This document shows positions 1-63,912 of a stretch of 63,912 bases of DNA, piece after piece (the stretch's first letter is position 1; every line of letters begins with the position of its first letter). The stretch comes from Gordonia sp. UBA5067 (GTDB taxonomy: Bacteria > Actinomycetota > Actinomycetes > Mycobacteriales > Mycobacteriaceae): assembly GCF_002414845.1 (NCBI RefSeq), contig NZ_DIAX01000066.1, positions 1 to 63,912 on the forward strand. The letters are read 5' to 3'. Made by a program: the position numbers and the translations under genes. Under the pieces are notes generated by a model, which saw only the letters and a program-made list of their open reading frames with translations, ran no database searches and had not been told where the DNA came from.

Positions 1-2
1 CC

Positions 3-1286
3 CGCGGCGAGGTCCTCGTCACCGGGCTCGGCGCCAGTCCCGGCGTCGCGTCGGGCCAGGTGCGCATCCTGCACGAGGTCGCCGACGCCGGTGCCCTGCG
101 CGACGGCGACATCCTCGTCGCCCCCATGACCAGGCCCGACTGGTTGCCCGTGTTGCGCCGGGCATCGGCAATCGTCACCGACGGCGGCGGGATCACCTGT
201 CATGCGGCGATCGTCGGCCGGGAACTGGGCAAGCCCGTGGTCGTCGGGGCGCGCGGCGCCACCAGCACGCTGGTGGAGGGAGCTGCGGTGACGGTGGATG
301 GCAGCACCGGCACGATCACGGCGGGCACCAGCACCGTCGCACCGCCACCACCAGCGGCGGCGCCCACCGCGGCGGCCGGTCGGGAGATCACCGCCACCCG
401 CGTCTACGTCAACCTGGCCACCCCCGACGCGGCCACGGCGGTCGCCGCCGGTGACGTCGACGGCGTCGGCCTGCTGCGCGCCGAGTTCATGATCACCACG
501 GCGCTGGACGGTCTACACCCGGCGAAGCTGCTGGCGCAGGGCCGGCGCGACGAATATGTGGCGAAGATGGCTGACGGCGTGGCGGCGATCGCCGCGGCCT
601 TCGGTGACCGGCCGGTCGTCTACCGGGCCATCGATCTGCGGTCCAACGAGTTCGCCGCCCTCGACGGCGGGGAGGTCGAACCAGACGAGGACAATCCGAT
701 GATCGGCTACCGCGGGTGCTTCCGCTACGTCCGCGAGCCCGAGCTGTTCCGGCTCGACCTCGACGTCCTGCACACCGTCCGCGCCCAGCACCCCAACGTG
801 CACCTGATGATTCCGTTCGTGCGCACCAAATGGGAGTTGGCGCAATGCCTCGCGCTCCTCGACGAGCATCCGCTGGGCGCAGATTCGGCGATGAAGCGCT
901 GGATCATGGCCGAGGTGCCGTCGGCGGCGTACTGGATCCCCGAGTATGCGCGCCTCGGCATCGACGGGGTGTCCATCGGCAGCAACGATCTCACCCAGTT
1001 GGTGTTGGGGGTCGACCGTGACTCAGAGACGTGCAAGGACCTGTTCAACACCATGGATCCCGCCGTCCTCGACACCATCGACACGATCATCGACCGGGCT
1101 ACCGCAGCGGGACTGACGACGTCGCTGTGCGGGCAGGCGGTGTCGATCTATCCCGAACTCGCCGAGCACCTGGTCCGGCGCGGCATCACCTCGGTATCGG
1201 TGACGCCCGACGTTGCCGAACGCACGCGGCACAACGTCGCCGTCGCCGAGAAGGCGATCTTGCTCGACGCGGCGCGGCGCGGCTGA
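3..1286 (+). CDS. ppsA: Phosphoenolpyruvate synthase, C-terminal part (5' truncated by window edge)
   Basis: Reads open from the first bases of the window, so the gene begins upstream; a GTG at 60 is internal, because the preceding codons encode the conserved linker GLGASPGVASGQV. The visible part holds the swivelling phosphohistidine domain, with its catalytic His in TCHAAI (codon 201-203). The PEP/pyruvate-binding TIM barrel follows, with RAIDLRSNEF, NPMIGYRG, GSNDLTQ and a catalytic Cys in SLCGQA (codon 1128-1130). PEP synthase makes PEP from pyruvate and ATP for gluconeogenesis. A Pro/Ala-rich stretch around 330-380 separates the two domains. EI of the sugar PTS and pyruvate-phosphate dikinase share this domain order, but the DLRSNEF and NPMIGYRG strings favour PpsA. 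It converges on the oxidoreductase gene, with 14 bases between stops. Confidence 0.85.
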   Translation, partial: RGEVLVTGLGASPGVASGQVRILHEVADAGALRDGDILVAPMTRPDWLPVLRRASAIVTDGGGITCHAAIVGRELGKPVVVGARGATSTLVEGAAVTVDGSTGTITAGTSTVAPPPPAAAPTAAAGREITATRVYVNLATPDAATAVAAGDVDGVGLLRAEFMITTALDGLHPAKLLAQGRRDEYVAKMADGVAAIAAAFGDRPVVYRAIDLRSNEFAALDGGEVEPDEDNPMIGYRGCFRYVREPELFRLDLDVLHTVRAQHPNVHLMIPFVRTKWELAQCLALLDEHPLGADSAMKRWIMAEVPSAAYWIPEYARLGIDGVSIGSNDLTQLVLGVDRDSETCKDLFNTMDPAVLDTIDTIIDRATAAGLTTSLCGQAVSIYPELAEHLVRRGITSVSVTPDVAERTRHNVAVAEKAILLDAARRG

Positions 1287-1300
1287 CCGGTTCCGGCGCG

Positions 1301-2245
1301 TCAGCAGCGTACGACGAGGTTGCCGACTTTGTGCCCGGTGTCGACGCGGCGATGGGCCTGCTGAATGTCGTCGAGATCCATGACCTCGTCGACGATGACG
1401 CGGAGGTCACGGCTGGCGACGAGGCTGAGGAGGTAGGCGAAGGCTTCGGCGCGTTCGGGGGCGACGCCCGCCTTGACGTTGCCGCGTGCGACCAGGTTGT
1501 CGCCGAGGCTGGCGACGGCGAGTAGAGCGGTGCCGTTCTCGGTCAGCAGGCGACGTGCAGTGCGCCGGTCGAGACTGCCGACGTTGTCGAGGACGACATC
1601 GAAGCGCCGGCCGATGCCGGCGAGCGGGGTGCGGGTGTAGTCGATGACGTCGTCCGCGCCGAGAGCTTCGACGAGTTCGGCGTTGCGGCCGCTGGTCACC
1701 GCGGTGACGGTGGCACCCAGGTGCTTGGCGAGCTGAACCGCATTGGTGCCGATCGCGCCGGACGCACCGTTGACAAGAACCGTCGATCCGGGGCCGGTGC
1801 CGGCGACGCGGAGGAAATGTAGCGCCGCAGACCCGCCGAAGAGCAGTCCCGCTGCCTGGTCGTGGCTGACCGTGGCCGGCTTGGGGGCGAGTTTCGTGGC
1901 CGGCGCGACGACGTATTGCGCGTGGCAGCCCATCGATATCCCGGTCATGCCGCAGACCTCCTCGCCCACGGCGAAGCCGGTGACCTTGGCGCCGAGGGCC
2001 TCGATCGTTCCTGAGAAGACGCCCCCGAGGACGGTTCGGCGGGGACCGCGGAACCCTAAGGCCAACCGGGACAACGTCCCGAAGCCGTCGGGGAAGTTCG
2101 CGCCGCGGATCCGGGCGTCGCCGGAGGTGACCGCGGTGGCGGCGACCCGGACGAGGACCGATTTCGCGGCGACGCGCGGGAGGGGGAGGTCGCGTATCTG
2201 CACGACTTCGGGTGGTCCGTACTTCTCGACGACGGCTGCGCGCAT
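1301..2245 (-). CDS. NADPH:quinone oxidoreductase-like, zinc-independent MDR family
   Basis: A 314-aa medium-chain dehydrogenase/reductase. The N-terminal GroES-like fold starts MRAAVVEKYGPPEVVQ, and the Rossmann nucleotide-binding loop is around VLVNGASGAIGTNAVQLAK. The catalytic Cys/His zinc pattern of alcohol dehydrogenases is not evident, so quinone or enone reduction with NAD(P)H is likely. The ATG at 2245 is chosen because AAGGAG lies just upstream; a longer open frame to 2308 would run through the operators. It is divergent from a TetR gene and shares the twin operators, so it is probably the regulator's main target, induced by an electrophile or xenobiotic. The substrate cannot be told from sequence. 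Confidence 0.85.
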   Translation of the reverse strand: MRAAVVEKYGPPEVVQIRDLPLPRVAAKSVLVRVAATAVTSGDARIRGANFPDGFGTLSRLALGFRGPRRTVLGGVFSGTIEALGAKVTGFAVGEEVCGMTGISMGCHAQYVVAPATKLAPKPATVSHDQAAGLLFGGSAALHFLRVAGTGPGSTVLVNGASGAIGTNAVQLAKHLGATVTAVTSGRNAELVEALGADDVIDYTRTPLAGIGRRFDVVLDNVGSLDRRTARRLLTENGTALLAVASLGDNLVARGNVKAGVAPERAEAFAYLLSLVASRDLRVIVDEVMDLDDIQQAHRRVDTGHKVGNLVVRC

Positions 2246-2254
2246 GACCTTCTC

Positions 2255-2268
2255 CTTACAGGTGTAAG
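2255..2268. promoter_or_regulatory. TetR-type operator, copy 1
   Basis: Inverted repeat CTTACA-GG-TGTAAG, six-base arms around a two-base centre, lying just upstream of the oxidoreductase RBS. A near-identical copy lies 33 bases away. Short perfect palindromes in a divergent spacer next to a TetR gene are the usual form of TetR autoregulatory sites. The assignment to the adjacent regulator is inferred. Confidence 0.75.
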
Positions 2269-2287
2269 TCTTTGGTTGAATGCTAAC

Positions 2288-2301
2288 CTTACACCTGTAA
2301 G
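2288..2301. promoter_or_regulatory. TetR-type operator, copy 2
   Basis: Inverted repeat CTTACA-CC-TGTAAG, the same six-base arms as copy 1 with a CC centre. It lies just upstream of the regulator start. Start-to-start distance is 33 bases, about three helical turns, so two dimers would sit on the same DNA face and could block both divergent promoters. Confidence 0.75.
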
Positions 2302-2307
2302 TCCGCA

Positions 2308-2979
2308 ATGGGGAGGATGAGAGGAGTGTCCGTGAACCGTGCCCGGCTGACCCGCGCGAGGGTCGTCGACGCGGCGGTCGCCGTCGCCGACTCGGGCGGG
2401 CTGACGGGGGTCAGTATGCGGACCGTCGGCCGTGAACTCGGTGTGGAGGCGATGTCGCTCTACCATCACGTGGCCGACAAGGGTGCACTGCTCGATGCGA
2501 TGGTTGATTGGATTTTCACCCGGATCGATGTGCCCGCCGCGGGGGACGGCTGGCGTGCGGGCATGGTGCGGTGCGCCGATTCGGCGCGCGCAGTCCTCAC
2601 GGAGCACCCCTGGGCCCTGGGTCTTATCGAGTCGCGACGGACCCCTGGCCCGGCCACGCTGCGCCACCACGACGCCATTCTTGGATGCTTGCGCCGCAAT
2701 GGCTTTCCTATCGACCTCGCCTCGCACACGTTCTCGGCGATCGACTCCTATGTCTACGGCTTCGTGCTTACCGAAATGAACCTCCCCTTCAGTGACGGCG
2801 CCGACGAGTTCGTCGGCGAGTTCACCGAAGCGCTGCCGATGGATGAATACCCGCACCTCGGCGAGTTGGCCGCAGTGATCATGGCCAGCGGCTATCGATA
2901 CGCCGACGAGTTCGGATACGGACTCGGCTTGATCCTCGACTCGATCGAGCACCGGTTGGGAAGGGCTGCCCGGGAGTGA
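2308..2979 (+). CDS. TetR/AcrR family transcriptional regulator
   Basis: Up to 223 aa. The N-terminal helix-turn-helix is classical (LTGVSMRTVGRELGVEAMSLYHHVADKGALLDAMVD), and the all-helical C-terminal ligand domain resembles the tetracycline-repressor-type C domain. In-frame starts exist at 2308, 2317, 2326 (GTG) and 2332 (GTG). The best ribosome-binding sequence, AGAGGAG, sits just before the GTG at 2332, so the true protein may be eight residues shorter. It is divergent from the oxidoreductase across a spacer with two matching operators, implying autoregulation plus control of that enzyme. It ends 10 bases before the convergent narK stop. Confidence 0.88.
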   Translation: MGRMRGVSVNRARLTRARVVDAAVAVADSGGLTGVSMRTVGRELGVEAMSLYHHVADKGALLDAMVDWIFTRIDVPAAGDGWRAGMVRCADSARAVLTEHPWALGLIESRRTPGPATLRHHDAILGCLRRNGFPIDLASHTFSAIDSYVYGFVLTEMNLPFSDGADEFVGEFTEALPMDEYPHLGELAAVIMASGYRYADEFGYGLGLILDSIEHRLGRAARE

Positions 2980-2989
2980 TCGCCAGAAG

Positions 2990-4219
2990 TCATTGCGCGG
3001 AAGCTGTCCGGCGGATGCCGAAGATCGTGAACAGACAGGCAGCTGTCGCGGCGATCACCAGCATGGTCAGCCCGATGGTGTACGACCTGGTGGCCTCGTT
3101 GTACGTGGCACCCATCAACAGCGGTGGAAAGAAGCCGCCCAGACCGCCGGCGGCGCCGACGAGGCCGGTGACGGCCCCCACGCGGGCGGGCGGGGAGGCC
3201 ACCGCCACCCAGGCGAATACGGAGCCGGCTCCCATTCCCATCATCACGGCCATCAGAATGAAGTCGACTCCGGCCAGCCAGGGCATCACCGGCTTCGTGA
3301 TCATCCACACCGCCAGCACTGCTGCACCGCCACACGAGATGGCGGTGATGACTCGCGGTCCGAAGCGGTCCGACAGGACACCACCCATCGGCCGGGCGAT
3401 GACCGCGGCCAGGGCAAAGCCCGCGGTGCGGGCCCCGGCCGACTTCAGGTCGGTCATCTCGTACACGTCGTTGAGATACGTCGGCAGATAGGTGGAGAAG
3501 GCGACGAAACCGCCGAAGGCCGCCGCATAGAGCACCGCCATCTGCCAGGTGATCGGCAACGTGACGGCATCGCGGAGTTTTGGCAGTGCGGGCTCGGTAT
3601 TCGGCGACCAGGAGGGGGCATCACGCATCCACAGCCAGCAGATGACCGCCACCACGACGAGCGCAACGGCGATAATGATGTGCGCCGGGAAGTAGCCGAA
3701 CCACTCCTTAAACCGCGGGGTGAAAAACGCCGAGAGCGCGGTGCCACCCATACCGGCACCGAAGACCCCGGTCGCGAAACCGCGGCGGCTCGCCTCATAC
3801 CAGTTGTTCAGAAACGGGATGCCCGCTGCAAAGCTGGTACCCGCGATGCCGAGGAAGAACCCGGCGACGATCATCAGCGGGTACGACTTCGCCTGACCCG
3901 CGATCGCGACCAAGATGACGAACGGCACCGACAACAGCAGCAGTGCGGTGAACATCACGCGTCCGCCGAACCGTGGTGTCAGCACGCCGACGACGATCCG
4001 GCCCAGCGAACCGACGAGGATCGGCACGGCGATAAGGATCGACTTCTGCGACGAGGTCAGATCCATCTCACCGTGCCCGGCATAGAAGACGCCGAGCGGC
4101 GCGATGAGGTTCCATGCCCAGAACGTGATCGCGAAGGCCAGGGTGGCCAGCGCCAGGTTCTTCTTCTGAGCCGTGCGCACCGCCGAAACCGGTTCGAACG
4201 AGGTGGTGTCCATGGTCAT
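2990..4219 (-). CDS. narK: Nitrate/nitrite transporter, NarK family (MFS)
   Basis: A 409-aa major facilitator protein with about twelve hydrophobic segments and the NNP-family glycine-rich strings (GIAGTSFAAGIPFLNNWY; VTGLVGAAGGLGGFFPP). NarK proteins import nitrate and/or export nitrite for the membrane nitrate reductase. The ATG at 4219 is chosen because it overlaps the narI stop (ATGA); the frame stays open upstream inside narI, but that part does not look like transporter. As the last gene of narGHJI-K it is translationally coupled to narI, arguing for co-regulation with respiratory nitrate reduction rather than assimilation. Confidence 0.93.
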   Translation of the reverse strand: MTMDTTSFEPVSAVRTAQKKNLALATLAFAITFWAWNLIAPLGVFYAGHGEMDLTSSQKSILIAVPILVGSLGRIVVGVLTPRFGGRVMFTALLLLSVPFVILVAIAGQAKSYPLMIVAGFFLGIAGTSFAAGIPFLNNWYEASRRGFATGVFGAGMGGTALSAFFTPRFKEWFGYFPAHIIIAVALVVVAVICWLWMRDAPSWSPNTEPALPKLRDAVTLPITWQMAVLYAAAFGGFVAFSTYLPTYLNDVYEMTDLKSAGARTAGFALAAVIARPMGGVLSDRFGPRVITAISCGGAAVLAVWMITKPVMPWLAGVDFILMAVMMGMGAGSVFAWVAVASPPARVGAVTGLVGAAGGLGGFFPPLLMGATYNEATRSYTIGLTMLVIAATAACLFTIFGIRRTASAQ

Positions 4220-4968
4220 GAGCGCTCTCGATCTGATGTGCCGATGGGTGCCCAGGCGTCGGCAGTCTTGCCGGCGCCCGGTGTTGTCTTCGCGTCGCGA
4301 CTGCGGTAGACGATGTAGGGGCGGAACAGGTAGTGCAACGGCGCGGTGAAGATGTGCACCAGTCGGGTGAACGGCACCAGGATGAACATCAGCATGCCGA
4401 TGACCACGTGCACGTGGAAGCGCAGCGGAGCCGCCTCCATTGCGCCGATGTCGGGCTGGAGGAAGAAGATCGAGCGGAACCAGGGGGCGACGGTCTCGCG
4501 GTAGTTCACCCCGGGGCCGTGTGGATCGATCAGGCCGACAATCGTGAGGTAGGTGCCGGCCACCAGTGCCGAGACCAAGACCAGGTACATGAGCTTGTCG
4601 TTGGCGGTGGTCGCCGAGAACACCGGCCCGACGGTTCGCCGGCGATAGACCAGGATCGCGACGCCGATCAGCGTCGCCACGGCCGCAATCATGCCGCCGC
4701 CCGCGGCGACCCAGTGATAGGTCGTTTCGCTGATTCCGACGGCGCTGGTCCACGACTCCGGAATGATCAGGCCCATCGCATGGCCGGCGATCACCATCAA
4801 GATGCCATAGTGGAACAACGGGGATCCGATGCGCAGCAGCCGTGACTCGTAGACTTCCGACGACCTCGTCGTCCAGCCGAACTTGTCATAGCGGTAGCGC
4901 CAGATCGTTCCACCGATCACCGCGATGAGCGTCAAGTACGGAAGGACGCCCCACAAGACGATATTCAT
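4216..4968 (-). CDS. narI: Respiratory nitrate reductase gamma subunit (cytochrome b)
   Basis: A 250-aa membrane protein with five hydrophobic segments. Heme-ligating histidines are expected in the helices around FHYGILMVIAGHAMG and LRFHVHVVIGMLMF...RLVHIF. NarI takes electrons from menaquinol and passes them through two b hemes to NarH. Its start overlaps the narJ stop by four bases and its stop overlaps the narK start by four, consistent with one polycistron. Confidence 0.95.
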   Translation of the reverse strand: MNIVLWGVLPYLTLIAVIGGTIWRYRYDKFGWTTRSSEVYESRLLRIGSPLFHYGILMVIAGHAMGLIIPESWTSAVGISETTYHWVAAGGGMIAAVATLIGVAILVYRRRTVGPVFSATTANDKLMYLVLVSALVAGTYLTIVGLIDPHGPGVNYRETVAPWFRSIFFLQPDIGAMEAAPLRFHVHVVIGMLMFILVPFTRLVHIFTAPLHYLFRPYIVYRSRDAKTTPGAGKTADAWAPIGTSDRERS

Positions 4969-5678
4969 CGTCGCCCGCCTTTCCCCGCAGCCAATGGTGC
5001 GGTCATCTCCGCCGTCGTGAACAGCGGCATCAACCGGGGATCGCCGCTCTCAAGGCCGACCTGCTCGACGGTCTCGGACCCGGCGCGCATGGCCAGCGCA
5101 CTCGCCTTGTCCGCGGGCGACTCCCCGGGCAGCGTCGCGCACAACGCAACCAGCACGTCGGCATAGGCCGAGTCCTTCTCGGCCAGTGCCAACCGGATGA
5201 GTTCGAGGGACGGGCGGTGCTCGATCAGTAGTTCACGACCGTTCCGCGGGTCCACCCGCGCGGCGAACTCCAGCACCATCGGCAGGTAGTCGGTCAACTC
5301 GCCGTGGGTGTCCACGAGGAATCCGGCGTCGCGGTAGCGACGCTTGATCGACGCGAGCGCCGCCCCGCGCCGCCGGGTGTCACCGTCGGACCAATAGGTC
5401 AGATACAGCGTCTGACGCCGGGAAAGGTCGAAGACGTCGACGTACTCGCGGCGCAGCTCCGCCGGATCGGACGACGCGACGTGGTTGACGAACTGTGCGA
5501 GCGCACGGTTGACCGGCGACGACGGCTGCTCGGCCAGTGCGGCGCGCAACAGGTCGATACGGGCGAGCACGCCGTCGTCGGGGTACTGCAGGCACCACGA
5601 GGCGACCTGGTAGGCGACGCGGTGATCGGCGTCCCCGCGGCCTTCTCGCGTGGCGGCGGACGCGAACGGGTTGCGCAT
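4965..5678 (-). CDS. narJ: Nitrate reductase molybdenum cofactor assembly chaperone
   Basis: A 237-aa helical protein of the NarJ/TorD-like chaperone family, with the conserved core YVDVFDLSRRQTLYLTYW near residue 85 and LTDYLPMVLEFAA near residue 135. NarJ binds apo-NarG and allows Mo-bisMGD insertion and membrane docking; it is not part of the final enzyme. It overlaps narH by one base and narI by four. The family's N-terminus varies, so the start is less certain than the body. Confidence 0.93.
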   Translation of the reverse strand: MRNPFASAATREGRGDADHRVAYQVASWCLQYPDDGVLARIDLLRAALAEQPSSPVNRALAQFVNHVASSDPAELRREYVDVFDLSRRQTLYLTYWSDGDTRRRGAALASIKRRYRDAGFLVDTHGELTDYLPMVLEFAARVDPRNGRELLIEHRPSLELIRLALAEKDSAYADVLVALCATLPGESPADKASALAMRAGSETVEQVGLESGDPRLMPLFTTAEMTAPLAAGKGGRR

Positions 5679-7333
5679 CAGCGATCCTCGGGGAACATGC
5701 CGCCGGGGCTGCCGTTGCCGTCCCAGTTCAACAGATTCACCCGACCCCGCAGCGCCTCGGCGTCGGCCGCACGATCACTGGTCTGCCGCTGCCGCAGCGC
5801 CTGGAAGGTTTCCACCGACACCGGTGTCGGACGTCCGCTCGCCTCGCCGAACGGCCCGGACTCGTACATCCCCGGTCCGTCCTCGAAGTCCAATGAGCAG
5901 GCCATCTCCTCCAACTGGTGACCTTGTTCGACATGGGCGGTCGGGATGACGTAGCGGTCGGCGTACTTCGCGATGGCCATGAGGTGATACATCTCGACCA
6001 TCGATTCCTCGTCCATCCCCACCGACGCAGGGATCAGCGGATTGGGTTCCCGGCCCAGCGCCACATCGCGCATATACGACCGCATGCCGGCGAGCTTGCG
6101 CAGCACCTGCGTGACGATGTCGGTGTCCCCGGCGGTGAAGAGCTCCGCCAAGTATTCGACCGGGATGCGCAGCGTGTCGATCGCGCCGAAGAGGTTCTGG
6201 TGGCTCTCGCCGTCGTGGCCCTGCTCGGTGAGCAGATCGACGATCGGCGACAGCGGCGGCACGTACCAAACCATCGGCATTGTGCGGTACTCCGGATGCA
6301 GTGGCAGTGCCACCCGGTACTTCTTCGCCAGCGCATAGACGGGGGAGCGGCGGGCGGCGTCGAGCCAGTCGTCGGGAATGCCCTCGGCGCGGGCCGCGGC
6401 GATCACTTCTGGATCGGCCGGGTCGAGCATCAAGTCGAGCTGCGCCTCGTAGAGGTCCTTCTCGTCGGGGACCGACGCCGCCTCGGTCACCCGGTCGGCG
6501 TCATACAGGAACAGTCCGATGTAGCGGAGCCGCCCGACACAGGTTTCTGAGCAGACCGTCGGCTGGCCGACCTCGACGCGTGGGTAGCAGAACGTGCACT
6601 TCTCTGCTTTGCCGGTCCGGTGGTTGTAGTAGATCTTCTTGTACGGACAGCCCGTGATGCACTGTCGCCACCCGCGACAGCGGTCTTGGTCGACGAGAAC
6701 GATCCCGTCCTCGGCGCGCTTGTAGATCGCGCCCGACGGGCACGACGCCATGCACGACGGATTGAGGCAGTGCTCACAGATCCGCGGCAGGTAGAACATG
6801 AATGTCTGCTCGAAGGACAACTTGATCTGTGCGCTGGACTCGGCGGCGAGCTTCTGCAGTACCGGGTCCTGTTCGGCGGTTGCCGCGCTGCCGCCCAGAT
6901 CATCGTCCCAGTTCGCCGACCACGAGATCTTCATGTCCTCGCCGGTGATCAGCGACTTGGGCCGCGCCACCGGGATGTCGTCGCCCAGCGGGGCGCTGAT
7001 GAGGTTCTCATAGTCATAGGTCCACGGCTCGTAGTAGTCGCTGAGCGTGGGCTGGACGGGGCTGAAGAAGATCGTGGCGAGCTTCTGCACGCGGCCGCCG
7101 GTTCGCAGCCGCAACCGGCCGTAGCGGTTGAGCTTCCACCCGCCCCGCCAGGCGTCCTGGTCCTCATAGCGCCGTGGATATCCCTGGCCGGGGCGGGTCT
7201 CCACGTTGTTGAACCACACATACTCGGTGCCGGCACGGTTGGTCCACGCTTGCTTGCACGTCACCGAACACGTGTGGCATCCGATGCATTTGTCGAGGTT
7301 CATCACCATCGCGATCTGTGCCATGACTCGCAT
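5678..7333 (-). CDS. narH: Respiratory nitrate reductase beta subunit (Fe-S)
   Basis: 551 aa with four cysteine clusters of ferredoxin type: CIGCHTCSVTC near residue 17, CEHCLNPSC..CP near 190, CRGWRQCITGCP near 225 and KCTFC..C after it. The Trp in CRGW replaces a cysteine and is the family hallmark of the [3Fe-4S] centre. NarH carries electrons from the NarI hemes to NarG on the cytoplasmic side. An internal ATG at 7324 (MAQIAMV) is an alternative start, but the form beginning MRVMAQ matches mycobacterial NarH. The start codon overlaps the narG stop. Confidence 0.96.
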   Translation of the reverse strand: MRVMAQIAMVMNLDKCIGCHTCSVTCKQAWTNRAGTEYVWFNNVETRPGQGYPRRYEDQDAWRGGWKLNRYGRLRLRTGGRVQKLATIFFSPVQPTLSDYYEPWTYDYENLISAPLGDDIPVARPKSLITGEDMKISWSANWDDDLGGSAATAEQDPVLQKLAAESSAQIKLSFEQTFMFYLPRICEHCLNPSCMASCPSGAIYKRAEDGIVLVDQDRCRGWRQCITGCPYKKIYYNHRTGKAEKCTFCYPRVEVGQPTVCSETCVGRLRYIGLFLYDADRVTEAASVPDEKDLYEAQLDLMLDPADPEVIAAARAEGIPDDWLDAARRSPVYALAKKYRVALPLHPEYRTMPMVWYVPPLSPIVDLLTEQGHDGESHQNLFGAIDTLRIPVEYLAELFTAGDTDIVTQVLRKLAGMRSYMRDVALGREPNPLIPASVGMDEESMVEMYHLMAIAKYADRYVIPTAHVEQGHQLEEMACSLDFEDGPGMYESGPFGEASGRPTPVSVETFQALRQRQTSDRAADAEALRGRVNLLNWDGNGSPGGMFPEDR

Positions 7334-10300
7334 CAGTACGTCACCTCCTGGCTGCGCCGGCGAATCGTCGAGACGATGTCGCGCTGGTTGCCCGTCGGGC
7401 CCAGATAGTTGAAGGCATAGGAGAGCTGCGCGTAGCCGCCGATGAGGTGCGACGGTTTGACCAGCAGACGGGTCACCGAGTTGTGGATGCCGCCGCGCTT
7501 ACCGGTGGCCTCGGACTTCGGGACGTCGATGGTCCGCTCCTGGGCGTGGTGGACGTAGGTGACCCCGGTCGGGATCCGATGGCTGACGATCGCACGCCCG
7601 ACGAACACGCCGTTGGCGTTGACGCACTCAATCCACTCGTTGTCCTCGACCCCGATCGCGGCCGCGTCCTCCGGCGACAGCCACGCCGTCGGCCCGCCCC
7701 GCGACAGCGACAGCATGAACAGGTTGTCCTGGTACTCGGAGTGGATCGACCACTTGTTGTGCGGGGTCAGGTACCGGACCGCGATCTCCATCTCGCCGGT
7801 CGGGCCGAGTTTGGGTTCGCCGAACAGTCGGTGCATGTCTAGGGGCGGCCGGTAGAGGGGCAGTGCTTCGCCGATGTCGAGCATCCAATCGTGATCGAGG
7901 TAGAAGTGCATTCGGCCGGTGAGGGTGTGGAACGGCTTCTCCCGCTCGACGTTCATGGTGAACGGGGCATACCGCCGGCCGCCGGTCTCCGAGCCCGACC
8001 ATTCGGGCGAGGTGATCACCGGTTGCGGTGAGTCCTGCGTGTCGGCGAAGGTGATTCGCTTCTCCTCCGACCCCGCCGCCAGGTCGACGAAGCGCTTCCC
8101 GGTGCGCTTCTCCAACTGCTCGAAACCGCCGACGGCGAGTTCGCCGTTGGTCGTGCCAGAGAACATCAGGATCGCCTCGGCGAGCTTCGCGTCGGTGTCG
8201 ATCGCCGGGCGGCCTTCGGCGGGGCTGACCGGGGCCCCGGCCGGCCCCATCATCACCCCGTTCTTCGCCGCCAGCTTCGCCATCTGGGATCCGACGTCGA
8301 AGGTGACGTTCTTGACGGTGAATCCCAACTTGTCGGCAAGCGGGCCGACCGAGGCCAGCTTGTCCGCGATGGCGGTGTAGTCGCGTTCGACGACGACGAA
8401 CTGCGGCAGGTTCTTGCCCGGCACGCCGGGCTTGCCCGAGTCGAGCCAGTCGTCGACGATGCCGTGCGGATTGGCGGTCTCGCCGGGGGTGTCGTGCTGG
8501 TTGGGGGTCGCCACCAGATCCCGCACCGTGCCCAGATGGGTCTGGGCCTGCCGGGACAGTTCGCGGGCCAGGTGGTGGAACAGGTCGAAGTCGCTCTTGG
8601 CCTCCCACGGCGGGTCGATGGCCGGCGAGAAGGCGTGCACGAACGGGTGCATATCGGTCGAGGACAGGTCGTACTTCTCATACCAGGTGGCCGCGGGCAA
8701 CACGATGTCGCTCATCAGCGTCGTCGACGTCATCCGGAAGTCGGCCGATAGCAGCAGGTCGAGCTTGCCCTCGGGCGCTTCGTCGTGCCACGCCACCTCG
8801 CGCGGATGCGGGGTGTCGGGGTTCTCCACGCCCAGCACGTTGTGGTCGGTGCCGAGGAGGTGGCGCAAGAAGTACTCGTCACCCTTGGCTGAGGAGCCCA
8901 GGAGATTCGAGCGCCACAGCACCAGGGTCCGCGGCCAGTTCTCCGGCGCGTCGACGTCGTTGATCGACGGGGTCAGCGAGCCCTCGTGCAACTGCTGCGC
9001 CACCCAGGCGCCCGTGGATGGCGCCGCACCCGCGTCGACGGCGGCCTGGGCGTCGTCGGCCACCTGCAGCGGGTTGGTGGAGAACTGCGGATAGAACGGC
9101 ATCCAGCCGAGCCGCGAGGACTGGGCGATCGCGTCGGCGGTGTGCGGATGGTCCAAGACGCCGCGGGACAGCGGCGAGGTCAGCGCGGTGGTGGAATAGC
9201 CGTCGTTGCGCCACTGGTCGGTGTGCATGTACCAATACGACGTTCCCGGCTGCGTGCGCGGCGGGCGGGACCAGTCCAGCGCATTGGCCAGCGAGATCCA
9301 GCCGGTGATCGGGCGGCACTTCTCCTGTCCGACGTAGTGGGCCCAGCCGCCGCCGTTGCGGCCCATGCTGCCCGTCAGGTTGAGCAGGGCCAGAATTGCG
9401 CGATAGGTGGCGTCGCCGTGGAACCACTGGCAGATGCCGGCGCCCATGATGATCATCGAACGGCCCTGGGAGTCAACGGCATTGGTGGCGAACTCGCGGG
9501 CGATACGGATGGCCGCCTCAGCCGGCACGCTGGTGATCTCCTCCTGCCACGCCGGGGTGTACGGGGTTGCCGCGTCGTCATAGCCCGACGCCCAGTCGCC
9601 GGGCAGGCCGTCGCGGCCGACACCGTACTGCGCGAGCATCAGATCGAAGACAGTGGTCACCAGTCGCCCGTGCATTCGCCGCGCCGGGACGCCGCGGCGC
9701 AGGACCGTGCCGCTCCCGTCCGGGGCGTCGAAGGCGGCGACGCTGATGGCGACCGGCTCTGCTGCCGGGTCGTCGTAGAGGCTCAAGCGCGGGGTGACCC
9801 CGGCCAGATCCAGGTTCCAGCGGCCCTCCCCGGACTCGGCGTAGCGAAAGCCCATCGAACCGTTGGGTGCGACGACGGTGTCGGTGGCATCGTCGATGAG
9901 CACGGTCTTCCACGCGTCTTCGTCGGCCGGCGCCTCGACCAGCCCGACCTGATCGGCGGTCACGAACTTGCCCGGGATCAGGGTGGTCGCACCCTCGTAC
10001 TCATGCTCGTCGAGTTCGACGAGGAACGGCAGATCCGTGTACTTGCCGACGAAATCGGTGAAGAACCCGGTGGAGCGCTCGATGAAGAACTCGCGCAGGA
10101 TCACGTGGCCCATCGCCATCGCGAGCGCGCCGTCGGTGCCGGCCTGGGCGGGCAACCATTCGTCGGCAAACTTGGTGTTGTCGGCGTAGTCGGGGGAGAC
10201 GGTGACCACTTTGGTGCCGCGGTAGCGGACCTCGGCCATCCAGTGGGCGTCCGGTGTGCGGGTGACCGGGACGTTTGAACCCCACATCATCAGGTAGGTC

Positions 10301-11070
10301 GCATCCCACCAGTCGCCTGACTCCGGCACGTCGGTCTGATCGCCGAACACCTGCGGGCTGGCCACCGGAAGATCGGCATACCAATCGTAGAACGAGGTCA
10401 TGACCCCGCCGATGAGCTGAATGAAGCGGGTGCCGACGCAGTGGCTGACCATGGACATCGCCGGAATCGGCGAGAAGCCGGCGCACCGGTCCGGCCCGTA
10501 GGTCTTGATGGTGTGCACGTGCGCGGCCGCCGCCATCTCGATGGCTTCCTCCCAACTGACCCGGATGAGGCCACCCTTCCCGCGCGCGCGCTGGTAGGAG
10601 CGGCGGCGCAGCGGATCGCCGGTCACATCGGCCCAGGCCAGAACCGGGTCGCCGAGTTTGGCCTTCGCCGCGCGATACATCTCGACCAGCACGGCGCGGG
10701 CATAGGGATGACGGACGCGGGTGGGGGAGTAGGTGTACCAGGAGAAGGCGGCGCCGCGCGGGCAGCCGCGCGGCTCATACTCGGGGCGGTCGGGGCCGAC
10801 CGAGGGGTAGTCCGTCTCCTGGGTCTCCCAGGTGATGATCCCGTCCTTGACATACACCTTCCACGAACACGAACCGGTGCAGTTGACCCCGTGCGTCGAG
10901 CGGACGATCTTGTCGTGACTCCACCGGTCGCGGTAGAAGATGTCGCCGGCGCGCCCGCCCTTGCGGAACACGGCGCGGCCGTCGTCGGATTCGTCCCACC
11001 GGGAGAAGAACTTCCCGATGTTGAGGAGGTTTTGCGCTGCTTGTCCCTGAACCTGGGCTGGTCGGCTCAT
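7333..11070 (-). CDS. narG: Respiratory nitrate reductase alpha subunit (Mo-bisMGD)
   Basis: 1245 aa, the usual NarG size. Near the N-terminus is the FS0 Fe-S motif HGVNCTGSC, with His as first ligand, followed by GCPRGAAFSWYTY. The molybdenum-ligating Asp region is around YDWYADLPVASPQVFG. It reduces nitrate to nitrite at the inner face of the membrane, coupled to menaquinol oxidation. The ATG at 11070 (MSRPAQVQ) is preferred to an open frame reaching 11163 because it matches the family N-terminus. No Shine-Dalgarno is visible and a TANNNT box lies seven bases upstream, suggesting leaderless translation. First gene of narGHJI-K. Confidence 0.96.
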   Translation of the reverse strand: MSRPAQVQGQAAQNLLNIGKFFSRWDESDDGRAVFRKGGRAGDIFYRDRWSHDKIVRSTHGVNCTGSCSWKVYVKDGIITWETQETDYPSVGPDRPEYEPRGCPRGAAFSWYTYSPTRVRHPYARAVLVEMYRAAKAKLGDPVLAWADVTGDPLRRRSYQRARGKGGLIRVSWEEAIEMAAAAHVHTIKTYGPDRCAGFSPIPAMSMVSHCVGTRFIQLIGGVMTSFYDWYADLPVASPQVFGDQTDVPESGDWWDATYLMMWGSNVPVTRTPDAHWMAEVRYRGTKVVTVSPDYADNTKFADEWLPAQAGTDGALAMAMGHVILREFFIERSTGFFTDFVGKYTDLPFLVELDEHEYEGATTLIPGKFVTADQVGLVEAPADEDAWKTVLIDDATDTVVAPNGSMGFRYAESGEGRWNLDLAGVTPRLSLYDDPAAEPVAISVAAFDAPDGSGTVLRRGVPARRMHGRLVTTVFDLMLAQYGVGRDGLPGDWASGYDDAATPYTPAWQEEITSVPAEAAIRIAREFATNAVDSQGRSMIIMGAGICQWFHGDATYRAILALLNLTGSMGRNGGGWAHYVGQEKCRPITGWISLANALDWSRPPRTQPGTSYWYMHTDQWRNDGYSTTALTSPLSRGVLDHPHTADAIAQSSRLGWMPFYPQFSTNPLQVADDAQAAVDAGAAPSTGAWVAQQLHEGSLTPSINDVDAPENWPRTLVLWRSNLLGSSAKGDEYFLRHLLGTDHNVLGVENPDTPHPREVAWHDEAPEGKLDLLLSADFRMTSTTLMSDIVLPAATWYEKYDLSSTDMHPFVHAFSPAIDPPWEAKSDFDLFHHLARELSRQAQTHLGTVRDLVATPNQHDTPGETANPHGIVDDWLDSGKPGVPGKNLPQFVVVERDYTAIADKLASVGPLADKLGFTVKNVTFDVGSQMAKLAAKNGVMMGPAGAPVSPAEGRPAIDTDAKLAEAILMFSGTTNGELAVGGFEQLEKRTGKRFVDLAAGSEEKRITFADTQDSPQPVITSPEWSGSETGGRRYAPFTMNVEREKPFHTLTGRMHFYLDHDWMLDIGEALPLYRPPLDMHRLFGEPKLGPTGEMEIAVRYLTPHNKWSIHSEYQDNLFMLSLSRGGPTAWLSPEDAAAIGVEDNEWIECVNANGVFVGRAIVSHRIPTGVTYVHHAQERTIDVPKSEATGKRGGIHNSVTRLLVKPSHLIGGYAQLSYAFNYLGPTGNQRDIVSTIRRRSQEVTY

Positions 11071-11077
11071 AACGAGC

Positions 11078-11083
11078 ACGGTA
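11078..11083 (-). promoter_or_regulatory. Candidate -10 box of a leaderless narG transcript
   Basis: On the minus strand TACCGT ends seven bases before the narG ATG, and the seven intervening bases hold no ribosome-binding sequence. In mycobacteria and relatives, leaderless mRNAs typically show TANNNT at this spacing, with transcription starting at the A of ATG. No convincing -35 hexamer was found. Confidence 0.4.
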
Positions 11084-11134
11084 GTTCGGGAAACGGTGCC
11101 CCGATAGACGAACGCGGGAAGTTCAGACGTAGGT

Positions 11135-11190
11135 CCCCGGGTGGTAACCGGTCTGGGTGGCAACTGATCCGGGTGGTAGCCGGCCTGGGC
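11135..11190. repeat. Short imperfect direct repeats between narG and rpsH
   Basis: The stretch repeats a GGGTGG(T/C)A unit three times, twice followed by a CCGG(T/C)CTGGG tail. It lies upstream of the candidate rpsH promoter and upstream of narG on the other strand. It could be a binding region for a nar regulator or simply GC-rich slippage. The rest of the 360-base gap 11071-11430 holds the promoter and leader elements listed separately, and no convincing gene. Confidence 0.4.
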
Positions 11191-11201
11191 CCCGACGCGA
11201 T

Positions 11202-11230
11202 TTGGGTCTGGGCAGGAGAGTCTCTACACT
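11202..11230 (+). promoter_or_regulatory. Candidate housekeeping promoter for the rpsH operon
   Basis: TTGGGT (11202-11207), 17-base spacer, TACACT (11225-11230). The spacing is ideal and both hexamers are close to the actinobacterial primary sigma consensus. Transcription would start near 11237, leaving a leader of roughly 190 bases before rpsH. It makes sense because the usual upstream genes of the spc operon are absent here. Confidence 0.5.
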
Positions 11231-11284
11231 GAAGCGGTTGCCCGGGGTGAACTGTGCCCCCTGGGAGCCACAACTTCATACCTC

Positions 11285-11316
11285 TCCGGTGCCGGCGATA
11301 AGCCAATGGCACCGGA
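11285..11316 (+). other. Leader hairpin upstream of rpsH
   Basis: Nine-base inverted repeat TCCGGTGCC ... GGCACCGGA with a 14-base loop, inside the predicted rpsH leader. No T-run follows, so it is not an obvious terminator. A role in ribosomal-protein feedback is possible but unproven. Confidence 0.45.
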
Positions 11317-11415
11317 TGGGAAGAGCCTTGCACAACACTCACTTCGTGGCAGGCCCACCGGTACCGACCTGGCGCAATCCAGTTTCGGCCGTTGTATGGG
11401 AACCGCTACGAGAAA

Positions 11416-11430
11416 GGTTGACGGTCAACC
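11416..11430 (+). promoter_or_regulatory. Palindrome abutting the rpsH start codon
   Basis: GGTTGAC-G-GTCAACC is a perfect seven-base inverted repeat around one base, ending directly before ATG at 11431. It overlaps the end of the only purine-rich ribosome-binding candidate (AGAAAGG, 11411-11417). As RNA the one-base loop is too tight, so only an inner-opened hairpin would form; as DNA it could be a protein site. Confidence 0.45.
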
Positions 11431-11829
11431 ATGACCATGACTGATCCGATCGCAGACTTCTTGACACGTCTGCGCAACGCCAACTCGGCGTACCACGACG
11501 AGGTGACCCTGCCGTCGTCGACGATCAAAGCGAACATCGCTGCGATCCTCAAGGAACAGGGCTACATCACCGATTACCGCGTCGAAGACGCCGAGGTCGG
11601 CAAGAAGCTCGTCGTCAGCCTCAAGTACGGCCCGAGCCGGGAGCGCAGCATTGCTGGTCTGCGCCGCGTCTCGAAGCCCGGCCTGCGGGTTTACGCGAAA
11701 TCAACCAATCTGCCCAAGGTGCTGGGCGGCCTCGGCGTGGCGATCATCTCCACGTCGTCGGGCCTGCTCACCGACCGTCAAGCAGCCAACACGGGCGTGG
11801 GCGGCGAAGTCCTCGCCTACGTCTGGTAG
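11431..11829 (+). CDS. rpsH: 30S ribosomal protein S8
   Basis: 132 aa beginning [17 protein letters not shown], as in mycobacterial S8, with the conserved C-terminal block [13 protein letters not shown] and ending LAYVW. S8 binds the central domain of 16S rRNA and in other bacteria represses the spc operon. Here it is the first gene of its cluster: upstream is the divergent nar operon rather than rplE/rpsN. Another ATG two codons downstream is possible. Confidence 0.98.
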
Positions 11830-11838
11830 GGGCACAAC

Positions 11839-12375
11839 ATGTCGCGAATCGGTAAGAACCCCATCGACATCCCCGCCGGCGTCGACGTCACGATCGACGG
11901 CCAGGACGTGAAGGTCAAAGGCCCCAAGGGCGAATTGGCCATCACGATCAGCGAGCCGATCACGGCCGCCGTGCAGGAGAAGCAGATCGTCGTCACCCGG
12001 CCCAATGACGAGCGCCGCAGCCGTGCCCTGCACGGCCTGTCGCGCAGCCTGATCAACAACCTGATGGTCGGCGTCACCGCCGGCTACACCCGCAAGCTGG
12101 AGATCTTCGGCGTCGGCTACCGCGTAGCCGCCAAGGGCCGTGACCTCGAGTTCGCCCTCGGCTACAGCCACCCCGTGCCGATCGAGGCTCCCGAAGGCAT
12201 CACCTTCGCCGTGGAGTCGCCGACGAAGTTCTCGGTCACGGGCATCGACAAGCAGCAAGTCGGCCAGATCTCGGCGAACATCCGCCGCCTGCGGCGTCCG
12301 GACCCCTACAAGGGCAAGGGCATCCGCTTTGAAGGCGAGCAGGTCCGCCGCAAGGTCGGAAAGACGGGTAAGTAA
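11839..12375 (+). CDS. rplF: 50S ribosomal protein L6
   Basis: 178 aa, two tandem L6 folds, starting [15 protein letters not shown] and ending with the conserved [11 protein letters not shown] and [10 protein letters not shown] region. It binds 23S rRNA near the factor-binding site. Nine bases separate it from rpsH and three from rplR, as in a single operon. Confidence 0.98.
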
Positions 12376-12378
12376 GCC

Positions 12379-12789
12379 ATGAGTGAAACAGCAACTGTCA
12401 ACACCGCCGGGCGCAAGCCCGCCGGCAAGGATGCGTCGACCCGTCGTCGCACCGCCACCAACCGCCGCCACTTCCGCCTCCGGAAGAAGGTGTCGGGCAC
12501 CCCGGAGCGTCCGCGCCTCGCGGTGAAGCGCAGCAGCCGGCACATCCACGTCCAGCTCATCGACGATCTGGCCGGCAACACGCTGGCCGCCGCCTCGTCG
12601 ATCGAGGCCGACGTTCGTGCCACCGGCGGCGACAAGTCGGCGCAGGCGGCCAAGGTCGGCGAGTTGATCGCCGGGCGCGCCAAGGCTGCCGGCATCGACA
12701 GCGTCGTCTTCGATCACGGTGGGCACGGCTACCACGGCCGGATCGCCGCGCTCGCCGACGCCGCCCGTGCGGGAGGCCTGAAGTTCTAA
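12379..12789 (+). CDS. rplR: 50S ribosomal protein L18
   Basis: 136 aa with a charged N-terminal extension, then [19 protein letters not shown] and a C-terminal block ending [28 protein letters not shown], typical of L18. L18 anchors 5S rRNA in the large subunit. It is slightly longer than many homologues because of the Ala/Gly/Lys-rich first 25 residues. Confidence 0.98.
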
Positions 12790-12835
12790 TGACCAACTAC
12801 TCGATGTGCCTGATCAACAACGGAGGGACCCTCTG

Positions 12836-13501
12836 ATGCCCGGACGTCAGCGTGACGGCGGGAACGGACCCGCCGGCAACAACACCAACAGCAACAGCAA
12901 CGAGCGCGGCGGCGGCCGCGGCGGCCGCGGCGATCGTCGCGACAGCCGTGGGGGCGGGCGCGAGCGCGAGGAGCGCAACCACCTCGAGCGCGTCGTCACC
13001 ATCAACCGCGTGTCCAAGGTCGTCAAGGGCGGCCGCCGGTTCAGCTTCACCGCACTCGTGGTGGTCGGCGACGGTCAGGGCATGGTCGGTGTCGGCTACG
13101 GCAAGGCCAAGGAAGTCCCGGCCGCGATCCAGAAGGGCGTCGAAGAGGCTCGTAAGAACTTCTTCCGCGTCCCGATGATCGGTGGCACGGTCACCCACCC
13201 GGTTCAGGGTGAGGCCGCTGCGGGCGTCGTCATGCTCCGCCCGGCCAGCCCCGGTACCGGTGTTATCGCCGGTGGCGCGGTGCGTGCCGTACTCGAGTGT
13301 GCCGGTGTGACCGACGTGCTGGCCAAGAGCCTCGGCTCGGACAACGCCATCAACGTCGTGCACGCCACCGTCGCCGCACTGAAGATGCTGCAGCGTCCTG
13401 AAGAGGTCGCCGCCCGTCGCGGTCTGCCGGTCGAGGACGTCGCTCCTGCCGGTATGCTGCGCGCCCGTGCCGTCGCCGCGGCGACGACCAAGGGAGCGTG
13501 A
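12836..13501 (+). CDS. rpsE: 30S ribosomal protein S5
   Basis: 221 aa. An Asn/Gly/Arg-rich low-complexity N-terminus of about 50 residues precedes the double-stranded-RNA-binding and S5 C domains ([32 protein letters not shown]). The ATG at 12836 is preferred over one at 12806 because GGAGGGACC lies just upstream. S5 acts in decoding accuracy. The 46-base gap from rplR is the largest of this operon segment. Confidence 0.97.
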
Positions 13502-13527
13502 GCGCCGTGGCCAAGAAGGAGACTGAT

Positions 13528-13707
13528 ATGGGTCAGCTGAAGATCACTCAGATCAAGAGCACCATCGGTACCAAGAGCAACCAGCGTGACAGCCTGCGCA
13601 CCCTTGGCCTCAAGGGCATCCGCAAGTCCGTCACCCGCGAGGACAACCCGCAGACGCGGGGCCTGATCAATGTCGTTCGGCACCTCGTGACTGTCGAAGA
13701 GGTTTAA
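13528..13707 (+). CDS. rpmD: 50S ribosomal protein L30
   Basis: 59 aa, the normal L30 length: [14 protein letters not shown] ... [13 protein letters not shown] ... [15 protein letters not shown]. The ATG at 13528 is supported by GAAGGAG seven bases upstream. A frame open from 13498 with GTG starts overlapping rpsE would add ten residues not typical of the family. Confidence 0.96.
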
Positions 13708-13710
13708 GAA

Positions 13711-14151
13711 ATGACGATCAAACTCCACCACCTTCGCCCCGCACCGGGCGCGAAGACCGAGAAGACCCGCGTGGGTCGCGGTGAGGGCTCGAAGGGCAAG
13801 ACCGCCGGGCGCGGCACCAAGGGCACCAAGGCCCGTAAGACCGTGCCGGCCGGTTTCGAGGGCGGCCAGATGCCGATCCACATGCGGCTGCCGAAGCTCA
13901 AGGGCTTCACCAACCGCAACCGGGTCGAGTACCAGGTTGTCAACGTCGGCGATCTCGCCGAGCTGTTCCCCTCGGGCGGCACTGTGGGCGTCGAGGACCT
14001 CGTCGCCAAAGGTGCGGTCCGCCGGAACCAGTTGGTCAAGGTGCTCGGCAACGGCGAACTGTCGGTGAAGCTCGACATCACCGCCAACAAGTTCTCCGGG
14101 TCGGCGAAGGAAAAGATCGCCGCCGCCGGCGGTAGCACCACCGAGCTCTAA
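13711..14151 (+). CDS. rplO: 50S ribosomal protein L15
   Basis: 146 aa beginning [35 protein letters not shown], the glycine/lysine-rich L15 signature, followed by [16 protein letters not shown]. An early-assembly large-subunit protein. Last ribosomal gene before secY; a strong hairpin follows. Confidence 0.98.
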
Positions 14152-14161
14152 CAGCCGTCTG

Positions 14162-14206
14162 CCAGTTGGCCGGTGCAGCGCTCGACGTGTTGCACCGGCC
14201 ATCTGG
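14162..14206 (+). terminator. Hairpin between rplO and secY
   Basis: Perfect ten-base stem GGCCGGTGCA / TGCACCGGCC (14168-14177 with 14191-14200), extended by CCAG/CTGG across a small internal loop. The loop is 13 bases. No clean T-run follows, so it may be an actinobacterial U-less terminator or an attenuator reducing secY-adk-map relative to the ribosomal genes. Confidence 0.6.
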
Positions 14207-14334
14207 CCAGCAGGCATCGGCCCGCTCGCTGCGCTCCTGTTAGAGTTTGCAGCGTTGCTGTCCGGCAAAGCTGTCCGTGCCAAGCCCCAATCGCCAGGCC
14301 CTGAACCGAAGTGGTCGCCACTAGGAGGAATTTA

Positions 14335-15666
14335 GTGTTCTCCCCCCTCGTCGCCGTGTTCCGCACGCCGGACCTGAGGAAGAAGATTCTCTTCGTCCTC
14401 GGAATTCTTGTGCTGTACCGGTTCGGTGCGACCCTGCCGTCGCCGGGTGTGGACTTCAAGGTCGTCCAACAGTGTCTCGACCCGGCGAACCAGGACACGG
14501 CCCAGCAGCAGATCTACTCGCTGATCAACATGTTCTCCGGTGGCGCGCTCCTGCAGCTGTCGGTGTTCGCGATCGGCATCATGCCCTACATCACGGCGAG
14601 CATCATCGTGCAGCTGCTGACCGTCGTCATTCCCCGCTTTGAGGAACTCCGCAAAGAGGGGCAGGCCGGCCAGGCGAAGATGACGCAGTACACGCGCTAT
14701 TTGACCGTGGCGCTGGCACTGCTCCAGGCGACCGGCATCGTGGCGCTCGCCGCCAACGGCAATCTGCTGCGCGGCCAAGCGAACTGCGATGCGCAAAACA
14801 TCATCCGCGACCAGTCGATCCTCGGACTGTCGATCATCGTGATCGTGATGATCGCCGGCGCCATGGTCGTCATGTGGTTCGGCGAGCTGATCACCGAGCG
14901 CGGCATCGGCAACGGCATGTCGCTGTTGATCAGCGCCGGCATCGTGGCCCGCATTCCCGCCGAGGGACGGATGATCCTCAACGACCGCGGCCCGGTGGCC
15001 TTCGCACTCGTTATCGTCGCCGGCCTCATCATCGTCGGTGGCGTGGTGTTCATCGAGATGGGCCAGCGCCGCATTCCGGTCCAGTACGCCAAACGGATGG
15101 TCGGCCGCAAGATGTACGGTGGTTCGTCGACCTACCTGCCGCTCAAGGTCAACCAGGCCGGTGTTATCCCCGTCATCTTCGCGTCGTCGCTGCTGTACCT
15201 GCCGATGCTGATCAGCAACTTGACGCGGGGGGACGGCACGCCGAAGGGCTGGCAGACGTTCATCGACCAGCACCTGGTGAACCCCAGCGACCCGGTCTAC
15301 ATCGTCACGTACTTCGTGATGATCATCTTCTTCACGTACTTCTACGTGGCGGTGACGTTCAACCCGCAGGAGCGCGCCGACGACATGAAGAAGTACGGTG
15401 GCTTCATTCCCGGGATTCGTCCTGGCCAGCCGACCGCCGACTACCTCGGCTACGTCTTGTCGCGGATCACGCTGCCCGGCTCGATTTACCTCGGTTTGAT
15501 CGCAATTCTGCCTAACCTGTTCATGCAGGTCGGTCAGGCCGGCGGGGTGCAGAACCTCCCGTTCGGCGGTACGGCACTGCTGATCATGGTCGTGGTCGCC
15601 CTCGACACCGTCAAGCAGGTCAACAGCCAGTTGATGCAGCGCAAGTACGAAGGGTTCCTCAATTGA
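14335..15666 (+). CDS. secY: Protein translocase subunit SecY
   Basis: 443 aa with ten hydrophobic segments and family motifs ([51 protein letters not shown]). It forms the protein-conducting channel with SecE/SecG. The GTG at 14335 follows AGGAGG with six bases spacing and is preferred over an upstream frame at 14311. Its stop overlaps the TTG start of adk. The partner ATPase SecA is at the far end of the window. Confidence 0.97.
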
Positions 15667-16205
15667 GACTCATCATTCTCGGCCCTCCCGGGGCCGGTAA
15701 GGGCACTCAGGCCGAACTGCTCTCCGAGGCATTGGGCGTCCCGCACATCTCGACCGGCGATCTGTTCCGCGCGAACATCTCGCAGGGCACGGCGATCGGC
15801 GTTGAGGCCAAGCGTTATCTCGACGCCGGGGACCTGGTTCCCTCCGAGGTGACCGTCGACATGGTGCGTGCCCGCATCGCCGAGCCCGACGCCGCCCGCG
15901 GATTCATCCTCGACGGCTTCCCGCGCTCGATCGAACAGGCCGAAGCGCTCCGGGAGATGGGCGTGGCCCTGGACGCGGTGCTCTCCTTCGAGGTGGACCC
16001 CGACGTCGTCGTGGAGCGCATGCTGGCCCGCGGCCGCGCCGACGATAGTGAGGACGTCATCCGCAACCGCCTCGCGGTGTATGCGAGCGAGACGGCACCG
16101 CTGCTGGAGTTCTACGGCTCGGACGTCACGTCGATCAATGCGGTCGGCGAAGTGGCCGGCGTGCACGGCCGCGTGATGGACGCACTCGGCGTCGACGGCA
16201 AGTAG
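15663..16205 (+). CDS. adk: Adenylate kinase
   Basis: 180 aa, short (LID-less) type as in mycobacteria. P-loop [10 protein letters not shown] near residue 7, [11 protein letters not shown] and [10 protein letters not shown] motifs, and [11 protein letters not shown]. It interconverts ATP+AMP with 2 ADP. The TTG start overlaps the secY stop (TTGA); [14 protein letters not shown] fits the family N-terminus exactly, so this rare start is accepted. Confidence 0.96.
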
Positions 16206-16215
16206 GCGGGCGGCG

Positions 16216-17019
16216 ATGGGCTTGTTCGGTCGGCGCGGGGTGGTGCCGTTTCGGTCGGCCGGCGAACTCGATGCGATGGCCGCCGCCGGTGCTGTGGTCG
16301 GTGCGACGCTGGTCGCCGTGCGCCAGGCGTCAAAGGCTGGTGTGTCCACCCTCGAACTCGACGAGATTGCTGAGGCCGTCATCCGCGACGCCGGCGCCGT
16401 GCCCTCGTTCAAGGGATACCACGGCTTTCCCGGGTCGATCTGCAGCTCGGTCAATGCAGTTGTCGTGCACGGCATTCCGAGCAAAGACATCATCCTGGCC
16501 GAGGGCGACCTGGTATCCATCGACTGCGGGGCGATCCTCGACGGCTGGCACGGCGACTCGGCCTGGACCTACGGTGTCGGCGAGTTGTCGCGGGACGACG
16601 AGGAGCTGAGCGAAGCGACCCGCCTGTCGTTGGTGGCGGGAATCGCCGCCATGGTCGAAGGCGCGCGGCTGACCGACATTTCGCACGCGATCGAGCGGGG
16701 CACGGTCGCGGCGCGCGCGAAGTTCGGGCGGCACTTCGGCATCGTCGCCGGATACGGCGGCCACGGCATCGGGCGCGAAATGCACCTGGAGCCGTTCCTG
16801 GCCAACGAGGGCGACCCGGGCCAAGGCCCGCGGCTCGTCGTCGGATCCACCCTCGCGGTCGAACCGATGCTCACCCTGGGCACCGAGGAGACCACTATCG
16901 AGGACGATGACTGGACGGTCGTCACCGACGACGGCAGCCGGGCCGCGCACTGGGAGCACACCGTCGCGGTGACCGAGGACGGCCCGCGGATTCTCACGCA
17001 GCGACCGGGTAGCGCCTAA
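16216..17019 (+). CDS. map: Methionine aminopeptidase, type I
   Basis: 267 aa of pita-bread fold. The five metal ligands are visible: Asp in IDCGA, Asp in HGDSAW, His in GYGGHGIG, Glu in AVEPM and Glu in HWEHTV. It removes the initiator Met from nascent chains. It follows adk by ten bases. Its stop overlaps the stop of the convergent dtd by four bases, ending the operon. In many actinobacteria infA would follow here; in this genome infA is about 22 kb downstream. Confidence 0.96.
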
Positions 17020-17465
17020 ACCTCGAGCAGGATCGTGACCGGCCCGTCGTTCACCAGCTCGACCGCCATGTGTGCGCCGAAGCGGCCGGTGGCCACCGTT
17101 GCGCCCAAGGTGCGCAGGTGCGCCGCGGCCGCGTCGACGACCGGTTCGGCGACGGCGGCCGGCGCCGCGGCATGCCACGATGGCCGCCGGCCTTTGTCGG
17201 TATTCGCATACAGGGTGAACTGGCTGATGACGAGGATCGGGGCGGCCAGATCGGCAGCGCCGACCTGTGCGCCATCCGCACCATCGAGAATGCGCAGCCG
17301 CCACACCTTCTCGGCGAGGGCCCGGGCCTGCGCCTCGGTGTCGGAGTGGGTGACGCCGACGAGCAGGACCAGCCCCTGGCGCCCGGCGGCAAGGTCGAGT
17401 TCGCCCACGACCTCGTCGTCGACGAGCACCCGCGCCGCACGGACCCGCTGAACCACTGCGCGCAT
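17016..17465 (-). CDS. dtd: D-aminoacyl-tRNA deacylase
   Basis: 149 aa with both catalytic motifs of the DTD family: SQFTLYAN near residue 78 and NDGPVT near residue 138. It hydrolyses D-aminoacyl-tRNA and glycyl-tRNA(Ala). The ATG at 17465 ([13 protein letters not shown]) is the standard N-terminus; the frame remains open far upstream inside the neighbouring gene but without similarity. Five bases separate it from the upstream hydrolase stop, so the two may be co-transcribed. Confidence 0.96.
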
Positions 17466-17470
17466 GCCGG

Positions 17471-18730
17471 TCAGCCCGCCAGTGCCGGGCCGGATCTCGT
17501 GGGGCTGGATCCCGTCGGGCCCGATCCCACCGTGGCGTCGAGCCAGTCGAGGGCGGTGCGGTTGTAGCGCGAACGGTTGAGCATCTCGCAGTGCATGCCG
17601 GCGCCCTGCGCGGCGGTGAACCGGACCAGGGTGGCGCGGTCGCCGAGTTCGGCGACGAACCGGTCCGCATCCTTGGACAGGAAGTCGTTCTCCGCAGCGG
17701 TGACGAGGGTGGGGCAGGAGATCTCGCGCCCGATGCCGGCCAGGGTGTACCGCAGCGTCGCGGCGAGGAAGTCGCGCAGATTGTCTACGCCGTTCACCCA
17801 GAATCCGCGTTTGACGATCGACCAGTTGAGTTTGGGATTGGCGGTGATCACGGCCATCATCTCCGCGAGGGCCGCGTCGGCGATCGTCTCGGGATGGGCG
17901 GCCTGGTGCGCCGAGACGCCCATCGCCGTCGCCAGCGCTGTCATCGTCGCACCGACATCCCATTGACCCGGGTCGGCGACCACCGCGGCGAGCCGGTGTT
18001 CCCCGGCGGCACCGCGCGGCGCGAGGTAGCCGCCGAGGCTCCACCCGCTCAGCACGATGGATTGGGCGTCGACGATCGCACAGCTCGCTGCCCAGTCCGT
18101 GACCTGGGTGATGACGTGTTCCCAGTCCGGGCGCATCGGCATCCGGTGGTGGATGAGCATCTCACCCTGGCCGGGGCCGTCGAAGAGTAAGCAGTGGTAG
18201 CCGCGCCGGCCGGCGGCGACCGCCGATGCGAAGTACATATCGGTGACGGTGGCGTCGTAGCCGTTGGTGAAGATGATGAGCGGACGCTTCGTCCCGGCGC
18301 AGCCCGGCGCCGGGACGAGGTAGCCGGGCAGCGACGTCTGGTCGTACGGGATCCGCACCGGGGCACCTGGGCTGTCGCCGAGCGCCAAGCCACGACTCAG
18401 CTCGGCGGCCTGCTGGTCAAATGCATGGACGAGACGCGGATCGACCGGGGTCCCGTAGATCGGGTGGTAGGACGACGCGTAGTAGACCGCCGCGCGCAGG
18501 TGCAGTTCTCGAGCGGAGTCGAGATATCCGGCGGCTTCGGCGCTCGCCGCGTCGGTGGCCAGTCGTGCGGCCATGTCGGTGAACGCGGTGTAGAAGGTGT
18601 CGGCGTTGCCGTCGCCGACAGCGGCGGCAATGGCGGCCAGTTCACCGAAGTCGCTACCGCCATAGGGGGCGTAGGCGAGCGGCCACACGCCGAAGTCGTC
18701 GAGGAAAGGGTCGGTGAACAGTATTGTCAT
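17471..18730 (-). CDS. Alpha/beta hydrolase, FrsA / dihydropseudooxynicotine-hydrolase-like
   Basis: 419 aa. A helical N-terminal part of about 150 residues is followed by an alpha/beta hydrolase domain: oxyanion region [15 protein letters not shown], nucleophile Ser in [12 protein letters not shown] and a His in GAGMHCEM as the likely third triad member. The N-terminal helices resemble lidded C-C or ester hydrolases of the FrsA-type group. The substrate is unknown. The ATG at 18730 has GAGGAG upstream; a TTG five codons earlier is possible. Confidence 0.8.
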
Positions 18731-18763
18731 GACACTCCTCGACAAGGGGGTAGCGGCGGGGGT

Positions 18764-19285
18764 TTAGCGGCGGACCTCGACCAGTGCGATCCACCCGAAC
18801 GCGACACCGGTGACGATCGCGATGATGGACGCGGCGGCAATCCAATTGAGCCCGTGCGCATTTCCGGTGACGAGGACCCCGCCGCCAACGGTGAACAGCA
18901 CTGGTGGCGCAAGGTGCATCGCGACCTTGCCAGGCCACCACAACCGCAAGGGTGACGGCCGCTGTGGATCCAACGCAACGTTACTCCTGGCCCGGTAGAT
19001 CCGACGTACCGCGAGTAGTGCGATCCACAGCGTTGCGAGCCCGCCGGCGAGCAGCTCGACACCCAAGAGGACGAGGGACTGGTCGGGGATGAGGGCAAGG
19101 CAGGAGGCGGCAACGGCGAGAGTCAGCGCACCAATCGACGCACCGGCCCGTGCGGGAATTGGTGATGCGAGAAGAGTGCCGTCCAAGTTCACCGACATCG
19201 CGACGATGATCAGACCAGCCAGCGCCGCGCTGGCCCCGGCCACTGCGACGTTGAAGTTCGCCCACGGTTCCAGCAGGGGATGCAT
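18764..19285 (-). CDS. Uncharacterised membrane protein
   Basis: 173 aa with about five hydrophobic segments (roughly residues 8-30, 45-65, 70-92, 122-142, 146-168) and a basic loop near residues 93-115. No known domain recognised. It is 33 bases upstream of the hydrolase start and four bases after the SIMPL-protein stop... that is, it lies between them on the same strand, so it is probably co-transcribed. Function unknown. Confidence 0.7.
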   Translation of the reverse strand: MHPLLEPWANFNVAVAGASAALAGLIIVAMSVNLDGTLLASPIPARAGASIGALTLAVAASCLALIPDQSLVLLGVELLAGGLATLWIALLAVRRIYRARSNVALDPQRPSPLRLWWPGKVAMHLAPPVLFTVGGGVLVTGNAHGLNWIAAASIIAIVTGVAFGWIALVEVRR

Positions 19286-19289
19286 TGGA

Positions 19290-20033
19290 TCAGGTCAGTG
19301 CGAACTTGACGGTGACCGAGTAGGTCAGCGTCTGCTGACCCGGTTCGATGGGCACCGGCGCGGCAGCCATGGCTTCGGGGGCGCGCCGGAGCGTCGGACC
19401 GGGCGAGTCGACGGTGTTGGTTTCGGTGATGACCAGTGCTTTGCCGAGCTTGTCGCCGGCCAGCCGGGCATACTGATCGGCGCGGGCCCGGGCGTCGGCG
19501 AACGCCGCATCGCGTGCGTTGCGCATCAGCGCCGAATCGTCGTCGATCGCGAAGCTCACGCCCGACAAGCGCGTGCTGTTGCCGCCGGCGGTCACGGCGT
19601 CACCGAGCACCTTCGACGCCTTGCCGAGGTCGCGCACCTTGATGGACACGGTGTTGGTGGCCTCATATCCGCTGATGGTCGAGGTGCCGCCCGCCGCGCC
19701 GGGCGAGGAGTACCGCGGATTGATCGACACCTGCTGGGTCTGGATGTCTTTGCGGTCCACGCCCGCCGAGACGGCGGCGTCGGTGATCTTGCTGATCGTC
19801 GCCGATGAGTCGTTGATGGCGGCGGACACGTCGGCGGCTTGCGTCTCGACGCCGATGGTGGCGCTCAGCGTGTCGGGCACGCCGGTGACCTTGCCGCTTC
19901 CGACGACGGTGACCGAGCGGGCCTGGTCCACCGGGGTCGACCCGGCCGAGCAGCCCGCGAGCAGCGCTGCGGCGGCGCCGAGGGCGGCGACGACGGCGGT
20001 GACGCGCAGGACGGTCGGTGTCTGAACCACCAC
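19290..20033 (-). CDS. SIMPL-domain (DUF541) lipoprotein
   Basis: 247 aa. The N-terminal signal peptide ends in a lipobox LLAGC (Cys near residue 28), so the protein is likely lipid-anchored outside the membrane. The rest is the SIMPL fold: SVTVVGSGKVTGVPDTLSATIGVETQA at the start and a C-terminal LTYSVTVKFAL strand. SIMPL proteins are periplasmic or envelope proteins of unclear, possibly stress-related, function. Confidence 0.85.
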   Translation of the reverse strand: MVVQTPTVLRVTAVVAALGAAAALLAGCSAGSTPVDQARSVTVVGSGKVTGVPDTLSATIGVETQAADVSAAINDSSATISKITDAAVSAGVDRKDIQTQQVSINPRYSSPGAAGGTSTISGYEATNTVSIKVRDLGKASKVLGDAVTAGGNSTRLSGVSFAIDDDSALMRNARDAAFADARARADQYARLAGDKLGKALVITETNTVDSPGPTLRRAPEAMAAAPVPIEPGQQTLTYSVTVKFALT

Positions 20034-20036
20034 GCG

Positions 20037-20447
20037 CTACCGGGTGACCGAGTCGGCGAGGCGATCGGTGATCGCCGTGACCACGATGCCGACCAGGGAG
20101 ACGATGATCGCGGCCCAGATCGCCGACCACCAGAAGCTCTCGACGATGAGACCCCAATGGGTGACATGCCGGGTGAACCAGGACACCAGCCACAGCATGA
20201 GTGCGTTGACCACGACGTGGAACAGGCCGAGGGTGAGGATGTAGAAGGGGATCGACAAGATCTGGACGACCGGCTTGATCAATGCGTTGATGACACCGAA
20301 GATCACCGCGACGAGCAGGACGATGCCGACCTGCTGCCACCGCTGGCCGGCCTCGCCCCACACGAAGTACATGCTGTCGGGAACCAGGAGGGTCGCCAGC
20401 CACAGGGTCAGACCGGTGGTCGCGGTGCGCCAGAGAAAAGGGATCAT
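20037..20447 (-). CDS. Phage-holin-4-superfamily membrane protein (YvlD-like)
   Basis: 136 aa with four hydrophobic segments. FGVINALIKPVVQILSIPF and TLGLFHVVVNALMLWL are characteristic of the holin-4/YvlD family, small chromosomal membrane proteins rather than prophage lysis genes. The ATG at 20447 (MIPFLWRT) is chosen because the 26 extra residues of the longer frame are non-hydrophobic. It is divergent from the large operon starting at 20564. Confidence 0.85.
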   Translation of the reverse strand: MIPFLWRTATTGLTLWLATLLVPDSMYFVWGEAGQRWQQVGIVLLVAVIFGVINALIKPVVQILSIPFYILTLGLFHVVVNALMLWLVSWFTRHVTHWGLIVESFWWSAIWAAIIVSLVGIVVTAITDRLADSVTR

Positions 20448-20563
20448 GGCCCGATCCTGCCAGAATCCGGACGCATCGGTGGCGCAAATCCGGTGGCCAC
20501 CGGGCGACGCGGCGGATCCGCTCATTCGTCCGGGTCACCCAGATGTCCGGCCCATGTGAAAGC

Positions 20564-21187
20564 ATGTCAACCGTGTCATCGTTCAATCCGTTTGGCCCGG
20601 GCAACGATCCGAGGCAGTCGCCGCCGCCCGGGCCGATGCCGGGGGGTTCGCCCAACAGCGGTGGCCGGCCGGGCAATCCGGGGGCCTACCAACAGCCCGT
20701 GCCCCCGCCGCAGCACGGACAGTCCGGGCCGGGCGATCGGCGACAATGGTCGCCCCCGGCGGCCGGACAACCGCAGAGCCCGGGCCGACACGAGGTTGGC
20801 GGGCAGTTCGGTGCCGGCGCCGGCCAATACGGTCCCGCAGCGACCGGGTTCAATGATCCGCAGGTCCCGGCCGTCGCCAGTTCGATCACCATGTCCGCCC
20901 CGCCGAACGGGCTCCTGATTGTCGCCGCGGCGTGTGCCGGCGCCGGCGGCCTGATCGGCGCCCTCGGATGGGGCCGGTGGTGGTCCCTGTTGGGGTGGCT
21001 CTTGGCAGGGCCGATCGCCATCTGGCTGGTGGCCAGGTTTGTCGCGGTCGACACCGAGCGGAAGACGGCGACGGTATATTCGCGACCCGGTTCGACGGGC
21101 GTGTTGTGGGCGGTGGCGATCGTGCTGACCGTCCTCGGGATCGCGGTGACCGCCCTGGCCGTCGGGTTCTGGATCGGGCGGTTGTGA
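20564..21187 (+). CDS. Proline/glycine-rich membrane protein, first gene of the vWA/tubulin/GTPase operon
   Basis: 207 aa. The first 105 residues are a disordered Pro/Gly/Gln-rich tail starting SSFNPFGPGNDP; after it come about three hydrophobic segments (LLIVAAACAGAGGLIGALG, SLLGWLLAGPIAIWLVARF and a C-terminal AVAIVLTVLGIAVTALAVGF). No enzyme motif. An ATG at 20543 is an alternative start. Its stop overlaps the next start (TGATG). No convincing promoter was seen in the 116-base divergent spacer 20448-20563. Likely a membrane partner of the vWA protein; the NPF motif recurs in other products of the operon. Confidence 0.75.
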   Translation: MSTVSSFNPFGPGNDPRQSPPPGPMPGGSPNSGGRPGNPGAYQQPVPPPQHGQSGPGDRRQWSPPAAGQPQSPGRHEVGGQFGAGAGQYGPAATGFNDPQVPAVASSITMSAPPNGLLIVAAACAGAGGLIGALGWGRWWSLLGWLLAGPIAIWLVARFVAVDTERKTATVYSRPGSTGVLWAVAIVLTVLGIAVTALAVGFWIGRL

Positions 21188-24012
21188 TGGCCGGGGGAGG
21201 AGTTGTCGTGGTGCGGTCAACCGTGGCGCGCTGGTGTGCCGCGCTCGCACTGGCGGTGCTGTTCGCGCCACTTGGGCTACTCGTCGGTGCGGCGGCCCAC
21301 GCCGAGCCCGCCGACGCCGCCGTCTCGAGGTTCGCCTCGTGTGTGGCCGGCCAGAAGAGCGGACAGGTGTTGTTCCTCATCGACGAGTCGCTGAGCCTGC
21401 AGAAGTCCGACCCGAAGGCGGCCCGGGTCGCCGCGGCGAAAGAGCTGGCCCGCCAATTGCAGCTGGCCTCCGATCGCGACGCGGCCCAGCTCGACGTATC
21501 GATCGCCGCCTTCTCCGACAGCTACCGGGTGATCACCGACTGGACCGCCCTGGGCAACGATTCCATGGGTGCGGTCACCGACGGACTCGCCAAGCTCGAG
21601 ACCAGCAATACCGGCCGCGACACCGACTATGCGACCGCGCTGACCAGCGCGGCCGCCTCGCTGGCCGCCAAGCGCAAGCCCAACGCGGCGCCCGGTTGCC
21701 AGATGATCGTGTGGTTCACCGACGGCGCCCTCGATTTCGACTACCAGAACCGCGGCCAGGTCGACAAAGAGTTCGCACCCGGCCAGCAGCTCAACAGCCC
21801 GGCCGACCGCGATGCGATGAAGAAGGCCGCCGAATCGAGCATCTGCCGCCCGGGTGGTGTCGCCGACCAACTGCGCTCGTCGGGAGTGATCACCGTCGCG
21901 ATCGGTCTGGACGCCCAGTCTCGTGCCGCCGACTTCAACCTTCTGCAGGCCATCGCCACCGGCGCGGCACCCGGCGGGCGGACCTGCGGAACGGTCACCG
22001 AACCAGTGCCCGGCGCGTTCTACCGGGTGACCGACATGGATGGTCTCCTGCGCGCGTTCGCCCTGATCGGCGGCGGGGCCGGCATCGAAACGAAGCGTGG
22101 CGCATGTGCGCGCAACCGCGTGTGCGAGGACGCCAAGCACCGGTTCGTCCTCGACAAGTCGGTGTCGAGCGTCAGCATCTTCGCCGATGCGACCACCCCC
22201 GGTCTCACCCCGGTCATCGTCGCCCCCGACGGCAGCGAGCATCGCCTGGATGCCGGTAAACCCGGCAAAATCGATGTGGGCGGTGCGGCCATCACCTATT
22301 CATCGCCGAGCGACAAATCGGTGTCGATCGAGATGTCGAGTACCGACGCCGCGAAATGGCGCGGCGTGTGGGCGCTGGTCTTCGTCTCGCCCGAAGCTTC
22401 GGTCAGCGCGCAAACCCAGTCGAATATCCGCATCTACGGCGACCTCGCGCCGGCCTGGCCCGGCAACGGCAACACCAAGCTGCGCAGCGGTGACAAAGCG
22501 GCGCCCTTCTTCTTCGTGGTCACGAACAAGAAAGGCCAGACGGTTGCCGTGGAGGATCTGCCGGGCACCGTTTCCTTCAGCGCAGAGCTGGTGACTCGCG
22601 CCGGTAGGACGATTCCGGTCGCCGCGGATGTGCCGAAGAACAAGCTGACGCAGAAGCGGACGGCTGATCTTGCGGGGGTGGCGCCGGGCGCGGCGACGCT
22701 GCACATGACGCTCGCGGTTACCACGGCGCCGGCGCGCGACGCGAAGGGCAAACTCGTTGCCGGCACCCCCCTCGTTCCCAAGGGCGTAGACCTGCCGGTG
22801 ACGATCAACCCGCCGGCCGGCTATCCGCAGGTGCCCGCGCGCGTCGACTTCGGTACTGTGACCGGCGCCGGCGAGGCCTCGGCACCGCTACCGGTGGACG
22901 GTTCGGGCTGCGTGTGGGTCGCCCCGCAGGGGGCGACGAAGGTACAGGCGGCACCGAGCGGCGCCGATGGGCTCACGGTCACCTCGACCGCCACGAGCCG
23001 CGAGAACTGCGTCAAGTCGGCCGGCGATGGCACGACGACGTCGCTTCCGCTGACCCTGCACGTGCCGAACCAGGCGCGGGGCACCGCGAGCGGCACGGTG
23101 ACCGTGATGGTCGCCAAAGCCGACGGAGCGGGCCAACCGCAGGCGATGGACGTGCAGTTCAGTGCGATCCTCGCCAAGAAGCAGGACACGGCCAACACTA
23201 TTCTGGGCGTCTTGGCGGCACTGCTCCTCGGTCCCCTCGTGCCGCTCGGTCTGGCTTACCTCGCGAAGTGGTGGACCGCTCGCATTCCCGCGCGTTCGCT
23301 GCGTGCCGAGGCCATCGCGGTAACCGTCAGCGGGTCGTCGATCCTGCGTGCGGGGGAGCCCTTCGCCTTCCGCGACAACGACTTCGTCCGGATGGTGCCC
23401 GGCACGGCGAGACCGTCGCGCCACCTCGACCTGGGGCCGGGGGGAGTGCTCGACACCCGAGTGGGCCGATCACCGTTCGGCACTGGTTTCGTCGTGGCCA
23501 GTGCGCCGGGAATGGTCGGTGCCGCCGGGAAGACCGGGGACACCTTCGGTCCGGCGCCGGACGCGAAGCTGCCGCTGAACGTTCACAACCGGTGGTTTGT
23601 CCTGCACAACCCGAGCGGCAGTCCGGACCAGGCGACCGTGGTGGTGCTCGTCGGCGACGACGCCGGCCGCGCCACGGTGGAGCGGTTCGCCGAGGAGATC
23701 ACCGAGTCCCTGGGCGCCGTGCTCGCCACGCTGCGCCAGCAGGCCGGGGCCGCGGCGGCCACCTCGGATCCGGCCGACCCGTTCGGCGGCGCAGGCGGCT
23801 ACGGCGGCCGGGCCGACCCGTTCTCAGCCGGACCCCCGGCACCCGGCCCGGGCTCGTTCGGCCCCCCGCGGCACACCGGTCCGGCCCCCCGCGGTCCGGC
23901 CCCCAGTTCTCCGGGGCACGGCGGACCACCCCCGGGTGGTCCAGCAGCGGGTGGTCCAGCACCCGGCTGGGCAGGACCCCCGCCCAGGGACTACAACCCG
24001 TTCCAAAACTGA
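21187..24012 (+). CDS. Secreted-domain vWA protein with transmembrane helix and Pro-rich cytoplasmic tail
   Basis: 941 aa. A signal peptide (about residues 1-38, ending AAAHAEPA) is followed by a von Willebrand factor A domain with intact MIDAS start DESLS (Asp66, Ser68, Ser70) and a FTDG loop. Beta-rich extracellular regions follow to about residue 660, then one transmembrane helix (about 668-692), a cytoplasmic domain and a Pro/Gly-rich tail with ADPFGG, ADPFSAG and C-terminal NPFQN. The best RBS, GGGGGAGGAG at 21192-21201, favours GTG at 21208 as start; ATG at 21187 overlaps the previous stop. The topology suggests a receptor binding a ligand outside by the metal site and signalling inside. 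Confidence 0.82.
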   Translation: MAGGGVVVVRSTVARWCAALALAVLFAPLGLLVGAAAHAEPADAAVSRFASCVAGQKSGQVLFLIDESLSLQKSDPKAARVAAAKELARQLQLASDRDAAQLDVSIAAFSDSYRVITDWTALGNDSMGAVTDGLAKLETSNTGRDTDYATALTSAAASLAAKRKPNAAPGCQMIVWFTDGALDFDYQNRGQVDKEFAPGQQLNSPADRDAMKKAAESSICRPGGVADQLRSSGVITVAIGLDAQSRAADFNLLQAIATGAAPGGRTCGTVTEPVPGAFYRVTDMDGLLRAFALIGGGAGIETKRGACARNRVCEDAKHRFVLDKSVSSVSIFADATTPGLTPVIVAPDGSEHRLDAGKPGKIDVGGAAITYSSPSDKSVSIEMSSTDAAKWRGVWALVFVSPEASVSAQTQSNIRIYGDLAPAWPGNGNTKLRSGDKAAPFFFVVTNKKGQTVAVEDLPGTVSFSAELVTRAGRTIPVAADVPKNKLTQKRTADLAGVAPGAATLHMTLAVTTAPARDAKGKLVAGTPLVPKGVDLPVTINPPAGYPQVPARVDFGTVTGAGEASAPLPVDGSGCVWVAPQGATKVQAAPSGADGLTVTSTATSRENCVKSAGDGTTTSLPLTLHVPNQARGTASGTVTVMVAKADGAGQPQAMDVQFSAILAKKQDTANTILGVLAALLLGPLVPLGLAYLAKWWTARIPARSLRAEAIAVTVSGSSILRAGEPFAFRDNDFVRMVPGTARPSRHLDLGPGGVLDTRVGRSPFGTGFVVASAPGMVGAAGKTGDTFGPAPDAKLPLNVHNRWFVLHNPSGSPDQATVVVLVGDDAGRATVERFAEEITESLGAVLATLRQQAGAAAATSDPADPFGGAGGYGGRADPFSAGPPAPGPGSFGPPRHTGPAPRGPAPSSPGHGGPPPGGPAAGGPAPGWAGPPPRDYNPFQN

Positions 24013-24017
24013 GTGTC

Positions 24018-24031
24018 GAATCGATCGATTC
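24018..24031. promoter_or_regulatory. Perfect 14-bp palindrome before the tubulin-like gene
   Basis: GAATCGATCGATTC reads the same on both strands. It occupies the 40-base spacer 24013-24052, the largest gap in an operon whose other genes overlap or nearly touch. The RBS AGAGGA follows it. It could be an operator, an internal processing hairpin or chance. Confidence 0.4.
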
Positions 24032-24052
24032 CGTGAAGAGGATTGAACACAG

Positions 24053-27000
24053 ATGAAGCGTTTTCTGGTGGTCGGCTGCGGTGGTTCCGGTGGAGCCGCC
24101 CTGGCGTACATGATGGATCAGCTGGAGTCCGATCTCCGGTCCCACGGCATCAACAAGCTGCCCGCCGGCTGGCAATTCGTCCACCTGGACGTGCCGACTT
24201 CGCCGTCGCCGGTCGCCGGCGTCGGCACGGTGCCCGACCACGGTGGCCAATACGTGGGCACCGGCCCGGAAAGCGACGGGTACAAGATCCTCGACAACGC
24301 GCTGTCGCAGCGGCTGGCGGCGAACAACGCGCTCGACACCATCGCCACCTGGGCCCCGCGTGAACCCGAGCAGGTCTACACCCCCCTGTCAACGGGTGCC
24401 GGGCAGTATCGCGCACTCGGCCGAATGATCACCCTGAGTCGCGTCGACACCGTGCGCAAGGCACTGCAGCGGTCGTGGGACACCCTGTTCGCCAATTCGA
24501 CCGACTCGGAGATGCGGTCGTTGCGGATCCCCGGCGCGGGTAAGTACAACTCGAACGACCAGCCGATCGTGCTCGTCGTCTCATCGATGGCCGGGGGTGC
24601 GGGCGCTTCGATGGCGCTCGACATCTGCCGCACCCTCACGCTCGTGCAGGGTGTCGACCCGCGCCTGATGGGCGTTTTCATGGTGACTCCCGACATCTTC
24701 GAATCGCTCGACGATTCTGCCGTCACCGGCACCCGGGCCAATGCGCTGGCAATGCTCGGGGAGATCGTTGCCAGTCAGACCGGATCGGCGCGCGAGACCG
24801 ATGTCGACCTGCTGCGGGCCCTCGGCCACGAGAACGGCGAGGGTGAGCGGATCCCGTTCGCCCGAGTCTTCCCGGTCGGGCGCTACGTGGGCGCCCAGCG
24901 GACCGTCTTCGGCGACGGAACACCCGGCGCGGTGTACCGCGGACTCGGTCGCGGGCTGGCCGGACTAGTCCTGTCGGGGACCGCCACCCAGCAGTTCATC
25001 GAATGGGACCTGACCAACCAGGCCGGCGACCAGGGCTCGCTGGAGTTCCTCGGCTGGGGCAACAAGCAGTGGAACAACATCCCGTGGGGATCATTCGGCT
25101 ATGCCAGCCTATCCATGGGCCGTGACCGCTACGCCGAGTACTCGGCGCAGCGGTTGGCGCGCAGCAGCGTCGACAAGCTGCTGCACGGCCACGTCCAGCC
25201 GGGCAACGACAGCTCCGACGAGGAGCAGGTCAACGCAATCCTGGATAACCAGTGGAGCAACATCTGCCACTCGCTGGGCCTGCCCGACGTGGTTGACGGA
25301 TCGGCGAACGTGGTGGCGCCGTGGCTCACCCACACCGTCTTGCCGGGAGACCAGGTGGCGGCGCAGGCGCGCGGGGTGGTCAACTCCTATGTGCGGCCGA
25401 TGATCGACCAGACCCCCGGCATCAACGGCGAGCAGTGGGCCGCGCGCGTCTCGCAGGTGCTCGTCGAGCAGCGCCACAGCCTCGCCGAAGGAGCCAACGG
25501 CGCCGCCTATCACGACGCCTTCGTCTGGCATCAGAACTTCGTCGCCCACCTCGAACAGGCCGCCACCCGCGCGCTGGCCACGCAGGGCCTGCCGTACGCG
25601 ACGGGGCTGGTCAAGCGGGTCGCCCGGCTGCTCGAGGACGTGCTGATGCCGTCCTTGCACGACCTGTCGAAGTACGGGCCCGCCGATATCGCCGACCTGC
25701 CGGGTGAGACCAAGGCGACGCTGGCGGCGCTGTCGGGCACGATCACCAATCCGGCGGCCATCGCCGACGAGGTGTTCGCCGGGTCGGGGCGCACCGTCGA
25801 GCGCCAGGTCTACGCCGCGCTGGCCCATCACGTCGCCAACGCGAGCGGGGCGATGATCACCGAGGTCGTCGACCCGCTGATCGATGCCCTCAACGAGGCG
25901 CAGACGCTGCTGCGCCAGGCGGCCGGCGCGAACCGGCAGCAGGTCGGCCTGGCTCAGTTGCAGACCGACGAATACGCCGCCTGGCCCGCCGACACCGACG
26001 AACTCGTGGCCGAACGGTTCTCCGAGGCGGACAACGAAGTGATGCTGACCCGGTCGGCAGAGTTCAAGCAGCGCTACGAGATCGACCTGCCCGCATCGGT
26101 CGGCGCCACCAGCACCGACCCGCGACTGCTCGGCGAGGGAATCTCGCGCGCCGCCGGTCACGTCGTCACCGGGTACTGGCACACCCTCGACGGCAGCAGG
26201 TCGCCAGCCGAGGAGCAGGCGGTGGTCGAGCGCACCACGACGTGGGTGTCGCGGGCCTTCCCACGCCATCCGGAGACCGGTGACGGCCTGATCGCGCAGC
26301 GCGCCAGCTACGACGTCCACCTGCGCCCGGCCGAGTTGCTGAGCCGGGCCCGGCGCTTCGTGGCGCGCAGCGGTGAGTCGTTCCACCGGTTCTGCTCGGT
26401 GTCGCTGCGCGAGTACGTGGAGGGGGCGGATGCTCCAGAATCCGAGCGCTTCGCGCGTCGCACCGATCTGGAGTTGCGCTTCATCGAGGCCGTCAACCTG
26501 GCCCGGCCGCTGGCCAGTGTCAACGAGAACGCGATGCAAGCCATCCACGGCGTCGCGGAAATGGTCTATCGCTACAAGTTTTCGGCGATACCGTTCCTCG
26601 GGCTGCCCGTCGCCGAGGATCTGAAGACCAGCCTGGGCGCGACGGCGCGGGTGGACAAGAAGAGTGCCGACGCGGTCGGCAATGCGCTCACCGACGAGGC
26701 GCGGATCAAGCGCATCGACATCTTCGGCTCCTACCCGAACTATTCGCCGCTGGCCTATGAGGCCGTGATCGAGCCGGCAGCGCGCCAGTGGCTGGCGTCG
26801 TCCCCCGGGCAGCGCAAGGCGTTCTGGACGATGCGCCGGGCCCGGCCGCTGGAGGCGAGCCTGCCGATGCACGAGAACGAGCGCCGGACGATGGTGGCCG
26901 GGTGGGTCCTGGGCCAGGCGATCGGCTTCATCCAGGTACCGCCGCCGCCGTTCGCCGACGCGGTGCATGTCTGGGATACGGACTCGCGCCGGTGGTTGGC

Positions 27001-27772
27001 GTTCCCGAATCCGCTGTTGACGCCACAGTCGGAGTTCCTCGCCGACTACGACTGGCTCCCCGCGGTGCTGGAGTCGGTGCTCTTGGCGATCGCGCAGAGC
27101 CACAAGCCGCCGGCGATGTCGTCGATGGCGCCCTACCGCGCGCTTCGGCACATCTATGACGCCGGTGCGGAGAACCCGTCGTCCGGACTGGACCAGCGCC
27201 AGCTCGCTGCGACCGTCAACATGGCCAATTGGTTGCGCACCGGGGAGTCCGGGACGGGGGTCGCCTCGGCCATTCCCGATTCCGGTCCGGGGATGCCGAT
27301 TCGCGATCGAGCCGAGAAACTGCGGGCCTACTTCGCCTACCAGCACGAATTCGTATCGAAGAACTACATGGAGCCGGGGCAGGGCGCGACGCCGGGACAT
27401 GCCGGCGCCGAGGGGACCGGGGTCTTCGCCCGGATCACCGTGCGGCAGCAGGCGTCGAAGACGCCCATCTATCGGGATATCGCACCGGACGTCTTCTGGG
27501 CGACCGGCGAGTTGCTGGGTTTGCTGGAGGCCGCGGTCGTGCTGGCCGAACAGGGATCGCCGGCGCCGGCGCCGGCGCCGCACTTCCAGTCCGGGGAGAC
27601 CTTCGCGGTTCCATCCATGGACCCCGCGGCGGCTATCGCGGCTGATCCGCTTGTTCCAGGCCCCGGGTTCGATCCGCCCGGTGCGCCCGGTGCGCCCGGT
27701 GCGCCCGGTGCGTTCGGCGGGGCGAATCCGTTCGGTGGGCCGGAGTCGCCGCGGCAGCCCGGCGGATTCTGA
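24053..27772 (+). CDS. Giant tubulin/FtsZ-like protein (Tubulin_2 type)
   Basis: 1239 aa. The N-terminus has a nucleotide-binding GCGGSGG loop (residues 8-14) as in tubulin/FtsZ Rossmann folds, and SSMAGGAGAS (GGAGAS at 181-186) stands where the tubulin signature GGGTG(S/T)G is expected, so a degenerate GTP-binding tubulin-like domain is inferred over the first 400 or so residues. The rest is long, mainly helical and unrecognised. The C-terminus is a collagen-like PGA repeat with GANPFGGPESP. It is cytoplasmic: no signal or TM seen. Actinobacterial proteins of this type accompany vWA/GTPase systems. Whether it polymerises cannot be told from sequence. TGATG overlap with the next gene. Confidence 0.75.
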   Translation: MKRFLVVGCGGSGGAALAYMMDQLESDLRSHGINKLPAGWQFVHLDVPTSPSPVAGVGTVPDHGGQYVGTGPESDGYKILDNALSQRLAANNALDTIATWAPREPEQVYTPLSTGAGQYRALGRMITLSRVDTVRKALQRSWDTLFANSTDSEMRSLRIPGAGKYNSNDQPIVLVVSSMAGGAGASMALDICRTLTLVQGVDPRLMGVFMVTPDIFESLDDSAVTGTRANALAMLGEIVASQTGSARETDVDLLRALGHENGEGERIPFARVFPVGRYVGAQRTVFGDGTPGAVYRGLGRGLAGLVLSGTATQQFIEWDLTNQAGDQGSLEFLGWGNKQWNNIPWGSFGYASLSMGRDRYAEYSAQRLARSSVDKLLHGHVQPGNDSSDEEQVNAILDNQWSNICHSLGLPDVVDGSANVVAPWLTHTVLPGDQVAAQARGVVNSYVRPMIDQTPGINGEQWAARVSQVLVEQRHSLAEGANGAAYHDAFVWHQNFVAHLEQAATRALATQGLPYATGLVKRVARLLEDVLMPSLHDLSKYGPADIADLPGETKATLAALSGTITNPAAIADEVFAGSGRTVERQVYAALAHHVANASGAMITEVVDPLIDALNEAQTLLRQAAGANRQQVGLAQLQTDEYAAWPADTDELVAERFSEADNEVMLTRSAEFKQRYEIDLPASVGATSTDPRLLGEGISRAAGHVVTGYWHTLDGSRSPAEEQAVVERTTTWVSRAFPRHPETGDGLIAQRASYDVHLRPAELLSRARRFVARSGESFHRFCSVSLREYVEGADAPESERFARRTDLELRFIEAVNLARPLASVNENAMQAIHGVAEMVYRYKFSAIPFLGLPVAEDLKTSLGATARVDKKSADAVGNALTDEARIKRIDIFGSYPNYSPLAYEAVIEPAARQWLASSPGQRKAFWTMRRARPLEASLPMHENERRTMVAGWVLGQAIGFIQVPPPPFADAVHVWDTDSRRWLAFPNPLLTPQSEFLADYDWLPAVLESVLLAIAQSHKPPAMSSMAPYRALRHIYDAGAENPSSGLDQRQLAATVNMANWLRTGESGTGVASAIPDSGPGMPIRDRAEKLRAYFAYQHEFVSKNYMEPGQGATPGHAGAEGTGVFARITVRQQASKTPIYRDIAPDVFWATGELLGLLEAAVVLAEQGSPAPAPAPHFQSGETFAVPSMDPAAAIAADPLVPGPGFDPPGAPGAPGAPGAFGGANPFGGPESPRQPGGF
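27676..27711 (+). repeat. Four 9-bp tandem repeats in the tubulin-like gene
   Basis: GCCCGGTGC repeated four times exactly, in frame, encoding a PGA collagen-like tripeptide run near the C-terminus. Copy number is likely to vary between strains by slippage without changing frame. Confidence 0.9.
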
Positions 27773-30453
27773 TGTCGGCGCTGACCGTCTTCATGGCGCC
27801 GCGTGACGCGGCGAGCAGCATCCTGTCGGGGTTGACCGACCTGTCCGCGGCCGGCCTGGTCGACGACTTCCTCTGGGTTGCCGAGCCCTCGGCGCAGACC
27901 CCGCTGACGGCGGTGCTCGTGGTGTCGCGCGGGCGGGCCCACGACGTCGCCCTGCCCGAACTGGTCGCCGGTCGCCGGACCTCCCGGCTGCGGGTGTGTT
28001 CGGTGGTGCCGGCGTTGCCCGGTCAGCGGCGGCTCACGGTGGCCGACGAGACCGCCGTCGCCAGCCAGTTGATCAGCGCGACCGGCGCCGGCGCGGTGAC
28101 GAGGATTCGCGCGCTCGTGGCGCGCGCCCCGGCGGTGTCGGGGTCGGCCGCCGAACTGGCGGTGCCGGGGTGGCACAACATCCTGATCTCGCCCGAGGAT
28201 GCGCGTGGACCCGGCTTCGGGCGGGTGCCGCTGACCGCCGGTGCGTCGGCCCACGACCTCGGGCGGCACGGCGCGCCGGTGATCGCCGGTCTTGCCGGAT
28301 TGTGGAGCGGCGTGGACCATGCGCCGCTGGACGGGCTGCCGGTGGTCCCGGGCGAGTCGGTCCGGCTGGCGCGCTCGTTCTACCGCAAACTTCGCACCGA
28401 CGAAGTCGAGGCCGCGTTGAGTGCCGCACTGCTGAGCAATGACGGGGTCCTGCCGCTCCCCAGCGACCAGCGCTCGCCGATCGTGTATGTCGCGGACGTG
28501 GCGACCGCCACCTCGACGATGGCCGATGTCTTCTGGCGCAAGTACGCCGGGGTGCTGCGCGGTCCGCGAATGTCCTACGGGGCGAACCCGCCGACCCAGA
28601 TCAGGGCGCTGGCCGTTCTGGCGATGTTCGTCAACTTCGTCTGGGCTTCGATTCGCAACGCGCCGGCGGAGTGGTACCGCAGCGTCGTCGGCAGCGTGTC
28701 GGCAAAGATCGCCGTCGGTGCCGAGCAGGCTGCGTTCCAAGGCCAGCCTGCGGCCTACCAGGTCGTCGTCAACGGCCGCACATCGTCGGGCCGGATGGCG
28801 GGATGGGCTGAGATCGGGGCCGCCTCGAGCGCACTGTCGGGTGCCCTGTTCGATCCATCCGGGCAGATGGCCGACGCCGATTCTGATCTATCGCAGGTGT
28901 GGCAGGACTATTCGCGTGCGGCCCTGACGCTGGCCGACGCGGGCACCCGCAGCCGGGATCTCCCGCCGATCCAGGTCGGTTCGGCCCGGGCCATCGTCAA
29001 GTACGCCAGCGATGTGGTGCCCGGGCCGTCCGCGGCCTTCCGTGCGATTCCGGGTCCGGTGTCGGCCGCCGTCGAGGTGGACGGCGTCGACGCCACCGAT
29101 GTGCTCGGCATCGTCGACCTGTCCAACCGGCTGACCGAGTTGGAGTCCAGTCCCGATCACGGCGTCGGCGCCCGGTCGACCCTCACCGAGCTCGGTGCCT
29201 GGCGCCGCACCGCCGGCCGCAGTTTCGGGGTGGCCGCTGGCCAGCGCCTCGGCGACGCCTTCTACGCCGCCTACAACGAGGTGCAGCACCTGCTGCACCA
29301 GGTCAACTCCGCGGTCGCCCCACCGCCCGAACCGGACCAGCGGAACAAATCGCTCGGCCGCGCCGTCCAGGCGACGGTGATCGCCATCCTGCTCGTCATC
29401 GCGCTGTTCAGCTACCTCACGGTGGAACAGGGGCTGGCGTGGTGGGTGTCGCTGATCGTCGTCGTCGCGCTGCTGCTCATCGGGCTCGGCGCGTGCCTGT
29501 GGGGGTTCATCCAGTCGCAGCGGGCCATCTTCGCGCTCCTGCACCACCGCCGGGCGGCGATCGACAGGCTGGAAGTGGACCGGCAGAACCTGCGCGCCGC
29601 GCTGCGCGACGTTCGCCGACTGTCGCAGGCGTATGGGCAGTTCCTGTCGTGGAACAGGGCGCTCGGGGCCTATCTCGAGTCGCCCCTGGGTAAGCAGTCC
29701 GGTACCCCGGCCGGTTCGCTGCCACTCACGTGGGGGCTGCCAATGTCGACCGGGCTCGGCGCGGCACGGCCAAGCACCCCCGACGTCGACGAGTCGGTGA
29801 ACTATCTGCGCCGCGACCTGTTCCGGCCGGGATGGCTGACCCAGTCGTGGGACGCCATGATCGTCACCTCGATCCCCCCGCGGCTCGGCTCCCGCGAGGC
29901 CGGGGCGCAGGCATCACCGGTGTGGCTCGACCATGGCAAGGACACCGGCACTGCGCTGGATCGCTGGTCGAGCGATGTCTTCGCCGGCGTGGTCGGCTCA
30001 ACCGGCGCCGACGCGGTCTGGGGACAGGCACTGGAAGCGCTCGGCGGACCACTCGGGTCGCTGGTGCCACGCCTGGTCAGCACCGTCGCCGTCGCCGGTG
30101 GTGCCGAGTTGCCGCGCGAGGAGTTCCTCGCCGGGATAGATCGCGACGCGCCACCGGCCGGCTCGTTCGACCATGCATTGCTCACCGACGTCGCCGTGAC
30201 CAACGGGGGGGCCACGGTCCGTGTCGACGTGCGGCACCGCGTCCGCGCCGGACTGGGGATCGTGTGTGTCGCCTCGCAACTGTCGGAGGCTGTCACGCTC
30301 GACTACCTGCGCCTCGAGGGCACCGCCACCGGCCCGGCCGCACTCCAGTGGGAGGTGCCCGCCGCGCCGGTTTCGCCGATCAATCCGAGTGACCCCGCGG
30401 GTCAGTCGCTGAAACCCGATCCGTTCCGTGCGCCGGAGATGGGGCAGGGCTGA
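27772..30453 (+). CDS. Large two-TM protein of unknown function in the vWA/tubulin operon
   Basis: 893 aa, no recognised domain. Two adjacent transmembrane helices lie near residues 535-555 and 563-585, followed by an Arg-rich coiled-coil-like helix (about 588-625). The hairpin topology would leave both long N- and C-terminal parts on the same, probably cytoplasmic, side. The first 130 residues look alpha/beta. It ends with KPDPFRAPEMGQG, carrying the DPF motif shared with neighbours. The ATG overlaps the tubulin-like stop. It could be a membrane dock for the tubulin-like or GAP1-like protein. Confidence 0.7.
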   Translation: MSALTVFMAPRDAASSILSGLTDLSAAGLVDDFLWVAEPSAQTPLTAVLVVSRGRAHDVALPELVAGRRTSRLRVCSVVPALPGQRRLTVADETAVASQLISATGAGAVTRIRALVARAPAVSGSAAELAVPGWHNILISPEDARGPGFGRVPLTAGASAHDLGRHGAPVIAGLAGLWSGVDHAPLDGLPVVPGESVRLARSFYRKLRTDEVEAALSAALLSNDGVLPLPSDQRSPIVYVADVATATSTMADVFWRKYAGVLRGPRMSYGANPPTQIRALAVLAMFVNFVWASIRNAPAEWYRSVVGSVSAKIAVGAEQAAFQGQPAAYQVVVNGRTSSGRMAGWAEIGAASSALSGALFDPSGQMADADSDLSQVWQDYSRAALTLADAGTRSRDLPPIQVGSARAIVKYASDVVPGPSAAFRAIPGPVSAAVEVDGVDATDVLGIVDLSNRLTELESSPDHGVGARSTLTELGAWRRTAGRSFGVAAGQRLGDAFYAAYNEVQHLLHQVNSAVAPPPEPDQRNKSLGRAVQATVIAILLVIALFSYLTVEQGLAWWVSLIVVVALLLIGLGACLWGFIQSQRAIFALLHHRRAAIDRLEVDRQNLRAALRDVRRLSQAYGQFLSWNRALGAYLESPLGKQSGTPAGSLPLTWGLPMSTGLGAARPSTPDVDESVNYLRRDLFRPGWLTQSWDAMIVTSIPPRLGSREAGAQASPVWLDHGKDTGTALDRWSSDVFAGVVGSTGADAVWGQALEALGGPLGSLVPRLVSTVAVAGGAELPREEFLAGIDRDAPPAGSFDHALLTDVAVTNGGATVRVDVRHRVRAGLGIVCVASQLSEAVTLDYLRLEGTATGPAALQWEVPAAPVSPINPSDPAGQSLKPDPFRAPEMGQG

Positions 30454-30457
30454 ATCG

Positions 30458-32797
30458 ATGACGACGAGTCAGGACTTGGTGGCCGCACTGGTGCAATGGG
30501 CCACGGGTGCGGCTGCCGACGGCGGGGCGGTTCCCCCGGATCGGGAACTCGAGGCGATCGCCCGCCGTCCCGATTCCTGGCGCACCGATATCGCGGCCTC
30601 GCCGGCGGCCCAGTACTGGGGAGCGACCATCGACCACGTGCTCGGCCAAGTCCGACTCGGTGTCCTTCCGATGATCGCCGTCGCCCATGTGCCTGCCGGC
30701 CTCGCCCCAACCGGACCGCCACCGCAGCGGCCCGAGGCGCCGGGCGGCCCCGGACGGCACGCGGAGTCGACCGGCTCGGCTCGCCCCGGTGCCGCCACCG
30801 ACCCGGTGGAGGAGTTGACGGCTGCGCTGATCGCGTGGCGCGGCAGCAAGATCGCCGAGGGGGCACCGGGGGCCGAGACGATCAAGGACCTCACGCTGCG
30901 GAACCTCGCCAAACGGGCACCGGTCAGCGCTGAGCAGCTCCGCAAGAAGCTGCCCGGTGCAGGTGCGCTGGTCGACGAGTTGGCGACCGTGTTCGGGCGG
31001 TTCGGCGGCGACGATGCGCCGGTGCTCCCGCCGGTTGATCCGCAACCCGTGCGAGCCGCGGTCGCCCCGGAGGTGCCGCCGGTCGCGCGATCAATAGTCG
31101 TCGATCCCGACCTGCTGGCGCTGACGCATGCCGACTTTCCCGAATTCGCCTTCGACAAGCCCGGCCGGGACCCGGGCGCGATCAGTATCGCCACCACTCC
31201 CGACGGCGTCCGACTGAGTTGGGACGCCTGTTCGGATGGGGCGCGGGTGATCTACCGCGTCGTCTCCGGGGACGAGCCGATACCGCCGTACAAGCCCGAA
31301 GCGGGGGAGTCGCTGGCCGTCACGACGGGGACCTCCGCAGAGGACACCCGGTTTCTCACATCGGCCGTGCGCCACTACCAGGTGTGGGTGCAGGCCGGCG
31401 TGGACGAGGCGTCGGCGCGCGCCGCGCAACCGGTGAAATGGGCGGTGGGCGAGGACATCAGCCCGGTCGAGGATATGCGCCTGACCGAGGACGAGGGGCG
31501 CGTGGTCGGCGAGTGGTCGGTGTTCGCCGGTACGCAGGCGGTCCGCGTGTTCCGCATCCCGCTCGACGAGGGCGGTCCGATCACCACCGACCCGAGATAC
31601 CAGATAGCGCTCACCGAGCCGAACCTGACCGGGTTCGTCGACGCCGATGCGCCACGCGGCCGCCGCTACCTCTACCGCGCGCAGGCCGAGGTGCCGGTGG
31701 GGAACCAACTGCGACTGTCCCGCCCCGCGCAGCAGGAGATCCTGGTCTCGGTCAAACTCACGTCGATCGCCGATCTGGCCGTCGCGATCAGTGCGAACAA
31801 TTCGCAGTTCGACCTGTCCTGGACCACCCCGGAGGGTGGGCAGGACGTGCGCATCTTCCGGTTCCAGCAACCGCCGCCCGCTGGCTTGGAGCGCGAGGAC
31901 CTCGCGGTCGACGCACTGTCCCCGCAAGGGTTCAACGACGCAACGCGCGTCCGGCATCCGGTGAAGGCCGGTACCGACCCGTCGCGGTCACAGATGTCGG
32001 GGGTGCCGTGGCCGAGCGGGTGGGACCGGGCCTACCTGACACCGGTCACCATGGCGTCGGGCAAGGCACGGATCGGGATGACGCGCGTCCTGGCGCGACC
32101 GCTGTCCGCTGTTGTCGAACCGCGCATTGTTGAGCGTTTTCATTGCGAGATGATCACCTTCGGTTGGCCCCGCGGCGCCGCCGCGGTGCGGGCCTACATC
32201 GGTCAGCCTGGAGTCCCATCCGAGCAGCTGTGCCATGGCCGCCCGTTCGGCGAGGTCAGCGCCGAGCAATACCAGCGCGACGGTGCGCTCATCCTGGCGC
32301 GGCCACTGACCCTCAAGGGGTGTCAGGTGGCGCTGGTCGCGGTCTCGTACTCGGCCGGTCGAGAAATCACCGGTGAACCGGTGGGCATCACCTATCCGGG
32401 GCTGGCCCGGATCGCCTACAACCTCGAGCCGCAGCCCGCCGCCCCCGGCCGGCACGTGGTTCGGCTGGTGCTGCACAGCGAGTCGTCGGTGATCGATCTG
32501 CCGCCCCTGGTGCTGGTGCACCGCCCCGACCGGCTGCCGCTCGACGCGGCCGACGGACGGGCCTGGCGGTTCTACTCCGACAGCGGCCAGCAGGTGCCAC
32601 ACTGCCAGATCGGCGGCGAACTCCTGGCGGGCCTGCGCTCGACCGAGTGGGTGGCCGACCTGACAGGCGTCACCGGCTACGTGCGGCTCTTCATCCACGA
32701 CGGTACCCGGCGCAACGGACGTCCGATTGCCATCCTCGACCCGCCGATGGCGAACCTGCGACTGCTGCCGCCGGGACCGCCGCAGGGCGAACGGTGA
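30458..32797 (+). CDS. HRDC-like plus fibronectin-III-like repeat protein
   Basis: 779 aa. Residues about 118-182 look like an HRDC-type helical domain (LTAALIAWRGSKIAE ... TIKDLTLRNLAKRAPVSAEQL), and residues 7-65 like a second, degenerate copy (LVAALVQWATGAAADGG). A Pro-rich linker separates them. From about residue 230 onward several beta-sandwich segments resemble fibronectin type III (VRLSWDACSDGARVIYRVV; FDLSWTTPEGGQDVRIFRF). No catalytic motif. HRDC domains bind nucleic acid or proteins, and the fn3-like part would be an interaction scaffold. The ATG at 30458 sits four bases after the upstream stop; similarity is by eye only. Confidence 0.68.
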   Translation: MTTSQDLVAALVQWATGAAADGGAVPPDRELEAIARRPDSWRTDIAASPAAQYWGATIDHVLGQVRLGVLPMIAVAHVPAGLAPTGPPPQRPEAPGGPGRHAESTGSARPGAATDPVEELTAALIAWRGSKIAEGAPGAETIKDLTLRNLAKRAPVSAEQLRKKLPGAGALVDELATVFGRFGGDDAPVLPPVDPQPVRAAVAPEVPPVARSIVVDPDLLALTHADFPEFAFDKPGRDPGAISIATTPDGVRLSWDACSDGARVIYRVVSGDEPIPPYKPEAGESLAVTTGTSAEDTRFLTSAVRHYQVWVQAGVDEASARAAQPVKWAVGEDISPVEDMRLTEDEGRVVGEWSVFAGTQAVRVFRIPLDEGGPITTDPRYQIALTEPNLTGFVDADAPRGRRYLYRAQAEVPVGNQLRLSRPAQQEILVSVKLTSIADLAVAISANNSQFDLSWTTPEGGQDVRIFRFQQPPPAGLEREDLAVDALSPQGFNDATRVRHPVKAGTDPSRSQMSGVPWPSGWDRAYLTPVTMASGKARIGMTRVLARPLSAVVEPRIVERFHCEMITFGWPRGAAAVRAYIGQPGVPSEQLCHGRPFGEVSAEQYQRDGALILARPLTLKGCQVALVAVSYSAGREITGEPVGITYPGLARIAYNLEPQPAAPGRHVVRLVLHSESSVIDLPPLVLVHRPDRLPLDAADGRAWRFYSDSGQQVPHCQIGGELLAGLRSTEWVADLTGVTGYVRLFIHDGTRRNGRPIAILDPPMANLRLLPPGPPQGER

Positions 32798-32801
32798 GGC
32801 A

Positions 32802-35636
32802 ATGGCCGATCTGACCAAGCGCTCGACCACCGCTGGTCGTGCGATGCCACCGAATACCGCTCCCGCACCCGCCCGGTTCATCGCCGCAGATCGGTGTGGG
32901 CAGCTGACCTACACGTCGTTCGACGACGGTGCGCTCACTGGGCGCGGCACTCTCGGCGGGCCGATGGCGGGCCAGCGCAGCCACGGTGGCGGGTGGCAGG
33001 TCAAACAGATCGCCGGCGAGATCGACCCGGCCCACGTCGAGGAACTCATCGCGCGCATCGTCACCCGGTTCGACCTCGAGCCCGCGTTGCCGGCGTTCCC
33101 GACGCCCGATCAAATCGCGAACCGGCCGGCGCGGCTGTGCTTCGCGGCCGACGACGATGGCGGCGGGCGCGGTGCGTACTGGCACACCGTCGATGCCGGG
33201 CGCGACGGCACCGGCCGCCCGGGCAACGTGTTCGCCCATGTGCTGACCCAGGGGCCGGGCGGGACGGGACTGTGTCCGATCGAACTGTGGCGGTGGGCGG
33301 GATGGCTGATCCCGTACGGCCCAGAGGCGGTCAAAGCCGCAGTCCTGCCTGCTGGTCCGCCGGCCCTGGTGGGCAACCTCGCACTGTCGGTGCAGTCCAC
33401 CGTGGCGTTCCTGCTCGACCCGGTGCGCGACCGTACCGGCGTCGTGCGGGTGCTGCTCGACGCGGTGTCGGCGCGACTGTCCGGGCAGACGCGCGGCCCC
33501 GTCGTGCTGGCCGTCGACGACCATGACCGCGCGGCCGCCTGGATCGCTGCGGTCAGCCACTTCCTCACCCCTGCCGGCGCGAACCGGCTGTGCTGGAGTA
33601 CGCACGAGGCGCCCGAATCGGTCGCGGCCGGAGCCGCGGCCGGGCTGCACCTCGTGGGCGTGCCCCGCGCGCGCAGCGCACAACTGGCCGGGCACCCCGG
33701 GGTCACCGCGGTCATCGACGAGAACGAAGAGCCCTACCTTGGGGATCCCGAATCGGCGCACCGGTTGGCGGCCGGCACGGTGGCGGTGACCGCGCTGTCC
33801 GTCCTCGCGGAAGCGGTGCTCGCCGATCACTCCATCGCGCTGCGGGTTCTCGCGCGGCGCGACGCCGTGGCCGCCGACTTCGAAGGCTCAAGGCAGGTGG
33901 CGGCAGCGCAATCACCAGGGCCACTCGCACCCGAATGGCCGATTGCCGTCGCCGTGCTGGAGGAACCGCAGCTGATCGAATTCCACCCGGACGCGGCAGC
34001 GGTCGTCGTCGACGAGGCGCCGGCGCACCTCGCTGCGGTGGACTGGGCGGCGGACCTGGTCGCGACGGTGCTCCGCAGGCACCCGCCGGCCCCCGACGAG
34101 GCGCTGCGCCGACTGGGCAGCGCTGCTCGCCGTGGCCGCGGAACCGAACTGCTCGCCGCATACGTGCTGCGCGGCGCCCTGGCCGACCCCGCCTGGCTGG
34201 ACCGGTGCGATCTGGCGGCGGTGCCGGCGGTCGGCACGGCACGATTGGGTTCTCTGCGTGCGGAAATCGGGTCCCGGTTCGACGCGTTGGGCACCGAAGA
34301 TCCGGTGACCGCCACCCGGGCGGCGCTGCGCCTGGCCGAGATGATCGAACGCCTCGCCGCTCCTGACGACGACCTTGCCGCCGTGCGCGACGAGGTGGCC
34401 GCGACAACATCGCGGGCCGGATTTGCCGCCGTCGGCACGCTGGGGTGGGAGGATGCGCTCGACGCCGGACAAATCTCGGAGGCGGTGCTCGCACGATACG
34501 TGCGACCGGTGTTCGCCCATCGGCCGGCGGGACAACTGGCGCAGTTGCCGGCCGAGACGGCCCTCTGGCTCTACGGTGCGGCCGACGGGCTCCGCTATGC
34601 GCGACCGGCGCCGGGCACCGCTGATGACGACTACCTGTTCGGCTTCACGACGCTCGCCGTGCTGGCGGCGCCCGAACTGGACATCCCGGCTGACGCGCGG
34701 GCGCACTACGCGGCCGAGGCCATCCGGGGCGCGCTGCGCACGCCGCGTCTCGATGATGCGCAGTGCCGTGACCTCGTCGCCGAGATCGTGGTCCAGCAGC
34801 GCCCCGCGGCGGCGGATTTGCTCGAGTTCGCGACCGCGGGCGCCCGCGTGCCGCCGCAGATCCTGGATTCGCTGGTGTTCAACGGCGAGGTGGACGATGA
34901 AAGCCTGCGGGCCGTGCTGGCGGCGGCCGAGGCGGCTCCACCGGAGCTGGTGGCGGCCGCATGGTTGCGGCTGGTTCGGCGCACCGGGGCCGTACCGGAC
35001 CGGGACCGCTGGTGTGCGAGTGTGGCGGTCCTGGCGAACCTGGCGCCGGGCGTGCCGCAACCCGGGCCGGTCCCGGCGGACACCTGGGTGGCCCGGGCCG
35101 TGGACGAACTCGTGGTCATGACTGCGGCCGGATTCGTGGTCGGCCAGAGTGTCGGAGCGCATTGGGCCGATCCCGGGTCCGGATTCTGCACTGCGCTGCG
35201 TGCGCGGATGACGGGCGCGGCGGGCGGCGCCGAGCTGTACCCGCTGGTCGTCGGCGAACTGGCGCGCGCCGAACGGGCCTGGATCCTCGACACCGCGTGG
35301 CTGGTCGGGGACGCGGTGACAGTCGCAATGGGCCTGCCCGGTGCCGGAGCGGGTCCGCTGGACGGGTTCGGCTCGCCGGCAGAGCCCGAGCACGGCCGGC
35401 CGGTGCCCTGGTCGCAGTCGCTGATCGAGGCGCGTGCGGCCACCGGGGACTATCGTGGACCGACCGACGTGATCGGCCTGCGCGACGCGGCGTGGCTGGT
35501 TGTGCGGGGGCTGGGTGCGGCGTCCGCCGAGCAATTCTTCGCCGAATACCGGAGTGTGGCCGCCGATTGGCTGGTGCGCACCGGGGTAGCGGCACAAGCC
35601 AATGGTCCGGCTGCAGGACTGGGAGGACTGGGATAA
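32802..35636 (+). CDS. GTPase-associated protein 1 (GAP1)-like
   Basis: 944 aa. The N-terminal 250 or so residues resemble the GAP1 N-terminal domain known next to GTPases in predicted conflict systems: CGQLTYTSFDDG at the start, then GRPGNVFAHVLTQ around residue 138. The long helical remainder could be the family's middle and C-terminal parts. No NTP-binding motif of its own was seen, so it is probably an adaptor or effector of the GTPase encoded two genes downstream. The ATG at 32802 follows the upstream stop by four bases; its TAA overlaps the next ATG by one base. Identification is from remembered family features. Confidence 0.68.
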   Translation: MADLTKRSTTAGRAMPPNTAPAPARFIAADRCGQLTYTSFDDGALTGRGTLGGPMAGQRSHGGGWQVKQIAGEIDPAHVEELIARIVTRFDLEPALPAFPTPDQIANRPARLCFAADDDGGGRGAYWHTVDAGRDGTGRPGNVFAHVLTQGPGGTGLCPIELWRWAGWLIPYGPEAVKAAVLPAGPPALVGNLALSVQSTVAFLLDPVRDRTGVVRVLLDAVSARLSGQTRGPVVLAVDDHDRAAAWIAAVSHFLTPAGANRLCWSTHEAPESVAAGAAAGLHLVGVPRARSAQLAGHPGVTAVIDENEEPYLGDPESAHRLAAGTVAVTALSVLAEAVLADHSIALRVLARRDAVAADFEGSRQVAAAQSPGPLAPEWPIAVAVLEEPQLIEFHPDAAAVVVDEAPAHLAAVDWAADLVATVLRRHPPAPDEALRRLGSAARRGRGTELLAAYVLRGALADPAWLDRCDLAAVPAVGTARLGSLRAEIGSRFDALGTEDPVTATRAALRLAEMIERLAAPDDDLAAVRDEVAATTSRAGFAAVGTLGWEDALDAGQISEAVLARYVRPVFAHRPAGQLAQLPAETALWLYGAADGLRYARPAPGTADDDYLFGFTTLAVLAAPELDIPADARAHYAAEAIRGALRTPRLDDAQCRDLVAEIVVQQRPAAADLLEFATAGARVPPQILDSLVFNGEVDDESLRAVLAAAEAAPPELVAAAWLRLVRRTGAVPDRDRWCASVAVLANLAPGVPQPGPVPADTWVARAVDELVVMTAAGFVVGQSVGAHWADPGSGFCTALRARMTGAAGGAELYPLVVGELARAERAWILDTAWLVGDAVTVAMGLPGAGAGPLDGFGSPAEPEHGRPVPWSQSLIEARAATGDYRGPTDVIGLRDAAWLVVRGLGAASAEQFFAEYRSVAADWLVRTGVAAQANGPAAGLGGLG

Positions 35637-36616
35637 TGGCAACCTACGTATTAGACGGGAAGTCGGCGGCGACGCTGGCCCGCCGGCCGCTGGCGGCCCG
35701 GCTCGCGGTGTCGGGCGCACCCAACGCCAATGGGGTGCGACTGGTCGCCCGGACACCCGACGGCGTTCCCAGCGACGCGGTGGTGGAAACCGCGCCGACG
35801 ATGCTGATCATCCCGCATGTCACCGAGGAGATCGTGCTCGGCGCCGTGCCGCAGGGCCGCGAGTTGTTCGCTCCGGGGACCACTGTCCACATGTCGATCG
35901 GCCCGGATACAAATGCCGAGTTCGACGCCGATGTCGCGCAACTGACACCGCGCGATGTGTCCGGTCTGGGGTTCATCAAGCTTGCCAGCGTGGCGCCCGG
36001 TGCCGCCGACACCATCACCGTCACCACGTGGTTGACCCGCCCCGACTCGAAGCTGCCCCCGGTGGCCGAGGCTGCCCGCGTCGCGGCGCGCGGCGTGCTC
36101 AACGCCGATCAGGTCCATGAGTCCCGTGCGCTGCCGGTGCGGCTGCTGGTCGATGCGTCTGCGTCGATGGCACCGTTGTTCGCTGGTGGCCTGGTGGCCG
36201 CGGCCGCCGACCTGGTCGCCGGCCTGGCCGAAGTCGTCTCCGGCACATCGGAGGTGGCGGTCGGCCTGGTCGGCCCGGCCGCGGCGCCACCGGTTCCCAC
36301 CGCGACCAACGGCGTCGGCGCCGCCCTGTCGGCCGCCCCGGCCGGTGGATACGGCCTCAGCGGTGGCCCGGCGGTGGTTGCGGCGCCGGGCACCCTCACC
36401 GTGCTGGTCACCGATGCGCCGCCGGCCGACGCGCCGACCGCGGACCAGGTGGTGCTGATTCTGAGCGGCGCCCGGCCGGCCGGCGCCGCGTTTCGCGGCT
36501 CGGTCCTGGCGCTGACGGACAACCCGGTGCAGGCGTTGATCGCCCATCCCGATGTCGTGGCGCGGGTGGTCGCCGATCTGCTGGCGCCCTTCGCGCTGGC
36601 CGGGGGTGCGCGTTGA
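35636..36616 (+). CDS. Cytoplasmic vWA-domain protein
   Basis: 326 aa. A beta-rich N-terminal region of about 150 residues (TMLIIPHVTEEIVLGAVPQG, TerD-like or beta-sandwich in character) precedes a von Willebrand factor A domain with MIDAS start DASAS (Asp173, Ser175, Ser177). No signal peptide or TM, unlike the larger vWA gene of the same operon. The ATG overlaps the GAP1-like stop (TAATG) and the stop overlaps the GTPase TTG start, so expression is coupled. It is likely a metal-dependent protein-protein adaptor. Confidence 0.78.
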   Translation: MATYVLDGKSAATLARRPLAARLAVSGAPNANGVRLVARTPDGVPSDAVVETAPTMLIIPHVTEEIVLGAVPQGRELFAPGTTVHMSIGPDTNAEFDADVAQLTPRDVSGLGFIKLASVAPGAADTITVTTWLTRPDSKLPPVAEAARVAARGVLNADQVHESRALPVRLLVDASASMAPLFAGGLVAAAADLVAGLAEVVSGTSEVAVGLVGPAAAPPVPTATNGVGAALSAAPAGGYGLSGGPAVVAAPGTLTVLVTDAPPADAPTADQVVLILSGARPAGAAFRGSVLALTDNPVQALIAHPDVVARVVADLLAPFALAGGAR

Positions 36617-37761
36617 CCAAGTGCCCGCGCTGCTTCTCCATGCTCGGCACCGACGACGCCGTCGCCTGGGTGGACCGCGATCCGGCGCAGGTCGTCGTCG
36701 ACCCGGTTGCCTCGGCCTACGCCGGGCGCGAGGTGCGGATGGGTGTGGTGACCCTCGCGCGCCGGCACGAGTGGGCGGGCGAATGGCCGCCCACCCCCGA
36801 CCCCCCGTGTGACCCGGTCTGTCCCACCTGCCATTTCGTCTTGCCGCAGCACTGGTACCACGGCAACGCCATCTGCCTCACCATGGCCGGTGCCCGCGCC
36901 ACCGGGAAGACCGTCTACATCGCGGTCCTGATCAAGCAGCTGCAACGGTTCGCGGCTCGGCTCGACCGGGAGGTGTTCCCCGCCAACGACGAGACGGTGC
37001 GCCGCTTCCGCGACGAGTACGAGAAGCCGCTGTTCGAGGATCGCGGAATCCTGCAGCCGACGCCGCGCGCCTCTTTGCACGGCAGCTACCAGCATGATCC
37101 GCTCATCTTCAATCTCGGCGAGTGGGGCCGCAAGCGTCAGTACCTGGTGATCCGCGACGTCGCCGGGGAAGACCTCGAGGCAGCCGACGTCGGCGGCCTC
37201 TCCTGGGAGTTCTTCTCGCGCGCGGACGCCGTCCTGTTTCTCTTCGACCCGTTGTGCGTCGGCGAGATCGCCAACCAGCTGCGCGACCTGGTGCCCCCGC
37301 CGTCGAGTCTCGGCGGCGATCCGCGCCACGTCCTGCACACCATGACGAACCTGATCGGCAACGGCTCGCCGAAACTGGCCGTGATCCTGTCGAAGTTCGA
37401 TGCGCTGCAAGCGCTGAGTGTCGTCGAGGCCAGCGCGTGGGGCGCGATGATGGCACAACCCGGCGCGGCATACAACCGCGACCCGAGTCTGTTCGCGCGC
37501 ACCTACGACGAGAACGACGGCCAGGCCCTGCACGAGGAGGTGCGCAGCCTGCTCACCCGGCTCGACGCGGGCCCGGCGCTGACGACGATGGTGAACCCGG
37601 TGACCGGGCGGCAGTATGAGCATCGCTTCTTCGCGGTCTCGGCACTCGGGGCCTCGCCCGAGGGAGACAAGCTCAGCGATCGTGGTATCTCGCCGTTCCG
37701 GGTGACCGATCCGGTGCGGTGGGTCCTGGCCGGCAGCAACGTGATGGTGGAGGGCGCGTGA
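36613..37761 (+). CDS. Zinc-ribbon GTPase (double-GTPase / TRAFAC-like) of the GAP1 system
   Basis: 382 aa. An N-terminal zinc ribbon is formed by CPRC (residues 4-7) and CPTC near residue 73. The P-loop is GARATGKT (93-100), the G3 motif DVAGED (Asp182, Gly185) and a G4-like SKFD (260-263), so a GTPase fold is inferred although canonical NKxD is altered to SKFD. TTG start overlapping the vWA stop. GTPases with this ribbon and order occur beside GAP1-type proteins in predicted NTP-dependent conflict systems. Probably the regulatory switch of the operon. Confidence 0.78.
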   Translation: MTKCPRCFSMLGTDDAVAWVDRDPAQVVVDPVASAYAGREVRMGVVTLARRHEWAGEWPPTPDPPCDPVCPTCHFVLPQHWYHGNAICLTMAGARATGKTVYIAVLIKQLQRFAARLDREVFPANDETVRRFRDEYEKPLFEDRGILQPTPRASLHGSYQHDPLIFNLGEWGRKRQYLVIRDVAGEDLEAADVGGLSWEFFSRADAVLFLFDPLCVGEIANQLRDLVPPPSSLGGDPRHVLHTMTNLIGNGSPKLAVILSKFDALQALSVVEASAWGAMMAQPGAAYNRDPSLFARTYDENDGQALHEEVRSLLTRLDAGPALTTMVNPVTGRQYEHRFFAVSALGASPEGDKLSDRGISPFRVTDPVRWVLAGSNVMVEGA

Positions 37762-38363
37762 TGACCAATCCTGGCTTCCGGGGCCCCGATCCGTTCGCGT
37801 CCGGTCCGCCGCGACCGGGTGGGCGGACCGGGTTTCCGGCCCAGCCCGGCTCTCCGCCGGCGCCGATGCGGCCCGAGCCGATGCCGACGCCACCGGTGCC
37901 GGCCGGGGCGCGCCCGAGCGCGCCGCCGGTGACGGTGTGGCTGGCCCTGGCCTGCGTCGCCGCCGCCGCCGGGTTGTGCGCCGCGCAGGCGGCTCTGGGA
38001 GTCCGCGCCGCCCGGCATTCATCGGCCGACGACGCCCAGGTCCACTATCTGGGCCGCGAAGTCGCCGACCTGTCGACGACGGCCATTGTGGTCACCGTCC
38101 TCATCGCCGTCGTCTTCGCGCTGGCCTATCTCGGCTTCGGTTATGCGGTGTGGCGCGGCGAGTCCTGGCCCGCACCACTGGGAACCGTGCTCGCCGGATT
38201 GTCGCTGTTCGGACTGATGGGCGGGACGGTGATCATTGCCCTCGTCGTCGTCGGCGTGGTAGCCGTCGGCTTCCTCTGGTTGCCGCCGTCCCGCCGGTAT
38301 GCGCGCCGCGGGCCCGACTCCGCTGCCGGACCAGCCCCGTTCGATCCGTGGGGAGGCCGGTGA
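37761..38363 (+). CDS. Proline-rich multi-TM protein
   Basis: 200 aa. The N-terminal 50 residues are disordered and Pro-rich (GPDPFASGPPRPGG), then about three to four hydrophobic segments follow (VTVWLALACVAAAAGLCAAQ; AIVVTVLIAVVFALAYLGFG; GTVLAGLSLFGLMGG; VIIALVVVGVVAVGFLW). The tail ends PFDPWGGR. It resembles in layout, though not clearly in sequence, the first gene of the operon. Starts at the ATG overlapping the GTPase stop by one base and is itself overlapped by the TerD-like start. Confidence 0.72.
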   Translation: MTNPGFRGPDPFASGPPRPGGRTGFPAQPGSPPAPMRPEPMPTPPVPAGARPSAPPVTVWLALACVAAAAGLCAAQAALGVRAARHSSADDAQVHYLGREVADLSTTAIVVTVLIAVVFALAYLGFGYAVWRGESWPAPLGTVLAGLSLFGLMGGTVIIALVVVGVVAVGFLWLPPSRRYARRGPDSAAGPAPFDPWGGR

Positions 38364-38878
38364 TCGTGGGGGTGCGCAGAGGGCTACACAAGGTGAGTAT
38401 CGGCGTCAGCTGGGACCTGGCGCCCAGCACGGCGCAACTCGACCTCGACATCGCCGCGTTCGTGCTTCCCGCCGGCGGCATTGTCGATTCCGATCACGAC
38501 TTCGTCTTCTTCAATAACCTCAGCGCGTGCGGCGGGGCGATCAAGCTCAACGTCGATTCCGCGGTGTTCCACGGCTGGAAGGAGGAGATGACGGTGGACA
38601 CTGCGGCGCTGCCAGACCGGATCGAGCGGGTTGTCATCGCGATCTGCTCCTACGGCGGTGAGGCACTGTTCCGGGACTTCCCGGCCGGTCGGGTCGAACT
38701 GTGGGATTCCGATGCCGGCCAACTGGCTCGATACGATCTCGCCGCGGGCTTCCCCGAGGATTCGGCGATGGTCTATGCCGACCTGCGCCGCGACGGCGAC
38801 CGGTGGATCCTCGTGGCCCGCGGCGAACGATTCGACGACTTGGCGTCGATCGCCCGATCGATGGGCGTCAAGGTCTAG
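38360..38878 (+). CDS. TerD-family protein
   Basis: 172 aa. Family features run in order: LHKVSIGVSWD, DLDIAAFVL, DHDFVFFNN, ALPDRIERVVIAICSY, ARYDLAAGFPEDSAMVYADLRR and the closing WILVARGERF. TerD proteins are Ca2+-binding and linked to tellurite and other envelope stresses and to predicted defence systems. The usual GD-x-DDE calcium stretch is replaced here by HGWKEEM, so one Ca2+ site may be lost. The GTG start overlaps the upstream stop (GTGA). Last gene of the operon. Confidence 0.87.
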   Translation: MIVGVRRGLHKVSIGVSWDLAPSTAQLDLDIAAFVLPAGGIVDSDHDFVFFNNLSACGGAIKLNVDSAVFHGWKEEMTVDTAALPDRIERVVIAICSYGGEALFRDFPAGRVELWDSDAGQLARYDLAAGFPEDSAMVYADLRRDGDRWILVARGERFDDLASIARSMGVKV

Positions 38879-38897
38879 CGCGGCCCAACCGCCCGAA

Positions 38898-38927
38898 TTG
38901 GATTGGGTGCGGCCCGTCGCGTAAGAT
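38898..38927 (+). promoter_or_regulatory. Candidate infA operon promoter
   Basis: TTGGAT (38898-38903), 18-base spacer, TAAGAT (38922-38927). It sits just after the TerD-like stop at 38878 and 70 bases before infA, which would let the translation genes be transcribed independently of the accessory operon upstream. Confidence 0.55.
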
Positions 38928-38996
38928 GGACCGTCGGTGCGCGTGTCGTGTGCCGACTACTACCACCAGGCCTAATCGGCCGGGAGCGCGGAGGAC

Positions 38997-39218
38997 ATGG
39001 CGAAGAAGGACGGTGCCATCGAGGTCGAGGGTCGCGTGGTCGAGCCCCTGCCCAATGCGATGTTTCGCATTGAGCTGGAGAACGGACACAAGGTTCTCGC
39101 CCACATCAGCGGGAAGATGCGGCAGCACTACATCCGCATCCTGCCCGAGGATCGGGTGGTCGTCGAACTCTCGCCCTATGACCTCAGCCGTGGACGGATC
39201 GTCTACCGGTACAAGTAG
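38997..39218 (+). CDS. infA: Translation initiation factor IF-1
   Basis: 73 aa OB-fold: [23 protein letters not shown] ... [15 protein letters not shown] ... [11 protein letters not shown], the full family sequence. IF-1 blocks the A site during initiation. GGAGG lies only two bases before ATG, so the GGGAG ten bases upstream may be the working RBS. Confidence 0.98.
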
Positions 39219-39221
39219 GAC

Positions 39222-39252
39222 TTCCCGGCGGTCGCAGAACTGCCGTCGGGAA
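39222..39252 (+). terminator. Hairpin between infA and rpmJ
   Basis: TTCCCGGCGG (39222-39231) pairs with CCGTCGGGAA (39243-39252), ten pairs including one G.U, loop 11. It begins three bases after the infA stop. No T-run; a partial terminator or RNA-stability element within the operon is plausible. Confidence 0.5.
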
Positions 39253-39313
39253 ACATCAGCGGGTTGCGCGGGGTTTCGCGCCGCCCGCGGACAAGAAAAC
39301 AGGAGAAGCTGAC

Positions 39314-39427
39314 GTGAAGGTCCAGCCGAGCGTCAAGCCGATCTGTGAGAAGTGCAAGGTGATCCGCCGCAACGGCCGGGTCATGGTGATCTGCGAAAAC
39401 CTGCGCCACAAGCAGCGCCAGGGCTGA
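39314..39427 (+). CDS. rpmJ: 50S ribosomal protein L36
   Basis: 37 aa, starting [20 protein letters not shown] and ending HKQRQG. GTG start with AGGAG eight bases upstream. CEKC and the later Cys/His residues form the zinc-binding version of L36, as opposed to the zinc-free paralogue used under zinc starvation. Confidence 0.97.
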
Positions 39428-39462
39428 TCAGCGCCCTTCCACCGGTCGCTTGGCCGAACAGT

Positions 39463-39490
39463 GACAACTGAATATCGAGACAACTGAATA
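39463..39490. repeat. 12-bp direct repeat in the rpsM leader
   Basis: GACAACTGAATA occurs twice at 39463-39474 and 39479-39490, a 16-base period. It lies in the 191-base gap between rpmJ and rpsM, which holds no gene. Could be a protein-binding site or a short duplication. Confidence 0.6.
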
Positions 39491-39544
39491 CTCTGACGAA
39501 CTTCCAGCACCAGCGGGCACATCCGAGTACCCGCCCACCCCCGG

Positions 39545-39598
39545 TTCAGAGGCCGGGGCCCGACAGCGAGCGGGACGGACTGGGAGCAGACCTCTGAA
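39545..39598 (+). promoter_or_regulatory. Inverted repeat before rpsM, possible S4 translational operator
   Basis: TTCAGAGG (39545-39552) and CCTCTGAA (39591-39598) are perfect complements with a 38-base GC-rich loop. The structure ends just before the rpsM RBS (GAAGGAA). In other bacteria S4 (rpsD) represses the alpha operon at a pseudoknot before rpsM; whether this is the equivalent here is inference. Confidence 0.35.
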
Positions 39599-39618
39599 AA
39601 TGAGAAGGAATTGAACAC

Positions 39619-39987
39619 ATGGCACGTGTTGCCGGTGTCGATCTCCCCCGCGAGAAGCGGCTGGAGATCGCACTTACCTACATCTACGGGGTGGGTCGCA
39701 CCACTTCCAAGGAGATCCTTGCGGGAACCGGCCTGTCGCCGGACCTGCGTGCAAAGGACCTGACCGACGCTGATGTCGCCAAACTGCGCGAGTACATCGA
39801 AGCGTCGGTGAAGGTCGAGGGTGACCTGCGCCGCGAGGTGCAGGCCGACATCCGTCGCAAGATCGAGATCAGCTGCTACCAGGGTCTGCGTCACCGTCGC
39901 GGCCTTCCGGTCCACGGTCAGCGCACCAAGACCAATGCCCGCACGCGCAAGGGCCCGAAGAAGACCATCGCCGGGAAGAAGAAGTAA
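39619..39987 (+). CDS. rpsM: 30S ribosomal protein S13
   Basis: 122 aa: [26 protein letters not shown] and the conserved [23 protein letters not shown] near the end. S13 contacts the P-site tRNA and the large subunit head bridge. TAATG overlap with rpsK. Confidence 0.99.
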
Positions 39988-40394
39988 TGCCTCCTAAGTC
40001 ACGTAGCGCTGGCCCCAAGAAGGGCACCCGCCGTCGCGAGAAGAAGAACGTTCCGCACGGCCATGCGCATATCAAGTCAACGTTCAACAACACGATCGTT
40101 TCGATCTGTGACCCCAGCGGCAATGTGATCAGCTGGGCGTCGTCGGGACATGTGGGCTTCAAGGGCTCGCGCAAGAGCACGCCGTTCGCCGCGCAGCTCG
40201 CCGCCGAGAACGCCGCCCGCAAGGCCCAGGAACACGGCGTCAAGAAGGTCGACGTCTTCGTCAAGGGCCCGGGTTCGGGTCGCGAGACGGCGATCCGTTC
40301 GCTGCAGGCCGCCGGACTCGAAGTCGGCACGATCTCCGATGTCACCCCCCAGCCGCACAACGGCTGCCGTCCGCCCAAGCGGCGCCGGGTTTAG
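39987..40394 (+). CDS. rpsK: 30S ribosomal protein S11
   Basis: 135 aa: [31 protein letters not shown] and the C-terminal [13 protein letters not shown] hallmark. S11 lines the platform near the Shine-Dalgarno helix. Its ATG shares the last A of the rpsM stop. Confidence 0.99.
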
Positions 40395-40416
40395 CGGGAA
40401 AGGTTAGGACAAGAAA

Positions 40417-41022
40417 ATGGCTCGTTATACCGGACCCGCAACTAAGAAGTCCCGCCGTCTGCGCGTCGACCTCGTCGGCGACGACAAGGCGTTTGAGCGT
40501 CGTCCCTACCCGCCCGGGCAGCATGGCCGTGCGCGGATCAAGGAGACCGAATACCTGTTGCAGCTGCAGGAGAAGCAGAAGGCCCGCTTCACCTACGGCG
40601 TAATGGAAAAGCAGTTCCGCCGCTACTATGAGGAGGCGAATCGCCGCACGGGTAAGACCGGTGACGAGTTGCTGAAGCTCCTTGAGACCCGGCTGGACAA
40701 CGTGGTCTACCGCGCCGGGCTTGCCCGCACGCGCCGGCAGTCCCGTCAAATGGTCAGCCACGGCCACTTCACCGTCAACGGTGTGAAGGTCGATGTGCCC
40801 AGCTACCGCGTTGGTCAGTACGACATCATCGATGTCCGGCCGAAGTCGCTGGCCACCGTGCCCTTCCAGATCGCCAAGGAGATCCAGGGCGACCGGCCGG
40901 TGCCGGCGTGGCTGCAGGTCGTTCCGTCGACCCTGCGCATCCTCGTGCACAGTGTTCCCGAGCGCTCGCAGATCGTGGTGCCGCTCACCGAGCAGCTGAT
41001 CGTCGAGTACTACTCGAAGTAG
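40417..41022 (+). CDS. rpsD: 30S ribosomal protein S4
   Basis: 201 aa, the zinc-free type: [19 protein letters not shown], with an S4 RNA-binding domain at [31 protein letters not shown]. It nucleates small-subunit assembly and may autoregulate the operon. The 22-base gap to rpsK contains AAAGG as RBS. Confidence 0.98.
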
Positions 41023-41107
41023 GCTTCCCCCGCCGTTCAGCAACCAGCTGTCCGGTCCACTTCTAGGCCGTCAAATAGTGGTCGGCCACAAGGAGAGAAT
41101 CACACCA

Positions 41108-42157
41108 ATGCTCATCTCACAGCGACCGACGTTGTCCGAAGAGGTCATCGCCGAGAACCGGTCGAAGTTCGTCATCGAACCGCTCGAGCCGGGCTTCGGT
41201 TACACCTTGGGCAACTCGTTGCGCCGCACGCTGCTCTCGTCCATCCCGGGCGCGGCAGTCACCAGTGTGCGCATCGACGGTGTCCTGCACGAGTTCACCA
41301 CCGTGGCCGGCGTCAAGGAAGACGTCACCGAGATCATCATGAACCTCAAGGGTCTGGTGGTGTCCTCCGAGGAGGACGAGCCGGTCACCATGTACGTCCG
41401 TAAGCAGGGACCGGGTGACGTCACCGGCGCTGACATCGTGCCGCCGGCCGGTGTCATCGTGCATAATCCTGACCTGCACATCGCAACCCTCAACGACAAG
41501 GGCAAGCTCGAGATCGAGCTCGTCGTCGAGCGGGGCCGCGGCTACGTGCCGGCCGTGCAGAACAAGGCCAGCGGCGCCGAGATCGGCCGGATCCCGGTCG
41601 ACTCGATCTACTCGCCGGTCCTCAAGGTGACCTACAAGGTCGAGGCGACCCGTGTCGAGCAGCGCACCGACTTCGATCGCCTGGTGCTCGACGTGGAGAC
41701 TAAGAACTCGATCACCCCGCGCGACGCTCTGGCGTCGGCGGGTAAGACGCTGGTCGAGCTCTTCGGCCTGGCGCGCGAGCTCAACGTCGAAGCCGAGGGC
41801 ATCGAGATCGGCCCATCGCCGATCGAGGCCGACCACATGGCATCGTTCAACCTCCCCATCGAGGATTTGGAGCTGACCGTGCGCAGCTACAACTGCCTCA
41901 AGCGTGAGGGCGTGCACACCGTCGGCGAGTTGGTCGCGCGGACCGAGTCCGATCTGCTGGACATCCGCAACTTCGGCCAGAAGTCGATTGACGAGGTCAA
42001 GGTGAAGCTGCACGCGATGGCGCTGTCCCTCAAGGACAGCCCGGCCAGCTTCGATCCGTCGCAGGTGGCGGGCTATGACCCGGCCACCGGTACGTGGTCC
42101 GATGATGCCGGCCTCGATGATGCCGGTGAGGATTTCGCTGAGACCGAGCAGCTGTAA
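41108..42157 (+). CDS. rpoA: DNA-directed RNA polymerase alpha subunit
   Basis: 349 aa. The N-terminal dimerisation domain begins [43 protein letters not shown]; the C-terminal domain ends with two HhH-type motifs ([34 protein letters not shown]) and an acidic tail ending TEQL. Nearly identical in layout to mycobacterial RpoA. The ATG at 41108 fits the family; an upstream ATG at 41078 adds ten unconserved residues. Confidence 0.99.
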
Positions 42158-42215
42158 GCGGCTCTACCAAACCCTGACCCACTCGTGAGAGTCGGTCACC
42201 TCTGAGGAGAAGACA

Positions 42216-42734
42216 ATGCCCAAGCCCACCAAGGGTGCCCGCCTCGGCGGGTCGGCCAGCCACCAGAAGGCGATCCTGGCGAACCTCGCCACGTCGCTGT
42301 TTGAGCACGGCCGGATCACCACCACCGAGTCCAAGGCCAAGCGCCTGCGGCCGTACGCCGAGAAGCTCATCACCCATGCGAAGGCCGGCTCGCTCGCCGA
42401 CCGTCGCCAGGTGCTGAAGGTCATCCGCGACAAGGACATCGTGCATGCCCTGTTCGCCGAGATCGGCCCGTCCTTCGCCGAGCGTCCGGGCGGCTATACA
42501 CGCATCATCAAGACGCTGCCGCGCAAGGGTGACAATGCCCCGATGGCCGTGATCGAACTGGTTCGTGAGTCGACCGTCGCCACCGAGGCCAACCGCGCGA
42601 ACCGCGTGGCCGCGTCGAAGAAGCCCGACGAGGCTGCTGAGGCGAAGGCCGACGAGGCTGCTGAGGCGAAGGCCGACGAGGCTGCTGAGGCGAAGGCCGA
42701 CGAGGCTGCTGAGGCGAAGGCCGACGAGGACTAG
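42216..42734 (+). CDS. rplQ: 50S ribosomal protein L17 with repetitive acidic C-terminal tail
   Basis: 172 aa. The first 120 residues are standard L17 ([29 protein letters not shown]). The tail is unusual: four exact copies of DEAAEAKA followed by DED, encoded by a 24-bp tandem repeat. Actinobacterial L17 often has an Ala/Glu/Lys tail, but perfect DNA repeats suggest recent expansion. The tail should be solvent-exposed near the exit tunnel and probably dispensable. Confidence 0.97.
42627..42722 (+). repeat. Four perfect 24-bp tandem repeats in rplQ
   Basis: Copies at 42627-42650, 42651-42674, 42675-42698 and 42699-42722 are identical, each coding DEAAEAKA. Complete identity even at third positions implies recent slippage or gene conversion, making this a likely strain-variable minisatellite. 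Confidence 0.97.
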
Positions 42735-42758
42735 TCGCCAGTCGATCAGCGGATCGTC

Positions 42759-43658
42759 GTGACCGATTCGACAACGGCAGACCCCGCCACCGATGCCGGT
42801 GGCGGGGTTTGCCGTCTGCGCTTGGTGGCCGGCTACGACGGCACCGACTTCAGTGGCTGGGCAATTCAACCGGGCCGCCGGACGGTGGCCGGCGTGCTCA
42901 CCGAGGCGCTGGGCACGGTGCTCCGTGAGCCGGTGCGCCTGACTGTGGCGGGCCGGACCGACGCCGGAGTCCACGCCACCGGCCAGGTCGCGCATTTCGA
43001 GGTCGCGCGGCCCGCGCTGGACACGCGGTCGATCCACGGTGATCCGTCGACCCTGGTACGGCGGTTGGCCAAGATGCTGCCCGACGACGTGCGAGTCAAG
43101 CACATCGACGAGGTGCCGGCCGATTTCGACGCCCGGTTCTCGGCGCTCCGCCGCCACTACGAATACCGGCTCGCCGATGCCGATTGGGGTCCTGAACCGG
43201 TCGTCGCGCGGACCACGGCGAGTTGGCCGCGCCCGCTGGACGTCGAGCGGCTGAACGCCGCGTCGGCGCGGCTGATCGGGTTGAACGACTTCGCGGCGTT
43301 CTGCCGCTTCCGTCCGGGTTCGACGACCATTCGGCACCTGCAGGCCTTCGACTGGTGCCGCGACGACGACGGGCTGCTGCGCGGCCGGGTCACCGCCGAC
43401 GCGTTCTGCTGGTCGATGGTGCGCTCGTTGGTGGGGGCCGTCGCCACCGTGGGCGAGGGACGCCGGGAGGTGGGCTGGTGCGCCGCACTGCTGGGCGATC
43501 GGGTCCGCAGCGCGCAGGTGCCGGTCGCCCAGGCGCGCGGGCTGTGCCTGGTAGGGGTCGACTACCCCGCGCCGTCGCAGTGGGCTGCGCGCAACGAGAC
43601 GACTCGGGGCCTGCGCGACTTCCCGGAGGTAGGTCGATCGGGCTGCTGTGGCGGCTGA
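42759..43658 (+). CDS. truA: tRNA pseudouridine(38-40) synthase
   Basis: 299 aa. The catalytic Asp is in [18 protein letters not shown] near residue 68; [15 protein letters not shown] is the conserved C-terminal motif. The GTG at 42759 is the only start that keeps the first strand ([14 protein letters not shown]). The first codons lie inside a very strong hairpin (listed separately). The final 97 bases overlap the convergent hydrolase gene. The last residues after about 285 are not conserved. Confidence 0.95.
42774..42815 (+). terminator. Strong hairpin inside the truA 5' coding region
   Basis: An 18-base arm at 42774-42791 (core CCCCGCCACC) pairs with 42798-42815 (core GGTGGCGGGG), with a single G.U and a six-base loop. 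It begins 40 bases after the rplQ stop, where a terminator of the ribosomal operon is expected, yet it lies in truA codons 6-19. There is a TTT inside the 3' arm but no downstream T-run. Confidence 0.7.
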
Positions 43659-44662
43659 TCGGCCGCGGTCCTGGTCCTGCCAGGGCCGGCGCCCTTGAGC
43701 AGGGTGGTGCGCCAGGCCCGCCGGTCAAAAGCGCTGGAGCTCGTCGATCTGATGAAGCCGTCGACGAGTCGGGCGAAGCGGTCGGGTTCATCGCGAAACG
43801 GGAAGTGCCCACATCCGGCGAAAGTCTCGAGGGTGGCCCCGGCCATCGCCGTCCGAGCGATCTCGGCGTGCCGATACGGGATCACCGTGTCGTCGGTGCC
43901 CCACACGATGAGAACCCCGATGGCAGACGTGAGATAGCTGCGATCAAGCATCGACACATGCTGGCCGCGCCAATCGACGACCGAGCGCAGCGTGCGCCCG
44001 AAGGCGGCCCGGGCGTCGGGGGCGCTCAGGTCACGAAGGATCCGGATGAGCTCGGACCGGTCCCGCAGGTGCCGATTGGGTGACAGACTCTCGGCCGGAC
44101 CGAGTAGCGACGGTGCGGCGGCAAGGAGGCGGGCCAGCGCGTCGAGTCCGGCCACCGCGCCGGGCAGCCGCAGCAGCGCCAGTGCTTGGCCGGCGCCGGG
44201 CAGTGTGGCCAGGCGCAAGGCGGGCGACACGTCTCGCGTGACACCACCGGCCGAAACCAGCACCAGGCGCGACACCAGCGCGGGGTATTGGTAGCAGACC
44301 TGCATGGCCACACCGCCGCCGAGCGAATGGCCGACGATGGTTACCCGTTCGTGGCCGAGGACGCACAGCAGGTCGCGCACCCCGTTGGCAAAGGCGGCGA
44401 CGGAATAGTCTGCGCGCGGTTTGTCGGAGAATCCGTGGCCGAGCAGATCGGGGGCAATGACCGTGTACTCGGCGGCGAGCCGCCTCATGATGGGCTCCCA
44501 GGTCGATGAGTTGTCGCCGATGCCGTGGACCAGGACGACGACCGGGCCACTGCCCGCGATGCGGTAGGCACGTCGATAGCCGTGAATCGTGCGGTAGCGC
44601 AACCGGATCCGCGGTTGATCGGTAACGGGGGCCGGGCGGGCATGGATGACGTCGATCGTCAT
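43562..44662 (-). CDS. Alpha/beta hydrolase
   Basis: 366 aa. Canonical fold with HG-oxyanion loop [17 protein letters not shown], nucleophile elbow [10 protein letters not shown] (Ser near residue 113), Asp in WGTDDTVIP and His in [11 protein letters not shown]. The last 60 or so residues are Arg/Pro-rich, unconserved and encoded antisense to the end of truA, so the functional enzyme may end before them. AGGAG precedes the ATG by seven bases. Similar hydrolases in mycobacteria have unproven lipid or ester substrates. Confidence 0.85.
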
Positions 44663-44789
44663 GGCGGGCTCCTAGTTTCGACGTGGTCGGTTGAGTCAAC
44701 CGCATGCGACGGCGCTTCACACGGTCGGTAGCGCCGAAGTAGCACGGTGTTTACGGCGGGAAACATTGGGCCAACCCCGCGGGGGTGGG

Positions 44790-44816
44790 GGAACCGTTTC
44801 GGGCTCCGGTGCGTCT
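44790..44816 (+). promoter_or_regulatory. SigM-type ECF promoter-like sequence before the type VII cluster
   Basis: GGAAC (44790-44794), 17-base spacer, CGTCT (44812-44816). The reported consensus for the mycobacterial ECF factor SigM is GGAAC-N16-18-CGTCR; only the last base differs. SigM controls ESX-4-type esx genes in M. tuberculosis, and the genes downstream here include an esx pair. The gap from the -10 to the ATG at 44858 leaves a leader of about 35 bases with GGGGGAGGGG as RBS. Confidence 0.6.
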
Positions 44817-44857
44817 AATCCCATACGCGGCGAAACGCGCCGCCCGGGGGAGGGGCA

Positions 44858-45196
44858 ATGGAAACCGGAACGCTGGACTGGGTTGATTCGCGGTACACGA
44901 CGAGATCGCGATCGGGGGCGATCACCGTCACGACGACCGCGCAGGGACTGCCCGTGGCGGTGCGCCTGACGGATTCGGCGATGGGGTTGGGGGCCGACAC
45001 GCTCGCCGCACGCATCCTCGCACTCTGTGGGGAGGGCCGGATCGCTGCCGGCGTCGCGCTGCGGGAGGCGGTCGCCGCCCAAGGCGTCGGCGACGAGGTG
45101 CTCGACATGATGGGCCTGGCCACCGCCGAAGATCTCGCCCGCGCCCAGTCGGCCGACGACGCGCGGGCGTGCGCGCCGCACTCCTGGCTGCGGTGA
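44858..45196 (+). CDS. YbaB/EspL-like protein, first gene of the type VII cluster
   Basis: 112 aa. SGAITVTTTAQGLPVAVRLTDSAM followed by a helix (LAARILALCGEGRIAAGVALREAV) resembles the YbaB/EbfC fold found in EspL-type accessory proteins of ESX loci. Gly/Ala-rich, no signal peptide or TM. The strong RBS GGGGGAGGGG lies just upstream. The stop overlaps the next GTG (GTGA). Resemblance is by eye and moderate. Confidence 0.6.
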   Translation: METGTLDWVDSRYTTRSRSGAITVTTTAQGLPVAVRLTDSAMGLGADTLAARILALCGEGRIAAGVALREAVAAQGVGDEVLDMMGLATAEDLARAQSADDARACAPHSWLR

Positions 45197-45519
45197 CCAT
45201 GGCGAACCCCGAGTTGGAGGAGATGCTGGTCCGCGCGTACTCGGCGATCGGCGCGATGGCCGACCTGTCCGATGCCTATGGCGCGATCCGCGGTGAGAGC
45301 AGTGATGCGCGTCGACTGGTGACCGCCCGGACCGACGGATCTGGTGCGCTCGTCGGCATGGAGATCGACGGCGCTGCGATGCGCCTCGCCCCCAGAGAGC
45401 TGGGCGACCTCATCACCGCCACGGCCATGATCGCGGCGCAGCGGGCGTACGCACAGCGGGCGGCGCTGACCGATGAATTCAATCGGGACTTCGCCGAACT
45501 CGCCGGCCACAACGAGTGA
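45193..45519 (+). CDS. YbaB/EbfC-like protein
   Basis: 108 aa from GTG at 45193 (ATG at 45199 is an alternative). An N-terminal helix (ELEEMLVRAYSAIGAMADL) leads to a strand pair with RTDGSGALVGMEIDGAAMRL, then a long helix (PRELGDLITATAMIAAQRAYAQRAAL), the order of the YbaB/EbfC fold. Small YbaB-like proteins accompany ESX substrate genes in actinobacteria. With the preceding gene it may form a heterodimeric accessory. Confidence 0.65.
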   Translation: MTMANPELEEMLVRAYSAIGAMADLSDAYGAIRGESSDARRLVTARTDGSGALVGMEIDGAAMRLAPRELGDLITATAMIAAQRAYAQRAALTDEFNRDFAELAGHNE

Positions 45520-45534
45520 CAGGGAGAAACAGAG

Positions 45535-45837
45535 ATGAGTTCTTTGATGATGGTCGGGGAGGCCGTCGACGGACTGGCCGCCACCTCGGCGACGATGGGA
45601 ACCGCGCTGGCCGCCGCCGGTGGTGTCAACGCGGCTGCGAACACAACCGCGATGGTCGCGGTCTTCGGTCTGGTCGGCCAGGAGTTTGTCGCGGCCTTCG
45701 CCGGTGCGCAGGCCGCCCACCTGGCGGCCGTCGGCAGTCTCGCGGCGGTGCACGCCGGTACGGCGGCCGCGATGCTTGCCGGCTCAGCCGCGTTTGCCGC
45801 CGCCGATGCGACCGGAGCGGCCACGGTGTCGCGATGA
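45535..45837 (+). CDS. PE-like type VII secretion substrate
   Basis: 100 aa, Ala-rich helical hairpin. The pattern MVGEAVDGLAATSATMGTAL ... AAANTTAMVAVFGLVGQEFVAAFAGAQAAHLAAV ... GSAAFAAADATG aligns well by eye with the mycobacterial PE domain. The family's C-terminal YxxxD/E export signal appears here as FAAAD (Phe87, Asp91), with Tyr replaced by Phe. RBS AGGGAGAAA precedes the ATG. Its stop overlaps the next start (ATGA), as expected for a PE with its PPE-like partner. Confidence 0.68.
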   Translation: MSSLMMVGEAVDGLAATSATMGTALAAAGGVNAAANTTAMVAVFGLVGQEFVAAFAGAQAAHLAAVGSLAAVHAGTAAAMLAGSAAFAAADATGAATVSR

Positions 45838-47240
45838 GTGGTCTTCCGATGAGTGGTGTCGAGGCGTCGGCGAGTGTCGTGCCGGCGTCGGCGAACCTCA
45901 CCGTCGACGGTGCGCTGCGGGCGGTGGGACTCGGCCCGGCGCTGGACACCCCGATCGCCGAGGTCCTGCGCTCCCTGCGACTGCCGCCGCTCCCGGCGTT
46001 GCCGCCCGTGCCACCGCTGCCCGGCCTGCCGCCGCTTCCGGTGCTGGACCTGGGTGCGCTGCTGAAGCCGCTGACCGACCTGCTGGGCGCCTTCGGCACC
46101 GGGGACCTCGCGGGCGCGGGGGACCTGGGAAAAGTCTTCTCCGGCCTGTCGGAGCTGCTGGATCTCACGATCTCGGGGACCACCTCGGTCCTCAAGGCCG
46201 TCGACACCGTGTGGGCCGGCACCGCGGCAACCACTGCCGCGACAAAGATGGGCCGGACGGCGGCTGAGACGGGTGTCGTGTCGCAGCAGGGGGCCGCCAT
46301 GTCTGTCGATATCGGTGCGGCGGGAACCATCGTCGCGGGTGGGCTGGCGGCGCTGCAGGCGGTCATCGCCAAGACGGTGGGACTCCTCAGCGCGGCGATG
46401 GTATTCATCTGGACCCCGCCGGGGCAGGCGGCTGCGCTGGCGGCGATCAGCGCCGGTATCGCCGAAGGGGCCGCAGTCGTCGCCGCGACGAAGGCCCAGC
46501 TGCTGGCGCCGACCGCCACGATGGTCGCCCACGGTGCGCCGGTGCCGATCAGCGGTGCACCGGCGGGTGCCCTCTCCCCGTTCGCCATCGCCGCGTCCGC
46601 GCTCGAGGCCGCAGCGGTTCCACTCAAGACGGCCACGGGCGTGCTCGGCTCGGCCCTGGCGGCCGCATCGAGCAGCAATACCGGCTCGGCGAAGACGACC
46701 CCGAGCGTCGACAACCGGGACGGGCGACGCGACGCGACCCCGGAACCATGCTGCCCGGCCGACGCGCACAAGGTCGGTGCGGCCGGCGTCGGCGGCGCAC
46801 ATACCCGGGGCCTGGGCGGCGCGGGCCAGGGCGGGGGAGCCCGCGTCGGCGGCCTGGGTGACGCCGGCAACCGTGAGGTCACCGCGCGATATGCGGCGCG
46901 CACCGCCGGTCTCGGCGGAACCGAACCTGCCGGAGCGGTGGCCGCGTCCACGCCGGCGCCGAGTCAGGCCGGAGTGCTCGGATCCGGTGGCACGGTCGCA
47001 CCGATGGCCGGGGTGGGGGCGATGGGCGGTGCCCACGCGGTCGGGCGGGTGATCGGCGGATCTCCCGTCGTGCTCAAGTCCCCGGACGCCGTCGCCGAGT
47101 GCGAGCGGGCCTGCGCCCCGGCGGTGTTCGGCGACGACGGCCGGCCATCGGCCCATGGACCCGACGACACCGGCTTGGGTCCGGTAGATGACGCGGCGGC
47201 GGCACGGCTCGCCGCACTGAGAGAGGAATTGTTGTCATGA
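45834..47240 (+). CDS. Long Ala/Gly-rich type VII cluster protein with WxG motif
   Basis: 468 aa. A Pro/Leu-rich segment (LPPLPALPPVPPLPGLPPLP, about 50-69) precedes helices with a WAG motif at Trp127, then AAETGVVSQQGAAMSVDIG and a hydrophobic helical stretch around IWTPPGQAAALAAISAGIA. The C-terminal 170 residues are Gly/Ala-rich and probably disordered, ending in a helix. PPE- or EspB-like in position and WxG, but I do not recognise a firm family. Translationally coupled to the PE-like gene, so they may be secreted as a pair. Confidence 0.58.
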   Translation: MSGLPMSGVEASASVVPASANLTVDGALRAVGLGPALDTPIAEVLRSLRLPPLPALPPVPPLPGLPPLPVLDLGALLKPLTDLLGAFGTGDLAGAGDLGKVFSGLSELLDLTISGTTSVLKAVDTVWAGTAATTAATKMGRTAAETGVVSQQGAAMSVDIGAAGTIVAGGLAALQAVIAKTVGLLSAAMVFIWTPPGQAAALAAISAGIAEGAAVVAATKAQLLAPTATMVAHGAPVPISGAPAGALSPFAIAASALEAAAVPLKTATGVLGSALAAASSSNTGSAKTTPSVDNRDGRRDATPEPCCPADAHKVGAAGVGGAHTRGLGGAGQGGGARVGGLGDAGNREVTARYAARTAGLGGTEPAGAVAASTPAPSQAGVLGSGGTVAPMAGVGAMGGAHAVGRVIGGSPVVLKSPDAVAECERACAPAVFGDDGRPSAHGPDDTGLGPVDDAAAARLAALREELLS

Positions 47241-47533
47241 CATCGAATCTGCGCGCAAACCCCGATGGGCTGGCCGGCGTCGGCGCCGCGCTCAACCGGA
47301 TTGCCGACCGGCTGGCCCACATCGTCGACGAGGCGACGGTTCGCACGCCGCTGGCGGCCGGCAACGACGAGGTGAGTCGCCGGGTGGCGGCGAAGCTGGT
47401 GTGCGCGGCTAGCGATATCGAGGCCGACCTGACCGGCGGGGCACGTGCGCTGCGCGAGTTCGCCGCCATAGTCCAGGCGCAGGCGGATGCGCTTAGCGCG
47501 GCCGACGCGACGGCACTGACCCCGCTGGAGTGA
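47237..47533 (+). CDS. EspC-like (DUF2580) type VII secretion protein
   Basis: 98 aa. LRANPDGLAGVGAALNRIADRL at the start and ALREFAAIVQAQADALSAADAT near the end match the helical-hairpin pattern of the EspC/DUF2580 family. No YxxxD/E signal was seen. The ATG overlaps the preceding stop (ATGA). EspC family members are co-secreted with EspA/PPE-like partners; the PPE-like gene follows by seven bases. Confidence 0.66.
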   Translation: MTSNLRANPDGLAGVGAALNRIADRLAHIVDEATVRTPLAAGNDEVSRRVAAKLVCAASDIEADLTGGARALREFAAIVQAQADALSAADATALTPLE

Positions 47534-47540
47534 GCCCATC

Positions 47541-48509
47541 ATGACCACGAGAGTCGGCTTCACCGGCGTCGACTGGGCGACCCGGCGTCCCGATCAGCTG
47601 CGCACCGATCTGATGGCTGGTCCTGGGGCGGCGCCGCTGTGGCACTGTGCGCAGTCCTGGGCCGACCTTGCCGGCGACCTCGACGCACTGGTCACCGCGA
47701 CGCGGCGGTCCATTCAGGACTTGCAGGCGGAGTGGGACTCGACGGGAGCGGCAGCCGCGCGCCGCGCAGTGGCCGGCGTGCCGGGGTGGCTCGACGCCCT
47801 GGCACATCGGGCTCGACAGCAGAGCGAACTGGTCCGCGGTGCCGCCGGCGCCGCCGAAACCGCCCGACTCGCGATGCCCGCCGCCTCGGCGATCGACGAT
47901 GCGCGGGCCCGGCTGAGCACTGTCGCCGCGGCTATGACCGGCGGTATTGCTGCGGCCCAGCGGGCCGGGGCAGAGCTGGCCGTCACCACCGCGCGCGTGA
48001 TGGCCGACTATGAGCGCGACTGTACCCCGGTCGTGACGGCGCCACCGCGATCCGATCGGGTCCCAGTGCTCGTGCGAGACACGAGCGGATCCTCGGCCGC
48101 GAGAGTCGAGTCGTCGAAATGTGGCTCGTCGTCGGCGGGCGCGATACCGGCGGGCTTGGCCGCGATGCCGCCCCGGGTGCTGGGGACGTTCCGGACCGTC
48201 GGGCTCGGGAACCGGGGAACCCGATGGTCCGCCGCGGCGCGCACCACCGACGTCGACCGGCCGGCGCAGCCCGGTGTTGCGCCGCGCCGCGACGCGCCGC
48301 CCGGCCCCGTCGGCCCGATCGCGGGCGCGCCAACGGTGGCAGCCGGGCGCACCGCGCCCACCGCCGCATCGATCTCCGCCGGGGCGGTCGAGGCATCACC
48401 GCCGAGCACGGCCGCGGCAGAGCCGCTGACCTGGGTGCAGCTCGCGACCGGAGACCAGGTGCGGGTTGCCGACCCCACCGCTACGAACTCGGCACACACA
48501 CCCGTGTGA
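47541..48509 (+). CDS. PPE-like protein
   Basis: 322 aa. The first 165 residues follow the PPE domain pattern: GVDWATRRPDQLRTDLMAGPGAAPL, then a long helical hairpin with a degenerate WxG (WDSTG, Trp65) and LDALAHRARQQSELVRGAAGAAETARLAMP. The C-terminal half is Pro/Ala/Arg-rich and low-complexity. The strict N-terminal PPE motif is absent, so it is PPE-like. Pairs naturally with the EspC-like gene just upstream. Confidence 0.66.
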   Translation: MTTRVGFTGVDWATRRPDQLRTDLMAGPGAAPLWHCAQSWADLAGDLDALVTATRRSIQDLQAEWDSTGAAAARRAVAGVPGWLDALAHRARQQSELVRGAAGAAETARLAMPAASAIDDARARLSTVAAAMTGGIAAAQRAGAELAVTTARVMADYERDCTPVVTAPPRSDRVPVLVRDTSGSSAARVESSKCGSSSAGAIPAGLAAMPPRVLGTFRTVGLGNRGTRWSAAARTTDVDRPAQPGVAPRRDAPPGPVGPIAGAPTVAAGRTAPTAASISAGAVEASPPSTAAAEPLTWVQLATGDQVRVADPTATNSAHTPV

Positions 48510-48538
48510 GCCGACCCGAAGAATGAAGGGGGAACACC

Positions 48539-48847
48539 ATGCCCGGATCAGGGCTCAACCTCGACGTCGCCGCCTCGATGGCATCGGCCAAGTCGGTGGC
48601 CGGAATCGTCGACGAGATGCAGCAGGTCATCCGCGCCATCCAGACGGCGTCGCAGAACGCGGCCACCACCTGGAAGGGGCGTGCGTCGGGCGCCTACGAC
48701 ACGACACACGCAGACTGGAACGCGAGCGCAACCAAGCTGAACCTGGCCCTCGAGGACATCAAGGCCAAGCTCACCTCCTCCTTCGCCGGGTACGGCGATG
48801 AGGACGACTCGGGCGCCACCACGATCGCCGGTTCACTGGCCGTCTGA
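48539..48847 (+). CDS. WXG100 protein, EsxU/EsxB-like
   Basis: 102 aa. Helix-turn-helix with WKG (Trp45-Gly47) in the turn and the C-terminal export signal YGDED (Tyr85, Asp89), matching YxxxD/E. AAGGGGG is a strong RBS. It is likely the signal-bearing partner of the heterodimer formed with the next gene, secreted by an ESX (probably ESX-4-type) machine not encoded in this window. Confidence 0.85.
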   Translation: MPGSGLNLDVAASMASAKSVAGIVDEMQQVIRAIQTASQNAATTWKGRASGAYDTTHADWNASATKLNLALEDIKAKLTSSFAGYGDEDDSGATTIAGSLAV

Positions 48848-48877
48848 TCCCAACCGCAGAAGTAAGGAGCAACCAAA

Positions 48878-49171
48878 ATGAGTGTCATTCAATACGATTT
48901 CGCCGCCCTCGACACGCTCACCGGGGATCTGAACAGGAACTTCGCCCGCCTCGAACAATTGTCGGGTCAGTTACGCACCCAAGTCAACGCCCTCGCATCG
49001 CAGTGGCAATCGGTACAAGGCGCACAGGCGTATGGGGAAGCGCAACAACACTGGGACCGGGTGTTCGACGAGTCGCGGGGCCGGTTGAACAATCTGAGCA
49101 ACGCCGTGTCGAAGGCGTCGTCGACGATGGGCAACACCGACCTGCGGGTGGGGCGCACTTTCGCTGTGTAA
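48878..49171 (+). CDS. WXG100 protein, EsxT/EsxA-like
   Basis: 97 aa. Helical hairpin MSVIQYDFAALDTLTGDLNR ... ALASQWQSVQGAQAYGEAQQHW. The WXG is altered to WQS (Trp43), as EsxT-type proteins also deviate. No terminal YxxxD/E, fitting the chaperoned partner of the preceding WXG100 protein. RBS AAGGAG. Last gene of the cluster. Confidence 0.82.
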   Translation: MSVIQYDFAALDTLTGDLNRNFARLEQLSGQLRTQVNALASQWQSVQGAQAYGEAQQHWDRVFDESRGRLNNLSNAVSKASSTMGNTDLRVGRTFAV

Positions 49172-49300
49172 TTGCCGGGGGGCCGTCGTCGTCCACTCGG
49201 GCGGCGGCGGGTCCCGCGCGGCATTGCGCCGTCGCCCGATGGGTCGACGGAGCGGCAGGTAGTCTTTGCGAATCATCCGCTCGCAACACGAGGTGACACG

Positions 49301-50257
49301 TTGTCGACTGAAGGATCCAAGAAGGCGATCATCGCCGCATTGACGGCAAACGCCGGTATCGCCGCGGCAAAATTTGTCGGCTGGGCGGTCACCGGTTCGT
49401 CGTCAATGCTCGCCGAGGGTGTGCACTCAGTCGCCGATACCTCCAACCAGGCGCTATTGCTCCTCGGACAGAAGCGGGCGGGCAAGGAAGCAGACAAGCT
49501 CCATCCGTTCGGCTACGGACGTGCTCGTTACTTCTACTCGTTCATCGTTGCCCTGGTGCTGTTCACCCTTGGCTCGTTGTTCGCTTTGTACGAGGGCTAT
49601 CAAAAGATCAGGCATGCCCACGATCATGAGCTGAGCTCGCCGGTCATCGCAGTGGTGATCCTCGTATTCGCAATCGCACTGGAGAGCTACAGCTTCCGCA
49701 CCGCGGTCCGCGAATCGAAGCCGCTGAAGGGCCGCGCCAGCTGGTGGCGGTTCATCCGTACCTCCCGCACACCAGAACTCCCCGTCGTGCTCCTGGAGGA
49801 CGCCGGCGCATTGGTCGGCCTCCTGCTGGCGCTCATCGGCGTCGGCCTGACCTGGCTTACCGGAAATGGGTTGTGGGACGGCCTCGGCACAGTCGGGATC
49901 GGCCTGTTGCTCGGTATCATTGCCATTGTCCTGATCATCGAGATGAAGAGCCTGCTACTCGGCGAAGGGGCCACCCCGGATGAGGAACGCGCCATTGTCG
50001 CGGCGATCGACGCGGAGCCCAACGTGCAGCGGGTCATCCATCTGAAGACGCAGTACCTCGGGCCGGAAGAACTGCTGGTCGGCGTGAAGGTCGCGATTCC
50101 CGGAACCAAGCACGCGTCGACGATCGCGCGCACCATCGACTCGGCTGAGGCGGCGATTCGCCAGGCGGTGCCGCACGCCCGGGTCATCTATATCGAGCCC
50201 GACATCGACCGCGGCACCGACGCCGACGGTGATGCCGACGAAGGCAGGCAGCGATGA
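49301..50257 (+). CDS. Cation diffusion facilitator family transporter
   Basis: 318 aa with about six TM helices and a C-terminal cytoplasmic dimerisation domain. Metal-site motifs: HSVAD in TM2 region, LHPFGYGRARYFY after TM2, and LLEDAGALVG in TM5. Exports divalent metal such as Zn, Mn or Fe by proton exchange. The TTG at 49301 has GAGGTGA upstream and gives the family N-terminus (STEGSKKAIIAALTANAGIAAAKF). The C-terminus is Asp/Gly-rich. ATGA overlap with the permease gene. Confidence 0.9.
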   Translation: MSTEGSKKAIIAALTANAGIAAAKFVGWAVTGSSSMLAEGVHSVADTSNQALLLLGQKRAGKEADKLHPFGYGRARYFYSFIVALVLFTLGSLFALYEGYQKIRHAHDHELSSPVIAVVILVFAIALESYSFRTAVRESKPLKGRASWWRFIRTSRTPELPVVLLEDAGALVGLLLALIGVGLTWLTGNGLWDGLGTVGIGLLLGIIAIVLIIEMKSLLLGEGATPDEERAIVAAIDAEPNVQRVIHLKTQYLGPEELLVGVKVAIPGTKHASTIARTIDSAEAAIRQAVPHARVIYIEPDIDRGTDADGDADEGRQR

Positions 50258-51780
50258 GAAATTCGTTCACACGGACCAAATCCATCGAGCAGTCGATGGC
50301 CGACACCGACGATCCCGACACCAGGCTGCGCCGCGACCTCAGCGCCTGGGACCTGACCGTCTTCGGGGTCGCGGTCGTGATCGGTGCCGGAATCTTCACC
50401 CTGACCGCGCGGACCGCGGGCAACGTCGCCGGGCCGTCGGTGTCCATCGCCTTCGTCGTCGCCGCCGTCACCTGTGGCCTGGCCGCGCTGTGCTACGCGG
50501 AGTTCGCCTCAACCGTGCCGGTCGCCGGCAGTGCCTACACGTTCTCCTATGCGACATTCGGGGAATTCGTGGCCTGGATCATCGGGTGGGACCTGATCCT
50601 CGAACTCGCCCTCGCCAGTTCGGTCGTGGCCAAGGGCTGGTCGCTCTACCTGGGCAAGGTGCTCGGTTCCGACGGGGCCGCCGTCGTTCGCGTGGGCTCG
50701 ATCGACGTCGACTGGGGGGCGGTGGTCCTCATTGCCGTGCTGACAACGCTCCTGGCCCTGGGGACGAAGCTGTCGTCCCGGGTGTCGCTGGTGATCACCG
50801 CCATCAAAGTCGGTGTCGTCCTGTTGGTGATCGTTGTCGGCCTGTTCTACATCTCGCCGAAGAACTACCACCCGTTCGTCCCGCCCGCGACGACGGGCTC
50901 GCACGGGGAGGGCATTCATCAGACGGTGTTCTCGTGGATGACCGGAGCGACGGGGAGCAGCTTCGGCTGGTACGGCCTGCTGGCCGCTGCGTCGCTGGTT
51001 TTCTTCGCGTTCATCGGGTTCGATGTGATCGCCACCACCGCGGAGGAGACCAAGAACCCGGCGCGCGACATGCCGCGCGGCATCCTCGGTTCGCTGGCGA
51101 TTGTCACGGTCCTCTACGTCGGTGTCTCCATCGTGCTCAGCGGCATGGTCCCGTACACCGACCTCGCCGATAAGCGCGGGCCGAACAACGAGCTCGTCCA
51201 ATCGACCTTGTCGACCGCATTCAAGGCGCACGGGGTCACCTGGGCCGAGTGGGTGATCAACCTCGGCGCCCTGGCCGGTTTGACGACCGTGGTGATGGTC
51301 CTGCTCCTCGGGCAGACCCGTATCGGGTTCGCGATGGCCCGTGACGGCCTCTTCCCGCCGAGCCTGGCCAAGACCGGGACGCGCGGCACGCCCGTGCGCA
51401 TGACCATCATCGTCGGAGTGGTCGCGGCCCTGCTGGCCGCCTTCTTCGACATGTTCGCGCTGGAGCAGATGGTGAATATCGGCACCCTCTTCGCGTTCGT
51501 GCTGGTGTGCATCGGCGTGATCATCCTGCGCAAGACGCGGCCAGACCTGCCGCGTGGATTCCGGGTTCCACTGGTCCCGTTCACACCGATCATCGCCGTG
51601 ATCGCCTGCGGCTGGCTGATGCTCAACCTGTCACTCGAGACCTGGCTGCGTTTCGTCATCTGGATGGCGGTGGGACTGGTGGTCTATGTCGCTTACGGCC
51701 GCAAGCATTCGGTGTTGGCGCGGCGCGAGCGCGGGGAGCTGCCCGCGTGGAACGACAAGCAGTCCGACACGATAGCCTGA
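50254..51780 (+). CDS. APC-superfamily amino-acid permease (CAT-like)
   Basis: 508 aa with about twelve hydrophobic helices. The TM1 break GVAVVIGAGIFTLTARTAGNVAGPS and the consensus FFAFIGFDVIATTAEETKNPARDMPRGI are hallmarks of the cationic-amino-acid/YfnA-type APC branch. The substrate is not determined. Coupled to the cation transporter by a four-base overlap. Confidence 0.9.
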   Translation: MRNSFTRTKSIEQSMADTDDPDTRLRRDLSAWDLTVFGVAVVIGAGIFTLTARTAGNVAGPSVSIAFVVAAVTCGLAALCYAEFASTVPVAGSAYTFSYATFGEFVAWIIGWDLILELALASSVVAKGWSLYLGKVLGSDGAAVVRVGSIDVDWGAVVLIAVLTTLLALGTKLSSRVSLVITAIKVGVVLLVIVVGLFYISPKNYHPFVPPATTGSHGEGIHQTVFSWMTGATGSSFGWYGLLAAASLVFFAFIGFDVIATTAEETKNPARDMPRGILGSLAIVTVLYVGVSIVLSGMVPYTDLADKRGPNNELVQSTLSTAFKAHGVTWAEWVINLGALAGLTTVVMVLLLGQTRIGFAMARDGLFPPSLAKTGTRGTPVRMTIIVGVVAALLAAFFDMFALEQMVNIGTLFAFVLVCIGVIILRKTRPDLPRGFRVPLVPFTPIIAVIACGWLMLNLSLETWLRFVIWMAVGLVVYVAYGRKHSVLARRERGELPAWNDKQSDTIA

Positions 51781-51840
51781 TCGGGACTTACCGCACCGCC
51801 CGGCCACGTTCGGCCCGGGAGGAACCGATTAGGGGAGTAA

Positions 51841-53334
51841 ATGAGCCTCGTGTCCAAGGCCACGCCGACCGCTGACCGCCGCAATGGAATCGACTTCAAG
51901 GTCGCCGACCTGGGGGACGCGGCATTCGGCCGTACCGAGATCAGGCTCGCGGAGCACGAGATGCCCGGGCTGATGGAGTTGCGCAGCGAATATGCCGGCG
52001 TGCAGCCGCTGCGGGGGGCGCGGATTTCCGGCTCGCTGCACATGACGATCCAGACCGCGGTGTTGATCGAGACCCTCGTCGCCCTCGGCGCCGAGGTGCG
52101 CTGGGCGTCCTGCAACATCTTCTCCACCCAGGACCATGCGGCGGCGGCCGTCGTCATCGGTCCGAACGGCACCGTCGACGAGCCGACGGGTGTCCCGGTG
52201 TTCGCCTGGAAGGGCGAGACACTCGAGGAGTACTGGTGGTGCGCAGAGCAGATGCTGACCTGGCCGGCTGGCGCGGACGGCAATCCGGCGCCGGCCAACA
52301 TGATCCTCGACGACGGCGGGGACGCGACGATGCTCGTCCTCCGCGGCGCCGAGTTCGAGAAGGCCGGGGTCGTCCCGCCTGCCAGCGACGATCACTCTGC
52401 CGAGTACAAAGTCTTCCTCGACCTGCTGCGCGCCGGCTTCGAACAGGACAAGGACAAGTGGACGACGATCGCCGAGTCCATCCGCGGCGTCACCGAGGAG
52501 ACCACGACCGGGGTCCTTCGTCTCTACCAATTCGCCGCGGCCGGTGACCTGTCCTTCCCGGCGATCAACGTCAACGACTCGGTCACGAAGAGCAAATTCG
52601 ACAACAAATACGGCACCCGGCATTCGCTGATCGACGGCATCAACCGCGGCACAGATGTACTCATCGGCGGCAAGAAGGTGCTGATTTGCGGTTACGGCGA
52701 TGTCGGCAAGGGGTGTGCGGAATCCCTCGCCGGACAGGGCGCCCGGGTGCAGGTCACCGAGATCGACCCGATCAACGCGTTGCAGGCCCTCATGGACGGC
52801 TTCGACGTGGTGACCGTCGACGAGGCCATCAGCGCGGCGGACATCGTGATCACCGCGACCGGCAACCTTGGGATCATCACCTTCGAGCACATGGCGAAGA
52901 TGAAGAACCAGGCGATCCTGGGCAACATCGGCCACTTCGACAATGAGATCGACATGGCGGGACTGGAGTCCGCGCCGGGGCTGACCCGAATCGTGGTCAA
53001 GCCGCAGGTCGATCAGTGGGTCTTTCCCGACGGTCACAGCATCATCGTGCTGAGCGAGGGCCGCCTGCTGAACCTGGGCAATGCTACCGGTCACCCGTCG
53101 TTTGTGATGAGCAACAGCTTCTCCAACCAGGTCATCGCGCAGATCGAGCTGTGGACCAAGAACGACGAATACGACAACGAGGTCTACCGACTGCCCAAGC
53201 ATCTCGACGAGAAGGTGGCGCGGATCCATGTCGAGGCGCTCGGCGGATCCTTGACGAAGCTGTCCAAGGAGCAGGCGGAGTACATCGGCGTCGATGTCGA
53301 AGGACCCTACAAGCCCGAGCACTACCGCTACTAG
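51841..53334 (+). CDS. ahcY: S-adenosylhomocysteinase
   Basis: 497 aa, the long mycobacterial-type form. [47 protein letters not shown] and the NAD-binding [13 protein letters not shown] are visible; it ends KPEHYRY. It splits SAH to adenosine and homocysteine, sustaining methylation. AGGGGAG lies just before the ATG. The 60-base upstream gap is too short for a typical SAH riboswitch. Confidence 0.97.
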
Positions 53335-53348
53335 GCCCCGGAGCCGGC

Positions 53349-53741
53349 ATGGTCGAGATCCTGAGCAGCCGCCTGCTGCTGCGGCCCGCCGACTACCAGA
53401 AGACCCTGGCCTTCTACCGGGATGCGTTGGGGCTGGCGGTCTACCGCGAGTACCCCGGCGGGACGGTCTTCTTCGCGGGGCAGGGGCTGATCGAGATCGC
53501 GGGCCATCGTTCGCCGGTGGCGCCGGCGCCAGCCGGGCGGCCGGCGGCCGACATCTGGTTGCAGGTGCGCGATATCGCTACTGCGCGGGCACAAGTGGAG
53601 GCTGCCGGAGTTCGGATCGCCCGTGACGCACGGACCGAGCCGTGGGGCCTGATCGAGATGTGGCTGACCGATCCCGACGGGGTGCCGGTCGTCCTCGTGG
53701 AAGTGCCCGCCGGGCATCCGCTGCGCAGCGATCAGCGCTGA
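53349..53741 (+). CDS. Glyoxalase/bleomycin-resistance (VOC) family protein
   Basis: 130 aa with the paired beta-alpha-beta-beta-beta VOC layout: YQKTLAFYRDALGLAVYREYPGG at the N half and WGLIEMWLTDPDGVPVVLVEVP at the C half. Function could be a lyase, dioxygenase or binding protein. Starts 15 bases after ahcY and is likely co-transcribed. Converges on tmk. Confidence 0.85.
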   Translation: MVEILSSRLLLRPADYQKTLAFYRDALGLAVYREYPGGTVFFAGQGLIEIAGHRSPVAPAPAGRPAADIWLQVRDIATARAQVEAAGVRIARDARTEPWGLIEMWLTDPDGVPVVLVEVPAGHPLRSDQR

Positions 53742-53747
53742 CGACGT

Positions 53748-53773
53748 TCAGCACCGAGCGGGTTCAGTGCTGA
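53748..53773. terminator. Candidate bidirectional terminator between glyoxalase and tmk
   Basis: TCAGCAC (53748-53754) pairs with GTGCTGA (53767-53773), loop 12. A further TCAGCACCGAG copy follows at 53781. The site lies between convergent stops. The stem is short and has no T-run. Confidence 0.45.
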
Positions 53774-53797
53774 GAAGGTGTCAGCACCGAGGCGGTG

Positions 53798-54439
53798 TCA
53801 GCGGAGCAGATCTTGTGCCAGGTCCGGCTCCGGTGCGCCGGACAGTATTCGCCACGGCGAAACCCACTGTGCCGCGGCCAGGCCGCGGTAGGCCTCGTCC
53901 ACGCGTTCCTGAAGTGTCGAGTCGCGCTCGTAGCGGTCCCGGTCGCGACTCGCGTCGCCGGCCGCCCGGGACACCGCTCGCTGGGCGGCGAGGGCTACCG
54001 GCACGCCGAGGAACAGCTGATGATCGGGAACCGGTAGGCCGAACCGGTCGAATTCCAGGGCGCGCACCCATTCGGTCGCCGCCACCGCCTCGCGCACCGA
54101 GTTGTCGGCGAGGCGGGCGGCGGTGTAAGCGGCGTTCGACGCCGCGTACCGGTCGGCGATGACCACGTCGTAGTCGTCGATCAGCTCGCGAAGTCGCCGC
54201 GCACAATCGCGGCGATCGAGGGCGAAGAGCAGGGCCATTGCGTAGGCACTCTGCGACAGGTCGCCATGTCCGCCGCGCAGGGCCTCGGCGGTGAGATCGG
54301 CGTGGATCGACTCGCCATAGCGCGGGAAGGCGACTGTCGCCACCCGGACGCCGCCGGTCTCCCATTGCCGGCGCAGCCCCTCGACGAGGGTGCGCTTACC
54401 TGCTCCGTCGATTCCCTCGACGGCGATGAACGTGGCCAC
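53798..54439 (-). CDS. tmk: Thymidylate kinase
   Basis: 213 aa. P-loop EGIDGAGKRT with the mycobacterial-type Arg, FPRYGESIHADL, DRYAASNAAY and a DRYERD LID region. It phosphorylates dTMP. The GTG at 54439 starts VATFIAVEG, as in homologues; the frame is open further upstream but would overlap mtrA. Divergent from mtrA, as in M. tuberculosis-type synteny only in adjacency, since there tmk and mtrA are on the same strand. Confidence 0.95.
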   Translation of the reverse strand: MATFIAVEGIDGAGKRTLVEGLRRQWETGGVRVATVAFPRYGESIHADLTAEALRGGHGDLSQSAYAMALLFALDRRDCARRLRELIDDYDVVIADRYAASNAAYTAARLADNSVREAVAATEWVRALEFDRFGLPVPDHQLFLGVPVALAAQRAVSRAAGDASRDRDRYERDSTLQERVDEAYRGLAAAQWVSPWRILSGAPEPDLAQDLLR

Positions 54440-54518
54440 GGTCTGGATCCTAGACGCGCCACCGCAGGCCAGCGATTCGTGCGGTCGTCGGGTTCGGCGC
54501 GTCGGTACCGGCCAACAG

Positions 54519-54534
54519 GTCACGGAAGTGTCAC
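54519..54534 (+). promoter_or_regulatory. GTCAC direct repeat before mtrA, possible MtrA box
   Basis: GTCAC at 54519-54523 and again at 54530-54534, an 11-base period (one helical turn), ending one base before the mtrA ATG. MtrA recognises direct GTCAC-type repeats in mycobacteria, so autoregulation is plausible. Confidence 0.45.
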
Positions 54535-54535
54535 T

Positions 54536-55222
54536 ATGGACCGCATGAAGCCACGTGTCCTGGTCGTCGACGACGACGCCGCGCTTGCGGAGATGCTGAC
54601 CATCGTGCTTCGCGGTGAGGGCTTCGAGCCATTCCACGTCGCCGACGGGACCCAGGCGCTTACCGCGGTGCGCGAAGTTCGACCCGATCTGGTGCTGCTA
54701 GATCTGATGCTGCCGGGAATGAACGGAATCGACGTCTGCCGCGTGCTGCGGCAGGACTCCGGCGTGCCGATCGTCATGCTGACGGCCAAGACCGACACCG
54801 TCGACGTGGTACTGGGGCTCGAGTCCGGCGCCGACGACTACATGGTCAAGCCGTTCAAGCCGAAAGAACTGATCGCACGCATCCGGGCCCGGCTGCGTCG
54901 AACCGACGACGAACCCGCCGAGATGCTGTCCATCGGTCCGGTGGAGATCGACGTGCCGGCGCACAAGGTGACGCGTGACGGGGCGCAGATCTCGTTGACG
55001 CCGCTCGAATTCGATCTGCTCGTGGCGCTGGCCCGCAAGCCCCGCCAGGTGTTCACCCGCGATGTGTTGCTGGAGCAGGTGTGGGGTTACCGCCACCCGG
55101 CTGATACGCGACTGGTGAACGTGCACGTGCAGCGCCTGCGCGCCAAGGTGGAGACTGATCCGGAGAACCCCGAGATCGTCCTGACCGTGAGGGGTGTCGG
55201 CTACAAAGCCGGGCCGCCGTGA
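54536..55222 (+). CDS. mtrA: Two-component response regulator MtrA
   Basis: 228 aa, OmpR/PhoB type. Receiver with acidic pocket DDD near residue 12, phospho-acceptor Asp56 in [13 protein letters not shown], Lys in MVKPFKP; winged-helix DNA-binding domain ending [13 protein letters not shown]. Nearly identical in design to mycobacterial MtrA, an essential regulator of cell division and cell-wall genes. ATG at 54536 gives the same length as the mycobacterial protein. GTGA overlap with mtrB. Confidence 0.98.
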
Positions 55223-56886
55223 CCGAGCGTTCCGGGCGGGGGCGAGCCCCCCGTCCGCGCCGCCCCAACAGTGCGACCGCCAGACTGCGCCGAACCCTGA
55301 CCCGGATCGGCAACAGTTTTGGCGGCGTGTGGCGGCGCTCCCTACAACTGCGCGTTATCGTGTCGACACTCGTCCTCTCGCTCGTCGTCTTGGTGGTCTT
55401 GGGCTTCGTCCTCATGTCGCAGATCACCAACAGCCTGTTGGACGCGAAGCTGGTCGCCGCCGGCGAGGAGATTGATCGCGCCCGCGTCGTCGTCGAGCGC
55501 GACCTGGCGAGTCCCGACCCGAGCACTCCGGTGATCACCCGGCTGCGCCAGACGCGGGCCCTGTTGACCGAACGCGACACCGGCGAATCCGGTACCGGTT
55601 CGCGCGCGGTGGGCGCATTCGACACTGTGCTGCTGGTGCGCGGCCCGGGCAGCGGCGGCGCCGTCACCGGCGTCGGGCCGGTCGGCGCGATACCGGCGAA
55701 CCTGCGGACGATGGTGCAGAGCGGACAGGTTGCCTACCAGTATTCGACCGTGGAGACGACCGACGGCGCGAACACAGCGGCCCTGCTGGTCGGTAGCCCG
55801 ACCAATGCGGCGATCCCCGGCCTCGAGATCTACCTGGTGTTTCCGTTGACGGCTGAAGAGGACACGGTGAAACTCGTCTTCCGAACGCTCTTCACCGGCG
55901 GCGTGGTCCTGCTCGGCCTGCTGACGGCCATCGCATGGCTGGTGTCGCGGCAGGTGGTGCTGCCGGTGCGCTCGGCGGCGCGGGTCGCCGTTCGGTTCGC
56001 CGCCGGCCAGCTGTCCGAGCGGATGCCGGTGCGCGGCGAAGACGATATGGCCCGGCTGGCGGTGGCCTTCAACGATATGGCCGAGAGCCTGCAGCGCCAG
56101 ATCGCGCACCTCGAAGAATTCGGCGGTCTGCAACGACAGTTCACCTCGGATGTGTCGCACGAGCTGCGCACACCGTTGACGACGGTGCGGATGGCATCGG
56201 ATCTGCTCTACGACGGCCGCGACGATCTTGACCCGGTGCGCAAGCGGTCGGTCGAACTCCTCGACAAGGAGCTCGACCGGTTCGAGACGCTCCTCAACGA
56301 GCTCCTCGAGATCTCCCGCCATGACGCGGGGATGGCCGAGCTCGCGGCTGAGCACATGTCGATGTCCATCCCGATCGACGGGGCACTGCAGACCGTGCGC
56401 CACCTCGCCGACGAAACCGGGACCGAGCTTGTTGTCGACCTCCCCGAGGAGCCGGTCATCGCGGAGATCGATCCCCGCCGCGTGGAACGGATTCTGCGCA
56501 ACCTGCTGGCCAACGCCATCGATCATTCCGAGCAGCGTCCCGTCACGCTCACGATGCGAACCGACGGCGATGCGGTGGCGGTGACCGTTCGCGACCGTGG
56601 CGTCGGATTGCGCCCTGGAGAGGAGAAGTTGGTGTTCAACCGATTCTGGCGCTCGGACCCGTCGAGGTACCGCCGCTCCGGCGGCACCGGCCTCGGCTTG
56701 GCGATCAGCGTGGAGGACGCCAATCTGCACTCGGGGCGGCTGGAGGCGTGGGGCGAGCCGGGGCAGGGCTCGAACTTCCGTCTCACCCTGCCGCTCAAAC
56801 GCGGCCACAAGGTGCTCGGCAGTCCATTGCCGCTCCGGCCGCTCGACGTGCGTTCGGGCCCGGCCCCCAGCGGCGGCTCGCGATGA
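55219..56886 (+). CDS. mtrB: Sensor histidine kinase MtrB
   Basis: 555 aa. Basic N-terminus, TM1 (about 48-70), extracytoplasmic sensor loop, TM2 (about 215-238), HAMP, dimerisation helix with phospho-His314 in [15 protein letters not shown], then ATPase with NAIDHS (N-box) and [10 protein letters not shown] (G2). Senses envelope state and phosphorylates MtrA. GTG start overlapping the mtrA stop. Confidence 0.97.
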
Positions 56887-58646
56887 CGGTCGCGCGCGCC
56901 CGCGGGGTGCTGGTGGCAGTGCTGGCGGTCGTGGCGGTCGTGGCCACCGGCTGCGTGGTGATCCCCAACGACTCGTCGCCGCAGCCGTTGAAGACTTTCG
57001 AGCGGCGTCCCGACGCCAAGCCGCTGCCCAAGCCGGATGCTGCGATGGATCCGGAGGCGCTGGTGCGCGCATTTCTGAGGGCGACCGCCGACCCCACCGC
57101 AGCCCACTCCGCAGCGCGGGCCTTCCTCACCCCCGCGAACGGGTCCCGGTGGGATGACCGCGGCGACTCGGCGGTGTTGAGCAATGTCAGCGTGCTGGTG
57201 GATTCGCGCACCGACACCGCGGCGACGGTGCGCATCATCGGGGACAACACGGCCTCCCTGAAGGTCAACGGCCAGCTGCTGCCGGCCACGGGCCGGGTGG
57301 AGGCCACGGTTCGGCTCACCCGCACGCCGCTGGGCTGGCGCATCGACGGGCCGCCGCCCCCCGCAGTGCTGATTGATCGCACCCAGTTCGAGGCGACCTA
57401 CCGGCTGGTCACCCTCTTTTTCGCGGACCGCAGTCGCGCACGGCTTATCGGCGACCCGCGGTGGTTCTATATCGGGCAGACCGGAACGGCGTCGGTCGTC
57501 GCGCGATTGCTCGCCGGCCCCAGCCTGGACCTGGTGGGCGCCACCACGTCGGCGATACCGGCGCAGACCGAAGTCGGCGAGGTGGCCCGCCGGGAGGCCG
57601 GCGGGGTGCGGATCGATCTCCGGCGCGCGGGAACACCGAATGCCGCTGATCGCGCATTGATGGCCGCCCAACTGGTGTGGACGTTGAACAGTGTCGACGC
57701 GCCGGCGCCGTACGAGATCACGCTGGACGGGGCGCCGCTGCTACCGGACCGCCCCGAGGGGATAAGGCTCGCCGATGTGCAGCGTTACTCGCCGACGGCC
57801 TCATCGGGCCAGACTGATCGGCTGGATGTGATCAGCAACGGCCGGCTGCAGAGCGTCGTCGACGGCAAGCTGACGCCGGTGGGCGGGAACCTCAACGACG
57901 GCGCCCAAATCGCCTCGGCGAGTTTGAGTAGCGACCGATCCCGGGTGGCCGCGGTTCGCTCACCACGGCCGGTAGCACCCGCCGCGCCCGTCGAGACGCC
58001 ACCGGGCGGGCCCCGCGCCCAACTGGTCACCGGACGCTACGACGGCCCGGTGCAGCCGTTGGCGTCGGGCACCTCGATCACCCGGCCGGCGTTTGGTGCG
58101 GATGGCGATGTGTGGGCAGTGGTGGACGGCCGGCCGACGCGCTGGGTGAGCGATGAAACCGGGGGGCACACCGCGGTCGCCGACACGGCCGCGCTGTCGG
58201 CGCTGGCCCACGGGCCGATCACCGATCTGCAGGTGTCGCCCGACGGTGTCCGAGTGGCGCTCATCGTTGCCGGTCAAGTGTTGTTCGCGGTGATCGAGGA
58301 ACGCGACGGCCGGCAAGTCGACCTCGCTCATCCGCGGTTTGCGGCGTACAACATCGGCAACCGGGCCGTCGCCCTCGACTGGGCGTCGCCGACGACGCTG
58401 GTCGTCGCGCGCGACGCCACCGAGTCACCGGTCACCCAGGTGCCGGTGTCGGGGCTGCCCGCCGTCGGGCTGGCGTCGGGCAACCTGGCTCCGCCGGTGC
58501 ACGCCGTCGCGGCGAACCTGTCGTCGATCTATGTTGCCGATACCCGGGGCGTGCTCGTGTTGTCGACCAGTTCGGGCGACCGCGACCAGACCTGGGCCGA
58601 CGTGCCCGCGGCAAAGGGTCCCGAGATGGCCCCGGTGCTGCCGTAG
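56883..58646 (+). CDS. lpqB: Lipoprotein LpqB
   Basis: 587 aa. Signal peptide with lipobox VATGC (Cys near residue 23), then a GerMN-like domain (about 200-330, including [27 protein letters not shown]) and a C-terminal beta-propeller-like half. LpqB interacts with MtrB and tunes the MtrAB pathway. ATGA overlap with mtrB makes a three-gene operon. Confidence 0.95.
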
Positions 58647-58657
58647 CAGGTGTGGCG

Positions 58658-60394
58658 TCAGGGCATCTCGTACGCGCCGTCGAACGAGCGGACCGTCTCC
58701 CACACCCGCTGGTAGCGATCCGCGTCGACCGCCGGGCGCGCGATGGCGCCCAGTGCCCAGGCCTGCTGCGCCTCGGTCGCCGCCGTCTTGCCGTGCAGCG
58801 CGACGGCGTATGCGGAGAAGTCTTGGACCGCAACCGCGAAGATCTGATCCAGGATCGCGTCGTCGAGCCCGATGATCTCAGCCTGCTCGAGGATCAACTG
58901 CCCGTAGACGATGAGCGAGAACAGGTGCCCGAGGATGAGCAGGAAGTCCAGTTCCTCGAGTTGTTCGGCACTCGGCGCGGCCGTCGTGAGCAGGTCGGCG
59001 AGGGCTTTCGCCTGTTCGTAGAACAGTGCCACGTTGGGCTGTGCCGCATTGCGCTCATAGGCCTGCGTCCAGTCGTCGAATTGGACCTGTCCGGCGCCGC
59101 CGAGCGGCCCCTGGGCGAAGAAGAACGCGTCGTCGGTGGCGTCGGGACGCGGCGGGACCGCGGGGTACTGTGCCGGGCGGAACAGATAGTTCGGCATGAA
59201 CTTCACAATTTGGGACACGTTGACGTGGACGGTTCCCTCCAGCCGGGGCAGCCAGCCCGCGAATCGGTTCACCTGCTGGAAGAAGGTGCGCTTCTCGTAG
59301 CCCTTGGCCGCGACGACATCGAGCAGCAGGGTGACGACCCGTTCACCCTCGGAGGTGACCTTCGACTTGGTCAGCGGATTGAACAGGAGATAGCGGCGGT
59401 CGTCGCGGCTCGCGCTCCGGAAGTAGTCGATCGCCCGGGTGCTGAACAGCTTCATCGCGACCAGCCGGGTAAACGCTTCGACGAAGTTGGCCTGGACGTG
59501 GGAGAAGTCGGTGACGCGCCGGCCGTAGAGGATCCGGTTGTTGGCGTGGGTGATCGCCTCGTAGAACGCGTGCTCGCACAAGCCGACCGAGGCGCTGCAC
59601 AGGTTGAACTTGCCGATGTTGACCGTGTTGAGGGCCGCGGCGAACGCATCCTTGCCGGTGTGCAGGACGTCGCCGGCCGCCACCGGATAGTTCGTCAGGG
59701 CGAAGGTGCTGACGTACATCTGGCCGTGGATGACGCTCTCGATGAGGTGATAGTCCGGATGCCGGGCGTCGGCGACGAAGAAGACGTAGGCGTCTGGGCC
59801 CTCACGGTCGGTGCGCCGCCCGAACACCGACACCATGCCCGCCACGTTGCCGTTGCCGATGTAGTACTTCTCCCCGGATGCGGTAAATCCGCCGGCGCCA
59901 TCCGGCGTGAGCAGCATGTCGGTGTTGTACAGATCTGCCCCGTGGGACTGCTCGGAAAGCCCGAACGCCATGACCCCGCCGGCATTGAGCTGCTGGGCGG
60001 CCCGGCGTTTGGCGGCGTCGTTGGCGCTCATCCAGATCGGCCCGAGTCCGAGAATGGTGACTTGCTCGGCGTACCAGTAGCTCAGCCCGTAGAACGCGAG
60101 GATCTCGCTGAGGGCGGCATTGCGCGCGGCATCCCACCGGCGATTCGGGTGGCCGTCGGCGTAGGCGGCCGGGGTCAAGAAGGTCGCGAACAGATTCTCC
60201 CGGTGGACGAACCCGAGAAAGTCGTCGATCCACTCGGCATCCCGATCGCGCCGCAGCAGTTCCTGCTTGCCGACGCCTTCGAAGTAGTCGATGGTGGCGC
60301 GGAGCAGACGACGAGTCTCGTCGTCGAACTGCGCTGGATCGTAGGTGCGCGGGTTGAGGAGCAGTTCGCGGACGGGCGTCGTGGATGTCGACAT
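58658..60394 (-). CDS. Acyl-CoA dehydrogenase/oxidase-family protein
   Basis: 578 aa. FAD-domain motifs: GVMAFGLSEQSHGADLYNTDML and FTASGEKYYIGNGNVAGMVSVF; helical C-terminal domain with NRILYGRRVTDF. The size is above the usual 380-400 aa of short-chain dehydrogenases, with an extended C-terminus like acyl-CoA oxidases or FadE-type variants. Substrate unknown. It is on the opposite strand to lpqB and hpf, an insertion in the otherwise conserved mtrAB-lpqB ... secA order, where mycobacteria carry a different gene. Confidence 0.85.
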   Translation of the reverse strand: MSTSTTPVRELLLNPRTYDPAQFDDETRRLLRATIDYFEGVGKQELLRRDRDAEWIDDFLGFVHRENLFATFLTPAAYADGHPNRRWDAARNAALSEILAFYGLSYWYAEQVTILGLGPIWMSANDAAKRRAAQQLNAGGVMAFGLSEQSHGADLYNTDMLLTPDGAGGFTASGEKYYIGNGNVAGMVSVFGRRTDREGPDAYVFFVADARHPDYHLIESVIHGQMYVSTFALTNYPVAAGDVLHTGKDAFAAALNTVNIGKFNLCSASVGLCEHAFYEAITHANNRILYGRRVTDFSHVQANFVEAFTRLVAMKLFSTRAIDYFRSASRDDRRYLLFNPLTKSKVTSEGERVVTLLLDVVAAKGYEKRTFFQQVNRFAGWLPRLEGTVHVNVSQIVKFMPNYLFRPAQYPAVPPRPDATDDAFFFAQGPLGGAGQVQFDDWTQAYERNAAQPNVALFYEQAKALADLLTTAAPSAEQLEELDFLLILGHLFSLIVYGQLILEQAEIIGLDDAILDQIFAVAVQDFSAYAVALHGKTAATEAQQAWALGAIARPAVDADRYQRVWETVRSFDGAYEMP

Positions 60395-60444
60395 ACGGTG
60401 AACCTACCAACGGCCGCGCCCCGGCGGAACCTGTCTGCCGGTCT

Positions 60445-61170
60445 TCAATCGGCGGCCGCGAGTACGACGACGGCCGAGACGGCCACGCCAGACCGGTGCA
60501 GCGCCCCGATGGACTCGGCGACGGTGACTCCGGTGGTGACGACGTCGTCAACGAGGACGATGGCGGGCCGGGCCGAAAACGCCGGTGGGAGTGGGTGATC
60601 GGTGCGCAGCCGGATCGCGCCGCGCAGGTTCTCGACCCGGGCGCCGGCCGACAGTCCGGCGGAGTCGTGGACCCACCCACTCGTGCGCAGCAGACGGGTG
60701 ACGCCGACGCCGGGACCCAGGTGCTGTGCGGCGGCGCGGCAATAGGCCTCGACGGGATCGCCGCCGCGGCGCCGGGCGGCGGCCAGTCGGGTGGGTGCGG
60801 GGATCAACAGCAGGCGGTCGGCGTCGGGGAGTTCGCCCCAGCGCGCCAGGGTGATCAGCGACCGGGCCAGGGCGCCGCCGAGTGGCTCGACGAGGTCCCG
60901 GCGCCCGTGCTCCTTGGCGGCGATGATCGCACTGCGCAGCGGGCCGCGGTAGGGCCCGCACGCCCACACGCCGACTGGTACCGGCGTACGGGGGAGGACG
61001 CGCCGGGGATCGTCGGCGAGGTGCTGCGCGCAGCAATCGCACCACGGCGATCCGGGCGATCGGCAGCCCCCGCAGACGACGGGCAGCACAAGGTCGACCA
61101 GCGCGCCAAACAACGCCCCGGATGAGAATCGGTGCCCTGATTCATCCAAGCGAGTCCCCCTCGACACCAT
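60445..61170 (-). CDS. ComF-family phosphoribosyltransferase-like protein
   Basis: 241 aa. N-terminal zinc-type cysteines CGGC ... CDCC near residues 33-47 and a C-terminal PRPP loop VLVDDVVTTGVTVAES near residue 208, the ComF arrangement. ComF helps DNA uptake in competent bacteria; in actinobacteria its role is unproven and nucleotide salvage is possible. The start is uncertain: ATG at 61170, or a TTG near 61150 after GAGGGGG. Divergent from hpf. Confidence 0.85.
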   Translation of the reverse strand: MVSRGTRLDESGHRFSSGALFGALVDLVLPVVCGGCRSPGSPWCDCCAQHLADDPRRVLPRTPVPVGVWACGPYRGPLRSAIIAAKEHGRRDLVEPLGGALARSLITLARWGELPDADRLLLIPAPTRLAAARRRGGDPVEAYCRAAAQHLGPGVGVTRLLRTSGWVHDSAGLSAGARVENLRGAIRLRTDHPLPPAFSARPAIVLVDDVVTTGVTVAESIGALHRSGVAVSAVVVLAAAD

Positions 61171-61228
61171 CACACCACTGTCGGCGCGCGCGGTGAGGCA
61201 AAACCTGGCAGGGGTGTGCCGAGGGGAC

Positions 61229-61283
61229 TACCGTCGGAATCACCATTCCCACTCCGGTCGCAGCAGCGACGACAAGGAGGTGA
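61229..61283 (+). promoter_or_regulatory. hpf upstream region: candidate -10 and an isolated perfect Shine-Dalgarno
   Basis: TACCGT at 61229-61234 could be a -10, with a weak CTGGCA 18 bases upstream. At 61274-61283 lies AAGGAGGTGA, a full anti-SD complement, with no start codon at normal spacing (the only GTG overlaps it). The working hpf RBS is AGGAGG at 61349. The 190-base gap contains no other gene. Confidence 0.35.
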
Positions 61284-61360
61284 GGCCGCCGCCACTTCAG
61301 TGTCAGCTGCCCGGCTGGCACGCACCGCATCGAGTCGTTCCGCCAGTAGGAGGAAGTTGT

Positions 61361-62107
61361 ATGTCGTCTGTTATTCACCGCAAAGGTCAGCGCGAGTCCA
61401 AGGCCGGTCGGCGTGAGGAGGAGCAGCCTTTCGACGCGCAGGCGGCGTTCGCCCGCCCGCCGGGCACGGTGGTCTCCCAAAACCCGGTCGAGCCGAATGC
61501 GGCAGTCAACTTCTCCGGTCGCAACGTGGAAATCCCCGACCATTATCGCGAGTACGTGGTGGACAAACTGGCCCGCCTTGAACGCCTGGACCCGGCGATC
61601 TTCCGGTTCGACGTGCAGCTGTATCACGAGCGCAACCGCCGACAATCCAAAGCGTGTCAGCAGGTCGAGGTCACCGCGACCGGCAAAGGTCCGGTGGTCC
61701 GCTCGCAGGCGGGCGGCGACAACTTTTATGCGGCGCTCGAACTGGCGCTGGACCGGATGAATTCGCGACTGCGCCGGGCCAAGACGCGCCGCGAGGTCCA
61801 TTACGGGTTGCGCACCCCGACATCATTGGCCGAGGCAACCGCCACGGGTGCGGGAGACTTGGCGGGCAGCGCGGCGGCGTCGATCGCCGATGCCGATCTC
61901 GACCACTACCCGGTTGACGACCACGAACCAGGGCAGATCGTGCGAATCAAGGAACACCCGGCGGTGCCGATGACGGTTGACGACGCGCTTTACGAGATGG
62001 AACTCGTCGGGCACGACTTCTTCCTGTTTTACGACAAGGAGTCCGATCAGCCGTCGGTGGTGTACCGCCGCCACGCGTTCGACTATGGCCTGCTACGCCT
62101 GACCTGA
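61361..62107 (+). CDS. hpf: Ribosome hibernation-promoting factor, long form
   Basis: 248 aa. The N-terminal domain is the S30AE/HPF fold (VNFSGRNVEIPDHYREYVVDKLARLERL ... DNFYAALELALDRMNSRLRRAKTRR) and the C-terminal domain the long-form dimerisation module (MTVDDALYEMELVGHDFFLFYDKESDQPSVVYRRHAFDYGLLRL). It dimerises 70S ribosomes in stationary phase or stress. ATG at 61361 after AGGAGG. Confidence 0.96.
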   Translation: MSSVIHRKGQRESKAGRREEEQPFDAQAAFARPPGTVVSQNPVEPNAAVNFSGRNVEIPDHYREYVVDKLARLERLDPAIFRFDVQLYHERNRRQSKACQQVEVTATGKGPVVRSQAGGDNFYAALELALDRMNSRLRRAKTRREVHYGLRTPTSLAEATATGAGDLAGSAAASIADADLDHYPVDDHEPGQIVRIKEHPAVPMTVDDALYEMELVGHDFFLFYDKESDQPSVVYRRHAFDYGLLRLT

Positions 62108-62167
62108 TCGCCGCCGAGTCGACGCGCTGGCGCACCGAGTCCCAGTGTTCCGTACCATGTCAAAGGG

Positions 62168-62208
62168 CCCGATCTGAGCGCTCCGACTCGGGGCGCTCAG
62201 ATCGGGCG
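62168..62208 (+). terminator. Perfect 15-bp hairpin between hpf and secA
   Basis: GCCCGATCTGAGCGC (62168-62182) and GCGCTCAGATCGGGC (62194-62208) pair perfectly, loop 11. No T-run follows. It ends 31 bases before the secA GTG. Either a U-less terminator for hpf or a secA leader element. Confidence 0.65.
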
Positions 62209-62239
62209 AGACACTCACGGTTAACACAAGGGATTGCCA

Positions 62240-63912
<1,673 letters not shown>

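What the first reader, a model, noticed from the sequence alone, without database searches (positions are those of the whole stretch)
20564..38878. Ten-gene vWA / tubulin-like / GAP1 / GTPase / TerD operon: a candidate membrane-anchored conflict or stress-sensing system
Ten same-strand genes, nearly all overlapping or within five bases, encode two vWA proteins, a giant tubulin-like protein, an HRDC/fn3-like adaptor, a GAP1-like protein, a zinc-ribbon GTPase, three membrane proteins and TerD. GAP1-GTPase pairs and TerD-vWA pairs are known separately from predicted NTP-dependent conflict systems (comparative work of the Aravind group). Here both are joined with a tubulin-like protein and a signal-peptide vWA receptor in one transcript, suggesting outside sensing coupled to a cytoplasmic polymer/GTPase switch. 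The combined function is inference.
Basis: partly seen in the sequence, partly recalled or inferred. Interest (0 to 1): 0.88.

Follow-up and report, generated by a model that had tools for sequence, protein, structure and literature searches.

The report
Ter-linked bacterial tubulin and GTPase operon
A ten-gene block in a Gordonia-type bacterium encodes an already described but untested tubulin, GTPase and membrane-protein machine, and comparison with relatives suggests that it works together with the tellurium-stress (Ter) system rather than as a free-moving anti-phage weapon.

Summary
In detail: ten same-strand genes (20564-38878), Pfam-supported as vWA, Tubulin_2, GAP1-N2/M, DO-GTPase2 (just under cut-off) and TerD. 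That they are newly joined here does not hold: Kaur et al. 2020 describe this actinobacterial GAP1-N2/tubulin layout, Makarova and Koonin 2010 the vWA/FtsZ-like/GTPase core. Added here: (1) genes 1-8, as far as seen, keep order and strand in all 90 distinct loci from nine named families (66 show all eight), and the tubulin tree nearly follows taxonomy. (2) Ter coupling: TerD is in 14 of 14 operon-bearing Gordonia genomes; in 7 of 14 the operon lies in or beside a Ter island, with the slot closed in relatives. (3) Gene 7 is probably a divergent TerF. (4) Gene 4 may be a membrane-anchored tubulin fold (weak); genes 3 and 4 share a C-terminal P-G-F tail. No PADLOC match, no phage copy found and no variable effector in the core speak against a classic arms-race system. 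Best reading: a membrane-tethered GTPase/tubulin stress machine of the Ter network. Function is inferred.

The parts
20564..21187 (+). g1: 207-aa protein, disordered-looking Pro/Gly-rich N-tail with an NPF motif (residue 8), three hydrophobic segments
   Evidence: no Pfam; [DN]PF in the N-tail of 20 of 22 orthologues
21208..24012 (+). g2: signal peptide, extracytoplasmic vWA with intact MIDAS (D59, S63, D172), TM 665-683, Pro-rich cytosolic tail with three [DN]PF motifs (alternative start 21187)
   Evidence: VWA_2 5e-11; MIDAS residues invariant in 18 orthologues; hydropathy; motifs
24053..27772 (+). g3: 1239-aa Tubulin_2/FtsZ-like-1 protein, tail ending in P-G-G-F
   Evidence: Tubulin_2 1e-46; GCGGSG and AGGAGAS invariant in 19 orthologues; relaxed GTP-loop pattern in 19 of 19, strict GGGTG(S/T) in 0 of 19; tail
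27772..30453 (+). g4: 893-aa membrane protein (TM 531-549, 558-576), candidate degenerate tubulin fold (about 1-250 plus 650-850) split by a helical membrane insert
30458..32797 (+). g5: 779-aa protein in the place of the published FNIII/HRDC component
   Evidence: synteny; fn3 in 1 of 19 orthologues only
32802..35636 (+). g6: GAP1 (GAP1-N2 and GAP1-M); fastest-evolving of the large genes
   Evidence: omega 0.26-0.29 in six Gordonia pairs, 0.17 in the two pairs of L072-L074
35636..36616 (+). g7: probable divergent TerF: TerD-like beta-sandwich (about 2-140) plus vWA with intact MIDAS (D173, S177, D260)
   Evidence: AF2 pLDDT 90.9; TerD structures matched by fold; PF10138 vWA-TerF-like in 17 of 36 orthologues at E<=0.1; hhalign to TerF P 1.6e-4
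36613..37761 (+). g8: zinc-ribbon DO-GTPase2 with conserved Walker A, RDVAGED and SKFD motifs
37761..38363 (+). g9: 200-aa membrane protein with a DPF motif in its Pro-rich N-tail; not found in all relatives
38360..38878 (+). g10: TerD in which the acidic loop of canonical TerD is replaced; the only TerD found in this genome (90.8% complete)
   Evidence: TerD 5e-27; one match in the genome; loop change against 3ibz/2kxt and island TerDs
19290..20525 (-). left border: SIMPL gene (19290-20033) and 4-TMS holin-like gene (20037-20525), edge of a variable slot
38997..39987 (+). right border: infA (38997-39218), rpmJ and rpsM (39619-39987) of the ribosomal-protein cluster; infA and rpmJ named from their translations

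Best explanation
This is the actinobacterial GAP1-N2/DO-GTPase/tubulin system of Kaur et al. 2020, here in a Ter-coupled form. Shown: the components, their fixed order, and the recurrent physical linkage to Ter genes. Inferred: an extracytoplasmic vWA receptor (g2) and membrane proteins (g1, g4, g9) form a membrane platform, gathered through [DN]PF motifs in the tails of g1, g2 and g9; a zinc-ribbon GTPase (g8) with its partner GAP1 (g6) is the switch; on activation the tubulin-like g3 assembles at the membrane, docked through a C-terminal peptide type that it shares with g4; the TerF-like vWA (g7) and the TerD (g10) are the Ter-type adaptors that couple the switch to the Ter stress-sensing network. 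The output would be protection or sealing of the envelope under chemical or phage stress.
For: Families and motifs. Published layout matched. Order and strand in all 90 distinct loci, 66 with all eight genes. g7 as TerF. Tails: g3 79 of 90, g4 68 of 86, control 2 of 325; [DN]PF tails.
Against: No functional data. TerD was not seen beside the operon in the other Mycobacterium-group loci, Corynebacterium, Propionibacteriaceae, Brevibacterium, Microbacteriaceae or Pseudonocardia; for most named loci outside Mycobacteriaceae and Corynebacteriaceae only the 5' side could be judged. So Ter coupling is not universal. The operon has several homes in Gordonia, so Ter-island placement could partly reflect permissive slots. 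hhalign of g7 with TerD alone found nothing (prob 0.18), with TerF prob 50; the window's own g7 has no Pfam match. g10 has lost the acidic loop. Polymerisation of this tubulin family has not been shown in what I read; Makarova and Koonin could not identify its T6-H7 elements, and a 2023 study holds that Tubulin_2 history is unlikely to be directly tied to that of FtsZ/tubulin (PMC9871819, passages).
Confidence: 0.5

Rival explanations
1. It is an anti-invader (anti-phage) conflict system in which GAP1/FNIII proteins sense the invader and the GTPase/tubulin assembly is part of the response, as Kaur et al. propose.
For: Published prediction; accessory distribution: 14 of 59 in genus, 7 of 296 in class; GAP1 evolves fastest of the large genes.
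Against: No PADLOC match; nothing found in phage or viral collections; two plasmid records only, both Rhodococcus megaplasmids; other cargo read at its slot is metabolic (mce, methylcitrate cycle, carboxylases; names read from translations); no interchangeable effector in the 8-gene core; omega 0.4 or less throughout; families nearly monophyletic in the tubulin tree.
Confidence: 0.25
2. It is a membrane-remodelling or vesicle machine without a sensory role, as Makarova and Koonin proposed for FtsZ-like-1 operons.
For: vWA + FtsZ-like + GTPase + membrane proteins; fixed gene set and mostly vertical inheritance.
Against: Patchy, hence dispensable; Ter linkage and the TerF-like subunit suggest a stress input.
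Confidence: 0.2
3. The TerD and Ter-island linkage is incidental: the operon lands in permissive slots, some of which lie in the Ter island.
For: At least three different homes in Gordonia; many relatives show no adjacent TerD.
Against: Two of the homes are Ter-island positions, and at the third the operon has its own TerD next to g8/g9 in all seven genomes; other genera show the link in other layouts; g7 itself is TerF-like.
Confidence: 0.2

Closest known systems
[quoted passage not shown]
   Same: Zinc-ribbon DO-GTPase, GAP1-N2/M, one recognisable tubulin with a long C-terminal part, membrane vWA protein, further FNIII-type component
   Different: In the passages read TerD is named once, among signalling domains linked to the VMAP component, and no TerF-like subunit, second tubulin fold in actinobacteria or shared tails are mentioned; its figures and source data could not be seen
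FtsZ-like-1 (Tubulin_2) vWA/GTPase operons (Makarova and Koonin 2010, PMC2875224)
   Same: Tubulin_2 protein, vWA proteins with intact MIDAS, GTPase, lineage-specific membrane proteins
   Different: No OmpA or kinase domain among the ten proteins; GAP1 and a TerD/TerF link are not described in the two of five parts read; its additional files were not seen
Ter stress-response systems (TerD/TerC/TerF; Anantharaman et al. 2012, recalled, not held)
   Same: TerD (g10), TerF-like vWA (g7); in three Gordonia the operon is inside an island whose G154 copy matches StiP-PELOTA, PRTase_2-TRSP, C-C_Bond_Lyase, AIM24, DUF475/TerC and TerD (8 of 10 proteins scanned; 2 have no family)
   Different: This genome has a single TerD, inside the operon; the tubulin/GAP1/GTPase core is not part of the classical ter operon (recalled)

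Membership tests
GAP1-N2 actinobacterial tubulin theme | GAP1 with N2-type N domain and M domain | tested here: met
   PF20013 5.5e-15, PF20014 5.5e-10
GAP1-N2 actinobacterial tubulin theme | DO-GTPase with N-terminal zinc ribbon and Walker B glutamate | tested here: met
   DO-GTPase2 in 15 of 18 orthologues; CPRC/CPTCH in the window and RDVAGED in all 18; the window's own protein scores 25.1 against a cut-off of 27
GAP1-N2 actinobacterial tubulin theme | single tubulin gene with C-terminal helical domain | tested here: inconclusive
   Tubulin_2 over residues 5-373 of 1239; the helical nature of the rest was not modelled, and g4 may be a second tubulin fold
GAP1-N2 actinobacterial tubulin theme | membrane-bound vWA protein with beta-rich and FNIII domains | tested here: inconclusive
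   vWA, signal peptide and TM met; beta-rich and FNIII domains not tested
GAP1-N2 actinobacterial tubulin theme | FNIII protein fused to HRDC | tested here: inconclusive
   g5 in the right place; fn3 in 1 of 19, HRDC in 0 of 19 orthologues
GAP1-N2 actinobacterial tubulin theme | absence of VMAP-ternary systems from the same genome | not tested
   no search made
TerF (g7) | TerD-type N-terminal domain | tested here: inconclusive
TerF (g7) | TerF-type vWA domain with MIDAS | tested here: met
   PF10138 in 17 of 36 orthologues at E<=0.1, best 8e-4, not in the window's own sequence; D173, S177, D260 invariant; hhalign P 1.6e-4, prob 50, against 17 TerF
FtsZ/tubulin superfamily (g4) | tubulin fold | tested here: inconclusive
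FtsZ/tubulin superfamily (g4) | GTP-binding signature GGGTG(S/T)G | tested here: not met
   strict pattern in 0 of 18, relaxed pattern in 0 of 18 g4 orthologues; so g4 is not filed as a tubulin
Canonical TerD (g10) | acidic GDNxTGxGxGDDE-type loop | tested here: not met
   g10 lacks it, the aligned canonical island and Williamsia TerDs keep it; that this loop binds Ca is recalled. The TerD domain itself is met
Known anti-phage system | match to a PADLOC-DB model | tested here: not met
   0 of 10 proteins at E<=0.1

The most novel reading that the evidence does not exclude
The system has two tubulin-fold proteins: the giant soluble g3 and a membrane-embedded g4 without the GTP signature, in which a two-helix membrane and coiled-coil segment is inserted at about the H7/T7 position (read by eye from the model's secondary structure). 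Both end in the same FtsZ-like type of C-terminal peptide and so share one docking partner, while [DN]PF motifs in the tails of g1, g2 and g9 gather the components. g4 would cap or seed g3 filaments on the membrane under control of the DO-GTPase/GAP1 switch and the TerF-like g7, making this the cytoskeletal arm of the Ter stress response.
Probability: 0.3. Interest if true: 0.85.

Novelty: new variant of a known kind. Interest (0 to 1): 0.55.

Why it matters
The Ter system has been known for decades without a settled mechanism (recalled), and the GAP1-N2/tubulin systems are predictions: the eight paper searches made here (open-licence papers only) listed no experimental study of one. If the two are one pathway, as the island linkage and the TerF-like subunit suggest, each gives the other a testable role: Ter sensors would feed a GTPase-gated tubulin polymer at the membrane. 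The laboratory species Corynebacterium glutamicum holds both Tubulin_2 and GAP1-N2 matches (control genomes; the operon itself was not examined there), so a test bed probably exists.
Full report
Observation. The ten genes are present as described, on one strand, at 20564-38878. Eight of nine junctions are within 5 bases if g2 starts at 21187; the g2/g3 gap is 40. Pfam places g2 in VWA_2, g3 in Tubulin_2, g6 in GAP1-N2 and GAP1-M, g10 in TerD, and g8 just under the cut-off of DO-GTPase2; 15 of 18 g8 orthologues match DO-GTPase2, with Walker A, RDVAGED and SKFD conserved. NCBIfam gives only weak hits below cut-off, for g2 and g4, and PADLOC nothing. The window lies in a 3.0-Mb, 86-contig assembly, 90.8% complete; the nearest named loci by tubulin identity are Gordonia.

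Prior art. Kaur et al. 2020 (PMC7159879; passages read) define DO-GTPase/GAP1 systems and state that about 52% of GAP1-N2 neighbourhoods are tubulin-centred; the actinobacterial form has one tubulin with a helical C-terminal domain, an FNIII/HRDC protein and a membrane FNIII/vWA protein. Makarova and Koonin 2010 (PMC2875224; parts 1 and 2 of 5 read) had already linked this tubulin family with vWA proteins and a GTPase and proposed membrane remodelling. So the core is a known kind, and the claim that the combination is new is wrong. Eight paper searches listed no experimental study of such a system; the library holds open-licence papers only.

Conservation. Tubulin g3 is in 14 of 59 Gordonia genomes; the GAP1-N2 and Tubulin_2 models match in 17 of 151 family genomes each (three of the latter weak); g3 matches in 7 of 296 genomes of the class (one weak); this genome is counted in each. 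Gene order was read in 26 loci from unnamed relatives and in the best 80 of 128 named loci. Sixteen are in both sets, leaving 90 distinct loci. The core genes seen are in the same order and on one strand in every one; 66 of 90 show all eight, 88 at least three; the rest run into contig ends or have a g7 that the model missed. The gene models were built from the 26 loci themselves. In the tubulin tree the families are nearly single clades: 10 changes where 9 is least (quick method, long branches flagged, one record with an odd name counted as its own family). No copy was found in phages or viral contigs, and two in Rhodococcus megaplasmids. dN/dS is 0.4 or less in all genes of eight pairs; in the Gordonia pairs tubulin and GTPase are slowest, and GAP1 has the highest value of the large genes in all eight (some dS values are above 1). 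This looks like an old, often lost, accessory unit rather than a shuffled arms-race locus.

Ter linkage. g10 follows g8/g9 directly in 13 of 13 loci with that end on the contig (12 fetched loci, plus the window). Seven operons, this one included, sit between a SIMPL/holin pair and infA-rpsM. In G154, G179 and G191 the operon lies exactly between AIM24 genes and TerC(DUF475)-TerD of a full Ter island; of ten proteins scanned from the G154 island eight match StiP-PELOTA, PRTase_2-TRSP, C-C_Bond_Lyase, AIM24 (two), TerC/DUF475 and TerD (two), and two match nothing. Of ten other Gordonia Ter islands examined, the AIM24/TerC junction is closed (about 100-150 bases) in G157, G161, G177, G178 and G104, wider in G168 and G038, and no AIM24 was detected in G151, G164 and G171; G157 and G161 carry the operon at the infA site. 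G172, G195 and G188 carry it at the TerD end of their islands, G160 within about 5 kb of one. In five genomes, this one included, g10 is the only TerD found.

Outside Gordonia, TerD or TerC-TerD genes flank the operon in Arthrobacter, Pseudarthrobacter, Nocardia, Williamsia, five Rhodococcus loci and one Mycolicibacterium. They were not seen in the other 30 Mycobacteriaceae loci, nor in Corynebacterium (6), Propionibacteriaceae (5), Microbacteriaceae (4), Brevibacterium (3) or Pseudonocardia (1). That absence is partial: the 5' flank reached 3 kb in 20 of 31 Mycobacteriaceae and most of the others, but the 3' flank was long enough only in Mycobacteriaceae (20 of 31) and Corynebacteriaceae (5 of 6). 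Twenty stretches of the infA slot without the operon hold no Ter gene.

Tails. g3 ends in P-x(0-5)-G-x(0-4)-[FILV] in 79 of 90 and g4 in 68 of 86 distinct loci, against 2 of 325 control genes and 0-4 of 52-84 for the other core genes. In the window and its nearest kin (L053-L056) g4 has lost the terminal hydrophobic residue. [DN]PF motifs sit in the tails of g1 (20 of 22), g2 (21 of 25) and g9 (6 of 7), more rarely g3 (4 of 26) and g4 (5 of 26), against 3 of 338 control N-tails and 2 of 338 control C-tails (limits of that control under Tried and rejected). Both patterns were noticed by eye and counted afterwards. They look like docking motifs; FtsZ docks through a comparable C-terminal peptide (recalled).

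Mechanism. The best-supported picture is a membrane platform (g1, g2, g4, g9) with an extracytoplasmic MIDAS-type vWA sensor, a DO-GTPase/GAP1 switch, a tubulin polymer, and Ter-type adaptors (g7, g10). The parts, their order and the Ter linkage in Gordonia are shown; the signal, the polymer and the output are inferred.

Noticed in passing
Window 19290-20525 and 38997-39987; relatives L084-L103: The interval between the SIMPL/holin pair and infA is a variable site in Gordonia: it also holds mce-type operons, methylcitrate-cycle-like genes with an acyl-CoA carboxylase, and a monooxygenase/MarR-like set, or is nearly empty (names read from translations, not scanned).
   Followed up: partly
L080 16595-17098 and L081 10260-12023: Two of three fetched GAP1 loci without the tubulin also have a TerD gene close by (one beside Hsp70-like genes, one a 587-aa TerD protein next to GAP1), so the TerD link may extend to other GAP1-N2 themes.
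   Followed up: no
L068 4224-6576: In G123 a pair of genes that read like a transposase and its helper lies between g5 and g6 (not scanned).
   Followed up: no
L076 1-2357 and 18794-20000: Extra Pro-rich genes whose N-tails carry NPF/DPF motifs flank the operon in G136, possibly further accessory subunits.
   Followed up: no
L223 11129-11842 (the g9 beside L059 911-1357): The g9 of G160 carries four [DN]PF motifs in its first 70 residues.
   Followed up: no
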